Shown here in pieces: positions 1 to 64,000 of a stretch of DNA of 64,000 bases (position 1 is the first letter of the stretch; the number at the start of each line of letters is the position of its first letter). Where the stretch lies: the NCBI GenBank assembly GCA_031763025.1, contig JASSKH010000014.1:10530563-10594562 (forward strand), read 5' to 3'. Position numbers and translations under genes: made by a program. Under the pieces are notes generated by a model that ran no database searches, was not told where the DNA came from, and saw nothing but the letters and a program-made list of their open reading frames with translations. Origin of the DNA: Macrocystis pyrifera (lineage: Eukaryota; Sar; Phaeophyceae; Laminariales; Laminariaceae).

Positions 1-13
1 CACTTTTTGGAGG

Positions 14-242
14 CGTTCTACGATAGAAGTTCGCCCTATTGTTTCTGAGGCTACTCACTTTACCTTAAGGAGCTCCATACTTCACCCGAAAGCTGACTTC
101 GGTAAAAATCGAACTGCATCCCGATAAATAATCCCATGGCCCAAGTACCCGAAAACACGTTCTTCGAAACAAGGTTGGCATTCCGACGTCGTTCAGATTT
201 TTTTTTTCTGAAATGTGCTACCTCTATCGTAGAACGCGTCTT
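14..242. mobile_element. small TIR element, about 230 bp
   Basis: The two ends are inverted copies of each other: GCGTTCTACGATAGA near 13-28 and TCTATCGTAGAACGC near 226-241. The interior carries a CCTTAAGGAGCTC block near 64 and GTGCTACCTC just inside the right end. Related pieces occur at 19368-19425, 28313-28345 and, inverted, at 35855-35935, so this is one member of a dispersed family. No coding capacity is seen. A MITE is the natural reading, but target-site duplications are not evident. Confidence 0.45.
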
Positions 243-299
243 TGCTACAAGGACAAGAGGCCGGGAGAAACAAATTTACATTGATTATACAGGTACAAT

Positions 300-640
300 G
301 TCCCCGGCGTCCCCGATGGCTTGGTAGGTGGTCCGTGCGTCTACTAAGATCAATTTCGTGGGTTCAAACCTCACCGAGTGCATACTCGTGAGGACTTTTT
401 CTTGCATAAAGAATCGTTTAGACGGAAAGCGCGAAAGCGTGCGTTAGCAACCTTCGATGGAAATCGACGGGCAGTGGGAATGCTGAACCCTCTGCGCGAC
501 AGAAAAATGAAGCGCGTACCGGGGGGGAGAAGGGACGACACCTGTGACCACGGCTTGTCCAGAAGAAGACCGCTGACGGTAAAACCTTCTACGAGATAAG
601 CTAGAAAGTGAAAGTGATGAATAAAACAAAAAAAAAAAGT
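300..640 (+). mobile_element. tRNA-headed SINE-like element, copy 1
   Basis: The head contains an A-box-like TGGCTTGGTAGG (317-328) and an exact B-box-like GGTTCAAACC (361-370), spaced as in a RNA polymerase III internal promoter. A body of about 240 bp follows and ends in an A-rich tail (618-638). A diverged copy in the opposite orientation lies at 6535-6872. A tRNA-like head, a unique body and an A-rich 3' end are the standard SINE layout. The head does not fold into a convincing tRNA, so it is not called a tRNA gene. Confidence 0.55.
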
Positions 641-739
641 GGTCTTCCCTCCTGGTTTGATGCGTTGAGAGGTCCCACCTATATCCCTGTACATGACTGT
701 TGCTGCACGTGATAATTGCTGCCCAGCAATACGAACAAT

Positions 740-1190
740 AGAAGCCCGTAGTTTGCAGCAGCACGCGCAGCAGCAGAAGCAACCATTACATATACTATTT
801 CGGTACACCAGCAACTCCAGGTTGGCAGCTGCTTGCTGCTACTACTGGTTTCAACTTTAGCGTTGCTGCTGCCGTGAACATTGCCGCTGCTGTCCTCTAC
901 CAACTGCGCACGTGTCGACTGTTGGCTACTAACACGTGCAGAAGGAAGCCGTGAATAGCATGGGAACAGCCCCAGCAGCCAGAGCAACTAGCACGGCTTC
1001 CGCTACTCCTGATAATCAGCAAGCCAAGTGCTCGCTGCTGCTGCTGGTTCATGGTAGCGTCGCTGTTGTTTTGTACCTGTATGACACTATGTTGATGAAA
1101 CTGGTATCTAGAAGTTATATATGAGCTCTTTGCCATGCCGTTTCATACGCTGCTGCTGCTGCGGCTGCTGCCACAACGGCTGCTGCGGTC
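740..1190. repeat. CAG/CTG-rich interrupted trinucleotide region
   Basis: Short runs of GCAGCAGCA (748-782), GCTGCTGCT (830-890, 1036-1050) and GCTGCTGCTGC (1150-1185) recur on a non-repetitive background. Several frames are open here only because trinucleotide repeats avoid stops; no protein family is recognisable. Confidence 0.6.
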
Positions 1191-1517
1191 GGCGATGTGT
1201 GCGCAGTGCGCAATACCCGTGTTTAAACGTACCTCGTGCGATGCTGCCTAACAAAACTAACCAATGTCTCCAGTATGTAGCCACCGGAAGTCTATGATAC
1301 AGCGACACGCATCACGTAAAACCGATCGAAGCACCTGCAACAGCCACAAGGCCCCACCTCGTTGCCGGGGCTGTAGCATTTTTGGGTGTGATGTGACTTT
1401 GATCTTCGGCTCCGGGATGCGTTTGGAGGTCGCCCTCTGGTATATTGGTGCATTCGGGAAGCGGAACCACCACTATCACTTGGGTTGCGCGACCGTTGTG
1501 AGGGGGGCGCGAATGGC

Positions 1518-3212
1518 ACTTGATGGAAGTGTAGTGAGGCCAACCCATATTTTTTTCCAATCCGCCGGCGGATAAAAAAGAAGAAAAAAATACGTTGCGG
1601 GACCGCCGATTCCTTATGTACGTAGAGAACAAAGCTGCATGCAGGGTTCGCTGACAATACAGAGTCTCTGAGATATATGACACCTGGCACTCTTCGGAAG
1701 CGGGAGAGCGTCTGGTGACCCCTGCAGTGGTGTCTGCTGTATCTACGCCGGTGTCCGCGATGAGGTCCTCCCACACGCGGAGCAGTAGGACAGGCACAGG
1801 TACTGCTGTGTTACGGCGGACAATAGTAAGTAGGACCAAATGTTGTTAGTAAAAAAGTAAAATATTAATAGGTAAAATTGAAGGTTTTTGTGTGTACCGT
1901 AGGTCCTATTTACTTTGGTCCCCTGTAAATAGTTCGAAGTGAAATACGTGGCACAGTATCAGGTGCCTGGTAGCTGGTGTTGTTGAAGAGAGAAATGCCT
2001 TTGGGCCCCGCAAACGCGCCTGGTGTGCCCGAGCTAACGCTTTCGTCTATTCTGGGCCTCAGCCCGTCCTGCTGGTTATTACGTTGCTGGCCATATTATG
2101 AGCGGGGGGCATGGTGTTGCTGCTTTGTAGGTACTGTAGTCCCCCATACAGCTGCAGTAATGCATTAGGGGACCGAACGTAAGGTTCGTGTGCACGGGAC
2201 AGGTGCACCAGGGGACCGAACGTAAGGTGTGGGCGTACGGGGCCGGTAGCTACCGGGACCGCATCGATCCTCGTTAGTCCTTTAAAACACGCAGGAAATA
2301 CTGAAATACTTGTATCGGGAGAGTGTTAGTGGCAAGTTGATTGGTACGAAGTCGACGGAAACCAGATGACGGCCGAGTTCGATTTGGTACTTAAGAAACC
2401 GGGAACCTACTAGGGGGACAAAGTCAATGCTGGCAATATGTTAACGCTGTGGGACGATTTCGTACCGATTGCAAAAATACCTTGAAAAATAAGACCAATC
2501 TCTGAGAGGGCGGTACGCAAAAACTCAGCAAGGTAAACCTCTCAAATAAGAGTAGTAGTTCCCCGGTTCCGTCAGTACGAAATCGAACTCGGCCTTCATC
2601 TGGTTTCCGACGAATCAAGTTGCCACTAATACTCTCCCGATACACGTATGTCAGTATTTCCTGCCTAGGATCGATGCGGTCCCGGTAGGCACCTGTCCCG
2701 TACGCCCAAGCGTTACGTTCGGTCCCCTAGTGCACCGGTCCCCTAATGCATTACTACAGCTGTACGGGGGACTACAGGGCCTACAAAGCAGCAACACCCC
2801 ATATTATGGCCAGCAACGTAATAACCAGCATGACGGGCTGAGGCCCAGAATACACACAAGGGTTAACTCGGGCACACCAAGCCCTTTTCCGGGGCTCAAG
2901 GTTACCTCTCTCCTCGACAATACCAGCTACCAGGTACTACTGTAGCCATGTATGTCACTTCAAACTACAGCAGTAGTACCTGTGCCGATCCTACTGCTGC
3001 TGTGCGTGTGCGAGCTCCTCATCGCGGACGCCGGTGCAGATACAGCAGGCATCACCGCAGGGTTCACCAGCCACTCTCCCGCTTCCGAAGGGTGCCAGGT
3101 GTCATGTATCTCTGTATGGTTGACGAACCCTGCACGCAGCTTCGTTTTCTACATACATACGAAACGCGGTCCCGCAAGGTATTTTTTTCTTCTTTTTTAC
3201 GTATCCTCCGGC
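1518..3212. mobile_element. 1.7 kb foldback (long inverted repeat) element
   Basis: The left arm (about 1560-2420) matches the right arm (about 2550-3212) in reverse complement over nearly all its length, with many mismatches and small indels. Landmarks: AATGCATTAGGGGACCG at 2159-2175 pairs with CGGTCCCCTAATGCATT at 2735-2751. CGGGAGAGTGTTAG at 2316 pairs with CTAATACTCTCCCG near 2628. The arm ends pair at 1568/3212 (CCGCCGG against CCTCCGGCG). About 130 bp near 2421-2550 forms the loop. No transposase-like ORF is seen, so the element is non-autonomous. A 110 bp element is inserted in the left arm only. Confidence 0.7.
1811..1932 (+). mobile_element. 110 bp inverted-repeat element (family M1), copy 1
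   Basis: The ends approximate ATTACGGGGGACCATAG and its inverse, and the interior holds ACCGTAGGTCCTATTTACT near the right end. It sits in the left arm of the 1.7 kb foldback; the matching site in the right arm (near 2950-2965) lacks it. Five more copies occur in the window. Confidence 0.65.
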
Positions 3213-3389
3213 GCATTTCATAAATTTTGAAATACGTCAGCTGTGAGTTCGACTGATTAAAGAGTTACTGATACTCAACTTTGCAAGCTGCGTAATACGC
3301 CTCGTCTATATTCCATTTTTACCGAATTTTTCAAGTATTCGCATTTTATAAATTTTGAAATACGTTACAAGTATTCGCATTTGTAAAAA

Positions 3390-3550
3390 TAAAGCTTGAG
3401 CTCACCACACTTCCACTAAAGGTGACATTGGCACGCCCTTCACATAACATTACAGTACGCGTAGGCACTTACAGTCAGTACTACACTTCCATGCGAGTCC
3501 TCCGGCGGGTTGGTAAAAATAAAGCTTGATGAGCTCACCACACTTTACTT
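3390..3550 (-). repeat. two foldback-family terminal modules
   Basis: Two blocks (3390-3425 and 3497-3547) contain GGTAAAAATAAAGCTTG (or a close variant) followed by GAGCTCACCACAC. They are the inverse of the outer end of the 1.7 kb foldback at 1520-1568 and of a solitary end at 8488-8550. The right end of the foldback therefore appears displaced by about 285 bp of inserted or duplicated sequence, which includes GCATTTTATAAATTTTGAAATACG repeats near 3210 and 3340. Confidence 0.5.
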
Positions 3551-3654
3551 AAAAGTGTGACATTGGCGCCTCCCTCACATCATAAGAACATTACAGCAGT
3601 ATGCGTAGGCACTTACAGCAGTACAGTATACTGCACTTTCTTGCGAGTCCTCCG

Positions 3655-5535
3655 GCACCAAATCGGACAATGCGGATGCTTCGGACCGTAGCGATCCGAG
3701 CAGATGTCAATCTCATACTGGCATCAACGACCCCTCCAGCCCCGTGCTGATGCAGGAAGTTGCGGGCCTTTCGGAATATGGAAAAGGGACTCGCCCATCG
3801 AGGTCGCTTGTTCCTAATCAGACTCAATTTGTTTGCTTCGGGAACGGTCGTCATAGAAACAGGTGGTTGGCTCATAAGAGTCCATGGGTGTGCGCAGAAT
3901 GACCCCCGACTCATGAGAGTTCAGGGATGTTCGTAGATGTCCTGGGTGTGTAAGCGGCGCAGACGCCAATTTGAATGGCCCACGGCAATGGGTTTTAGTC
4001 ATTCCCATTGGCCGACGGCCCACACGAAAGCAAAAATGGGTTTCCACACAATGGGTTGCTTTTACGATAGAGGCGAAAGGGGCTGGGCTCTTTGCGTCGG
4101 TCGGTCCATTCAACGTGATTCGGGGATTTGGTTCGCTGCTGTGTATGTGTTTTTATACTTGTCCCCGGTACATCTTTGATTAGCCGAGCCAATCCTACCT
4201 TTTTGTCTTCTTCGCGGAGTCATCTTCTATTATTGGACGAACTTGTATTTGTTCGAGTATCGGATCTTGACACGATCACAAGTTCTTGTACGCATCTTCG
4301 TGTTCGGAAAGCATGCAAAAGACAGCACAGCAGTAGTACGATGCCATTCTGATTGAGCTCCTTGCACATACATCCGAAGCCAGGCTATTGGATCCAGCCT
4401 CTGTCCCCTTCGTGCCGAGGGCTGAGGTGTAGACTCACAGCAGTATATGCCGGCAGGTGCGCCGTGCGGTCCCCAAGAAAATCTGACGACTGCAAAAGAA
4501 CTGAGAAATCTCAGGGGAGTCTTCTTGTGTGTTTGTTCTTCTTGTTCTTCCGTGGTGACTCCGCTGAGACAGGTGAAAAACAAGTACGCATGGTACGAGA
4601 ATTCATTCATCCATATGTACGTGCAAGTCACAACAAGCTGTGACCCTGGGGCGCCTCCTTGCGATTAATCGACTGTGAGTGGGGAGAGCACGCAGCAGTA
4701 CACTGTCAGGCATCGCCATGCTGTGCCAGTGTGGCACAGCTCCTTTTCTACGCTGCAGTTCGGACTCACACCGTATTATACCCTACACCGGGAGCAGCAG
4801 CTGTGGGCGATGCTGAAATCATAATCGTAATTTACCGCAGTCAAGTTTCATAATGAATTGCTTCCCGCTGAAGTTGCATAATAATAGGTACCAAGAAGAA
4901 CAACGGTCCTTCTCCATCGACTGCATGCTGCTCCATGACTTGAACATTATTATCTGGAGAGTATTCCGATTACCAGGCCTGGGTTGGAACGTTGCGGATT
5001 TGCTATCGTATCGTCGTGCTAGTTCTGTAGCATGCTACTACTGTACTCTGCGCATGATATCAGCCAGTAGTACATACAAATACGCCAGACAGGGGCTGAT
5101 GCCAACCGAATGGTACTGCTGTAATAGCGAGTACAATGTCATGCTGTGTTCTTGCAGTAGTAGTATCGATTTTTGTCATACAAGTTCGTGCGAGTTCAAA
5201 ACATATCGGATTTTGGCCCCCACGACCACTGCGATATGATGCTACAGTCTCCGTCAGCAGCATGCTGCAGTCTCCGTGCGAAGCTTAATGACTGCTGTGC
5301 ACTGGGTCGGCCGCACGCACCACGGGTATCATGGAGGAGAGTGGTATTGGAGCAAGGCTGCCTCATACATTTATAGTACGAGGCCTTGTCATTTTTCAAG
5401 TCTGAAAGCCAAGCACTATAGGTGCAGTAGTAGGAAAGAATAGACTTATTATTATGCTGTACACAGAACGAAAAAAGAGGCAGGAAGAAGAGCAGGAAAA
5501 TACAGAAGAACCAACACCATAACCCGACTGCCGAG
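3655..5535. other. no recognisable gene
   Basis: Both strands were read for conserved domains. Open frames up to 133 residues (for example 4230-4631 minus, 4853-5239 plus) have no recognisable family, no consistent codon pattern and no splice partners. Scattered CAGTAGTA and CAGCAG motifs are present. Confidence 0.5.
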
Positions 5536-5540
5536 AGAAC

Positions 5541-5587
5541 ACAACAACAACAACAACAACAACAACAGCAGCAGCAGCAACAACAAC

Positions 5588-5640
<53 letters not shown>

Positions 5641-5641
5641 C
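5541..5641 (+). repeat. (CAA)n microsatellite with CAG interruption
   Basis: About 33 trinucleotides, almost all CAA, with a short CAGCAGCAG run near 5565-5578. All six frames are homopolymeric and it is not part of a recognised gene. Confidence 0.9.
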
Positions 5642-5665
5642 CCTGCTGCTGATATTTCGCCAAAT

Positions 5666-6545
5666 CACTGACCACTGAATTACTGCTGTACTTTTTGTTC
5701 TGTTGTTAACAGTTGTAACAACGCGTCGTAGGTTGATTCGTGTGCCGGTATATAGTTTGGGATCAATGAGGCCTCCTGCTGCGACCAGTCGGAGACTCTA
5801 CTCACCCAGGGTCACTACTCCCGCCTTAATTGTCTGTTAATCAACGCGGCACGTCATCGCAGAGAGTAGGTACCCCCGTAAGATAAACACTAACAAAACT
5901 GATGGCGTTGTCGACGGTACACCTCGCAGCTACCAACGATGGGCGGGCAAGATGGTCTGTTTCTTCCTCCCTAGTAGCCTCTTTCTACTTTGTCGGGATG
6001 TTGTAGAGCTGCGATATCGCTCACGGCATGATACTCAATCACTTTCTCCCCATACAACAATGAGATTTTCCCGAAAAGAGATCCACCCTGCTGGCGTTCT
6101 CTCTTTAATGCTCCAGATTTATGTTGTAACATCGCGTCGTAGGCTAATTCGTACATAGTTTGGGATCAATGAGGCCTCTCTCTGAGATCACACCCATACG
6201 TGTTGACACTTCTTCTCTTATCTCAATGTCGTCACTCGTTTGATGCGTATCCTTTTTGTCGGGTCCCTTCTATTCCTCACTGTCCCCAAACTTGTAGCCT
6301 AGTTGATTAGGGATTGTGCTACCGGTGGTTGTCCCGTGGGAACGTCGTGTACGATTTTCCATACCCCCCCGACGGTGATACGGCGCTGAGGCGTGCGATT
6401 GCGGTGTGAGGCAGCCGGAACGCGTTTACCTGGTAGTCCGCACGTAGCGTTGTGGCGTGTCTCCATGCGGTTCTTGCGGAACTAAAATACGCTCATGTCA
6501 CTGACCACTGAAACCTCGTACGAGTATTGCTGTACTTTTTTTAGT
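5666..6545 (+). repeat. direct-repeat fragments
   Basis: The block 5718-5780 (CGCGTCGTAGG, then ATAGTTTGGGATCAATGAGG) recurs at 6131-6175. The block CACTGACCACTGAA followed by TGCTGTACTTTTT occurs at 5666-5695 and 6496-6540. These look like remnants of a segmental duplication. The stretch 5880-6130 shows nothing else. Confidence 0.5.
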
Positions 6546-6872
6546 TTTCATCGTCACTCTCACTCTCCAGCTTAACTCGTAGGAGGTTTTACCCTCAGCT
6601 GTTTTCTTCTGGACAAGCCGTGGCCACAGGTGTCGTCCCTTCTTCCCCCCCGGTACGTGTCTTCATTTTTTTTGGCTCATAGGGTTCGGCATTCCCACTG
6701 TTCGTCGATTTTCATCGAATCTAGCTAACTCACGCTTTCGCGCTTTTTCGCTAATTAACTTTTATGCACGAAAAAGTCCTTACGAGTATGCACTCGGTGA
6801 GACTTGCACCCACGAAATTGATCTTATTATTAATAGTAGGCACGCGGACCACCTACTAAGCCACCGGGGCAG
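6535..6872 (-). mobile_element. tRNA-headed SINE-like element, copy 2
   Basis: This is the reverse-complement relative of the 300-640 element. The A-box on the minus strand is TGGCTTAGTAGG (6852-6863). The B-box is degenerate (GGTGCAAGTC, 6801-6810) and the spacing between boxes is lengthened by a TTATTATTAATAG-type insertion. The body shares the GGACAAGCCGTGG/CCACGGCTTGTCC block and the polypurine run with copy 1. The changed B-box suggests copy 2 is transcriptionally dead. Confidence 0.55.
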
Positions 6873-6884
6873 GGTTCTACACTA

Positions 6885-7300
6885 TTTGACCTTGTCGTGG
6901 GCATGCCGTGGCATTGCCATGGTACCGCCCATGGCATACCATGGCATCACCACGGCATACCATGGTGTGGCAATAGATTCCATGGCTCGCCGTGGGGGTT
7001 GCCATGATATGCCATGGGTAGTGCCATGGCAACCCCCGCAGCTACCGCCACGGCGCTCCATGGCAACCCCACGGAATCTCATGGCAACCCCAACGGCACC
7101 CCAATGTCCTCGGCACCTAGGTTAGGGTTGGGGTTGGGGTTAGGGTTAGGGTTAGGGTTAGGGTTAGGGTTAGGGTTAGGGTTAGGGTTAGGGTCCCATG
7201 GTATGCCGTGGAGGTCCGTGGAAAGTTCCGTGGTATGCCGTGGAAGATGCCGTGGAAGGTTTTGCCGCAGGTGGTGCCACGGCATGCCACGGCATTATTG
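6885..7300. repeat. CCATGG/CCACGG palindromic repeat flanking a telomere-type array
   Basis: CCATGGCATACCATGGCAT-type words and their one-base variants recur every 10-25 bp from 6893 to 7118 and again from 7195 to 7290. Because CCATGG and CATG are self-complementary, the block can fold in many registers. It is split in two by the TTAGGG array. Confidence 0.7.
7122..7193 (+). repeat. interstitial telomere-type repeat (TTAGGG)n
   Basis: Twelve hexamers without interruption: one TTAGGG, two TTGGGG, then nine TTAGGG. The window continues for 7 kb to the left and 57 kb to the right, so this is an internal site and not a chromosome end. Confidence 0.9.
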
Positions 7301-9280
7301 CGAAAAAAAGACAATAATGTACATAAACTTGGCGAGCATCCAACCCACACGGCACACGCACGAAGCTCCCCATCGGGATCGAGGGGGGCATGTGATAGCA
7401 CATACATGCCTCACCATCCCTCCTACAGTAGATCTGCCCGCCGCCGCAGCGGTGTTCGACAAGATACAAGACGTGCTGAGTACGAACCAACGCACTGCTC
7501 TATGAAGGGTAGATACTGCTGTTGTTGGTTGTATCGATATACAGCGTAGAAGCTTAACGCTTACTACTACTGTACACTTGCATGCTTATCAGTTTTTTTT
7601 ACAACAACAGTTACTGCAGCAGGAACGCACCTACACCTGACCACAAAACATGTTGTTGAATCGGCCTTGCTGAATTTTTTGTTCAACATACCTGTCGGGG
7701 ATCAGGCTTGTATGAACTCATACGTAGCTGTGTGAGAACAATGACGATGTAAATGTGTCGTGGGGAGGCGCGCAAGTGACTGATGGCACCTTGTGACCGT
7801 GAGGTTCACTTGCGCGACAGATGGTTGGATATACGGTGCTTACGTGGCCTTGCTTTCAAGAGCGTGCGATTATGGTGGAGATTCAGGAGAGTGAGTTGGT
7901 GTGGCTCACATCCCTGGTGCAATCACCTATTAATAGTGTGCGCACCCTGACAAGTTGTGTAAAATTTCATTCTACAGAACCCCATGATATGGTTTTATGC
8001 AAGGACCCCATATTCCATTACGCTATGATACGAAATACTACGAGCACGGGTACTCTTATTGTTTCTTATAATGCTAGTCTTACCGCATCTTGGATTGGAT
8101 CAGGGGGAGGAGAGCCTGTTGTGTGACCCAGGGTCTGAGATACGACTAATAATAGGAAGGAGAGAAAAAAAAGGCAAAGATGAATAAATGGGATGTGAAG
8201 AACAAAAACTGGTTGTTCGTCTGTCGCGATTGTATTTCAAACACAAAATAGGTACTACTGCAGTACATATGTAAATAATCGTATGGGCTGTTCAGGCCTG
8301 AGCGTCATCGGTGGCAGAATATATACAAGTCCCTACTGCAATTTCCCTTTATATGCAAGTTTCTATGTAATGCAACCGATATAACTAGTCATTACGTCAA
8401 CGTGCCCAAACTCAAGGGGTATCAGCAGCCTGTTCTAATGTTGCAATGGGAGCCATGGGCTAAATTGACACACGACAAGAAATTGGAACGTGGAAGTGTG
8501 GTGAGCTTAAAATTAAAGTTTATTTTTACCAATCCGCCGGAGGATGAAAAGAGAAAAAAAAAAAACAACTATAATAGTACATTCAATCCTGAAGCTTTGT
8601 CAGCGGCAGCGTGTGGATAATGTCCCAAAAACATAAACTAAATATAATATTGCCGTCATACCATATTCAGTCCTGAAGCATTGTAAGAGGCGATGTGTGG
8701 ATGATGCCCCAAAACAGCACGATCAAAACGCAACAATTTTTTGTTCAGGAAGTATAAACTACAGTACGTACCAATCCGCCTGCGATCGTACTTAGGCTGT
8801 TTTTCATCTGATGCAAAAATACCAAACAGAGTTCGCGTTCATACTATGAACGAAGACTGTTGGCGTTCTCATTGTTTATATTCCTATGGTATGATGACAT
8901 GACATTCATACTTGTTGCTACCGATGCGGACACGGCTCCGTCCCTGGCGCTACTGCAGTTAATTAGAGTAGTATGAGTGGTACGTTTTCAGCCTCGATCT
9001 CGGACAGCTTGTTTCTCAAGCTATCGCATATCGTGAGGGAGTGCAGTGTAAGTCAATCAATCTATCGTATGTCCTCATGTAATTTTGAAAGTCGTACGAT
9101 GACTTTCCCTCCTATATCCAAGCTTGGATGAGAAAACTGAAGGTTTTCCCGTCCGTATAGAATATCAAGTCTCCTCCAATGTACAGATGTTTGAACGAAA
9201 CAAGAAAAAACGTTCACTGTTGGGTATCCGGCCGCATCTAAAAGGCATGCCTTCGAAGATGCCTGGCCTCTTCCCTCGTA
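7301..9280. other. no confident gene; one unassigned ORF and repeat fragments
   Basis: An ORF at 7821-8126 (+, 101 residues) has no recognisable domain and no supporting context. A solitary foldback-family end sits at 8488-8550 (AAGTGTGGTGAGC, then TTTTTACCAATCCGCCGG). A tandem duplication of about 80 bp occupies 8580-8722 (CCTGAAGC and GTGTGGATGATG landmarks). Nothing else was seen. Confidence 0.4.
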
Positions 9281-9625
9281 TCGCACTCGTCTTGACCAGG
9301 GATCAAGATTTATTTGCAAACATCTGTTGTACCCCCCCAAGATGCCCTTTGCCCGTCTATGTCTGGACCTCTTACCAATTTACTCTTTTGGGAAGGCTCC
9401 CTTTCTTCCGGCAGCTGATGATGGTCGTGTCGTAGCTCATGTTCGTTACCGTACAAATACGACCGTCGTCATCAGCTGTCGGAATAAAGGGAGTACATAG
9501 GCTTCACAAGAACAGCCGTGGTAAGAGCTCCAGGCGTAGACGAGCAAGGGTCGTTTTGGGGGGTACAACATATATATTTGCAAAGAGGTCTTAATCCCTG
9601 GTCAAGACGCATACAATACGGTGTT
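9281..9625. repeat. inverted repeat, about 345 bp
   Basis: The left arm (9281-9430) and right arm (9460-9625) are reverse complements with mismatches. CTTGACCAGGGATCAAG at 9292 pairs with TTAATCCCTGGTCAAG at 9589. CAGCTGATGATGGTCG at 9413 pairs with CGACCGTCGTCATCAGCTG at 9460. The loop is about 30 bp. Confidence 0.6.
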
Positions 9626-10760
9626 CCTTATCATTTGGTAAATGAGTGGAAGCTTCCGTTCGCCTCACATTCAACTTCCATTTGGCTTCCAAAATTTTCA
9701 TTCAACTTACAAATGGAAGTGGAACGGAAGTCAAACGGGAGTTTAGGAGTCGAATCGAAGTTTTGGAAGTTGAATGGAAGTCGAATGAAAGCTAAAAAGA
9801 GGTTGATGGAAGTACGGTAGTTGGAAGTGGGTTGGAAGTAGATGGAAGCTTCCACGCACGTTCATGGAAGTTTCCATTTTGGATTGCTGTGGAAGCTAGT
9901 TGAAGCTTGCAAAGTGGAGGCAAAGTGGAAGCTTCCACGGCCATGCCCGGTTAAAGCTTGGTCGAGCTTCCGCTAAAAGCTTCCATACACCCTGATATGG
10001 CTCCACCTACTTCCATCTACTTTCACCTACTTCCACCTAGCTTCCATTCGACTTCAATTCAACTTCCAAAACTTCCATCTGACTTTTAGTTTCAAGGAAA
10101 GTCCCATGTGCGCCCGTAACCGTTGAAAACAATACAGGCCCCTGCTTGGGTCTCCTGCCACCCGGCCCTGATCCCACCCGAATGTGGTCCCATTTGACAC
10201 CCTGCTCCCACCCGCAGTGTGGATAAATATATTTAGCTCTTCGAAGGAGCCACCGGAGGCCGTGAGCGCGAGGCGCGAACCGTAAACGGTCATAAATTGT
10301 CGGATGAGAGGGAATGGAAGTTTTTGCGGACGTAGATGAACGTTTCCGCAAAAATAAATAAAGGCCAAATGAAAGCCCTGGAAGTTTATTGGAAATGAAT
10401 GGAAGTAGGTCGGAGTAGGTGAAAGTCGTGCTTGCACATAGGAATAGATAAGCTTCTACGGACGTAGATGGAAGTACCGCAGAAATGCATGAAAGTTTAG
10501 GTTTCACGGGCTCGGCTTATATTGTACGTACATGGAAGCTTCCATTTGGAAACTTGCGTCTACGTTCATCAAAACTACCATGTGCGTCCACTTCAGCTTC
10601 CATATACTTCCATTAGACTTCCTATGCTTCCATTGGACTTCCATTCAACTTCCTTTTGGAAGTCATTTGGAAGCTAGATGAAAGTTTTGGGAGTTGAATG
10701 GCAGTCGAATGGAAACTTCATTCTACTGTACTTCCACCCATTTACCAAATAATGATGTGA
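9625..10760. mobile_element. GGAAGT/ACTTCC-rich block bounded by inverted repeats
   Basis: ATTTGGTAAATGAGTGGAAG at 9634-9653 is the inverse of CTTCCACCCATTTACCAAAT at 10732-10751. Between them the pentamer GGAAG or CTTCC occurs dozens of times in both orientations, often as GGAAGCTTCC palindromes, with a less repetitive core at 10095-10290. The bounding inverted repeats suggest a transposable unit made largely of a degenerate short repeat. No ORF is credible. Confidence 0.45.
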
Positions 10761-11802
10761 ACCCATACGATAGGAGGGAAACGGCTACGCAACTTTGCGC
10801 GCATTGTTTTTTAGACACGACCGAACACCCAAGTTTGACTGTCTCGTGCATTGCGTCAGATACATTAAACTTCCGACAATGACTTGGCATTTCTTCGCTG
10901 CAGTCTTGTCCAGTAGCATCCTTCCTTCAGGTAGTGGTGTAAGTCTCTTTTCAGTTCCAAGAGTCCTGGGTCACGGTTGACCATGTTGGAGCACTTGAGC
11001 AGGGAGATTGTGTAGTTTTTCTGAGTTGGCTCGATGGTTCCAGCTGTCCTGCCTTGGTTTTTGTTTGAGCTTCAAAGTCCTTGCCTGATTTCGACGGACC
11101 AGAGTGACTACACCGATACCTATAGCTGCCCGGTATACTTCACCCAAAGCTAGGACACCTGCAGTTCTGATTCAGCCTGATGGTTGATTGCAATCGCCCT
11201 ACGTATGTCAGCAATGTTTTTGACCGTGATTTTCATGCTCATGCTACGATGATCATCGGTTCGAAGTACTGCTGACGCGTAAATAACCTGGCGAGCAGGA
11301 GGCGCTGGAGTATCAGCCTGCCATCGCCACCGCTGCTGTAGAGTATACTAGCTGTAGTGGAAACGGCTTAAGCACGTATCGTTTCAGGGTAAAGCCAAGA
11401 TTGTCGGTTTGACGTGGTCCATCTTGCAGTCCTGTCGCTATGGAGGTTTTCATGTGGCGGTTTTGGCTCAGGTGAAAAAATATATTGCCAGTGTTATGTA
11501 TGAAATGAGAGAGACATCAGCTGCGTATTACACTTTGCAGATGGGGGGGACGTCATTTACATTTTTGTTGTGTTTTAGTTTTCGGTTTTCGTCGGATTGT
11601 GAGCATATCTACTATGTCTGCTCGAGTCGAAGCGGACGACCATTTGGTTCCGTTTGTGTGCACAAGTGGGCAAGTCTCACCGCTACACCAATACCACTCG
11701 TGTAAAGTACCCCACCCATCCGCCCTCTATCTGTCTCTGTGTCGTCACTGCTGGCGCTTGCCTCTCATTTTCCCTCCAACACATCATCCTAACATCCAGA
11801 GC
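10761..11802. other. intergenic region upstream of the GH114 gene
   Basis: No gene or repeat family was recognised. The last 100 bp before the ATG at 11803 is pyrimidine-rich and probably belongs to the promoter or 5' leader. No clear TATA box was identified. Confidence 0.4.
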
Positions 11803-12024
11803 ATGTCGAGTGCCGGCTTCTCGCGCTTGGCGCACCCACTTGGAGCACTCGTGGTGCTCTGCTTATTCGGCGCGCAATCTGGCCTGGCCCGACACCAGAA
11901 CGCATTACAGGCGTCCGGCAAAAGCCCTCAGCAGACAGACGTCGGCGGTAAAGTGGTGTGGGTGGAGAAGAATGAAGGCGATACGAAAATTACCAAATCG
12001 AACCAAGATGGCGAACAACTCTTG
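11803..12024 (+). CDS. GH114 gene exon 1: start and signal peptide
   Basis: 74 codons, ending in phase 0 before GTGAGC. The start is followed by a hydrophobic stretch ([14 protein letters not shown]) with likely cleavage after GLA near residue 29. The mature N terminus is polar. Confidence 0.65.
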
Positions 12025-15000
12025 GTGAGCATGATGCTGCTGCGCGTTGAATCCGATCCGTGCGCTGTACCTCTACCTAAACCTGCCCAGCAATCGGTTT
12101 TCCTTCTTCAAGTAGCGGGTCGATATTTCGTGCCGTCTTCTGGGGTAGTTATCCTCGACAGTTATGTAGGTATGTGGGGGATAATTGTGTGTATCCTCTA
12201 CGCATACCTACGCGAACGACCACCAAGACTGCCATCCATACACGTCGTGCCTCTCTCTTTCTCCGCTTTCTAGGGTGCTGAGGGGGGGGATCCATGCGCA
12301 GCGGATGACTGTATCGAGTTCAAGTCTGATGAGTGGGGCGACGCAGAGGTAAACATTTTTGCCCTCGCCGACTTCGCTTTGTAGTCGCTCACAGCGTGCT
12401 TCGTTTACAAGCTGAGTTGGTGTATTGCACATGCGTCATACAGTTTGGCGGTTCCAACAGCTTCTACTAGAGCACGTAGTTTACTTACTGGCCTGTATCG
12501 ACAAACTGCCTCCGCCCGCTTCTGCCTCCTGCTGTGATAACAGTACGAAATTTATACGACGCCGCCTTCGGGTTTTACGGGAGGTCTGACCGTCAATTTC
12601 GTGGCACAGCTTGGCACTGGCGCTGCCGGTGCTGACTGGAAGGTGGATATGTATGACTTCGTCGAAAATGACGACTGGACGTATATCGGTGATCTGGCCG
12701 ACGGTGAGCTATCCACTACGCCCTCTATTTTCTCCCGTCCTTTGGGCCCGGTTTGGGCTTATCGACACCGCTGGACATGCACTGTCGTAGTCCCGCAGGA
12801 ATCGTCGTTGTTCGCGTGTCCGCCCACGTACGTAACCTGTATGTGCATAGCCGTGAGACCCTTTCCTACCTCGAATCTATATATTTGTCTCTGACACCAT
12901 CATCATCGTCACCATCATCACCAGCATCGTCACAATAATCATGATGCATGCAGACGTTGACCTCCCGTCGGTCGAGGTGTTGCCCCGGTTGGCATCCGGT
13001 GTGGCCGCAACACTTGACCCCACTTTCTTGAACGCGATACTTAGAAGTCTGTAGCGAAGGCAAAGTAACCTGCAGAGTGATAAATCCACGCCTACAGTAG
13101 TTCGTGTCCATGATCATATGCTGTCAACGTCGCCCGGGAACGATTCGCAGTAGTATATCTCGTATCGTTTTATATGCATGTCCGGAAACGCCTACATTGC
13201 GTAACATCGCCTCCCCAGAGAGCTAATACTACGATTAACCATATGCTGCATTCGTTGTTTCTCGGTGCTCATCGTGTTACCTCAGTTACGTCGAAAGAGT
13301 GGAAAGAGGTTTCCGTCCGTCTTGGTCCGGATGAAACGACCAGCAATTTCATCGACGTGAAGGGGGACGTGATTCTGGTGCGGTTAGACCTGACGTATCT
13401 GACGTTTTTATGTCTGGCACTCCCGTGTGTGTTTGCTTCGGCATCATCTACACGACGGTGGCCTTTTAGCAATTGCTGACGAAGTTGATCGCGCTGTCGC
13501 GGAGCGGGCGTGATACTGGCGTAGTGAGTGTGTGCTCAGCTCGTTTCGCGCAGGGACCTCTCATATGTGACGATGGTAGCTTCGTACTCAAAAACTAAAA
13601 AAATACGCCAATGATACCCTCACCCCCGTGCTCGTGAAACGGTCTGAAAACTTTTGCCCACTACCCCAGGTGCGGATTTATACCGAGGGCACGACAAGGA
13701 TAGAGGTGAGCAAACCTATGCTATCATGGGGGTCACTGCCAACATACCAACACGGGGTTAACTACATGAGTATGCTTTTGACCGCCTCTCTCTATCGGCA
13801 TGGAATATAACCATGTGATGACGCCGCGCCAAAGACATGGCACAAATCGTGGTACGGCCTTCAAAAAAGCGTTCGTCGGGGTAAACACATGTTGTTTGCC
13901 TGTGATCGTTTGTGCTTTGAAAATTAATTTCTTCATGTCATGCTGGTATAACAAGCATAATGTGCATCAAGACCGTGCGCAGAGAAGATACTCGTGCGAG
14001 TTGGTAACACACTTGCCGTGCCGTCACCGTAACGGGCCTGCAGCCCCTATCGCTCTGCTGTGGAATTTGACAGGAATCATACTTCCCTACCCTGTGCTCG
14101 ATATCTCCCGTTCGCACACTGTACTGAAGATTATATATCTCGACCAGGTTCAGATCTTCGGGGACGATGGCACAACAACTCCGGAACAAAATCCGGCCCC
14201 AACTCCGGTCCCAACGCCGGCCCCATCTCCGGCCCCAACGCCGGCCCCAACTCCGGCCCCAACTCCGTACCCAACTCCGGCCCCAGATCCGATCTCGCCT
14301 GCGGTTCCACCACTGGATCCAACTCCGGCAACAATCCCAGCCCCATATCCGGCCAAATCTCCGGCCCCGACGTCGGCTCCAACTCCTGCTCCAACTCCGG
14401 CTCCACTTCCGATCCCGCTTACGGTCCCATCTCCGCCCCCAACTTTGGCTCCAGCCTCATCTCCAGCCCCGACGTCGGCTCCAACTCCTGCTCCAACTCC
14501 GGCTCCACTTCCGATCCCGCTTACGGTTCCATCTCCGCCCCCAACTTTGGCTCCAGCCCCATCTCCGGCCCCATCTCCGGCCCCGACTTCGGATCCAGTT
14601 CCTGCTCCAACTCCGGCTCCACTTCCGGTCCCGCTTACGGTCCCAACTCCGTCCCCAACTCCGGTTCCAACTCCGAGTCAAACTCCGGCCCCACTTCCGA
14701 TATCGCTTACGGTCCCACCTCCGGACCCAACTCTGGCTCCAACTCCGGCCCCGACCCCGCCCCCAACTCCGGCTCCAACTCCGAGTCCAACTCCAGCTCC
14801 AACTCCGGTCCCAACTCCGGCCCCGACTCCGTCCCCAACTCCCACCCCAACTCCGGCCCCAACTCCGGCCCCAACTTCGTCGCCTGTGAAGCCCAGCGTT
14901 CGACAACGCTGGTCGGCGTTTGCTCAGTTCGTGCCTGATTGGGAAATCTGGTGAGTTGTTCTACATGCTTTGTAGAGGGCGCTGCCAGCTTTGATTGCGT

Positions 15001-18000
15001 TGCAGAGAACATTCCTATATATAAAACCTCTCGGTGACCTGGCGTAATCACTATTCAGCAAGTTTTTCAGTTTGTTTGATCCCACGTGCATGCCCTCACG
15101 CTATACTACTACAATTTTGCAACCTGACGTTTTCCTCGCACCCATGTAACATGCAATAGGAAGTCGAAGCTGGGAAATGGCGTCTGCGACTATATGGAGG
15201 AGTGTCGCACGGACTCTGCCTGCTGCTCTGCCTCCGGCGACGTTTGCGGCAACGGATGTTGTGAAGAACGTAAGCACTCGGGCAGACACACCCACTCTCT
15301 TGAGACACAAACTGCGATATTTGAGCGTGCTCTCAAGTTTTTTGTATGGCAGCCACGTACGCCAAGCGTGAGGTATGTGTGGTTGCTCCATCAGATCGGC
15401 CCCTATCGGTTTCAAAGGGGACTTCAAGGACACCTTCTTGCGTTACTCAGAAAACAAGCAACTGTACCTTTGCTGACCCTAAGATGAAACTCCACGTGTC
15501 GCCCATTTCGCTGTGTATAAATAGTGGAGACGAGGGCCAACTGTCCTGAGGACTGCTCCCACACGCTCTCCGTCTGCGGGAACGGCGTGTGCGAATCTAC
15601 CTACGACAGTGACTACCACAACAGCGGGTGAGGGTTTTTTTCTCTTTGCGTCGCTCCATCAAATGCAAGCGTTGCGAGTTCGGGTTTATTCTTCACTAGG
15701 CACCTCGTAGTCGAGTCATCCAGACCAGCTTTGTACCATGCCACCCTGTCCCCCAGACCGGGCTGCGGATGAGGCCTTCACGCGTGGGGAGGCCGGGTTG
15801 GGAATCCAAATCATCGTACTTACCCTGGTTGTAGCATCGCAGTTGTATGTCGATACATGGACTGGTATCGACTTAGATAGGGAGGGGATTGCTTTATCAA
15901 GTATGCGGTTCGGGGGAACCCTTATTAAAAACATGTCCTGTACCCAACACCGGTATTTTCGGTAGGATCAAATCTAACCAGACCCCATGCGATGTTGTAG
16001 ACGATACGAGAGCGAGCAAAAGAAAGTCTCTGTCCATACTGTAGGGTGGGGGCTTAGAACCATCGCCACAAACCAGCTCCGAGGGAGTGGTGCCACGACG
16101 AAGGTTTGGTCGGAGCATCACCTCCTGTTGTCAGGTAATATACCTTTTTTGCTCACCCGTGCTACGATAGGGGTATGGTACCTTTTTTAGCTACGAAAGG
16201 GGTACTGTACCTCATTTTTACCGCGATACGGGTATTGTACCTTTGCTGCTACGAAAGGGGTACTGTACCGAGTTTTAGCCAAAATCGGTCTGACTGACGG
16301 GATTCTCAATCACTGCAACTGAGGAACTACTCAACATCGCTGGGATACCCTTCCTTCGTGTTTTACGAAAATGCTGCGATATTAGAGAGATTATACCTAG
16401 GTCATAAGAGGTTGTTCCTCAAGATGCACCTTCACGTAGTCTCGAAGCCTGTTTTCGGCGAAGTAAGAAATAAAGCGTCTCAAGCGAGGAGTCTCGGCAA
16501 ATATGGTGCACTCCCGCAGGATGCGTCTCCTCCGATGGCAGAAAACTCGCCCAGCGAACCTCGGAAGCTATGAAGACCAGTGCAATCCCGGGCAGTCTAA
16601 TATCGTATACGCATGTGCGCCTGCTGTAGTTGTTGAGCCAGATTATGAATGACCCAATCGTGCATACCCTTGCAATGCCGGCAGGTACGAAGACGAAATC
16701 ATCTGCCCTGTGGACTGCGCAGATTCCCCGAATCTTATCGTGTCGTCGTCCTCTTCGGTACGTTTGTCTGCGCATACTGCAAAGTCTGCTGTGCCCCGGG
16801 GCTTGAGTCTTTCAAACTATGTATTTGCCCGCGTAACCGAAGGGCAGGGGTGATTTTTATCGTGTACCAATATACCGCACTCTGTCTTACATTTCTGTGC
16901 TGCACAGACTACACTTTGTGACTTCACACTACAGGGTCCCAATCCCACCGTCCAATCTACGCTCGGGTAGATTCGCGGGTTCCGCACATACAATGACTGC
17001 TGTACGATAATGCAATATTACTTCGGGTAATGGGGTGAGCATGTTTTCTACTACAGCTTGCCCAGTTCCACATTCAATGGGTGCTACGTATACGAACTTG
17101 ATTTATCTTTATGGGTGCTGGGGCTGGTACACTGGCTGCGGCATCTCGTCTTGCTTGGGGATGTTCGGACGCACGTGGGCGGTAGGTTGGTTGGGGCGCA
17201 GATATTGGGTTGCTCGGTGCTGAGGGAAGTTTTCTGTGAATCTAGTGGGTGACTCTCTTCCATAGGTCAGTGAGGAAACTCCTAGCCCCGGTACTCGCAG
17301 TAGCAATGCCCCCTCGGGTTGCGAGTGCGCTTGGCACTGCATATCATCTCTCTGGAATGTGAATATCAATTCTTGCACGGTGTTGACGTACGTACGGTGG
17401 CATGAACTGATCAAGTTCCGGCGTTGTAGTTGTAGGTTTTTGCATGCGTCGAGGGGAGGCCTCCACCTCTTGCGTGTGCTCTGGAATTGCTCGCACCCGC
17501 AGCAAACCCTTGTTGCGGCAACCTTACTCCGTGGCGATGACCGTTTCACCACCCTGCCGTACAACTAGCGATATACGATACGTGCCGAGATAAAATCCCG
17601 CGCAGATTTTCTCCATAACAAAGAGGGGCGAACAAAACGGCAAGGAAGGCTCTGGAGGTACACCGCTGATATGTTTCCGTGGACGCATCGCTCGGCCTCT
17701 GTACTCTACCCGATGTCGAGAAGTTGGAGAAATTGAGATTGGGCGGGCATCAGAGAAGATGTATTGCCGTGCAGAGACTATCTGTAGCTTAACCCAAACA
17801 ACGGCTACCCGTACCACATGAATGCCTCGATCTCCTGCCCTTGCCCTCTCAATGCCGTCGTACCTCAAGTTCATCAAAAACAACAACATGGGAAACCACA
17901 TCAGTAGGATGGTTCGTACCGATTCACAGTAGCGCCTATCGTTTCCGAAAGGGTTTTCGCGCGCTTTCAGTGTACATAGGATGTTCATGTACGCATAATA

Positions 18001-21000
18001 TCTGGTGATATTGATGGTAGGCTACGAGTTGGGACCTGTTCTGTCTGCAGAGCCATTCCAGAACCAAGTACCAGGTATGACCTTGGAGCTGTGAGCACGG
18101 TGTCTTCTTGAGACGTTTCGGGGGCGTGATTTATGTTGCCTGGAAGCCGACCAACTCTTTGGCTTATTCAAAGATGGTTGTTACGAAACCGTGACCGACT
18201 GTCGAAGCAGAGACGCCCCCCCAAGAAATTACAGGCTGTGCTTACCCATACCTCCCGCGCTGTGGGCGTTATGTCTCCACCCCGCTTCGCCCCGCTTTAG
18301 ACTGGTTCATGCTTCATGAGCGACGAAGACTGCGACGCTGTATGCGGTGACGGCATCTGCAGTGGCACCGACACCTGTACCGTGAGTCTGCATCCGTTTG
18401 GGAAGGTCACAGCCACCGGAGTAGAAATTGCGCTATAGGCTGTGCTTGCTGAAATTAGGTTGGTCATGTCATTGTTTGTGCTGAGGCAGTATTGAAAAGT
18501 GGTGGAAGCTGGAATCCCTACGGCTATGATGACGTTTCTCTTGCACGGTATCGAAGCATGCATCATCATTCACCCAGGAAGGCCCCCATCTTGCCCCCCC
18601 CCCCCCATGAGTTGGATCATTTGTGCGAGAGTACTCCCATCTGTTTCTGGAAGTGGCTACATCGGAAATTAATTTAACTCTTTGAAGCTGCCATCCATAT
18701 GCAAGTCCGCCTCTCAAGTGGTTCCTAGTAGGATGCATCTCACCCTTCATGCGACTCGCCGGACACCCCACGGCGCTTCGCGCTTGGTGAAAGCAACGTC
18801 TTCCTGGTCGGTGAAAACCCGACATGCTCCGTCCCGGCATTGTAGTGATGCGAATGTCTATGGTCACACGATTTCGGCCATGCTTGAGATCGAGTACATC
18901 TGTCCTATCGAGTACACCCCCCCCCATTCATGGAATCTATGGTCCAACGGCTATGGCCATGCATGATAATGAGTACACCCCCCTCCCCCCCCTGCCTTCA
19001 CTGCCTATCGAAAACGACCAGGAGTGTCCTCGTGACTGCGGAGAATGTGCCGCCGACAGTACTGACGATATCTGCTCCTACCCTTTCGAAGCCGCGCTTG
19101 AGGGAGCCTGCGACGGAGCGGGCATCACCAACGTTTTCACCCTTTACGGGTGCGAGCTTCAGACACGTGTTGTGCCTTAGGAGTAACACCTAGACTATTT
19201 TAATCTCCTCGCCTGCTTATAGGACAGGATCTCTGTATCGTACCCAAAACTGGTTTTGAAAAAATCTAAGGGTGAAACCCGATGAAAAATTCCAAAGCCT
19301 CAGATAGGTCACCGAATAAGTTTTGAAAACCGATAACGATTTTTCAACTATATTAGGTTGTTAAGGAGCCCGGTCATTGCCTGTGATAGTTTGGCCGAAA
19401 CGTGCTACCTCGGTCGTAGCTAGCTTCTTCAGCAGCATTTCCTTTCGTCTGTTTCTCGGTTTGACCGGCGGGAAAATTAGGCGCTGCAAAATAACCACGT
19501 TGGTTTGGACGCCCGTTGACTTGCTGCGAGGAAAGGACATGAAAATTAATAATTTTTAGAGAACGGCGAGAAAGAGCGACATTGATACTCAAGGAGAAGG
19601 TGTCAACGGAAGTTGGCGGCGGGTATATATTGATTTGCTTTCCTCCTTTTATTTTCTGCGGGTCAATACATTGTGCCGCACAAGTGACGGATGCGGGGAC
19701 AATGTCGCGTTCTCTGGCTTAGCCCGTTTACCTCATATTTGCCCACACAGTTTTTGGGAAAACTACTTAAACATTTGTGCGTGGTGTTCTTCTGTGGGCT
19801 TCAAAGGGTAAGCTCTACCTCATAAGCCGTGGTATCGAAGACTACAGTAGCATCTAAGCCGAAAATAACCACTACACCGATGCGCACTTCGTTAGGGTAT
19901 TGTCTCCTAAAAAACAAATATGATAAAGGAACACTAACCCAAGCCGTTGTTTGATTACTTTCACCCACCCATACCCCCACATATACTGAGTGGGGTACCA
20001 TGTATGTTTTGGACCACCGTAAAAGTGCGAAAAACTTAACGTTTGTTTTTAGTATACGATACTTCGGAGTATGTACGTACGTAGGGTATGGATGGGTGAT
20101 ATTTTGCGACGGAATTCCGTCCATACTGTTCCGTTTGCTCCCACCTGCGTGATAATACTATCCCGCACGCGTACATGATATTGGAGATTGTGTTCGGTTG
20201 TCTACCTTCGCCCTATGTCTTTATCTATGCCACCGAAACATCATTTCGGCTAACATCAAGAAAAACAATAACCACTGTACGTACTACGTTCGGGTATTTG
20301 CAGCGGTCGTCCGTGCATAGTCGAGACACTATTTCACACCACCTCAGCGTTGTTCGGTCTCGTTAAAAGCCGTCAACACATTGCCACCCCCCCGTAACTC
20401 CTCCGATGATTGAATGCGTTGGATGTGCAACAGGGAAGACTATGCGACGATCGACAACGCTGAGGTGGCAGGCTACGAGTACAGCGACTTGTCATGTACC
20501 TCAAGCGAAACTTCTGTGCCCGCTGGCTGGCGCCTCGCTGATTGGGACGCCGATGTTGCCTATGTAAGTGGGTATTCCCGATATATTATGGAGCCGGACC
20601 CGCACGTCTAGTTGGGTTGGGTTGCAAGTGTGTTCGGGTACCCTCTCCAAAGAGCGCGGCACAGAGGTGTATAGAGATTAACCCGCCCGCATCCGACCTT
20701 GCAGACGCTGGCCAAGGATGAAGATGTGGTATTTGAGACAGGATGCTTGGTGTTCGCCGAAGGAAACGCCGTCAGCACCGATGACGGCCTGCAGGTGATG
20801 TGATGGGGTGTGGTATGGTGTGATATGATGTGGTATGGTATGATATAATGTAATGTAGTGTGATGCGATATGTAATGTAACGAAAAGTGATATGTACTGT
20901 AGTGTAAAGTGATGACATGCCATGTCATGTGAGATGTAATACTATGTAATGTTGTGTTGTGTGATGTGAGGTGATGTCGTATGCAATTCTCACCTTTACT

Positions 21001-24000
21001 GCACCGTCGAGGTTACTGCTGAAGACGTGGGTGTACATTAGTTCCCTGAAGCACTTCGCGGAAATAACCCCGTTTCGACGGCGCTGACACGTTTGCGTTG
21101 GGCCCCGGCGAGTGCGATTGGGGCTAGACGGATGCCCGCCTTCGATCGTAGTCTGGGACTGAAAGGAGCAGGTTGCATCTTGCTGGTTCTGAACGTCGAA
21201 CTCGACCTTCGTCCACACCAGGCGCACCACAATTAAGTTCAGAACTCCGTGCTATGGGACGGGATAGTATCGATGGGTGAAATCAATTATCTAATGACTT
21301 GAGTTGTGTAGTGTGCATGCTGACTCACTAGTTTCCACACCTACATACCCAAGTCAAGTATATACAAACTACTTTAAGTAAATTAATCAATCGGGCTACC
21401 TGTAGTGTATATTCACAAATTGTGTCAAACGAGGAAGGGAAACGGTTATGGGGATTTCAGCTATGCACATGCAAATCCTCCATTATTATGTACTCTTGCT
21501 AATATATTTGTATTGTGAAGAGGTGGCCGAGATAAGGGTAAGGGTAAGGAGCACAGGCGTATCTGGCAGCTGGGAAGCACTGCTTCGCTTCTTCTGATTT
21601 AGATCGTCTTTATTGATGGCGAGAGCTGAGGAAGCTTTCTGTTAGAAACGTGATAAGTTGGGGGGAGGGAGTCGACACCCAGATATACTCGTCCCAACCC
21701 CCGCCACAAACTCTCATGTTTTCTGATGTACTCCTATGTAACTTTCCATTGCCTACTGATTGTTCTTCTAGCACTATAATAATTTCTCATTTTGCGGTCC
21801 TATCTCCGTTGAAGAACCTTACTCTCGTCTAACGAGCTATTCGCCATAAAGAACATTCCTCGACGTTACTCCCGACCAACGGAATATCCGCCGAAATGGT
21901 CCATTCTTAATATTATTCTCATAGTCCTGAGACTACCAAACTGCAGACTATATTATTGACATCTATAGCACATGAGTACTTTACTCATGTCACGCTAGCC
22001 TACCCTGAATTGTCGAATTTGAAGACCACACGATGGTCGAAGGATGATAACAAAGTTCATCTCAAACGACCAGGAAAGGGTGGTCGAAGACGCGGCTATT
22101 CGAAAAAACAAATGTGAGGCTATAGATTCCCCCACACCTCGTAAAAAGGCCCAACCAGCACGAAGGGCGGAGTGTTCACTGAAAATAGCCACTGAAAGGG
22201 AGACCAAAGGAGAAGAAGACATCACTCAAAGCGGAGGCAAAAGGAGAAAACAGCAACAGCGAAGCAAACGAAAGGCGAAAGAAAACAGTATGTACTATAG
22301 TATCCCGCCTCGCCGTACGCACTTGTCAGTGTAAAACCGACAGCTCTGTTCTGATACCGACAGTTTTGCAAAGAGGGGAAAAGTCCTGCTTGTTTCAAAA
22401 CCACGGTCGAACCAATACTCAGAAGAGAGACGGGGAAACTGCGTCGTGTTTTGATTGTACGCGGTTTGTCGCCAGCAGTTTCTTGTCGGGGTTCGCTAAC
22501 ATCCGATGTGTCAAAAATGCGATCGACTTGCCAGAGGGATTCAGAGACGGGTTGCGGGATCATCCCCATCGTCCGGTACAACGGAAACCGGTACGCCCTC
22601 GCGTCAGAGAACTGCCCGTCTCGAATCATGATCCAGCGCATCCAGGCAAACGGCACCAAGACCTGCGCAGTGGACTGCGCCAACGGGTGAGAAATAACTA
22701 TTTCAGCGCTTTAGTCTATTTTGTAACTGCTGTAGGGAGAAAAATAGTCGCTTCACCCAAAATGGAGGGACGCGCGCGCACAGGCGAAAATGCAAAGCAT
22801 TCACCTAAAACGTTGGGGATTTGAACTTTCAAGTACAACAACATTTTTAGGGCAACTGAGGTACAAATAGGGCGCAAGTGGCGCTTTACCGCAGAATACG
22901 CAACCCATTTTCCGATGATTCGCTGACAAGAATACAACCCCAAACGATTTTGTTCTCAGGGCAGCTGGTGATGCAACTCGGGGCAACCACAATATTTTTT
23001 TTTGATTACCAGGTATTACCATGGAAGTAAACTTACTTACATGTAAAGCCGTGGCAGCTTCAGTTGCTTACCTGGGAACGGATAGAAGATTTCGTGGAAC
23101 TAAACTAAAAAAGCATACAGTATGAGGCCGCACAACTCGCGGTGTTCGTGCTGGCCCCCTACGCGGGTCGGTTCGCATACCTAGGTACTACATGGTAGCG
23201 CCGTACATTTCACAGAACAAAAGGATGAAGCTTGTATCAATGACAAGCGGCTCAGATCGATGAGTTCGGGCGCAATCTACATCGTATGTTGCGAGGGACA
23301 CGTTCTGACAGCGTCCCCAACGCCCTTATCTCCGGTGAAAATGCAACGCCTCCGATGCGATCCCCGCGATAGCGGCATGTGCAACACCTTGACTGGAACC
23401 TGCGCGTGCAGCGGGTTGTGGACGGGCCCTGGGTGCGCCCGCGCTATCGGAGACTTCTCGGTACCTGCCACGGAGGAAGGCACTTGGTACCAGCCCATCC
23501 TGGGCACTACCTGGGAGTGGCAGATCGATGGTAAGTGCACATCAAAGGTGCTTTCACTGCGATAAATAAACTGCTTGTACGTCGTGGGTGTGGCATAGTT
23601 ACTTCGTCACACGAGTCATTTCTCGGCGCACGCCAACCGACAAAAATAAACCCAACCAAAACTGTTCATGAATATGTATACATTGAAATATCATTAATAT
23701 CACGCGGTTTGTTTCCAACCAGTACAGGGTATTATTACATTGAATAATCCGTTAGTTTTTTCACCCAGAGTCAGCTTTCGGCCTGCCGTCATCTCGTTTG
23801 CCTATCCACTACTATCGCGGAGGAATGTATTAATAGTATTCAGAACGAAATGTGGTGCGAATTGCGTTGTTTGTTATCATTTCCCTGAACTTTGGAAGGG
23901 GGAGCCGCTGGCTGACATTTCTACAGCATTATCCATCTCGGTGTCATGTCCACATGTCTTTGCTCAAACGCATCTCCCTCCCTTCACCGTCTGGGTAAAA

Positions 24001-27000
24001 CTGTACGAATGCTCGGACGACTGAGACACCAAATGGTCACACATCCTCCAAGAAATTCACATACCATGGTATAAACCCCCGCATGCCACTCCAAAAATAA
24101 AAGAAAGTAAGTTGATATGCACTCGACTACCAGGTATACGATATCTACCGAGAAATCACCTATTCACATCCTGGTGAACTTTTCCATCCCCTCACCATCG
24201 AAAGAAAAAGGGTTGGTTGGCGGGAGAATTCACGAATATCTGGCCCAGCGAGCGACCGCTGTCCAGATGCATGCCACGGGCCCTGTCTGTTCGCGTATTC
24301 TAACAGCCTGCCAGCATCGTTCTGTGCGGCATCCACTTGGTACTCCCACAAGCGCGATCGACCAAACAGTGCCCGCTGCTGCTGTCGAAGTGAGCTACGT
24401 ATTACTGATACGTACCCAGCCAAAGAATAAGAGCCATAACGCATAATTATTTCTACAACAACAAACTGCAGATTATTATCATATCGGTCCCCGATCCCAA
24501 GTAGCATTTTCCTTTGTTGTATATATCCTTCGAATTGCGTTGTTTACTGTCATTTTTCTCTGGCTTAGAAAAGAGAGCAGCTAGCTAACAATACCTGCCG
24601 CATTATCCAACTCGGTGTCATACCCACATGTCTATGCTCAAACGCATCTCCCTCCCTTGACTGTCTGGGTTATACTGTACGAATTATCGGACGACTGAAA
24701 CACACATTGGTCCAACACCATGGTACTCCCCCAACAAACGAGGTTCTTCCGAGACTTCTACAATTTACCCCATACAGAATCTTGACCTGGCTGTCTTTGC
24801 GAACCCTTGTCAGATACTACTTTACGAGACACATGTCCCGCATTATCCCAGGTGTACATCTTATATTCATCAGATTTCCTTTCCGACGTCTCACCTCCAG
24901 CCGCAAGCGGCGAGGCACTTCCTATCCTCAAGCGAGTGGAGGGCGTACTCTTTGGGTTACGCCAGACTTTTTTACTACCTCTCTCAGCGCTCTCAATGCC
25001 TGACCATATCCCCACGCTCTTACTTGCCCCCGTAAACGGTATGAGGCAAGCGGCGCGTGTTCAGGTAGCGCTGCATGGCATAACAAAACAGCAGTGCTGC
25101 CGGAAGAGCAACGGCTCCGCCACCCTAATCCAGGTCGGAACACGGGCCCCGAACCTCGCTCCGTGTACGCACAACGCTGCTACCAACATGTATCTGGTCG
25201 CTTTGTGGCACAGAATCGCAGCTCAACATGGTCGGCACCACTCCATTGAAGACGCCTTGACTGACTGTTGCCAGAAAAATTATATAACATCAGTTCACGT
25301 GAGACAAATGTGCTGGGTGCACCACACCTGAGTCGTTGGCGAATACCTCACCTGATATAGCGAAGAAAACTAATTCCTCATACCCCAAACATAGCTAAAG
25401 CGCTCTACCCCCAAACCCAAGGAAGGTATGAGTTCAACATATCCCACGGAATAGGTAGCCAAACCCGTGGGCGTGCTCCCGCCAGTTAGCGTTAGGCTGC
25501 GAAGATTTTCTCTCACCCCAGCATTCTGCGTGGGGAGTCACTCATTCAATGTGCCATATTACTTGTATGTACGCTGAACCGAGTCGATCGTTCGGCTGTG
25601 AAGAGTATCTCTCACCCGGCATTGCGCGTGGAGAATCGTTCAATGTGCCATCTTACATACTTGTATTTACACTAAACCGAGTCGATTGTTTGGGTGTGAA
25701 GATCATCTCTCGCCCAGCAGTCCGCGAGGGGAATCACTCATTCAATGAACCATATTGAATACTTGTATTTACGCTGAACGGAGTCGATCGTTTTTGGCTG
25801 TGAAGATTCTCTCTCACGCAACAATTATACGTGGGGAGCCACTCATTTAATGTGCCATAGTACATGCTTGTATTTACGCTGAACCGAATCGATCGTTTGA
25901 CTGTGAAGATTATCTCTCACCCAGCAGTTCGCATGGGGAATCACTATTTCAGTATGCCGCATTACTATACCATGCATGTACACGCCAATCTGAATGTAAG
26001 TGCTCCCCACCGCGAAGCGCCATATGTCCCCTCGAGTCGATCGTTTGCCTATGGAGATTATCTCTCACCCAGCAGTCCGCGTGGGGAATCACTCGTTCGT
26101 TAATATGCTACATTGCCATATCGTGCATGTCCACGTCAATCTAAATTTAGTCTGCGCCCCACCGCCAAGGGCGATAGGTGCCGGCAAGAATCTTCAAATG
26201 TTCTGCATGAGCGATGTCTTACGCGTGCAAAGTTATCGTCGCCTTGACGCAACGTTAGGAACCCAAAGGCAATGGGTATGATATCACGATTCACCCTCTT
26301 ACACCTGCAATTTTTAGAGTCGCCTTGCCGCAACGTGTGAACCCAGTTGCGGAATAGATATGATGTAAGTATTTACCTTGCGGCAGCAATGTGAAGCGAT
26401 TTTTAGTGGTCAACTACAAAATATGATAATAAATCTACACCCCATCGTGGACGCGATCGGTATATATATCACAGCAAGAATATTCAGTAGACACGCTGAC
26501 CGCCAGCTGCTGTCATTAATTTTTCCCCCTGCCGCAACGTGTGATCGAATGGCGATAGTGTCGTTCACGGTTGGTTGACCAATAGCGAATAAACGCATTT
26601 TTCTGGCCGTGCAGGCCCTTGTGGTCGATACCTACCAGGAACGAGATCAACTATAGTAGTATCTATTTCACACCGAAAACCTGCTGAACTGCCCAAGGTG
26701 ATACAAAGAACATCATTTGCTGTGCTATAAAAATACTCGAAATATCTGGGTGTACCCACGCCCAGGCTGCCTCAGAATTTCACCGTACGCGATCCCTCTC
26801 TCGATTATGAGTATCATAATATATCTGCCTTCGAGTATCATAGTATATCTGCCCTAGCTCAAGAGGATCCGATGATATCTCGTTGCCGCGATTTTTATTT
26901 GGATGTGCTCGATCAGGAGGTTCAATCGTTGCTATTCCCCCGCTTTACGTTTTTGCACATGCAATACAACTCGATCAAGCCATTTCCAAGCACACACGAC

Positions 27001-30000
27001 CTGGGCCCATAATTGTCGGGGTCAAGAAGGCAGATAATTACCCGTCTCTGCAGATAATAACACATCGGTCGATGCGATGCACGGTGCCCACGCTTCAGCG
27101 CTCGCTGCCTGTGCCACGTGTGAAACGCTCCACCTCCGCTCCACTTCCGATGTTGAATCAGAATTCGCGAAATGCCTAATCCAGAATTCACGAATACCTT
27201 GCCCAGCGAGCGACCGCTGTACAGATGCAAGTCACGGGCCCTGTCAATTCGCGTGTTCTACCAGTCTGCCAACACCGTTCCGTGCGGTTTCCACTTGGTA
27301 GTCCCACAAGCGCGATCAACCAAACAGTTCCCGCTGCTGCTGTCGAAGTGAGTTCGTATTACTTACTGATACGTCCCCAGCCAGAGAATATGAACCATAA
27401 CGCTTAATTCTCTCTACAACAATAAACTGTAGATTATTCTCATATCGGTTCCCGATCCCTAATAATATTTTCAATTTTCGGGAGGAGAGGAGAGAGCAAG
27501 AGACAAAGCACATGAAGATAGTGTCATCATCGCCCCCAGATCCATGCCCTTTCTTTATGTCCTTTTTATGCGCCCTATCATACGCGTATGCCCACTTCAT
27601 GGCCGAAAACGGCTCTGCATGTTGCCCGGGTGCCCACAGGTACCCGATAGATCTAAAAAAGTTCGGGTATATCGGGTACTCGACGGGGTACAACTATAGG
27701 TTATACATAGGGGGGTACATGGTTTTCGGACCCATCGTCGGGTCTGATTGTTCTGCACCCCGTCATATCGTTTTGGTTACTTTCAACAGGTTCTCCTATC
27801 CCCGGGTCAAGCGCAGAGGGGGAGCTATACGACGTGGACATCTACGATATCGACTATTCCTACTCGTCAAGCGTTATCGCTGATCTCCAGGCCAAGGGAA
27901 AGAAGGTATGCTCCCCTCAGCGCCTAGACCGATCGTGTCTGAAACAGGTATCACGCTCTCCAGGGTGTACCCCGGTGCGTTTCGCCGCGGTGCCATGTAT
28001 CGCGTGCCGGCGTCAGCAGTGTTGCTCAAAGTTCCACTGCAATAGAGGTTCGGGGAGTGCCGGGACCTCGCTCAAGGAGCTATTTACGTCACCCTAACAC
28101 CGACCGTGACAAACTACGAAGGGGTAACCCGACCAATAATCATACAGCCTAGGCAAACGCGAATACTATTATTCCGACGATCGAGTTCGGTAGCTCCCCA
28201 GTGCCAAAGGAGCCCCGTCAGCAAGAGAGGTTTTGACGTACTGTATGCAAAGTCGCTCCCTAGATCGACGCGTGTGTGCCTTGTAGGTGTACAACATAAG
28301 ACCTAACTATTATGAGGCTCCTCACGTCACCTTAAGGAGCTCTACACTATCGGTATTGGTAAGTCACCCAAAACCTGGTTTAGAGAGAAAAGCCCGAGTA
28401 AAACCCGATGAACAATCTCAGAGCACGGGTATACCACGAGTCGTTTAGTAACACACTGCTCGAAGGAGCTCCGCGTGCCGTTCGTTTTGGCGTGTTCTTG
28501 TTCTCCCAACTCCTGGACCATGCCCAGCAGCAGATAACACCTACGGTAACACGCTAATAGTGTGTTTTCACTTTTATTTTGTAAGGTGATGTGCTACATC
28601 AGCGCCGGTACCTCGGAGGACTTCCGCGAGGACATCAACCTATTCCCCGCCATCGCCCAGGGAGGAATTGTAAGTTCGTGTGCCGCTCGTGACTCTCCCC
28701 ACGGCAGAGGGGGTGTACTTTTTTCCTTGTGAGGCAATGTCTCCCGGCCGATTAGTATGGCAACTATTGTTACGGGGGACCATAAAAAATGGGACCTAAA
28801 TATTGATAGTAAAAATAACGAAATATATAGGTTTTTGGAAGTACCGTAGGTCCTATTTAATATGGACCCCCGTAATAGCATACCGGCATAGCTGTTTTGG
28901 GACTGCTTAGCGCATAAGAAAGCTGACCGGATTGGGCGAACAACGTTCTTCTCGGCCGCGTCTCGGGTCAAATATTGAGCTCTTCGCGCGAGAAAATCAG
29001 GAAATGAGGCAACACCCCTGCTGTGTCATTGGGTCTCGTCTATCTTCCTCGTGATATGTATTCAGGCCTGGGAGAGAGCACCTTTACCACACATCAGTCA
29101 TGGCGTGGAGAGAAGGATCGATCCTGACCTTGTTGACGTGTTTCTGCTTGTACGGCGAGCACCTTCTGCCGTGTGTGTTGTGCAGCTGTTCGCGTGTGTC
29201 AGATGATTTTTCGAACGGGGGTGTCATACGCTCTCGCGTAGCCACAGGGTTTCCCACACATGTTCGAGCTTGGGCTTCTTTAGAGATGGAAACGATCCAC
29301 AATATATATGTATATATTTTTCTGGGTGGCGATACTGACGAAGTTCGGACACTTTGTCCAGTTGCAATACTACTGAAGTGTGCAGATGTTTTGCTTTTCT
29401 CGCAAGGGGATGCGGGGTGCCTTGTGCGCAATCACGTGCTAAGCTTCGCAAAGCATCGTTTTGAACGGTAAATTAGTAAAGCTCAACGCTAAAACCCTTG
29501 TCCACGTTGTTCACCCGATATCACGATGCATACGTTCGACTCGCCCCGCCTAATTACTACGTAGTGACGGACAAGTGAGTGCCAGGCATCAGGTATAAAT
29601 GAATTATATTACGCCTGCCTGCCTGCCTGCTTGCCTGCCTGCCTGCCTGCCTGCCTGCGTTAATTTTCTGATCTCCTGATTCGCGGTTTTGACTCTGTTC
29701 ACTCGATGACGTTCGATGTCAAATGGGGGCATGCTCCGCGACTGATCTTGACTGGCCACACAGGTGTCTTTCGGTGAAGGCGACACGGTGAGCTTCGTTT
29801 TGATACTAGCGTTGCATATTCATTTATCCGTTCCGCGGTTGTTGCTTGTTCGGTGTTTTGGTGTCGCGGGGTCGCGGAAGACTCTCGACTCTCTCTCCTT
29901 GACCAGTGCACTATATCAGCAGCAAATATGTATTGCGAGGACTTCACAGCTTTTTTCTACTCGAACGCTCTGATCGTAAAAACCGATTACTAATGGCGTG

Positions 30001-33000
30001 CGTCTTTCATGAGCACAAGAAAAAGTCTCCGGTATTAACGTGGTGGATTCCCAGTCCCACCTGCCGTGTTAAGCTGCGATCGAGTAATTTGATGCTTTCT
30101 GGTTGGCCTGTTTTTGCTGCACGAACGAAGATCACTACGTACGTGAACCGCTCCTAGTTGTTTCATCTCTGGTGAATTTCCTGATGTAGTAGATTTTTCC
30201 GGCTGTCCTACCTTACCTGTTTTTCCTGGGCGGTTTTTTTTTCCGAAAGAACAGAGGAAAATCAAGGAGCATAACACCCTTGCCCCCCTCTCTGGCTAAT
30301 GAGTAGTATATTGCATGCAACGATTTTGCCCATTTGAGGGAAAGTTATTTTTATTCGCGTAAACGCGTTGAATCCAGTATTGTTTATAAAAGCCTATGTC
30401 AAGGCCAAGAACAGAGCGATGTACTACCGCTCGAATTACTATCACGCTGGGCCCCCCCTCTTGCGCACTGTGGGCGTAAGACAACCTTTGTGAGGCTTTG
30501 GACGATACAGCGAGCTCCACAAGGCGTCCAAAGCCTCTCAAGCCGGGTCACCAAATGGTGTGCGATATTTGTTCAATGTCTTCAGGACCTTAAATTTACG
30601 CCACTTGTCGGGTCGAACCACAACCATGACGGCCGTATATAGAACACGTAAGATGGTTGCGTTGTAGAACCAACCACGCGTGGACCGCATGTGGATCGCG
30701 GGTGCCTATTAGTGCGTAGATGATGTTGTGCCGGGCTCCCTCTCAGTGTTTGCCCCTCCTCTTGCGAACGACCAAAACCAGTTTGACGACGAGAACTGGC
30801 TCGACCTGCGTCGTCTGGATGTCATCGCGCCCATCATGCTTGAACGGCTTGACATCATGGCCGCCAAGGGCTGCGACGCCGTGGAGTGGGACAACGCGGA
30901 TGTATACGTACACGAGGTGACCGTTGAACGCTACACTTTCCGTTGAGCATTTACTGCGAGAACCGATCGGCCGATGAGATTTGAACTCGCCACCACAAAG
31001 ACGATTCTTTAAATGCGTTCAGAACACACAGCCAGTATCTGATACTAGGTATTCAGCACCGGGAAACTAGGTAAGTAAACACATTTTCCGTCGTGAAACG
31101 CGCGGGGGCACCACTATTTACGGCACACCTTACGAAGGGCAAGGTCAGCATGTACGTGTTCCAGACGAAATGTGCTGCTGCGGAAGGTAGCATCGAAACA
31201 TTGATGGCCTCCTCGTTAGCGGAGCTCTGCACCGCCTCGAGAAAAATAGCAAACTATGAAACCTACTACTACGAACGCATTCCCACGGGCTTGGTATCGA
31301 ACGAACGGTATTGTAAGGAAATAAACACGTTGGCGCCAAATACATTGGGTACGAGATCCTCACTTGAGTAGCCCGCTTTGGGGCCAGGGAGAAATGTGTT
31401 CGCTCAAGAGTGCCGCTCTAGTCGAACCACGACCCAGGAAAACTCTCATAGCTCTCATAGCTCTGGAGGCGCTCATCTTCAGTTAGACAAGATTTTGAGC
31501 AAAGAGAGACACGATTTTTCCACGTACAGATGCCTCCAAAATATCTAAAGGAATGTTTGGATTCTTTTATGTTGTTGATCAACCAATATTAGCGTGTGAG
31601 CTTACAGACCAAGACAGTAGAGTACACACTCCGTACGGTCACGGACCCAACATTAGGCTGATGGGGACTGTGGTGCAAACAACCGAATACAAAATGAGCA
31701 GATGCGTGGGCCGTGAAAATGCCGGAGCAGCCCCCCACATACACATGCAGCATGCAACTCGAGACACCTTACTTTTCATATTCGTTACGCACCAAGTCCT
31801 TGTCGCCGGTCATTCGGCCTTTCTCGTTGTAGGCTGTATATGTCACAAATTTGCAACGATCTGGACGGTGGGCGCTTCGTTTTGTTTTAGCTGCATAATA
31901 CGCTGTCGCATGTCAACTTACGTGTTATCTTGCATCACCCCACCACTTCCGAATACCTCCATAAATGAAAGCCTTGCGCTGTACTGTAGTACATATATGT
32001 AAAACGAAATGATACAGGCTTTTGCGAATGACCCCTTCGAGCCGACGAGCGTGCCATCTTTTTTTATGTGGTAGGCGGGCCTGTCCGACGGCGAGATCAG
32101 CTTAAGCCTCCAGATAGCATACAACGCCTGGATAGCCGCGCAGACTCATGCTCGAGGTATGGGGGTGGCGATGAAGAACAACAACGAGGCCGCGGCCTTC
32201 CACGTGGCTGACTACGACATGGTGGTCAACGAGGAATGCTGGATTTATGGAAGCTGCCAAAACTACGTAAGCACACGCTTGCAACAGTCACGCGCACTAC
32301 AGAAAGCTGCGTCCTTCGTGTTCCATTCAAACTACGTTTACTTATATATACATATATATGCACTACTTAGAGGTTGCGCATAGCCTTGCCAAGGGTTGGG
32401 ATCATCATTTTTAAATGTACCCAGCCATTGAGGTTGATCATAGGGTGGCGCAATAACTATCACAATCAAGCTGGGGGGTTCTGTATAGAGCTCAGTCTTC
32501 GGTAGCAGGTCAAAGCTACCGCATCACTGCGGACTTTCTGACTCTACGAAAGCAGGGAGTCCATTAGTAATTGGAATCTGAGCTGAGGTTAGGTATCATA
32601 CTGTACCCCTCTCACGTTAGCACGTTAGGATGGCTCGAGGTTGATTATGCACTTTCGGCTTCCCCCCGGGTCTTCTGCACTACGATAGCTGGTTGTTTAC
32701 GGCAGCTGCGTGCAAGCTTGCGCGTAAATACATGCAGTCGCATACACTTTCACGCACGTTGTTTTGGCAAATGTCCCGCGAGTGGCATGCTATTAAGCAA
32801 GACCACATAACTCAAGCATCACTTGCACGCTACTCTTGGGCCTCTTGCACGCTACTTCAACACACTGCCTGGGAAGATGAGGCGGGGATAAGTGGCATTT
32901 CCCGCCCCCCACCGTAGAACGGCTTGGGACTGATTAGGTACTTCCGTTTTCCCTGAGCTGGCACCGCGCTTTGTTCAACAGAAATCTTCACCATCAATCT

Positions 33001-36000
33001 ACCGGTGCCATGTGTTGTAGACTCATGGGTTCCTCGCGGTATGGTCATTCTAGCGGTGCTAAGCTAGACTCGTGGACTTGTCGTGATTGGGTTTCACCAG
33101 TGGTTCTAGATAAAAAGCTTTTAAAACTGCAGTCCCGTTGTCGAGACAAACCAGTCAAGTTTAGAGTACCGTTTCCCCTAAACGGGACTGCCGTCCAAAC
33201 AGTTTCCAAACGGGTCAAGGGACTCCTGGCAACACGTTCTTTCCACTCAGTTGTCCCCTTGCGGATGCAGTGATTTGTTCTACGCAGCTCCGCCAAACTT
33301 GGCGTCATCGCACGTTAAGCAATCTCTCTTAAAATACTTGCGGTCGTCTCATCTTTTTCAAAGTATTGATGTAAATGCTCACAAAAGGTGGTCCGACTGA
33401 TCGGTATTACGGGGGTCCATAGTTAGTAGGACCTATAGTATACATAAAAACCTGTGTATTTACCTACTTTTGCTAACAACATTTGGTCCTGTTTACTATG
33501 GTCCCCCGTAATAGTGCATAGTTTCCTTCGTTGGAGAACCGGCAAATCGAACCTCCCGTATTTTACTCGTTTTCACTTGCTTGGGGGCCGCCAACTGTAA
33601 GCACTTCACTGAGACCAAAAATATGAACCGCCGAACGTGGCGAAATTGTAAATGGTTATCAAGGTGTTAGCGAATGAGGTGACATCACGTCGTCCGGTGC
33701 TCAGTGTACAAGTACGTACACCGGTATGAACTACTGCAGTACATATTCCTGGTAAGTGCTGTCCAGCGTTGCAGCGACAGCAGCCTATCTCTGCCATTGC
33801 CTATTGCCTATCAAGCTGCAGATACAAGCGAACCGCCTTTCCCGTGCGTACGTAGGCATTTTTGTTATGTTTGCGGACCAGACTTTCCAAGCATGCCTCC
33901 TTCTCCTTAGTACACATCTGACCATCCACACCGTGACGTACGTTGTTGTCCATTCGTCCGCGCGTTCGTTCGTCCTCAGTGGCCGTTTATCAAGGCGAAC
34001 AAGCCGATTCTCAACACCGAATACTTCACGGCCAGGTGAGCTTATTTACGCCCCTTGTTTAGGTTCGTTTACACAGGCCTCTGGACGGTTGCCCCGCGGG
34101 GTCGCCTAGATGTGAAACATGGCCTCGCTTCCCTGAGCAACTAACAGCAAACCTCGCACAGAACATAGATTCCAACTTCATGATAGGGATATTTTGAGGC
34201 AAACATGTTCCCGATCTTGCAATTGTTTAGCTCATCTTGCCGGATGGGACTCGCATGACCCGCATGATAGTGCGCATGTTGCCTTGGTTGGGTCTGCATC
34301 ACGCAGATCCTGCGCAACCTCCGGCAGCGGCAGGTGGAGGACTAGGTTGTCTGCAGTACATAGATCAGATAGGTCAGATAGATCAGATAGATCATGATCT
34401 GTCTGTGCACGGTGAGGAAGTATTGCCCCGTCGGGTCTCCTGAATCACAGATTGACCCGTTTCTCGAGAAGACATCGTCAGGGGGGAGGAGGGGGGTACA
34501 GCGCCCTGCATATATCACGTTTGTTTGGCGCATCAGGGTCAGCGTCTTTGCCTCCGATTCGTCCAGGCCAAATACCAATACACGTAGAATAGAAACCAAT
34601 AGGAACAATGGAGATATACTCGTACAAGGAAACAATAGTGTGAGCCGGGCTACGGCAAGTGTTGGTTTTGCGCATTTGACCCTAAAAATGCACGTATCCC
34701 TGAGCACTATTCACATTTTTTCGTCCCATGCGCTGGTACTGCTTCGAAGTACATCTACCGTAGTACTCAGATCCAGGGCAAGTCATGATTCTGTTCTCTC
34801 CTCTCCCCAGTACGGTTCGTGCCTTGCTTTGTTATCGCGAGAGAGAAGACTGCAACCCTTTCTTCCCTCGTCAACCTGCGTCTAGATACATAGCTCCTCG
34901 GCTGAGAGTTAACCAATATATTTGCATCTGCGATGCATACTATAAGAAACCTGTTACGTGCTCACCTGCAGTAGTCTCAAGGTACGTTATCGAAAATGTC
35001 TGCGGGGCGTGCTGTCGCTAACACTATTCATCAGGAGGTGGTCACTGAATTCGGCGACGTCTACAGAGCTCAAGCGATGAACCTCCGAAAAATGCAGACG
35101 TCGGACCAGCAGACAATCGGTTCTCAGTCGATGATCTACAGTACCTGTAGATATTTCAGGGATTTAGCTATTGCCGATCTTGCAGGCTCTAGCTCATGTT
35201 GCCGATTCTGATCCCGAATAATCTGCATTGATCTACAGTAATAGCACACGTTTCCTGGGTAAGATCTGCCCTATAAGGCAGATCCTGCACAGCCTCTCAC
35301 AACGGCAGGTGATCAACCGTACGATCTACAGTAGATAAATCAGATAGATTATGATCTGTCGTGCTACGACAGGGCATGCCTTGAATTGAAGGGCATGTCT
35401 TATTGCAATTTTCGGCACCAATATGTCTTGACTGGTGATGGGACTCCTCAAATGTGGACCTACTGTACTCAGTACACTGTACCCAAGTACCGTTTTGGTT
35501 CGTGAAAATGTTTTCGATATGGGCCCATAGTCCATGGAATTGCCCACCATGTTGAGGGTCCACTTTTTTCTCGAATCCGTTTTCTGGGTATACTTCGTAT
35601 GCCCAGTCTTCGTCATGCGAGGAAAGCCTTGGAAAGTCGCAGGTGCACTCCTATCGCACAATGCCTCCTCGCGTACCACATACAGTAATATATTCAGTAT
35701 TGTATGGACTACTTAATACTGGTACTGTTTGCATGAACTAAACCAACGCCGGCGGCGTGCCCAAGAGCTTCTCTCTGCAGGCTGAGGACGCCGGGAAAGA
35801 AGGAAACTCGCGGACCCTCCTTTTTCGTCGGGTGGTGCCACCCTACAGAGTTCCACGATAGGGAGTAGCACGTTTCGGCGAAACGCAAACTAAAACCGAC
35901 TGCCAGGGCTCCTTAAGGGCACCAAGTAACTATGCGATATCGCCGAAACATTATGTATTTTGCGTTATACAGCAGTGTCGCTGTACACCTACAGTAGGCC

Positions 36001-38458
36001 ATGGAGTTATTTATCTTGCTTTCGTTGTGCTGTCATAGGAGGGGAGCTCTGCAAGTGAGTAACCTCGGAAAGGTTGACCCTCCTGAGGATCGCAGTCCCG
36101 TTTATGGACAATCTGCAGAGAATTGAGAGTGGTGTTTCACAAAAGACCCCACTGCAGTCCTAAAAGAGTTGAGAGCTACTACCCCTACCGCAGAGCGCCT
36201 CCTTACATATTTTCCAAGCCCTCCCCGTGCCTACCGTTTTCGTCACACCAACTACTACTGCTGTTCCCTCGGCTTCTGGGTATATATAAATATTGTTTCG
36301 TCTGACCCCATCAACACGGCACAGGTGCATGTACTGTACCCAGGCCAACCTCATGAACATCTCCACCATCAAGAAGGTTCCAGACCTCGACTCTTGCAGG
36401 GTGAGCTGAGCAGAAAAACAAATTGTCTACGGGTACGTCGTATGTGGTGTTCTCCTTTATACTGACTTTCAACTCTTCGAAGGCATCACGCTTGGGGTTT
36501 TGCAAAAATCAACAACTCTGAAGGTAGCACGCTTGTTGTTAATGTTCAACCTTCAACGCTGAAGGTATCGCGCTAGCTTTGTCGGCGAAACTTCAACCCT
36601 CAGAGCGTCGCGCACGCTTTATTTTTGTGCAAAGCTCCAACTGTTGAAGGTATGCCACTTCTAGTTTTATTTTTTTTTTTTCGAAAGTTGCAACTCTGAA
36701 GGCGATCTGGGCCTGAGTGCGACGTGCTCTTTGGTGTAGGCCTGTCGAGTCGAGCCACGGCATGGACCTTCTACTTCCATGCCCTCCCCGAACCTTTGCG
36801 CTTGCGGTTGACCGTCGTGACAACATGTTGGGATCACCGTGATAGTACTACGGGCTGACGCTCGATAGCGCAATCACCTTCATTGACGCTCCTGGCAACC
36901 CCTCCCTCCCCCAGCACATCGAAACAGCGTCATGAGCGCCCAACGGTTGGAGGGGCCTCTATCGGGAGTAGGAAAGGTGCTCGGTCTCGAAAGGGATGCG
37001 TGGTCGATGGTTAAATGACTAAGGCAAGCAACAGATGAGTACGCCCCCCCCCCCCCCCCCCCCCCCCCTTCCCTATATCCTGTGCTCCGCCTCGAAAGCG
37101 ATGAGTGGTCAATGGTCAAATAACTAAGGCAAGTATTAAAATAGTACGCCCTACCCCCCCCCCTCCTACATCTCCTGCGTTGCCGCTCCTGGCCCCCTCC
37201 CCCCTATTCCATCCCGGGTGAAGATGGACTGCAAGACCAGCTTCTCTAGTAGCCCGTGCATAGCTGCGTCGGCGAAGGGAGAGATAAAATACCCGATCGA
37301 CTGGACCGTCGACGGCGCTGATCCTATGATGAACAAAGATTGGTGTCCCATGACCCTCAACGACGACGCTACCGAATGCGAGGCAGAGAGGTAAAAATCT
37401 GCGGTGTTGCGGTTCGGCTTTGGCCGCTCACTTCTTTCTCGCCCTCTGTTGTCTATAGGGTTAGGGTGTATGCGCATGGTGTAGAGCAATTCCGCGATAG
37501 AGGGGTGGCGGGCTTAGTATTTGTTTAGTTCATGATATGACGAGCTCAACATGTCACCCGAAACATCACTGCCAAGAAATGTGTTTACGCAGCCCCGATC
37601 AAGCTTTGCGTGCGCTACTATTCGCGTAATGTGTTGAGAATGTAAGTGGTTGAGAATTTCCGGCTGAGATTTAGTACAACTTAAGATCTTAGAGCCGAGC
37701 GTTTGTGCTCGGCGAGGGCGTCACTCTAAATCCTACCACAATAGCCTTCAAGAGCCTGTGGTCAACGCTGACATCAAAATAAGCCGCCAGCCTTAGCCAA
37801 AGTGGTATATTATTAACTGCTGCCGCGTACTGCCATTAGTCCTAGAAGTAATCTACTATTACGGGGGTACATAGTTAATAGGACCTATGGTATACACATA
37901 AACCTATACATTTACCTATTTATACTAGCAAAATTTGGTCCCGTTAACTATGGACCCCCGCAATAGTAATAGTAAAAAATATCGCACGTGCTAACCTGTA
38001 TTTTTTGGTTACTGGAGAAACTCAACCGGCCAAAAAATGTTGGCCCAACATGCGTTCAACCTCTGCCTGTGCGTCTCCTTTTTCTCGCGGAGCGGGTAAT
38101 GCACACCCTCCTTTTACCATTCGATAATTTTGACTCGATCTTGAGCAGACGTGTAGAGTTGTCCCCGTGACTCTTTGAGGCACAGAACTAAGGTCAAAAC
38201 AACATAGACGAACGTTGTTTATTCTGTCGGGTGCGGGCATTAATCCGCTACTGTAGATCGCCCTGCAGCATACATGTCGTAGCTTTTTTGTTGTCGTTGG
38301 TGAAGAGGATCTTTGCGCGTTTGACCCGTTCGCTGTAGGGAAACGTACGTCCAACTGACAATGCATCCGCTCGACCGCCACATTTGCCCCTTCTCGCTGC
38401 TCTTCCGCTGCAACTCTGTGCTTTTCCTCTCGGCAGATTTGCCGAATGCGACCCGAAT
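11803..38458 (+). CDS. secreted modular GH114 family glycoside hydrolase, 24 exons, 3' end open
   Basis: Twenty-four exons joined by GT-AG introns keep a single frame for 1140 residues. Order: signal peptide (about 1-29), beta-sandwich-like module (100-215), Ala/Pro/Thr linker (about 220-455), CGNGxC...CPxDC modules (about 470-600), unassigned modules (600-760), EGF-like module (792-818), GH114 domain (about 834-1076), Cys-rich tail. GH114 landmarks visible are [14 protein letters not shown] (864-871), CYISAG (891-896), [17 protein letters not shown] (955-966), YNAW, MKNN and VVNEEC (1019-1024). Known family members cleave alpha-1,4-linked galactosamine polymers outside the cell; the true substrate here is unknown. 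Two genes rather than one cannot be excluded, but every exon phase agrees. Exon 24 ends on a donor; a GTGGGTTACTGA last exon at 39825-39836 is possible but weak. Confidence 0.75.
12274..12348 (+). CDS. GH114 gene exon 2
   Basis: 25 codons, phase 0 to 0, acidic, with two Cys (DPCAADDC). It has a pyrimidine-rich acceptor (TTTCTAG) and a GTAAAC donor. Confidence 0.6.
12544..12703 (+). CDS. GH114 gene exon 3: beta-sandwich-like module, part 1
   Basis: Encodes a Trp-rich stretch with the pattern W-x-V-x-M-Y-D-F followed by W-x-Y-I-G-D. It resembles the accessory beta-sandwich modules seen beside secreted glycosidases; this is a pattern judgement, not a named family. Ends in phase 1. Confidence 0.6.
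12896..12945 (+). repeat. CAT/CATCAC microsatellite in intron 3
   Basis: Degenerate (CAT)n and (CAC)n run between GACACCATC and AATAATCATG. Confidence 0.7.
13286..13377 (+). CDS. GH114 gene exon 4: beta-sandwich-like module, part 2
   Basis: Encodes [10 protein letters not shown] and [10 protein letters not shown]. The donor at 13378 is GTGCGG; using it lets VIL join directly to VRIYTEG of exon 5, giving the expected G-x-V-x-V-R pattern. A later donor at 13395 is an alternative. Confidence 0.6.
13670..13705 (+). CDS. GH114 gene exon 5
   Basis: A 36 nt exon encoding [12 protein letters not shown], phase 0 to 0, with a pyrimidine-rich acceptor (CTACCCCAG) and a GTGAGC donor. It completes the strand begun in exon 4. 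Confidence 0.55.
14130..14950 (+). CDS. GH114 gene exon 6: end of beta-sandwich module and Ala-Pro-Thr-Pro linker
   Basis: Opens with [16 protein letters not shown], then about 235 residues of (Ala-Pro-Thr-Pro)n with Ser, Val and Leu variants. The DNA is a CCAACTCCGGCC-type minisatellite. The linker resembles hydroxyproline-rich or O-glycosylated spacers of extracellular proteins. The final codons ([18 protein letters not shown]) are non-repetitive. The donor GTGAGT overlaps an in-frame TGA, so failure to splice would truncate the protein here. Ends in phase 2. Confidence 0.7.
15160..15269 (+). CDS. GH114 gene exon 7: Cys-rich module
   Basis: Encodes [12 protein letters not shown] and [10 protein letters not shown]. 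Phase 2 in, phase 1 out. The first copy has Leu where the repeat normally has Cys. Confidence 0.7.
15525..15627 (+). CDS. GH114 gene exon 8: Cys-rich module
   Basis: Encodes NCPEDC, then VCGNGVCE. It therefore closes one CGNGxC...CPxDC unit and opens the next. Phase 1 in, phase 2 out. Confidence 0.7.
16136..16270 (+). repeat. tandem repeat, about 30 bp period, in intron 8
   Basis: Four units of the form GCTACGAAAGGGGTACTGTACC with T-rich spacers; the third unit is diverged (CCGCGATACGGGTATTGTACC). Confidence 0.75.
16685..16757 (+). CDS. GH114 gene exon 9: Cys-rich module
   Basis: Encodes [15 protein letters not shown] and a short Ser run; completes the second unit. Phase 2 in, phase 0 out. 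Weak further linker exons (16936-16969, 17266-17320) could be spliced in after it, but phases do not favour them. Confidence 0.6.
18301..18381 (+). CDS. GH114 gene exon 10: Cys-rich module
   Basis: 27 codons including [20 protein letters not shown], the opening half of the third unit. The acceptor follows CCCCGCTTTAG and the donor is GTGAGT. Confidence 0.7.
19022..19149 (+). CDS. GH114 gene exon 11
   Basis: Starts with ECPRDCGEC, closing the third unit, then an acidic Cys-containing segment ending NVFTLYG. The donor GTGCGA at 19150 is chosen because it alone gives the phase needed by the next exon. Reading on reaches a stop at 19178-19180. Confidence 0.6.
19205..19425 (+). repeat. dispersed repeat in intron 11
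   Basis: The part 19240-19300 (CCCAAAACTGGTTT, GAAACCCGATGAA) matches 28375-28425. The part 19368-19425 (AAGGAGCC, GAAACGTGCTACCTC) matches the inverse of 35855-35935 and the right half of 14-242. Confidence 0.5.
20434..20563 (+). CDS. GH114 gene exon 12
   Basis: Encodes [19 protein letters not shown] and [16 protein letters not shown]. Donor GTAAGT. No family name is known to me; the single Cys and aromatic pattern suggest a small extracellular module. Confidence 0.65.
20705..20794 (+). CDS. GH114 gene exon 13
   Basis: 30 codons, phase 0 to 0, separated from exon 12 by a 141 bp intron, the shortest in the gene. Encodes [17 protein letters not shown]. The following intron starts directly with a TGTGATG simple repeat. 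Confidence 0.65.
20795..20985 (+). repeat. TGTGATG-type simple repeat in intron 13
   Basis: Almost only T, G and A on this strand, built of degenerate TGTGATG, TATGATG and TAATG words, starting at the splice donor itself. Confidence 0.75.
22535..22686 (+). CDS. GH114 gene exon 14
   Basis: Encodes [20 protein letters not shown] and ends [11 protein letters not shown], Cys-rich and extracellular in character. The start is set by the phase-0 acceptor after TTGCCAG; an upstream acceptor near 22480 is out of phase. Ends in phase 2. Confidence 0.6.
23256..23530 (+). CDS. GH114 gene exon 15: EGF-like module and start of the GH114 domain
   Basis: Encodes [18 protein letters not shown] and GLWTGPGC (EGF-like spacing), then TTWEWQIDG, the usual beginning of GH114 domains. 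Acceptors at 23255 and 23264 are both in phase, so the first residues are uncertain. Confidence 0.7.
23849..24722 (+). repeat. direct repeat pair in intron 15
   Basis: The segment 23849-24065 recurs at 24527-24722 (landmarks GAATTGCGTTGTTT, CAAACGCATCTCCCTCCCTT, CGGACGACTGA, ACCATGGT). Confidence 0.7.
24225..24515 (+). repeat. 290 bp direct repeat in intron 15, copy 1
   Basis: Matches 27182-27475 along its whole length with scattered substitutions (CCCAGCGAGCGACCGCTGT, CCACAAGCGCGATC, CCCGCTGCTGCTGTCGAAGT). It directly abuts the preceding repeat pair, so the intron holds a composite repeated unit. Confidence 0.8.
25490..26140 (+). repeat. about 100 bp tandem array in intron 15
   Basis: Six units marked by GTGAAGATTATCTCTCACCC near 25501, 25601, 25697, 25800, 25903 and 26055. 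Each unit also has TTGTATTTACGCTGAACC and GAGTCGATCGTTT. The period is 96-103 bp, with the last unit lengthened to about 150 bp. Confidence 0.85.
27182..27475 (+). repeat. 290 bp direct repeat in intron 15, copy 2
   Basis: Second copy of 24225-24515, about 3 kb downstream and 315 bp before exon 16. No ORF or RNA fold was recognised in it. Confidence 0.8.
27790..27905 (+). CDS. GH114 gene exon 16: GH114 domain
   Basis: Follows the largest intron (4259 bp). Encodes [13 protein letters not shown] and [11 protein letters not shown], the second strand-helix unit of the GH114 barrel. Phase 1 in, phase 0 out. Confidence 0.8.
28586..28669 (+). CDS. GH114 gene exon 17: GH114 domain
   Basis: 28 codons beginning [13 protein letters not shown], matching the family's (V)CYxSAG strand. 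Donor GTAAGT. Confidence 0.85.
28770..28878 (+). mobile_element. family M1 element, copy 2 (intron 17)
   Basis: TTACGGGGGACCATAA at the left, ACCGTAGGTCCTATTTAA and GGACCCCCGTAATAG at the right. Confidence 0.8.
29613..29658 (+). repeat. (GCCT)n microsatellite in intron 17
   Basis: About eleven GCCT tetranucleotides with one GCTT interruption, about 105 bp before microexon 18. Confidence 0.9.
29764..29787 (+). CDS. GH114 gene exon 18: 24 nt microexon
   Basis: Eight codons (VSFGEGDT) between CACAG and GTGAGC, phase 0 to 0. It supplies the short loop that lies between the CYxSAG strand and the WLDLR motif in GH114 proteins. Skipping it would also keep the frame. Confidence 0.5.
30782..30916 (+). 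CDS. GH114 gene exon 19: GH114 catalytic core
   Basis: 45 codons with [30 protein letters not shown] and a phase-0 GTGACC donor. The acidic Glu and Asp of VEWDN sit where the family has a conserved acidic pair. The acceptor CCAG before TTTGAC is chosen for phase. Confidence 0.85.
32075..32266 (+). CDS. GH114 gene exon 20: GH114 catalytic core
   Basis: 64 codons with [27 protein letters not shown] and MVVNEECW, the best matches to GH114 in the window. The NEEC motif contains a family-conserved Glu. Confidence 0.88.
33405..33514 (-). mobile_element. family M1 element, copy 3 (intron 20)
   Basis: ATTACGGGGGTCCATAG at the left and CTATGGTCCCCCGTAATAG at the right: near-perfect terminal inverted repeats. 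Opposite orientation to copy 2. Confidence 0.85.
33980..34035 (+). CDS. GH114 gene exon 21: GH114 domain
   Basis: Encodes [18 protein letters not shown], the penultimate barrel strand with the family's N-x-E-Y. Ends in phase 2. Confidence 0.8.
34200..35370 (+). repeat. diverged direct repeat pair in intron 21
   Basis: 34205-34410 resembles 35172-35370 (CGATCTTGCA, TAGCTCAT, GCAGATCCTGC, CGGCAGGTG, ATCAGATAGAT, ATGATCTGTC). A shorter relative lies near 38745-38850, beyond exon 24. Both copies end in an ATCAGATAGATCAGATAG-type simple repeat. Confidence 0.6.
36325..36400 (+). CDS. GH114 gene exon 22: GH114 C-terminal segment
   Basis: Encodes [20 protein letters not shown] then LDSCR, the end of the GH114 fold. 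Phase 2 in, phase 0 out. Confidence 0.75.
36465..36705 (+). repeat. about 58 bp tandem repeat in intron 22
   Basis: Four to five units carrying CAACTCTGAAGGTATCGCGC followed by a T-rich spacer ending GCAAA. Begins only 65 bp after exon 22. Confidence 0.65.
36960..37165 (+). repeat. tandem duplication with long C tracts in intron 22
   Basis: Two units of about 100 bp share CTCGAAAG, GATGAGTGGTCAATGGT, ACTAAGGCAAG and AGTACGCCC. Each ends in a C homopolymer, about 27 C at 37045-37070 and a shorter run at 37154-37163. The first tract is an error-prone spot for sequencing. Confidence 0.7.
37224..37390 (+). CDS. GH114 gene exon 23: Cys-rich tail
   Basis: Encodes a Cys- and Trp-containing tail ([37 protein letters not shown]). 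The acceptor follows a long C-rich pyrimidine tract. Ends in phase 2 at GTAAAA. Confidence 0.65.
37857..37966 (-). mobile_element. family M1 element, copy 4 (intron 23)
   Basis: ATTACGGGGGTACATAG at the left and CTATGGACCCCCGCAATAG at the right, same orientation as copy 3. Confidence 0.8.
38437..38458 (+). CDS. GH114 gene exon 24: 22 nt microexon
   Basis: Completes one codon and adds FAECDPN between CTCTCGGCAG and GTAAGT. Phase fits exon 23. The next exon was not firmly identified, so the C terminus is unknown. Confidence 0.45.
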
Positions 38459-38849
38459 GTAAGTCACCTCGGTGTACGGGATCGTTACATTCATACCGGT
38501 ATTATTATTCCAGTGTGTCTACCAGCAGTCATCAGGATACACCGCTAACCCCGGGGGCCGAATGTTCATTTCAGCGCGTCTATCAGCAGACGTCTGAATA
38601 CACCGCGGGCCAACTGCCAGATAAATGCCCGTAACCTCAGTGTCCTTGTCAGACCCCAGTGTCCCCATCAGGTGCTCGCGGCCGCCTGTAGCAATCACCG
38701 TTAAGAAAAGCATTCGCACCGCGAGCAGATCATCGATCCCCGCTTAATTATCCAGGTATTTCAGGGCAGACAATCTCTGGTCTACACGATCTGTATGATC
38801 CGTATGATCTGCATGATCGACAGGAGCTCATGTTGCCGGTTGGGTATTG

Positions 38850-39060
38850 AGACGAGGCGGGTAGGTCAGCGTACGGCCGTATACGGTGCCGACACCCCAA
38901 TGATCTCGCCGTTCAGAGGGGGGGGGGGGGGGTTATCAGGATTACCCTGGGCTGGGTAATCGATCGATCGATATATAACCCCCATAGCTCAGCAGGTAAT
39001 ATCCTCACATATACCCATATTATCGTAAACGCGAGTCTTCACCCGTCGCCTTGAAATCAC
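38850..39060 (+). repeat. tRNA-like repeat T2, copy 1
   Basis: Contains GCGGGTAGGTCAGCGTACGG, CCGTTCAGAGGGG with a G homopolymer, and GGGCTGGGTAATCGATCG. Then an A-box-like TAGCTCAGCAGG (38985-38996). The B-box position is degenerate (GCGAGTCTTCACCC). The same order recurs inverted at 40945-41225. Confidence 0.5.
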
Positions 39061-39472
39061 ATGCGCTGCCGTTTGCCGGCACGCGTTGGACGCGGGGACA
39101 AGTACATTGCGTTTGCGGCAACGGTGTTTACTCTGCGAACATATGTTTCCTCTCGTGGCCCTTTCATGTTCCTAATCTCCCAACTTCCCTCACGGCGCGA
39201 TTGACTTACGGGACAAGCTACTGTGGTACGCTGGAGGCGCGACAGAAATTATAACACACGATAGACCCGAAAACCCGGACATCCCCACATGTCTCATACA
39301 CCATTTTTTATTCGGACTGTTACTCGTTCTGTGGGAAACTTTTTTTTTAAAGTAGGGTAGAGTGGGCGCCCGCAGATAAGAAACGTCATGTTGAGAAATT
39401 TAGGCTCAGATCGGCACGAACAGTAATAAATTTGGTTTTTTTCAAGAAACGCGGCTAAACAGTGGGACCAAC

Positions 39473-39572
39473 TCTAATAAACCCTACCAGGTACCGGTAC
39501 ACAACAGATAAATCCTACCTGGTGCCGGTATACAACCGATAAATCCTACCAGGTACCGGTATACAACAGAGT
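39473..39572 (+). repeat. 32 bp tandem repeat, three units
   Basis: Units of the form ATAAATCCTACCAGGTACCG followed by GTATACAACAG. Confidence 0.85.
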
Positions 39573-40169
39573 TAGATCCTGTTCAGAGAATCAAATTCAA
39601 GACATTGAGCCTGGACACCAAATTGACGTTTCTTGCTAACACCGGGCGCCCACTATACCATATGTTTGCAGTACACGTATATAGCTCTAGGGGAAAGGGC
39701 GTTGCTCTCCGCTATTGTAAGCTACCGTTTGGTGAGAGCCAATTGATATCCCAAATATCTATTATATCGTGGATCAGTCTCTTGTTCGCTTTCCCTTGAC
39801 CTTTGTGTGCTTTGACGCCTGCAGGTGGGTTACTGAACGAAGCCCCGACTGGTATAGGGCAGCCTGTACTATTGTAGTGCCAGGTACCGTAGCGTAGTGC
39901 AAAGTTTCGAACCGATCAACTACTACAGTAGTCGGCTCTTTCAGCCAACGGCCTCCTGCCCTCACCGTCTCCGGGGCGGTGAAGGCCTTCGTGGTCTCTG
40001 TTCAAGGTCGTCCCTGTCGATGCCTCAGACGAGCCTTGCACAACCGATTAGAGCTTCTTCGTACAGGAAAAAAGCGTCGTCGAAACCAGCCACATCTTTG
40101 CGTTTCCATGTTGTTTGTGCTCGAACGTCCAGAGACTGCTGGCAGTGATTTTCCAAGAATGCCGTTTGG

Positions 40170-41395
40170 TGGTGTTTCGTTTCTTCTACGTTGCTGCTCG
40201 CGGTGATTGGCAATGAGATCGGGTGCTGTTTCTTAGAGGTGCTGTTTGCGGTGATCGCCAACCACGTTGTGTGTTGTTTTTCTTTGACTTACGCCTGCGG
40301 TGGTTGTCAACGTTAGTTATTGATCAGTTTTGTTTACAGCAAGCGTTGGGCACGCTGCTTGCAGTGTTTGTCGACGATTTTTATTGGTGATGTATTGGTT
40401 CGATGTGCTGCTTGTAATATTGGCGGTGTGGTTTATTTGATGTTATCTTCGGTGGCATTGACGTGTTATTTGGCGGATCGCTTATTGCAGTGAATGTCAA
40501 TGGTGCCGATGTTCAACCTGCATTAATGCTGCCGGTGGTGATTGTGGGTGGTAACTGGTATCTTGTTTCTGGTGTTGTTTGATGGCCATGCTGCTTGCGG
40601 CGATCGTTAGGTGGTACTGTCGGTTGTACTTATTTGCATGTATTGGACACTCTGCTTGCAGTGAATGTCGAGGGTGTAGTGCTTTACAAATCTGGCGCTG
40701 ATTGCAGTGAATTGCCGATGCTTTAGGTAGTGTGATGTTTCTAATACACGCTGCTTGTAGATATTGTCATTGCCGATGGTATTGGTGAGTCTGGTCTTTG
40801 AGTTGCTGTTTGCAGCGTTTCTCAACGATATTGGTATTTTTGTATAATAATTGCTGCTGGTTGGAGTGATTGTCAATGATGTTGGTGTTGCTGCTGGTTA
40901 CAGTGGTTGACAAAGATCCTGCGTAATGTTTGTTGGTGCAAGACCGATCGATTATCCAGCCCGGGGTAAACCTTATAAAACTATCCCCCCCTCTGAACGG
41001 TGGGATCTTTGGGGCGTCGAATACGACCGTACGCTGACCTACCCGCTTCGTTTCGATACCTGGGGAACCAGGGAGATATGTTTTTAGGGAACGCATGCGT
41101 TTCTATAAACGAAACGTTCGAAGTGAGATTCGAACCCGTGTCCTTGACCACGTTAAATGTGAAGGTATTCCCTACTGAGCTGTAGGGTAAACGACCGATC
41201 GATTACCCAGCCCGCGGCAATCCCATCAAGATTGGGCATAGTTAGATGACTACAGTGTGAATAGCAATGATTGCCAACGGTGCTGCTTGTTTTTCTTTGT
41301 CGGACATGCTGCTTGCAGCGAATGTCGATATTGCTGGGTGCGTTGTTGTTCCGATGCTACTGTAGTTCATGCAGTGGTATTATTGGGTGTTTCGT
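40170..41395 (+). repeat. degenerate about 55 bp array, split by repeat T2
   Basis: Words such as TGCTGCTTGCAGTGA, TGTCAATGGTG and TGTTGGTGTT recur at loose intervals from 40170 to 40915 and again from 41255 to 41395. The block between is the inverted T2 copy, so T2 inserted into an older array. Homology between units is weak. Confidence 0.55.
40945..41225 (-). repeat. tRNA-like repeat T2, copy 2
   Basis: On the minus strand an A-box-like CAGCTCAGTAGG (41171-41182) and a consensus B-box GGTTCGAATC (41127-41136) sit 35 bp apart. The motif GGGCTGGGTAATCGATCG occurs on both sides of the unit (41190-41215 and, as a variant, 40950-40975). Only a 4 bp anticodon-type stem can be drawn and the D and acceptor stems fail, so a tRNA-derived repeat is more likely than a working tRNA. 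Confidence 0.5.
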
Positions 41396-43536
41396 TTCTT
41401 CGGTGTGCTTGCCTCTTGGTCATAAACGCGCAAACTGGTTGACCTACAATTATACGTAGCGCATGCCTGAAGTGCTGCGATAAAACCATACCGTGTGCTT
41501 GGGAATTTTGTGCGCGCTGGAGATGCTGTAGTCTTCGGTTGGTGGGGTCCATACGCCGACAACGCGACAGCGCGGCAATACCACCAACAGGGGCGTTTCC
41601 CATTTTTCTGGCCAAACACGCAACCAAGGTAGTCATCGCGGTCGTTGCCCGTTTCCGACAGCAGCTTGCCTATGAGTGGCACGATACAGGTGAAGCGCGA
41701 CCCTTCTTTTTCAGGCGAGACCATCGCACCGTGTCCGCCCATAGTGGTCATTCCTCCAGTGTATATTAATAGTGCTGTTGTAGTCTCGTTGGTGTTCTCA
41801 CCGAAGCTTTACTACTTGCCCTGTGATCTCGGGCCTCCTGGAATATTGTGTTGTGCTTTTGGTCGACTCCTCCATGTTCTGTGACTTGCCTCCTGCAACA
41901 TTGAGTTGGACAAGCATGTTGCCACCTAGGCGCACGCTCGAGGTAGGCATAGATGTAAAGACAGGCGCCTAGTTCGTAGAGTACGCCGAGCAGTTTGCTG
42001 CGATTCTTTCTTCGTTGTAGAGCAACAAAGCTTTCATGGAGGCTCTGGTATGGTGTATATGTACGATAAGTTTTGTCGTAATCGGAGCTCTAATGAAAAC
42101 ACTAGTTGTGAAAATATTTGTAATCGCGTGGCAGGTTATAATTCCTGCTCTTTTTCGGTTGCGTTCAACGTAGCGGTTGTGAAACGTGTTGTTGTAGTCT
42201 TGGATGTACTGCTGCTTTTGTTCGTCTGTTTCTGCGATTAGGTTCTGCGCGGACAGACTGCGCTGCACGTCTGTACTCTCGCTTTCTGCGTCAGTAGAAG
42301 CCGCGTCAGCGGCGCTTTAGGTATCACGTAGTAGATCGTGAGGTGAGCATGTTGGAGTGGGTGGCTGGTGGTTATAACTGTCCAGTAATGCCGCTGCATG
42401 GAAGATGAAAAAATAGTGTTTATCCCCATCACGAGGAAGTAAACTCGTCGGACAAGAACGCCGTGTGCTCATTTTTTCTCCCATCAGTTGGCGATTAATG
42501 CCCGCCATTCGGTTAATCGCGTGAATGCCGATCACCGAGTCGGCTCTCTCCCCTTTGTCTGCTCAGTGCATAATCACTGCGACTACGTACACCTTACCGT
42601 ATAATTTGCATCCCAATTGTTCTTCTCAGTCCCAGACTTTCACGGATCGCTGTGCGTGTCCCCGAAATGGCGTGGTAGTAAAGACTAGCGCTGTCAGTCA
42701 TGGGCACTCAGGTTGAAGAAAGAAAATATGCGTATTGCTGTAAACGATAGCGCCAGCACTAGAGCAGAACACTAGACTTGCCGGAGTTTATGTGGGCGCT
42801 GTGATGAGCAGTGAGGGATGACAACGTGTGGGCCGCTTCCTACGCCACAACGCCTAGAGCTCCTGAACTATCGTCCTGTTCCGCAACGTCTAGACCTACA
42901 GTAGTCGGCTGCCATTCTTAGAGAAAGTACAGTATGTGCGTTGTTGCAGAGGTTCCATTTTGACTGAAAATCGTCGTAGCCCAAGGGTACACGAGAAAAA
43001 AACTGACACTCCACCCACTTCGGAGCCCCAGACGAAGAGGGGGTGTATTCAGTTTCATGCATGGCCGTAGTCGGGGGGGGGGGGGGTGAATACTAAAACC
43101 AAGCAATGTACGAATCAATGTAGGAATCTAAAAAAAAAAACGCTTTTGGTGATTTCGTCCAATAATTCCGGCGCACTTGTTTGTTTTTGAATTTGACACT
43201 GGAAAGGAGCGTAGTTCGTTTTCTCTTTTTGTCGAGCACCAACAGCCTGTTTAGCTACTGCGCCGCGTGTCCCCCCTCTGGGCGTACTTATATATGAGCG
43301 ATATATAGGCCATCCATACGTAGGTTACACCTTCAACACAGCAGCTCTGCTACTCACTGCTGCTACTACTGCTATCAGTGACTACTTGTACTGAACTTTG
43401 ACTGCGTATGTCTAGGCCATCTAGCCTGCACTCAAGAACCCCCCTCAACAATACCTGTATTGCGAACGAATTAGTTGATTGTGCCAGACGATAGCTACAC
43501 TGGTACTTTGGTGGAATCTAGAGAAAATACACTAAA
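41396..43536. other. no recognisable gene
   Basis: ORFs up to 123 residues are present on both strands but none shows a known domain. A run of G at 43073-43086 and A at 43130-43139 are homopolymers. 43320-43390 has CTGCTACTA trinucleotides. Confidence 0.4.
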
Positions 43537-43860
43537 GTGTCGGATCATGGTGAACAATCACCGGTACCTGTTGCGTGCGATAGAAAATTGACTAAAGTGC
43601 CGATCACGGCTGACGATCACCAGCACTATGAAAACGAGAGAAACTTCATTCAAGTGCCGGTCACGGCCAACGATCAGCAACACTTGTCGGAACCAACACT
43701 AGTTTACGAAAACAACGATAAATTAATGGATACCGATCACAAGTGCTTCTGGAAAACATATAGTCGCGCATATTGCTTTGCTGAGAGCCTCTCCGTGCTT
43801 TGCCAGACATCTCATTTCGATATGCCGATGTCTGATATTGTGGCCCTCAATCATACCTGA
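43537..43860 (+). CDS. unassigned ORF, 107 residues, with internal repeat
   Basis: The DNA has three diverged repeats of GATCACGGCCAACGATCA type, giving VPITADDHQHYENER and VPVTANDQQH in the protein. No family is recognised and no splice or promoter evidence supports it. It may be the decayed end of the adjacent copia element. Confidence 0.2.
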   Translation: MSDHGEQSPVPVACDRKLTKVPITADDHQHYENERNFIQVPVTANDQQHLSEPTLVYENNDKLMDTDHKCFWKTYSRAYCFAESLSVLCQTSHFDMPMSDIVALNHT

Positions 43861-45560
43861 AAATTGTTGATGTCGATCGGGAACCAGTAGTACCTATGTT
43901 TGCTGGGGAACTTAATTCCCAGGTCCGCGAGCTGCCTATCCGTCGGTGTGTACCGAATGCTCACGTGCGCTTCCTTGATGATCTCGCGGGAGCAGAAATA
44001 CCTCAAAGCAACGTGATTAGCACGCGAGCTGCAAGTCTGGTTTCGGGTTACATGTGGTGCCCAAGTGTTGTGGATGTGGAGCAAGGCGCACTTGAAGTCC
44101 TCTTTGAGGCCCAGTTCCGTCATTATGTTGTGGCAAAACTCTGCCTCCTTTATTGCTAATGTTTCCATCGCAAGCTCCGCTTCCATAGTTGACGAGACCG
44201 TTAACCTTTGTAAGCCCATCTTGAAACTCACGGGGCCGTTGCACATCATCATGGCCTACGATGAAGTAGACTTCCTGCCGACCAAGTTGTTTCGCCGGTT
44301 GGCATCCGAGTACGCATTGAGCCTTGACATTCCATGCTTGTAGGTGATGCTGAAGTCCACCGTTCCGGCCATTACCGAATTAGGTGCATAATCGCTCCCA
44401 TGTGCACCTTTGATGGTCTGGACATTGCCCTCGCCAGTTGGTTTACCGCGTACGAACTATCGTATCGTGTAACCTGGGTGCTGCCGAAAATACCTTGTAG
44501 TCGCCGATTTTCTTCCTCGTCCAGAAGACTATATTGCGGCTGCATCCCGAACAGCGCCTTGGCGTACCCCGGCGTCCCCAATGGTCTGCACTTTTGCATG
44601 CTGTACTTCACGGGCAGTGCCCTAATGTACGTGATGGCGAGCAATCCTGTTTAGATATCACGGGCGACGAGCATCCGCAGCACCCGTGACACATCGCCCA
44701 TGAGTGACATCTTGAAGCGGCTTATCAGCTTTCCCTTCAGAATCCCGAGCGTAGTCTTGTTACCGCCCGCCAGCAGCACGCCATCTACATAGTGAGGATA
44801 TTCGTCGAGTCTTCGTCCGTAGCGAGTCGCTGCTTTACCGCGGTCGTCCCGTTGAAGATGTAGACGCACGGGTCGCTTTCAAGGGTTTTGAATCCGGTTC
44901 CCAAGAGGAATGTAACGATTCCATGCCGGCTCTTGGCGCCTTGCTCCAGGCCATAAAGCGATTTGAGGAGTTTTATGACCAGCGGAGCTCCCGTCACCTT
45001 ATCCTTAGCCTCGTACTCTGGGGATATCTTAACCTGCACCTCCTCCTCGACCTCTGCACATAAAAGCGCTATCTAAACGTCGAGCTGACGGTCCACTATT
45101 CGTCCGCATCCGTAGCGAGCATCGTGCAGATGTTCTGAATCCTACAAACCGGAGCGAATGTCCCTCTGCTGTCGCGCCCGCTCACTTACCCCTATGCCGG
45201 CACAACAAGGAGCCCCTTAAAACAGTTGTTCGTCTTGATCTTGTAGACCCAGCGCGAGCTGGTTGCTTTCTACCCTTGTGGTTCGGGCGTGATGCGGACA
45301 AGGTGGTAGGCCTTGTGGGCTCGTAGGCTCTCAATTTCATTCCCCCATACCGCTTGCCAATGAGCGGCTTCAGGAAGCGCCATAGCTTCTTAAGCGTGTG
45401 CGGGATTAGCAGCAGCTTTTACCCCTCCGAACGCTGTAGCTGCAAGCTGGTAGAGGCGTACGTATACTCCGCGTTCGTCAGCACCTTCATGTGGTGCGCA
45501 ATATCCGCCAATGCCATGTTCGTATAGAGACATGACTTGGTAGTTGTTGCAGCCCGCGCA
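43851..45560 (-). pseudogene. decayed Ty1/copia pol (RT and RNase H)
   Basis: Reading down the minus strand: SSRWVYKIKTN (near 45230-45260) from the start of copia RT, LLKSLYGLEQGA and SDPCVYIFN (44870-45000), YVDGVLLAGGNK near 44780 where YVDD is expected, SYAVNQLARAMSRPSK (44410-44460), and an RNase H stretch with STMEAELAMETLAIKEAE (about 44130-44200) and QLADLGIKFPSK. The pieces fall in three frames with stops between them, and the catalytic second Asp of the RT is Gly. It is an old non-functional copy. Its gag and integrase end is not recognisable. Confidence 0.8.
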
Positions 45561-45835
45561 GGGTGCTTGTTGCCAATAGCGCTGAATCAACCCTGCTGCT
45601 GCTGCCCCTTGTCACTGCTAGCTTCCCCTCGTTCTGAGGTGCCACTCCCCCCGTGTTGAGGCCATCCCTCAAGCGGGTCCTCCTTTGCGAGAGAGAGAGT
45701 TGGGGTCATCAAGTGGGCTCTAGAAATCCTCAGAACATACTCAAGTCAAACTGGGCTTCGCCGTTTTTACTGATACTTCGTAAATGAAATTCACCGCAAA
45801 CATCAAAACCTAAGAGATAAATTGATATTCATTCG

Positions 45836-46030
45836 TGGTCAAGAATCGCGATGATCGGGATCAAGAAGCGGAGGGGCACTTCTGTGTCGTCGGGGTCGAA
45901 AATCCAAAAATGGTCATCAAGAATCGCCACAACCAGGGTCAACAATCTTGATAAGAATCGCGGGCATCGGGTCAAGGGTCGAGGTCGAGAATCGCGAACA
46001 AGAATCGTGATAATCGAGATCAAGAAATGG
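45836..46030 (+). repeat. degenerate TCAAGAATCGCGA repeat
   Basis: GTCAAGAATCGCGATGATCG-like words recur about every 25-60 bp in five or six diverged units. Confidence 0.5.
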
Positions 46031-46327
46031 AGTCAAGGAAATGATCAAGTCCAACTGCGTTTCATTTTTCGTAAACTGGTCCAGGATCAACTGTAGACGG
46101 GAAACCTAAGGGACAAGCTCTTAGAAATACTCGTGCGTACCAGTGTTATACCTGGTGATACAGACGCGTACTTCAAATGTGGCGCGAAGTAAACGCATCG
46201 GCGCGCTGTTCCCCGGGGTGTCTTTCTTTCTCATTTAGGCTATTAATATTAGACGGTCGTTAAAAAGCAGCGTCAATGGAATGTATTGGCTTGCTGCGAT
46301 TCAGAGTGCACCTTCTGTTTGAGGGAT

Positions 46328-47003
46328 AATTTCAAAAATAGCTGGTGAATGACCCAAAACAAAGGGCGCTGACGAAAATTAAACATCGAATACCTGGCGA
46401 GGAAGCCTATGATTTCGTTCCGGTTTCCTTCCAAGTCGTAGCTCCCGAAAGTGGGCGTGAGTCATGACAGTTTTTTTTATTGTTTTTTATTGCGGGGGAC
46501 CATATTAACTAGGACATACGGTACACTCAAAAACCTACAATTTTCTCTATTTATACTAACAATATTTGTTCCTATTTACTATGGTCCCCCGTAATAGTTA
46601 TTAATCCATCCCTTGGCATGGTATCTGTTTCACACTCATGCCATTCCGAAAAATCCCAAACGAGCTATGATCAGTACCGAATCCATGAAAAAATGGTAGC
46701 CCCTGTGAGTACGAAAGAGTACGAAAACGTACTGCGTTCCTAAGAACTAAACAAGAGAAACACACACAAATCTCGTCTGAACAAGGGCGATCCTTAGGAG
46801 TACAATATCGTCCCGCCTGTCTAGGCCCGAAAGACTTTATAAAAACAAAACAAAAAGCAACAAGAAATACGATATCGTACCGGAGATAGTAGGCAAGCAC
46901 TATGTATGCTCGGTGGATCACAGGCTTTTCTCGCCAGGTGTTCGTTGTTTAATTTTCGTCAGCACCCTTTGTTTTGGGTAATCCACCAGCTATTTTTGAA
47001 ATT
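46328..47003. mobile_element. 676 bp element with about 88 bp terminal inverted repeats
   Basis: The left TIR (46328-46415) and right TIR (46916-47003) are mirror-symmetric in coordinate, sharing AATTTCAAAAATAGCTGGTG, CCCAAAACAAAGGG and GCTGACGAAAATTAAACA. The interior has no transposase. A family M1 element is nested inside. Confidence 0.8.
46488..46597 (-). mobile_element. family M1 element, copy 5 (nested)
   Basis: ATTGCGGGGGACCATAT at the left and CTATGGTCCCCCGTAATAG at the right, located inside the 676 bp TIR element. Confidence 0.85.
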
Positions 47004-47080
47004 GTGGTCCACTAGCCCGGTGATCCACCATTCATTTCTCTTGATGTGATCCACTAGCCCGGTGATTTACTACGAGTACT
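47003..47080 (+). repeat. short direct repeats
   Basis: GATCCACTAGCCCGGTGAT-type words occur twice (47005-47025, 47047-47067). Related TATCCACCA and AATCCACCA words continue to 47245. Confidence 0.5.
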
Positions 47081-47082
47081 AC

Positions 47083-47195
47083 TATCGCGGGGGGGGCGTA
47101 GTAAAAATAGGACCAAATATGGCTCGTGAAAAATTGGAAATATATGGGTGTTTGTGCGCACCGTAGGTCCTGTTAACTATGATCCCCGGTAATAC
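47083..47195 (+). mobile_element. family M1 element, copy 6
   Basis: A diverged left end (TCGCGGGGGGGGCGTAGTA), an interior ACCGTAGGTCCTGTTAACTA and a right end GATCCCCGGTAATA. Confidence 0.75.
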
Positions 47196-48527
47196 TCATT
47201 TTTCCTGATGTTATCCACCAAATATATATGGTAATCCACCAACGCACCACAGGAATGACGAAAAAAAACAGGTACATACACCAGTTCCGTTGGCAGTCAG
47301 TCAACAAGAGGTACAGACTAGAAACGAGTGAAAACGCACTCCATAGACAGGCCATCGCGAGACTGATCGCACATCGTACATACGATCATACCCGGACAAT
47401 AACACAATGACCCGCAAGTACACTTGCTGGCGGCTAGTTGTATACCTCGACGTATTCTCCAGGTTCAGTTTGGAGGGCTCGGATCGGGGTGCTGAGCGGG
47501 AGGAGGGTGCTTCAGAAACAGAGCTCTGGTGGCAAGCGCGTGTTTTTTACTTGGTTCTACTACCGTTTTTCAGCTGTGTCGCACCCTCTCTCTGTACAAG
47601 AGCAGTGCAGCAGTCGTATACCAGTATACAGGTGTGCGGTACCTTGGTGTATACGTTGCAAGGGTTGTACTTCCTGTCCTTGTAAATACGGATCAATGAC
47701 TGTGCAGACGCATGTTCTCACGGGGTGCTCACAAGAAATAGTTGACCAGAGTGGATTGACAGCGAATGGTGAAAGCGCTCGGAACAAAACGAAAGGACAT
47801 GAGAGCTGCCGCAGGAGCAGCGAAACACAGACCACCCTATAGGCAGGTGGTTAAGCGAAAAAATAGGACCACAACCCGCTGTAGTTGAAAGCCAGCCATA
47901 AGAGCCATAAATACCCAGGTGTACCTGGGTGTCATAGGCCTCAAAAACAAGTCGTCCTTTCGGCAAATCATGTTGGTCGTTGGAGGTGTATTTTACTACA
48001 TGTAACAGCATTCTCTCACGCTGCCGCCGATCTTACAACGCAGTAAGTATTGGATTGGATGAGGCCTTCTGCCACGGTTGGTGGTCCTGCCCAAGCTTCC
48101 TCGTGTATTCCTTCATATTGGTTCTTCGTTGACCACGTACCGGGCGCTGTGTTGTCTCGCCCAAACTTGTGTTGTTACGTACGTACTGTTGTACTACAGG
48201 TGTATACTTCTGCGCGTACGTGGAGAAAGCTGACTCAAAATCCGGGGACACTATCACTCGCGCGTGGTCCGTATAGTCCTGGTGTTCCATAGTTTACTGT
48301 TCGACGCACGTACTATTAATAATGGCCAACCCCATGTCGGAGGTGCTTTATACTTGATTTTAGTATATACCTGTTTTTGAGTTACAATGGAACAGGTAAA
48401 CGTTTCTGTTTTCGGTTATTGCACTTCTTCTTTATTTTTGCTTAAAACCATACCAGGAGTATATACGAGCGAACCAGTTTCCCAACGAAAGAGTACGTAG
48501 AGAATAATTTTCCGATCTATACGAAAT
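47196..48527. other. no recognisable gene
   Basis: ORFs of 60-134 residues on both strands (for example 47438-47842 plus) carry no known domain. Confidence 0.4.
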
Positions 48528-49015
48528 TGTAGAGCAGGGCAAGGTTGTCATGCTGTTCCGTAGGTGTTACCATTTAACACAAGGTTGGACGGGGGTATGG
48601 AATTTCTCTCACGACATAGACATTTTCTAGGTAGAATTTTACTTGTTTGAAGATGCTGCTGGTGCCGCTATTTTTTGTCCCTTGCGTGGGTTTTCAAAAG
48701 AAGTGGTAGCAACAGGAGATACCAGGCATGCTTAATATACAGTAGACGCTGACCACCCGACGCGAATCCTAACCCTGACCCGAACGCTACGGGGCGACCT
48801 GTCCTTGGATGCAACATAGGTACCGCGGGTTGTAGGTATGGAGAAGTCAGTAGTACCACTGTGCCTTGTTTCGACCTGGTGTAAAAGGGCAGGTTGTCTG
48901 TCGTCTGTTGTTGTTGTTGGCCATTGCTGTTGTCGTGGGCCGTTTAACTCTTTTGTCGCCGTCGGCCTTTTTTTTTCAAGGAAATAGTTATAGTTTGCCT
49001 TCAGCATTTCTTCCT
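48528..49015 (+). repeat. dispersed repeat R1, copy 1
   Basis: Landmarks: GTAGAGCAGGGCAAG, GGTAGAATTTTACTTGTTT, AGGAGATACCAGGCATGCTT, CCTAACCCTGACCCGAACGC, GGTTGTCTGTCGTC, GTTTAACTCTTTTGTCGC. A second copy is at 53535-54085 and a 5' fragment at 57089-57233. Its length and repetition suit an LTR or a short non-autonomous element. Confidence 0.75.
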
Positions 49016-49140
49016 GGAGATTTTTATGAGCGATGGACGACGAAGCTCTTCCTTCATGCCGCACATTGTCGGACGGAAAAATGCTGGCCTCATTATATGG
49101 ACACACTGTAGACACTTAATTGCTGTATATTTCCACCTGT

Positions 49141-49320
49141 TGCCTCAACACAAGACAGCAGCACTACACGTACAACACCCTACACGAAACAGACATACAT
49201 ACACGTGCGTGTGCACTTTTTCTACCTCTTTTGTTGTCTCAACACAAGTCTTAAGACAGCACTACACGCACAACACCCTACACGAAACTTGCATACATAC
49301 ACGCACATCCATTTACACGT
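49141..49320 (+). repeat. about 97 bp tandem duplication
   Basis: Two units share CAACACAAG, ACAGCACTACACG, ACAACACCCTACACGAAAC and CATACATACACG. Confidence 0.8.
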
Positions 49321-49341
49321 ACAGCACCAGTAGTCGTAGTC

Positions 49342-50040
49342 ACGATGTTCCCCCCCAATTTGCGATTTGTTCATCGTTTTATTCGTTTTTTTTTTTGCGA
49401 TTATCTCGCTCAATTTGAATTATTTTCTTTTTTTTTGGAGTTTTGATCGATCGATTTTTCAATTTTTTCGCCTGTGCCGTTTTTTTTCGTTTTCGTATAT
49501 TTTTCGCATTTTCGCCGATTTTTAACGTTATTCCGTAGAGTCTTGTCCTGCTTTTGTGAATGTTCGTATGAGAGCTCGCAGTACGCACGTGTGGTCCGGA
49601 ATTCCTATTAGGAATTATAGAAGGGGACGCACGTAAAGCACCGAATGCATGTTCGTTTTCGAAGAGTTCACGACGTTTACCCCCATTATTGCGATTTTTT
49701 CATCGTGTTTATCCTTTTGTCGCGATTATCTCGCTCAGTTTTGATTATGTTACATTTTTGTTTGGAGTTTTGGTCAATCATTTTTCATTTTTATTTTTTT
49801 GGTTTTTTTTTTCGTTTTCAAAGTTTTCCTCGGTTTCGTCCGATTTAGGTATTTATGTCATTCGTGAGGTACTTGTTCAGAAATATGAGCTACGCTTGAC
49901 TATTGGTATGAGTTGGAGAAGGAGACGCACGCAAAGCACCACTTGCACGTTCGTTTTCGAAGAAATTTCGATGTTTACCTCCTTTTGGCGATTTTTTCAT
50001 CGTTTGTATCCGTTTTTTTTTTTTCGCGAATATCTCTGTG
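49342..50040 (+). repeat. T-rich tandem repeat R6, about 295 bp period
   Basis: Units begin near 49342, 49619 and 49914 (the last is partial). Shared words are GACGCACGTAAAGCACC, CGTTCGTTTTCGAAGA, TGCGATTTTTTCATCG and TTATCTCGCTCAGTTTTGAT. A further copy of the last part is at 52928-53135. Confidence 0.7.
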
Positions 50041-50042
50041 AA

Positions 50043-50314
50043 GATCATGCAAGCGGGACACTTTGTATCCCTGGACAGGTTTGCCTATTAAGTCGGTACT
50101 CGTTGATACTCACGTGCGATGCTTGCTGAGAGATAGAAGAAGAGCATTTTTACTCCTTTCGTGCACGGGGAGGCCGAGACCAAGCTCGTGCCCCTCTGGA
50201 AAACCCCTGGTTTTCACCAAAGATATGCCTTCCAAGTATTACAAATACGATATCCCAGTGCCTGAACCCAGGTAACTACAGGGCTTTTAACCTCATTCAA
50301 AGCAGTGTCATAAC
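50043..50314 (+). repeat. direct repeat R2, copy 1, flanking gypsy pol
   Basis: 272 bp from GATCATGCAAGCGGGACAC to AAAGCAGTGTCATAAC. Closely matched by 52659-52926. The pair brackets the gypsy RT-RNase H region, as LTRs or shared flanks of an internally deleted element would. Confidence 0.8.
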
Positions 50315-50659
50315 ACTAGCTCACTCTGATGAGCCGTATATGCAGAATAATGGGAAAATCGTGGAAACCCCGATTTCACGAAGTAGAACATGAGTCGAAG
50401 ATGCGGCTCCTCAAAACCCACTCCCACACCTCTGAACGGCAAGGCAACGAATCCGGCAAAGTCCGTAAAAAACAAAGAAAGAAAGACCTAGCCTTCAGGG
50501 GCAGGAAGAAATCGTCAAATGAAAGCCATCGCCATGCTACCCGCACGGGGGGGGAGGCGAAGAAGGTGCATGGAAAAGCGAAAAGTGAATACAAAAAATA
50601 TGAGCACGATTGCCGTCACATCTGCGGGAGATGGCTTTTGACCTTCACGGCACGGGCTG

Positions 50660-52130
50660 AACCCCTGAAGCCATCGAACAGCTGGAAGATGTTCCGTGCG
50701 AATTTTCTGACGTATTTTCGAAGTCTAAGTCTGACTTTGGTTCCTGCTCGTTGATACCTTTCGAGATTTCGGTCCCGATAGGAAGCGCTCCTGTCACGTC
50801 CAGGCCGCACCGCATCAATCCCATCCTGGCCAAGGAAGTGGAGGCCACCTTGGACCAGTAACTAGCGGCAGGCCTGACCCAGCATTCGACCTCTCCGTAC
50901 TCGAACCCGCTGGTGGTCATCCCGAAGAAGTCTGAAGGCGTTCGGATCACCGTGAACTACGAGAAACTCAACCAGATCAGCAACCTCAGCCAGCTGCCTA
51001 TTCCTCGCGTGGACCAAGTCCTCGACTCCCTGGGGAAGGGACGGGTGTTTTCCCTCTTCGATTTGGTCTCCTCGTTCCACCAGATTACCGCGCACAAGGA
51101 CGCCGTCCCTCTCACGGCGTTTTGCACTCTCACGAGCCTCTACGAGTGGCTCGTCATGCCCCAAGGCAGCAGTGCTTCACCCGGCTGGTTCTTCAAAGTG
51201 AATAACGAAGTCATTAAAGGTCTGGCACAGGTGGCGGCCTACCTCGATGATGTGATCGTTTTCGACTCTGATCCGACGACCCATGTCGAGACGATACGAG
51301 CCCTCTTCGAACACCTGCGCAAACACAACCTCAAGCTCTCCGCCTCGAAGGCTCACCTCGGCGCCACCGACGCCAATTTTCTGGGCCACTCCATTTCGCC
51401 CGCGAGTATAAGCCCTAATGTGGAAAAGTTTCGACTTTGATGAAATGCCCATGCCCAAGAACCTCAAGCAGGCCCGCCCCCTGATGGGCGGCGTGGGATA
51501 GTATCGCATATGCCTATCCGACCTGTCTAAACGGATACGTCCTCTCACCGCCCTTCTCAGGAAAGGAGTCAAGTACGTACTCTTCCCACCGGCTATGGAA
51601 GTTATCGTCCGCCAGGTCCTCGCCGAGCTCGCTGCCCCACCGATTTTGGTTTTCCCTGACTTGGACGCTGTAGCCGACGGCTCCCGCCCCTTCCACGTGT
51701 CCTGCGACGCCTGCATCGACGATTTTGGTGCCGCGCTCGAACAAGAACAACCGGACGGCTCGGTACGGCCCATTGCTTATATCAGCCGCGCTACCCTCGC
51801 TTCCGAGAGGCACTGGACACCGTTGGACCTGGAAGCTGGCAGCATTGTCTGGGCCATCAAACGACTCCGAGGCTACCTGTGGGGCACGAAGTTTCGAATA
51901 TTTTCGGACCACAAAGCACTTGAGAGCATCGTCAAAGTAGGGGACCACAACGCCCGCGTCTAGCGGTGGCTCGAGTTCCTCACCGCGTTCGACTACACCC
52001 TCGAGTATCGCACGGGCAGCGCCAACGGAAATGCTGATTTTCTCTCCCATTTGCCGGAGTCCGCCACAGAACACGACCCTAGTAGGTCTAGCTGCCTCAA
52101 CCCCGTCGAGGACGGTGGTATCTTCCTCAT
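50660..52130 (+). pseudogene. Ty3/gypsy pol fragment (RT and RNase H)
   Basis: In order: LEDVPCEFSDVFSKSKSDFG, RPHRINPILAKEVEATLDQ, then a TAA at 50859-50861. RT motifs follow: NPLVVIPKKSEGVR, DQVLDSLGKGRVFSLFDL and the catalytic YLDDVIVFD. A frameshift near 51425 and further stops precede LSDLSKRIRPLTALLRKG, the RNase H stretch FHVSCDACIDDFGAALEQE, SDHKALESIV, a TAG at 51961-51963 and GSANGNADFLSHLP. Gag, protease and integrase are absent between the R2 repeats, so this is an internally deleted, stop-containing copy. The ORF at 52265-52660, rich in Ala, Ser and Pro, has no known domain. Confidence 0.85.
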
Positions 52131-52658
52131 CCGAGCCTGCGGGCTTCGCACTCGCTATTCGCCGACGCGTGGTGTCGGTTTGGGTGGGCTGGTGCCCCGC
52201 AGTGAAAGTCCTTCATGGATGGGCTGCCTTTCACCTCTTCGGATTTTGGTGATTTCGCGCACACGTGCCACGTATGAGGATTGACGACCTCTCCTCTCCT
52301 TCGGGGAGATTCGTCGCTCGTATATCTGCTCCCGTCGCCACCGCCGATCGCCGATTTGGCTTGAGGGTTTTTTCCTCCACAGCCAACTCTGCTTTCGCTT
52401 CGGTTTTTGTCGTACCCTCCGGGAGCGACCAGGGCTCTGCAGAAGCCCCCGCTGCAACGACGATTGTCGCCCAGCGAGCTCCTTTCCCGACGAGGACTCC
52501 ACAGGGAGAAGATTCCACCGTGATCACTGATCCGGCCGCGTCTCCCCCTTTGCCGCCTAGCCACTCGGCGCCTCCGAACATCTTGCCGCCTTCAGGCCGC
52601 ATCTCTTCTCGGACGCGCCGACGAACAGCCGTTGCCAGCCGAACACGCCACTTACTAT

Positions 52659-52926
52659 GATCATGCAGGCGGGACACTTTGTATCCCTGGACAGGTTCTC
52701 CTGTTATGTCGGTACTCGTTGGTACTCACGTGTGATGCTTGCTCAAAGATAGGAGAAGAGCAGTTTAACATTTCGTGCACGCGGAGACTAAGACAAAGCT
52801 CGTGCCCCTCTGGAAAACCCCTGGTTTCCACCTACGATACGCCTTCCAAGTAATACAAATACGATCCTAGTGCCTGAACCCAGGCAATTACCGGGCTTTC
52901 AACCTCATTCAAAGCAGTATCATAAC
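52659..52926 (+). repeat. direct repeat R2, copy 2
   Basis: Matches 50043-50314 nearly throughout (GGGACACTTTGTATCCCTGG, CTCGTGCCCCTCTGGAAAAC, TGCCTGAACCCAGG). Followed directly by an R6-type T-rich segment. Confidence 0.8.
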
Positions 52927-53180
52927 ATCTCGCTCAGTTTTGATTATTTTCCATTTTGGGGGGAGTTTGGTCGATCATTTTTTTCGATTTGTTCGTGTTT
53001 TTTTTTTTTTTTTTTTCGTTTTTTTTTTTTGACAATTCTTAAGGTTTTTCCTCGGTTTCGTCCTTTTTTGGTATTTTTTCGCATTCGTGAGGTGTTTGTC
53101 CAGAAATATAAGCTACGCTTGAAATTCGTATGAACAGGCACGAAAAAGCACGGCAACAAAAAAAAAAAAAAACGTCCCCC

Positions 53181-53533
53181 CTCATGTAATAAGTTTCTGT
53201 CTGATTGGAACACTTTGCACCTGTCAAAAAGAAAAAAAACGATCAGCAGAGCTTCTCTCAGCCTCGTAACCCACCCGCCCGTCTCGCGACCACCTCACCA
53301 CCGATTCGGTCCGGGTAATAAAGCTTTCGTCCCTCTCAGTCACAGTGAGCCCCGTCGCCCGCCTCGCGTGAAGCCCGGTGATCACCGTGGCCCTCGTTCG
53401 CCAGCTCGACACAGTTGGTGCTCAGACTGCGTCGCTCTCTCTGTGACGTTTATTTTTATCGCAAAGATAAGCACCGCTTGAATATTATTTTACACATCAA
53501 AACGGCCCTTATATCTCGTGCCAGGTATATGGT
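53181..53533 (+). repeat. direct repeat R3, copy 1
   Basis: Landmarks: CTGATTGGAACACTTTGCAC, CCACCTCACCACCGATTCGG, GTGAGCCCCGTCGCCCGCCT, TTGGTGCTCAGACTGC, GCTTGAATATTATTTT. The second copy is at 55618-55967. Runs straight into R1 copy 2. Confidence 0.8.
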
Positions 53534-53534
53534 A

Positions 53535-54085
53535 TTGTAGAGCAGGGCAAGAGTTGCCCTGCTGTTAATGCAAGGTTGGACTGAAGTATGGAAATTCTCT
53601 TGCGACGTAGATACTTGCTAGGTAGAATTTTACTTGTTTCAAGATGCTACTGTCGTTGACGCTATTTGTTGTTCATCGCGTGGCTTTCCAGAGAAGGAAA
53701 TGATAAAGGCAGGAGATACCAGGCATGCTTATACAGTGGATGCTGATCACCTGACCAGAACTCTAACCCTATCCCGAACGCTATGGGTGGGGTGACCTGT
53801 GCCTGGATGCAAAAAAGGTACGGGGGGGGGGGGGGGGGTGGAGGGGGGGGGGTTGGGGGGGGGGGGGGGGGAGGGGGGGTGGGTGGGCGACGGGTTGTGG
53901 GTACGGAGACGTCAGTAGTACGAGTATCACTGTTGTAGTCTTGTTTCGACCCGGTGTACAAGGGTAGGTTGTCTGTCGTCCTTCGTTGTTGTAGGCCGTT
54001 GTTGTCGTGGACCGTTTAACTCTTTTGTCGCAGTCGGCCTTTTATTTCTTGGAAATAATTATTGTGACTCTTTCAAGTCTTCCTA
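53535..54085 (+). repeat. dispersed repeat R1, copy 2
   Basis: Second copy of 48528-49015, expanded by a G-rich insertion at 53820-53889. Confidence 0.75.
53820..53889 (+). repeat. G-tract, potential quadruplex
   Basis: Almost pure G for 70 bp, interrupted by single T and A bases; it replaces a short ACCGCGGG segment of the other R1 copy. Assembly or sequencing error in the exact length is likely. Confidence 0.7.
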
Positions 54086-54289
54086 TTAGTAAGTCAGCAT
54101 TGTTCTTTGAATTATGAAGCAAATACCTTCAGTTCAGTCGGCCTGTCGGTAGCTATCACCATCTTGCTAGTAGGTACCAGGCAATCTCGGCCGGTTGTCT
54201 GTGATCGCGACGACAGCAGCTACTTGTTGTGGTGGTGGTGATGTCTCTCTCTTTCTGTAGTCGCGCATGCATCTGTTGACGGCCGAAAC

Positions 54290-54780
54290 TCTCGGCGGCC
54301 AGAGCTCAGCGGCAGAAGCAGCAGCAGCTAGCCGCAAAAAACAATCTCCCCAGTCAGCGGCAGACGTAGCAAAGTTATTCCTCGGAGGAGCTGCTGCCCA
54401 GGAGAAGCGGCTGCTCAGGAGCAGCTAGCTAGTTCTTGTGGTGGTTGTGCGGTCCCCCTCTGTCGTTTGATTCAGATTTTGCCGTCGCACGACAACCTGA
54501 AGAAGCATATATATACGTCGATTGCGGCCAAAGCTCACGGCGGCCAAAACTCTCGGCGGCCAAAGCTCAGCAGCAGCTTCTGAAACACCAGCAATCAGCT
54601 AGCTGCAAAAGTTCCCCGCAGTCAGCGGCAGGCAGCAGCTACGCCGCTGCTCAGGAGCTGCTGCTCAGGAGCGCCGCTGCTCAGGAGCTGCTGCTCGGGG
54701 CAAAAGTTCGAAGCCTTCGGCGACCAAGGCTCTTGCTAGTAGCTTCTGCTACTGCTCCTGCCGTCTCGTGACTCCTGACT
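54290..54780 (+). repeat. CAG/CGG-rich degenerate repeat with open frame
   Basis: CGGCGGCCAAAGCTCAGC, CAGCAGCAGCTAGC and CTGCTCAGGAGC words recur. The ORF 54436-54771 is a by-product of this Ala-, Ser- and Gln-rich composition. Confidence 0.6.
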
Positions 54781-55617
54781 CGTGACATCGCAATTTTTCG
54801 AGCGTTACAACATCATCGACAGACCATTTATTTGGCATGCTGTCCGTCGCGGTGCATGATAGTACGTAGACACGGGTATCCTGGGCGCGTTTGTTTAGCT
54901 CAACTGCTGCTCCACTTTGTCGGGTCCATTGCCGCGTTATGTACCGATGCAGGTGTCCGGGCTGTGGATCGCTGCGTGCTACTCATCGCGTTGATGTATT
55001 GCCTAATATAATCAGCAGCAGAGGCGTGGAAAAGAGGATAGATAGATGCTATGTAGTAAACTAGTAATACCTGGTACAGTAATTAGTTGTATGATCGCGC
55101 TCGTCTCTACTACTACTACGTGCTTCGTACAACAGCAAACAACAGAATATGATGCACTGCTGTGACTGGGTGATATCTACTGAAGAACCCTCGTGGAGAC
55201 AACGCTACCGCTACTATAATACTACTTAATGAGTAGAAGATGACGCAATAATGTGACTGACTGGCAAGGCAGTATCATAACACATGGTTGATGATTCGAA
55301 TCTACCGATAGTCGGATGCGTACTCTGTAGTAATTTAGCTGTTTTAGGACCGATGGATATCGATCTCAGGCAGAGGCGGCGCGGACACAGCTATTTTAAT
55401 CCGTAATTTGTTCTGCGCAATGCCGTTGCCCATCTGCACTTTGGCTCGCTCATCGTTTGGAAAGCTTGAATAGACCGACGTACTTCTATTGGTTACAAGT
55501 GATCAACGTTGAAGCTCATGCTGCGGCGAAGCCCCGTTTGCTATGTGCAGGATCTCACTGGGATCCGCGTGCAGTTTCATTCGCAAAAGCGCGGAAAGAA
55601 AAAATATCCCCGTGTCC
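54781..55617. other. no recognisable gene
   Basis: No domain, repeat family or RNA gene was recognised. Confidence 0.4.
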
Positions 55618-55967
55618 TCTCATGTAATTTTTTTCTGCCTGATTGGAACACCTTGCACCGGTCAAAAAGAAAAAAACGAACAGCAGAGCTTCTCTCTTAG
55701 CCTGGTACGCCGCCCGCCGTCTCGCGACCACCTCACCACCGATTCGGTCCGGGTAAAGTTTTCCTCCCTCTCTGCCACAGTGAGCCCCGTCGCCCGCCTC
55801 GCGTGAAGCCCGGTGCTCACCGTGGCCCTTCTTCGCCAGCTCGACATAGTTGGTGCTCAGACTGCATCACATTATGTTAGAACTTTGGTTTTGTCGCAAA
55901 AATAAGCACAGCTTGAATATTATTTTGCATATCAAAACAACCCTTAAATCTCGTATATGGTACAAGC
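55618..55967 (+). repeat. direct repeat R3, copy 2
   Basis: Second copy of 53181-53533, here followed by R4 in place of R1. Confidence 0.8.
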
Positions 55968-56290
55968 GGAGCCTCGCAAAGAGGCCAGGTAGAGCCCATT
56001 CGTGATTCCCACGTGTCTCGAGGCATACACGACACCTAGCCACGAAAACGGCGACCGCGCTCCTTGCAACCTCACCTCTACCCGCCAGCACCCACCCGCT
56101 GACACCCGCGACGGCGCCGGGCTCACCCGTGGTGCTGTGCTCTGAGTACACGCACGTGCATGAAACAAAATAAAAAGTCTTCAGAAATATGAGCTACGTT
56201 TGACTCGTACCTGGTTTGTTCGTTTGAACACGAGTGCAAGAAGGCGCTTGTCTTCACACGAACGCGGTTTAGTTCGTAATTATAAGCTAT
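55965..56290 (+). repeat. direct repeat R4, copy 1
   Basis: Landmarks: AGCGGAGCCTC, AGAGCCCATTCGTG, CACGAAAACGGCGACCG, GACACCCGCGACGGCGCCGG, GTGCTCTGAGTACACGCAC, ATGAGCTACGTTTGACTCGT. Copy 2 lies at 56655-56995. Confidence 0.8.
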
Positions 56291-56299
56291 TCCTCGGGA

Positions 56300-56600
56300 C
56301 ATTGCATTTTTCCAGAAAACGGTATACCTTGACAGAAAACGTCATATAACTTGGGTTTGTTGTGCCCTGATCACCTCGTTTTACTTTTCCGTACCGTAAA
56401 CTGGCAAAAATACGATGATGTACCGTCTTTTGGTATTTTGGCAAGTGAAACGGACGGACATGGATGTTTCGCCATGAAACGGTATACCTTGACAGAAATC
56501 GTCATCTAACTTGGGTTTGGTGTATACCCTAATTTCCTGGTTTGAATTTTTTGTACCGTAAACTGGCAAGAAACACTGGTGTACCGTTTTTTGTCATTTT
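56300..56600 (+). repeat. tandem repeat R5, about 175 bp period
   Basis: Two units share ACGGTATACCTTGACAGAAA, TAACTTGGGTTTG, CGTACCGTAAACTGGCAA and TGTACCGT. A third partial unit is at 57015-57085. Confidence 0.75.
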
Positions 56601-56654
56601 TCCGTTAGGACAGGAAAATAATTTTGCTTCTAGATAGCCCTAGGTAAACCTAGG

Positions 56655-56995
56655 GAAAAAGCGGAGCCTCACAAGGAGGCCAGACAGAGCCCATTCGTGC
56701 TTCCCTCGTGTCTTGAGGCTCACGCGACGCCTAGGCACGAAAACGGCGACCGAGCTCTTTGCAACCCCCCCTCTACCCGCCAGTACCTGCTGACACCCGC
56801 GACGGCGCCGGGCTCGCCCGCGGTGCCGTGCTCTGAGTACACGCACACGCACGGAACGAAATAAGATTTCTTCAAAAATGTAAGCTACGCTTGACTCGTA
56901 CCTGGTATCTTCGTATGAATACGAGTACAAGAAAGCGTTTGTATTCATGAATTCGTGAACGCGGTTATTGTTCGTAATTAATTATCAGCTACACC
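56655..56995 (+). repeat. direct repeat R4, copy 2
   Basis: Second copy of 55965-56290. The order R4-R5-R4-R5-R1 shows that the block itself was duplicated. Confidence 0.8.
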
Positions 56996-57088
56996 CGTCA
57001 TCGCTTTTTTACCACAAAACGCTACACCTTGACAGAAAACGTTATATAACTTGGGTTTGGTGTGCCTCGATGACCTCGTTTTATTTTA

Positions 57089-57233
57089 ATAGGGCAGGCA
57101 AGGGTTGCCCTGCTGTTCCCTGGGTGTTACCATATAATAAACGGTGGGACGGAGGTATGAAAATTCTCTCACGACGTCGATATTTGCCACGTAGAATATT
57201 ACTTGTTTGAAAAGCTGCAGTTGCCGCTATTTC
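57089..57233 (+). repeat. dispersed repeat R1, 5' fragment
   Basis: Matches the first 145 bp of R1 (GGGCAGGCAAGGGTTGCCC, ATTACTTGTTTGAAAAGCTG). Confidence 0.7.
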
Positions 57234-58500
57234 GAAGCAAAAAACCCAAACATAACATCACAGTCGCATCGCGCAGATTGCGACGACCTCGACGTGTCGC
57301 GAACACAGCCATACCAAATAAAACACCGCAGTGAGGTCCAAGACGACAAAAGGCATACAAGTAGACTTTTCGCCAATGATCGTTACGTACATGCACCCCC
57401 GTAAATAACACTCTGTCGACCGAACAGTTAACATAAATGTAGCTGCGCAGAACTCGAAAGGCTGGACGCGCCGTGCAACATTTCTGCAAAATACGTTCTA
57501 GCAAAAAGACGGAAACAAGAAGGCAGGCAGTCCGAATCGAGAAGCAATGTCACATAAAAAATCAAAACGTTTCAACACGCATGTGAAGAACACGTGAGAC
57601 GATCAAGGCGGCGGTACGTCGGAGTCGAGTCGGCAAGGCACAGCTGCGCTCCCCACGTCGTAGCGGCCAGGACGTCGGTAAGGCGGAGGCATGATGGGTC
57701 CTTGTCTAGTCGTCTCGATTATCTCCGCGCGTTCTTGGCTTGCGCGCTCATGGTAGCTAGCACTACGGTGTGGTGTCGTTTGTGCCTGGGGAACAGGCAA
57801 GGTCATAGAATTTCGAAGGTAGACATACATATGCTGGAAACCATGATACCAGTCATAGTCGAAATCGTCGCAAGACGTGGTACTCCCCCCGAGCGTACGA
57901 TCGTACTTCAACCACCGCCCTCTCGAACGCAACTGGGTCACGAAATGGTTCGGAATGGAGTAGATGACAGCTACGAGGCAGTACTCAACGCCTATCATCA
58001 AAATGGGTGACGGTGCTGGCGGCTCTCCGGCGTCCTCGTAGATATCTACACGTGCAGACGCGAAGAAAACGCGATCTGGGGCGTTGTCCGCACTCCAAGG
58101 AAGAATCGACCATATGGATGTGCTGATGATGTGCCGGGCGCAGCTTCTCGTCGCAGGGGGGGCACAGAGCAGGTCCAGGAAATGAGAAGTCGGAGGCGGC
58201 CCCGGTCAGGAACAATGCATTGACTGCATCCTGGAGTGACTGGGGTGGTCCGTGCGGAATCAAGACTGGTACGGGATCTCGCCATCGTGCACATTGGGAT
58301 GCGGTTAGCTCGATATGGCCATGGTCTTCGACATGGCAATCGGTAGTGTAGTTGCCAGTTGAATCCGAGAGCCGTCCGAGTGTACGTGATACGAGCATGC
58401 CGTTCCACGACGTCACCTGGCCATCCGCTGTTGGGGTGGAGTTGATCATCAGGTCGAAGGGTGATACAGAGAGGTTCGATCGACACCCCGGCCGCTACGG
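57234..58500. other. unassigned overlapping ORFs
   Basis: Open frames exist on both strands: 57594-58010 plus (138 residues), 57603-58001 minus (132) and 57985-58449 minus (154). The minus frames read as a Pro-, Arg- and Ser-rich polypeptide with PPPYRRPGR and CPPCDEKL. A decayed retrotransposon gag is conceivable, but I see no zinc knuckle or other diagnostic motif. Confidence 0.25.
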
Positions 58501-58539
58501 TGACGTGGGCCGTTATCGTTCTAATAATAATGTACCAAA

Positions 58540-58880
58540 GTACGTAGGAAGCACGTATTCGGAGGGGTGGACAGACCTTGATAGTAGATCTTTATGGGGG
58601 TTTTGTGTTGGACGCCTGAAGCCGACGCTCCGACCCGAACCCTAACCCGAACCCGAACCCGAAAGACTCTAGGTTGGCTCGGCCGGCGTGGATGCTGAGC
58701 TTGGGAAGACTCTAGGTTGACTCGGGATGGCTCGGGATGCTGTGGCTGGGAAAGACTCGAAAGTTTATTAAGCCGCGTAAAACATACCCCTAGCCAATCA
58801 AAGTGCCTAATTAGCTACCCCAGGAAGATCTACTATCAAGGTTTGTCCACTACTGCGTATTCGTACCATAGAAGTTCCGC
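58540..58880. repeat. hairpin-forming inverted repeat with telomere-like core
   Basis: GGTGGACAGACCTTGATAG then TAGATCTT at 58566-58594 is the inverse of AAGATCTACTATCAAGG then TTTGTCCACTA at 58826-58855; the arms extend with mismatches to about 58540 and 58880. The loop contains CCCGAACCCTAACCCGAACC-type sequence (58635-58662) and a tandem GACTCTAGGTTGACTCGGG-like repeat. Confidence 0.65.
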
Positions 58881-58940
58881 TTTTTCTTGTGGTTTTTGTT
58901 CGTAGAGTCCAAGCCTGGATGCCCTGACCACCACGTGGTC

Positions 58941-59280
58941 TGATGAGTTTCTCTATAATCGTTGTATTAGAGGACAGAGCAGGGGAGAGAGAGCGGAGCC
59001 TAGCTCGTAGCTCGGAGCAGAGAACGGAGCAGAGAACGGAGTGCTCAAACTCTCCTCGTGAACACACGGCATAATTCATAATAACGCCTGCGAAGATATA
59101 CGCAACCCTCTACAACTTGTAACCGTCGCTGCTGGAACGATCCAAACGAACACCCTCCCTGGCTCTTCGCAGCAGTGACGAGACCGAAAAGACGTTCAAG
59201 ACTTGCTAGGACCTAAGAACAGCCAACGACAGTCCCGCAGGAGGAAACCCGGCCACCGGGTCAAAACCCCCTGTATAACA
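58941..59280 (-). mobile_element. possible 3' LTR of the adjacent copia element
   Basis: On the minus strand the block starts TGTTATACAGGGGG and could end AAACTCATCA, giving TG...CA ends about 190 bp past the pol stop codon. No second LTR lies in the window and no clean polypurine tract abuts the start, so the limits are tentative. Confidence 0.3.
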
Positions 59281-59466
59281 CATATACTCCAAACCATTGC
59301 AATTGAAACAACGGCCGCATTCCAAACGATGACCATGGCCAGAAAATAAAATGCCAAGCGGTGCCCTACTCCCCCATGCCCCTCAAAGTAGCGCAGGGTT
59401 GGCGACCTGACAAATTTTTCCTCGCATCACTCAAACATGGTACTCATCGAATAATGCTCATACCCC

Positions 59467-61210
59467 TCACTCACCCTCCAAAGGCAGATTCAACAAGAAC
59501 CTACGATGAGACTTAAAAGGGGTCGCAGCAAGGGATTTCGTCAAAATATCCGCGTGCTGCTCTTCCGAAGCTACGAACTGAATGTCGATCTTCTTAGCAC
59601 GAAGTAGCTCTCTGACAAAATGAAAACGCACGTCGATATGCTTACTCCGAGCAGAACTAAGAGGGTTTTCAGCCAACGCTATGGCCCCCTGGTTATCCTC
59701 GAAAACCCGGACACATGATCCGCTTAGCTCTGGACAGATAAACGACAACACCGCGCCCGTAAACAAAGCTTCCTTCACCCCTTCACCCAGGGCGACATAC
59801 TCTGCTTCTGCTGTCGACAACGTAACACACCTCTGCGTACTACTTGCCCAACTGACGGCCGCACCCCCTCGGGTAATTACCGTCCCCGATACCGAGCGCC
59901 TATCGTTCGACTTATCCGCATAATCAGCATCACTATACGCAGTCAAATCCAAACCCGAGCCCCGTACAAAAGTCAATCCCATAAACCTGGTCCCGTGGAG
60001 GTAAGCCATAATCTTCAAAACTGCCTTCTAGTGCCTCGCCGTTGGGTTGTGGGAGTGGCGCGCCACAGCACGCACAGCGTTCGAGATGTCCGGCCCGTCA
60101 TGGTCGACAGCCACATCAAGCTGCCCACAGCCTTCCTGTACGGCCAGTCTCCTCCAAGTTCGCCCTCCTCTCTTGGACCTAGTTCCACACCGGGGGTCGC
60201 GGGGATATCAGAGGATGAGTTAACACCAAAACGATTCAGCATGTTCTCAATGAACGCCTTCTGCGTAATCTCCAATGTCCCCAGTTCCCAGTCGCGTTTG
60301 AAAGCACAACCAGTGTACCAAGTCAGTTCGCCAAGGTTATTCGTGGGAAATTTCATAGCTAGCGCGGCATGGAAATCTCTACATGTCTCATCCGATCCTG
60401 CGATCACGATGTCATCTACATGAACGGCCATGATCAGTTCTACCTTGCCGTCCACAACCATGCGAAACACACACGGGTCAGACCTACACTGCTCCATTCC
60501 GTACTCTACCACGGTCTCTACCAATAATCCGGCCCACTGCCGTCCGCTCTGCTTTAGACCATACAGTGATATGTTTAGGCGGACGATCTTTCCTGACATG
60601 TCACCACACCCACCGGGCAGTTTCATGTATATCTCGGGGTCGAGTTTCGCGCGAACAAAAGCTTGTGCGACGTCTATAGGAAAAATCTTTAAACCATGTT
60701 CATTTGCAACAGCCGCCAGAATTTTAACTGACGCTGACGAGGGAGTCGGTGCAAACGTTTGAAAATAATCTACATCCTGCACTTGGCTAAAACCCTTAGC
60801 CACAAGTCTGGCCTTTGTCTTTACTATCAAGCCATCCTTATCTGTCTTGTAGGTAAACACCCACTTCGCACCTGCAGGTTTCCGCCCTTTTGGCGGTGTC
60901 GCGGCTTCGTACGTACCGGTCGTTTTGTGACCGTCCAACTCAATTTTCATGGCCTCGTGCCACGCCGCTTTGTATTGAGAACGCTCTACATCTGCTACGG
61001 ACTGTGGGGGCGGTTCTACGGGAAATCACTCGGCATGCACACGCTCAACTCCCCTTTGTTCTCCACAGCAGGTCCTCCGGCCATCAAAGCCACTGCGTCC
61101 TCCGCCGTCCAGGGCGTACGATCCAGCATACTCCCAGGCTTCGTCCACGACTCGTACGCTGCCGCAAGCAGCGCGTCTGCGGCTCCTTCATCCATCCTTA
61201 CCTGGTGCAC
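59467..61210 (-). pseudogene. Ty1/copia pol: RT and RNase H, frameshifted
   Basis: The minus strand encodes an RT of more than 300 residues (60015-60950) with AKWVFTYKTDKDG, TKARLVAKGFSQ, SLYGLKQSGRQWAG and the catalytic VHVDDIVIAGSD. RNase H follows (59467-60018) with YSDADYADKSNDRRSVSG, LSTAEAEYVALGEGVKEALF, FEDNQGAIALAENP, SKHIDVRFHFVRELL and EQHADILTKSL. A frameshift near 60105 and a TAG near 60028 separate the two. Another shift near 61020-61060 separates RT from the upstream linker. Motifs are much better preserved than in the 43.9-45.6 kb relic, so it is a younger insertion. Confidence 0.88.
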
Positions 61211-61389
61211 AGCAGGTTCACCCTCCAGGCGTTGGCTTTGACCCCGGTCCGGCCCCGTACACTCGGGGGGAGCCGGCCCCAGCTGCTGAGCTCGTGTGCG
61301 GTCCTCCCCGACAGGACCGCGGGGGGATCCTCACCGTTCCCTTGGACGGTGTCGGAGGCTGATGCTGCGCCCGGGTCGTTTCCGGCCCT

Positions 61390-63470
61390 CCCTGTTGGGA
61401 CCGAGGAGGCGTCCACGGCGCCCCCTTGAGACGAACCCATCGTCTCGGCTGTTTCGGCCCTCCCTGCCGGGACCGAGGAGGCGTCCACGGCGCCCCCTTG
61501 AGACGAACCCATCGTCTCGGGTGTTTCAGCCCTCCCTGCCGGGACCGAGGAGGCGTCCACGGCGCCCCCTTGACACGAACGCATCGTCTCGGCTGTTTCG
61601 GCCCTCCCTGCCGGGACCGAGGAGGCGTCCACGGCGCCCCCTTGAGACGAACGCATCGTCTCGGGTGTTTCGGCCCTCCCTGCCGGGACCGAGGAGGCGT
61701 CCACGGCGCCCCCTTGAGACGAACCCATCGTCTCGGGTGTTTCGGCCCTCCCTGCCGGGACCGAGGAGGCGTCCACGGCGCCCCCTTGAGACGAACCCAT
61801 CGTTTCGGGTGTTTCGGCCCTCCCTGCCGGGACCGAGGAGGCGTCCACGGCGCCCCCTTGAGACGAACCCATCGTCTCGGGTGTTTCGGCCCTCCCTGCC
61901 GGGACCGAGGAGGCGTCCACGGCGCCCCCTTGAGACGAACCCATCGTCTCGGCTGTTTCGGCCCTCCCTGCGGGGACCGAGGAGGCGTCCACGGCGCCCC
62001 CTTGAGACGAACCCATCGTCTCGGGTGTTTCGGCCCTCCCTGCCGGGACCGAGGAGGCGTCCACGGCGCCCCCTTGAAACGAACGCATCGTCTCGGGTGT
62101 TTCGCCGGCGGCCTCGCCGGCGGCAGGTGCCTGCTGTGCGCGCTCCAGCATAAACGCGTCCAGGTCAAAACCCCACGAGCGAGGAGGCGTCCACGGCGCC
62201 CCCTTGAGACGAACGTATCGTCTCGGCTGTTTCGGCCCTCCCTGCCGGGACCGAGGAGGCGTCCACGTCGCCCCCTTGAGACGAACCCATCGTCTCGGGT
62301 GTTTCGGCCCTCCCTGCCGGGACCGAGGAGGCGTCCACGGCGCCCCCTTGAGACGAACGCATCGTCTCGGGTGTTTTTCGGCCCTCCCTGCCGGGACCGA
62401 GGAGGCGTCCACGGCGCCCCCTTGGGACGAACCCATCGTCTTGGGTGTTTCGGCCCTCCCTGCCGGGACCGAGGAGGCGTCCACGGCGCCCCCTTGAGAC
62501 GAACGCATCGTCTCGGCTGTTTCGCCGGCGGCCTCGCCGGCGGCAGGTGCCTGCTGTGCGCGCTCCAGCATAAACGCGTCCAGGTCAAAACCCCACGAGC
62601 GAGGAGGCGTCCACGGCGCCCCCTTGAGACGAACGCATCGTCTGGGGTGTTTCGGCCCTCCCTGCCGGGACCGAGGAGGCGTCCACGGCGCCCCCTTGAG
62701 ACGAACGCATCGTCTCGGGTGTTTCGCCGGCGGCCTCGCCGGCGGCAGGTGCCTGCTGTGCGCGCTCCAGCATAAACGCGTCCAGGTCAAAACCCCACGA
62801 GCGAGGAGGCGTCCACGGCGCCCCCTTGAGACGAACGCATCGTCTCGGGTGTTTCGGCCCTCCCTGCCGGGACCGAGGAGGCGTCCACGGCGCCCCCTTG
62901 AGACGAACCCATCGTCTCGGGTGTTTCGGCCCTCCCTGCCGGGACCGAGGAGGCGTCCACGGCGCCCCCTTGAAACGAACGCATCGTCTCGGGTGTTTCG
63001 CCGGCGGCCTCGCCGGCGGCAGGTGCCTGCTGTGCGCGCTCCAGCATAAACGCGTCCAGGTCAAAACCCCACGAGCGAGGAGGCGTCCACGGCGCCCCCT
63101 TGAGACGAACGTATCGTCTCGGCTGTTTCGGCCCTCCCTGCCGGGACCGAGGAGGCGTCCACGGCGCCCCCTTGAGACGAACCCATCGTCTCGGGTGTTT
63201 CGGCCCTCCCTGCCGGGACCGAGGAGGCGTCCACGGCGCCCCCTTGAGACGAACGCATCGTCTCGGCTGTTTCGCCGGCGGCCTCGCCGGCGGCAGGTGC
63301 CTGCTGTGCGCGCTCCAGCATAAACGCGTCCAGGTCAAAACCCCACGAGCGAGGAGGCGTCCACGGCGCCCCCTTGAGACGAACCATCGTCGTCTCGGCT
63401 GCTTCGGCCCTCCCTGCCGGGACCGAGGAGGCGTCCACGGCGCCCCCTTGAGACGAACCCATCGAGTTTT
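61390..63470 (-). repeat. 72 bp minisatellite within copia polyprotein, about 25 units
   Basis: The plus-strand motif GGAGGCGTCCACGGCGCCCC recurs about 25 times at 72 bp spacing. In blocks of 10, 5, 2, 3, 3 and 2 units, these are separated by five copies of an 84 bp spacer (landmark GGTGCCTGCTGTGCGCGCTC). On the minus strand one frame encodes 24-residue units with SSQGGAVDASSVPAGRA and ETPETMG; the spacer encodes FDLDAFMLERAQQAPAAGEA. Units are almost identical, so the expansion is recent. Confidence 0.9.
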
Positions 63471-64000
63471 CGGTGTCTAATTCCCTTACGGGAATGTACT
63501 GTGGTGGATCCGACACGAAAGCAGACAAGAAACCAACTCCTTTGGCGTAATACCGAGCATCTCTTGTCCAGGGGTTGAACTCAGATTTTAGCCCACTATA
63601 CGATGGCACAGGAGTGTGTTTGAAGGCCAAATGGCGCGATAGAGGCAGATCAAATCCACCACCCAACTCACCGCCAGGATACGCACCCCATCCGCCTGTC
63701 CTCCCATGCTGGTCTGGATGACCCCTCGGTGGGCCAACCTCGACAGGCAACGCAGTTCCTCCGCGTCCAGTTGCTCCCAAGTCTGGCGAGGCGCCCTCAC
63801 GCAAATTAGTCTCTTGTTCTATTGCAATCTCTCTTACAGCAGTGGGTACTGCCCCTTGTGGGCTCTCCCCTACAGCAGCGCTACCCTCAGCGCTGCCGGA
63901 CTCCGATCGACCAATGCCTGCTTCAACAGCAGCAGTAGTCTCTCGTACTTCGGCAGTGGGTACTGCCCCTCTTGGACTTTCCCCTACAGCAGTGGTTCCT
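63471..64000 (-). CDS. copia polyprotein, upstream part, runs off the right edge
   Basis: The minus-strand frame is open from the window edge through 63471 and into the minisatellite. It carries two ESPxGAVPTA repeats near 63845-63990 and then NPWTRDARYYAKGVGF, VSDPPQYIPVRELDTEN before the array. It lies between the expected integrase (beyond the window) and RT, a region usually variable in copia elements. No integrase motif is inside the window. Confidence 0.6.

Follow-up and report, generated by a model that had tools for sequence, protein, structure and literature searches.

A long-form GH114 gene in the kelp Macrocystis pyrifera, predicted to encode a secreted modular glycoside hydrolase that carries a conserved module of no named family and altered residues beside the active site

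The nearest solved structure to the kelp protein described here is Ega3 of Aspergillus fumigatus (PDB 6oj1 and 6ojb; E 1.7e-29 for 6oj1), an endo alpha-1,4 polygalactosaminidase of the glycoside hydrolase family GH114. According to PMC12054363, the nucleophile of Ega3 is Asp189 and its acid/base Glu247, and GH114 has an acidic, negatively charged crevice that suits a cationic substrate. A second fungal member, FsGH114 of Fusarium solani (PDB 9ep6; E 2.8e-14, 33% identity to the kelp domain), belongs to the same family and has the same catalytic pair. A first-pass annotation of the kelp locus held GH114 to be known mainly from bacteria and fungi, which is too narrow. PMC11468063 counts GH114 as one of the largest GH families in brown algae, with about five genes per genome, and also records members in chlorophytes, fungi and bacteria.

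The gene lies in a stretch of 64,000 nucleotides, hereafter the window (G000:C194:10530563-10594562), in a genome assembly that we searched over its 537,376,219 bases in 223 sequences. GH114 gave 18 exon-level matches on seven contigs of this genome. Compared with Ega3, the kelp protein shows ~36% identity over 198 aligned residues and keeps the catalytic Asp and Glu, but it has ~800 residues of other modules, and the Pro before the nucleophile and the loop-tip Trp154 of Ega3 are replaced by Trp and Phe. Within the same genome, three GH114 loci share the Pfam family and the catalytic motifs of this long form but differ from it in having an EPDN motif and a loop Trp, and in being only 33-35% identical to it. 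These three are located on one strand within ~56 kb (G000:C193:7749855-7805995), and likely form a tandem cluster of their own, separate from the long form. Belonging to GH114 is not in itself new for a brown algal gene. What sets this one apart is a secreted, modular build that includes a conserved module without a family name, together with altered residues next to the active site; for its module order, a limited literature search, supplements excluded, found no published description.

Exon ends were set by hand at phase-compatible GT-AG sites and then compared with the paralogs. Judged from its sequence, the window gene is real and is one intact gene of Macrocystis pyrifera. The coding span covers positions 11803-39836 of the plus strand (28,034 bp) and comprises 25 exons, whose 3315 coding bases translate into 1104 residues. 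All 24 introns (141-4259 bp, median 908.5) have GT-AG borders, their phases are compatible, and a single frame remains open from the ATG at 11803. Exons 1-5 occupy 11803-12024, 12274-12348, 12544-12703, 13286-13377 and 13670-13705; exons 6-10, 14130-14950, 15160-15269, 15525-15627, 16685-16757 and 18301-18381; exons 11-15, 19022-19149, 20434-20563, 20705-20794, 22535-22686 and 23373-23530; exons 16-20, 27790-27905, 28586-28669, 29764-29787, 30782-30916 and 32075-32266; and exons 21-25, 33980-34035, 36325-36400, 37224-37390, 38437-38458 and 39825-39836, all on the plus strand. Intron 15 (4.3 kb) contains a tandem repeat of ~98/207 bp at 25490-25945.

Exon 24 (38437-38458, +), which encodes RFAECDPN, ends at a donor and not at a stop: position 38458 is an internal splice donor, with AAT followed by GTAAGT, and the donor is kept in both paralogs as GTGAGT at the same site. 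The last exon (39825-39836, +) has 12 bases, GTG GGT TAC TGA, encoding VGY and a stop, and is an element common to the three copies; CAG followed by GTGGGYTACTRA occurs once per copy within 6 kb 3' of exon 24. Reading exon 24 on to a TAA at 38546 was rejected because the copies diverge right after CDPx, all with a donor there, and because the common last exon sits downstream in all three; the protein used as the Pfam and tblastn query, including the recount, still carried the tail of this read-through. A longer start of exon 15 was also discarded, since the chosen acceptor completes the cysteine pattern of an EGF-like module and similarity to the paralogs begins at about that point. The first-pass annotation was right about the start at 11803, about a one-strand exon chain whose GT-AG introns agree in phase, and about a single frame carrying GH114 near the C-terminus, while its 24 exons, end at 38458 and 1140 residues give way to the 25 exons, end at 39836 and 1104 residues of the present model. 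If its residues 834-1076 are the segment 794-1036 here, the difference in length sits upstream of GH114.

Protein searches of the same genome retrieved two more ordered exon sets. Copy B (C194:10790529-10811528, +, approximate start) is on the same contig, ~220 kb downstream of the window gene (copy A), and copy C is at C212:8814877-8839471 (-, approximate start). Exon order, strand, modules and the VGY-stop last exon are the same as in copy A. In tblastn searches (E up to 10), 23 of the 24 exons had a match in the expected order and position in copy B (exon 5 missing) and 22 of 24 in copy C (exons 2 and 5 missing), counting plus-strand rows outside the linker in lists that also hold chance rows elsewhere. 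Similarity of exon 1 to its counterparts is ~38% in B and ~29% in C. At the DNA level (blastn), 32 blocks are shared by A and B, 23 of them on exons, 6 on a short repeat and 3 elsewhere, and exons 2, 4, 24 and 25 have no such block in copy B; A and C share 42, with 20 on exons and 22 on the short repeat.

Exons 2-5 and 7-24 of both paralogs were modelled with phases imposed, in search intervals set from the tblastn and blastn matches, exons 1 and 6 being left without boundaries. When phase was left free, the best-scoring exon in these preset intervals kept its phase at both ends in 38 out of 44 cases, and lengths were the same as in the window gene in 26 out of 44. The six misses were exons 3, 5 and 11 of copy B and exons 9, 13 and 17 of copy C. 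B11 and C17 each show an apparent frameshift, one exon per paralog, which could be real decay or assembly error; C13 reflects a tie of two acceptors, and the ends of B3, B5 and C9 are poorly defined. Exon 3 was matched a single time in the first 50 kb of the window but two times in each paralog, where exon 6-like starts were doubled as well. The N-terminal block that carries the GH114_assoc domain (see below) thus looks duplicated in copies B and C.

Ratios of dN/dS were computed with the Nei-Gojobori method on 665-711 codons, from which exons 1, 6 and 25 as well as B11 and C17 were excluded. The overall values were 0.30 (A-B), 0.39 (A-C) and 0.17 (B-C). The GH114 exons 16-24 gave the lowest values of the three exon groups (0.20, 0.24 and 0.09, respectively), and exons 2-5 gave 0.58, 0.83 and 0.50. 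Purifying selection on the catalytic half is clear, and the N-terminal domain, at 0.50-0.83, is weakly constrained.

The same comparison bears on whether the window holds one gene or two. Its long introns, up to 4259 bp, and an exon 6-7 junction that no domain spans would be compatible with two adjacent genes read as one, that is, a GH114_assoc and linker protein followed by a separate Cys-rich GH114 enzyme. Order and strand are, however, the same in both paralogs, and a conserved DNA block contains the end of exon 6 together with its donor. Moreover, exon 11 runs from the Cys-rich repeats into the unnamed module, which exons 14-15 in turn connect with the EGF-like module and the start of GH114; since these exons span module borders, the four parts belong together. 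With two colinear paralogs under purifying selection, we consider two independent genes very unlikely. The exon 6-7 junction of the single gene, as modelled, rests on colinearity in the three copies. The first-pass annotation had also read one gene, in agreement with the exon chain and with the exon order and strand of both paralogs.

The window and the gene copies also contain repeated and mobile sequences. A nearly palindromic, MITE-like repeat of ~111 bp is present at 33405-33513, 28770-28878 and 37856-37974 and, by eye, at ~46490-46590. It was matched in all three gene copies, and a genome search that scored 40 out of 3299 first-look candidates gave at least 57 matches. Positions 7120-7194 hold 12.5 units of GGTTAG, a rotation of TTAGGG, which we take to be an interstitial telomere-type array. 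Translations examined by eye revealed fragments resembling polyproteins of copia-type retroelements at 43851-44255 and 59467-61025 on the minus strand and of a gypsy-type retroelement at 50862-51963 on the plus strand. A tandem array of many 72-bp copies, open in several frames, extends over 61372-63464; a minus-strand frame of 620 residues (61198-63060) adjoins a copia-like polyprotein frame at 60015-61025.

The modelled protein begins with a hydrophobic segment encoded by exon 1 (11803-12024, +). In a 19-residue Kyte-Doolittle scan, hydropathy peaked at 1.58 at residues 6-24, the only segment above 1.5, the next best reaching 0.92, and the C-terminus was not hydrophobic. Residues 6-24 look like a signal peptide. 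The same simple hydropathy scan found no hydrophobic C-terminal or internal segment that could serve as a membrane or GPI anchor. The surface anchoring previously suggested for this protein is, therefore, not borne out, as the strongly hydrophobic stretch is limited to the N-terminal signal peptide.

The signal peptide is followed by a GH114_assoc domain (PF14741, residues 87-191, exons 2-5, 12310-13693, +), which matched with an E value of 6e-10 and 39.8 bits, above the cut-off of 22, and stands N-terminal to GH114. The Pfam entry already names this domain as a partner of GH114. First-block pieces of the paralogs also matched PF14741 (1e-5 for copy B and 2e-8 for copy C), while their two shorter second-block pieces gave no match to it. 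A frame-by-frame search for the domain returned 0 matches in the kelp genome and none in the control genomes either. Exon 3 on its own scored only 13.7 bits. Exon 6 then encodes a Pro/Thr/Ala linker (residues 209-455, 14169-14909, +), with 105 Pro, 43 Thr and 34 Ala in 247 residues. Exons 7-11 encode Cys-rich repeats of the form CGNG/CGDG...CPxDC (~residues 473-605, 15170-19063, +), with 21 Cys in residues 470-605, for which no Pfam or NCBIfam match was obtained.

Between these repeats and the catalytic domain lies a module of 146 residues (606-751, exons 11-14, 19064-22666, +) that is 70% identical to its counterpart in each of the two paralogs. None of its three members matched a Pfam family (E up to 10), and the best PDB match had an E value of 0.96. 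Searches of GTDB genomes with two peptide patterns did not retrieve it, by a method insensitive enough to have found only two Campylobacterota GH114 loci. An EGF-like module follows (residues 751-779, 22664-23436, +), split over exons 14 and 15, with the pattern C-x3-C-A-N-G-G-x-C...C-x-C and six Cys in residues 751-793. Its profile matches are below the curated cut-offs, both for EGF_Teneurin (6e-4, 20.2 bits versus 24.3) and for EGF_2 (18 versus 22.1). A Cys-containing tail lies C-terminal to GH114. The architecture initially described for this locus, with an Ala-Pro-Thr linker, CGNG...CPxDC repeats, an EGF-like module and GH114, was supported as far as it went but overlooked GH114_assoc.

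The GH114 domain itself (PF03537, residues 804-1035, exons 15-22, 23509-36391, +) was detected with an E value of 8.3e-53 and 179.4 bits against a cut-off of 27, over profile positions 1-228 of 231, so the family assignment of the first-pass annotation holds in a domain search. Asp922, encoded together with Trp921 at 30887-30892 (+), aligns with the nucleophile Asp189 of Ega3, and Glu983 (32231-32233, +) aligns with its acid/base Glu247. The net charge of the domain is -22, which is suggestive of a fit to a crevice for a cationic substrate, and the neighbouring modules are acidic too. We compared 16 GH114 domains: those of copies A and B, the three other kelp loci, two from Campylobacterota, seven plasmid-borne bacterial ones and two fungal ones. 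The plasmid-borne domains were drawn from 10 out of 19 plasmid records, three further records of Streptomyces californicus being left out.

Both catalytic acids are present in all 16 domains. Immediately before the nucleophile, A, B and C have Trp (C as read from its exon 19 only), and the 14 other sequences have Pro, Ala or Leu. At the loop position of Ega3 Trp154, Phe is found in A, B and one bacterium, and Trp in 12 others; FsGH114 likewise lacks the loop Trp, having Tyr there (Tyr119/Tyr121, PMC12054363). Copies A and B also share a three-residue insert at this active-site loop. Of these changes, the Trp ahead of the nucleophile and the Phe in the loop suggest that specificity has shifted. 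Alternatively, the long form may be a protein of GH114 fold that is non-catalytic or of changed chemistry, either lectin-like within the matrix or hydrolysing some other glycan, and the Trp of the three long genes, together with the insert and the Phe of A and B where 12 out of 14 others have Trp, could be read in that way. We regard it as unlikely, given that both catalytic acids are kept in the long form, as in every domain compared, and that dN/dS is lowest in the GH114 exons.

The long-form domain is 37-42% identical to the bacterial, 33-36% to the fungal and 33-35% to the three other kelp domains. This near-equal distance indicates that the long form did not branch off recently from those kelp genes. 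A small tree of the 16 domains, in which the placement of the kelp trio had a weak support of 0.600, carries no weight here. The identities also weigh on a more conventional explanation, in which the gene is a plain CAZyme of a kind already listed for these algae and is distinguished by no more than its species-specific linkers. The GH114 count reported in PMC11468063, about five per genome in brown algae, and the presence of GH114_assoc in Pfam both speak for it, and we see it as a realistic possibility, if somewhat short of an even chance. Nevertheless, the domain is just 33-35% identical to those of the three other kelp loci compared, and neither the CGNG repeats nor the 146-residue module has a Pfam match.

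Our preferred reading is that the window gene probably encodes a secreted, modular GH114 glycoside hydrolase, endo-galactosaminidase-like, that would act on the kelp matrix or on microbial biofilm. The modelled protein combines a signal-peptide-like N-terminus, GH114_assoc, the linker, the Cys-rich repeats, the unnamed module, the EGF-like module and a GH114 domain with both acids, in line with the secreted multi-module enzyme originally suggested. Once exported, it may reach the cell wall or the surface mucilage, where the GH114_assoc, Cys-rich and EGF-like parts would hold the enzyme on matrix glycans or proteins, the linker serving as a flexible spacer, probably O-glycosylated. The GH114 domain would then cleave chains that contain galactosamine at internal alpha-1,4 links, Asp922 serving as the nucleophile and Glu983 as the acid/base. 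Such chains could belong either to the matrix of the alga itself or to the cationic, galactosamine-containing polymers of fungal and bacterial biofilms. To our knowledge, no galactosamine polymer is known in brown algae. As the active-site neighbours depart from the family norm, the substrate may differ, and the initial choice to name none was fair.

A more speculative proposal, which we put forward tentatively and deem somewhat improbable, is that the three long genes represent a GH114 lineage of their own, built for a glycan of the matrix or of biofilms that is new as a substrate of this family. Their Trp and altered loop would set the specificity, and the 146-residue module and the CGNG repeats would make up a novel unit, binding glycans or proteins, by which the enzyme docks in the brown algal wall. 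A conserved secreted GH114 form with extra modules offers a concrete protein to express and assay, and a conserved 146-residue module without a family is now singled out. The main interest of the long-form gene is its substrate, which would reveal either a galactosamine-containing glycan in the kelp wall or an algal enzyme aimed at microbial biofilms.
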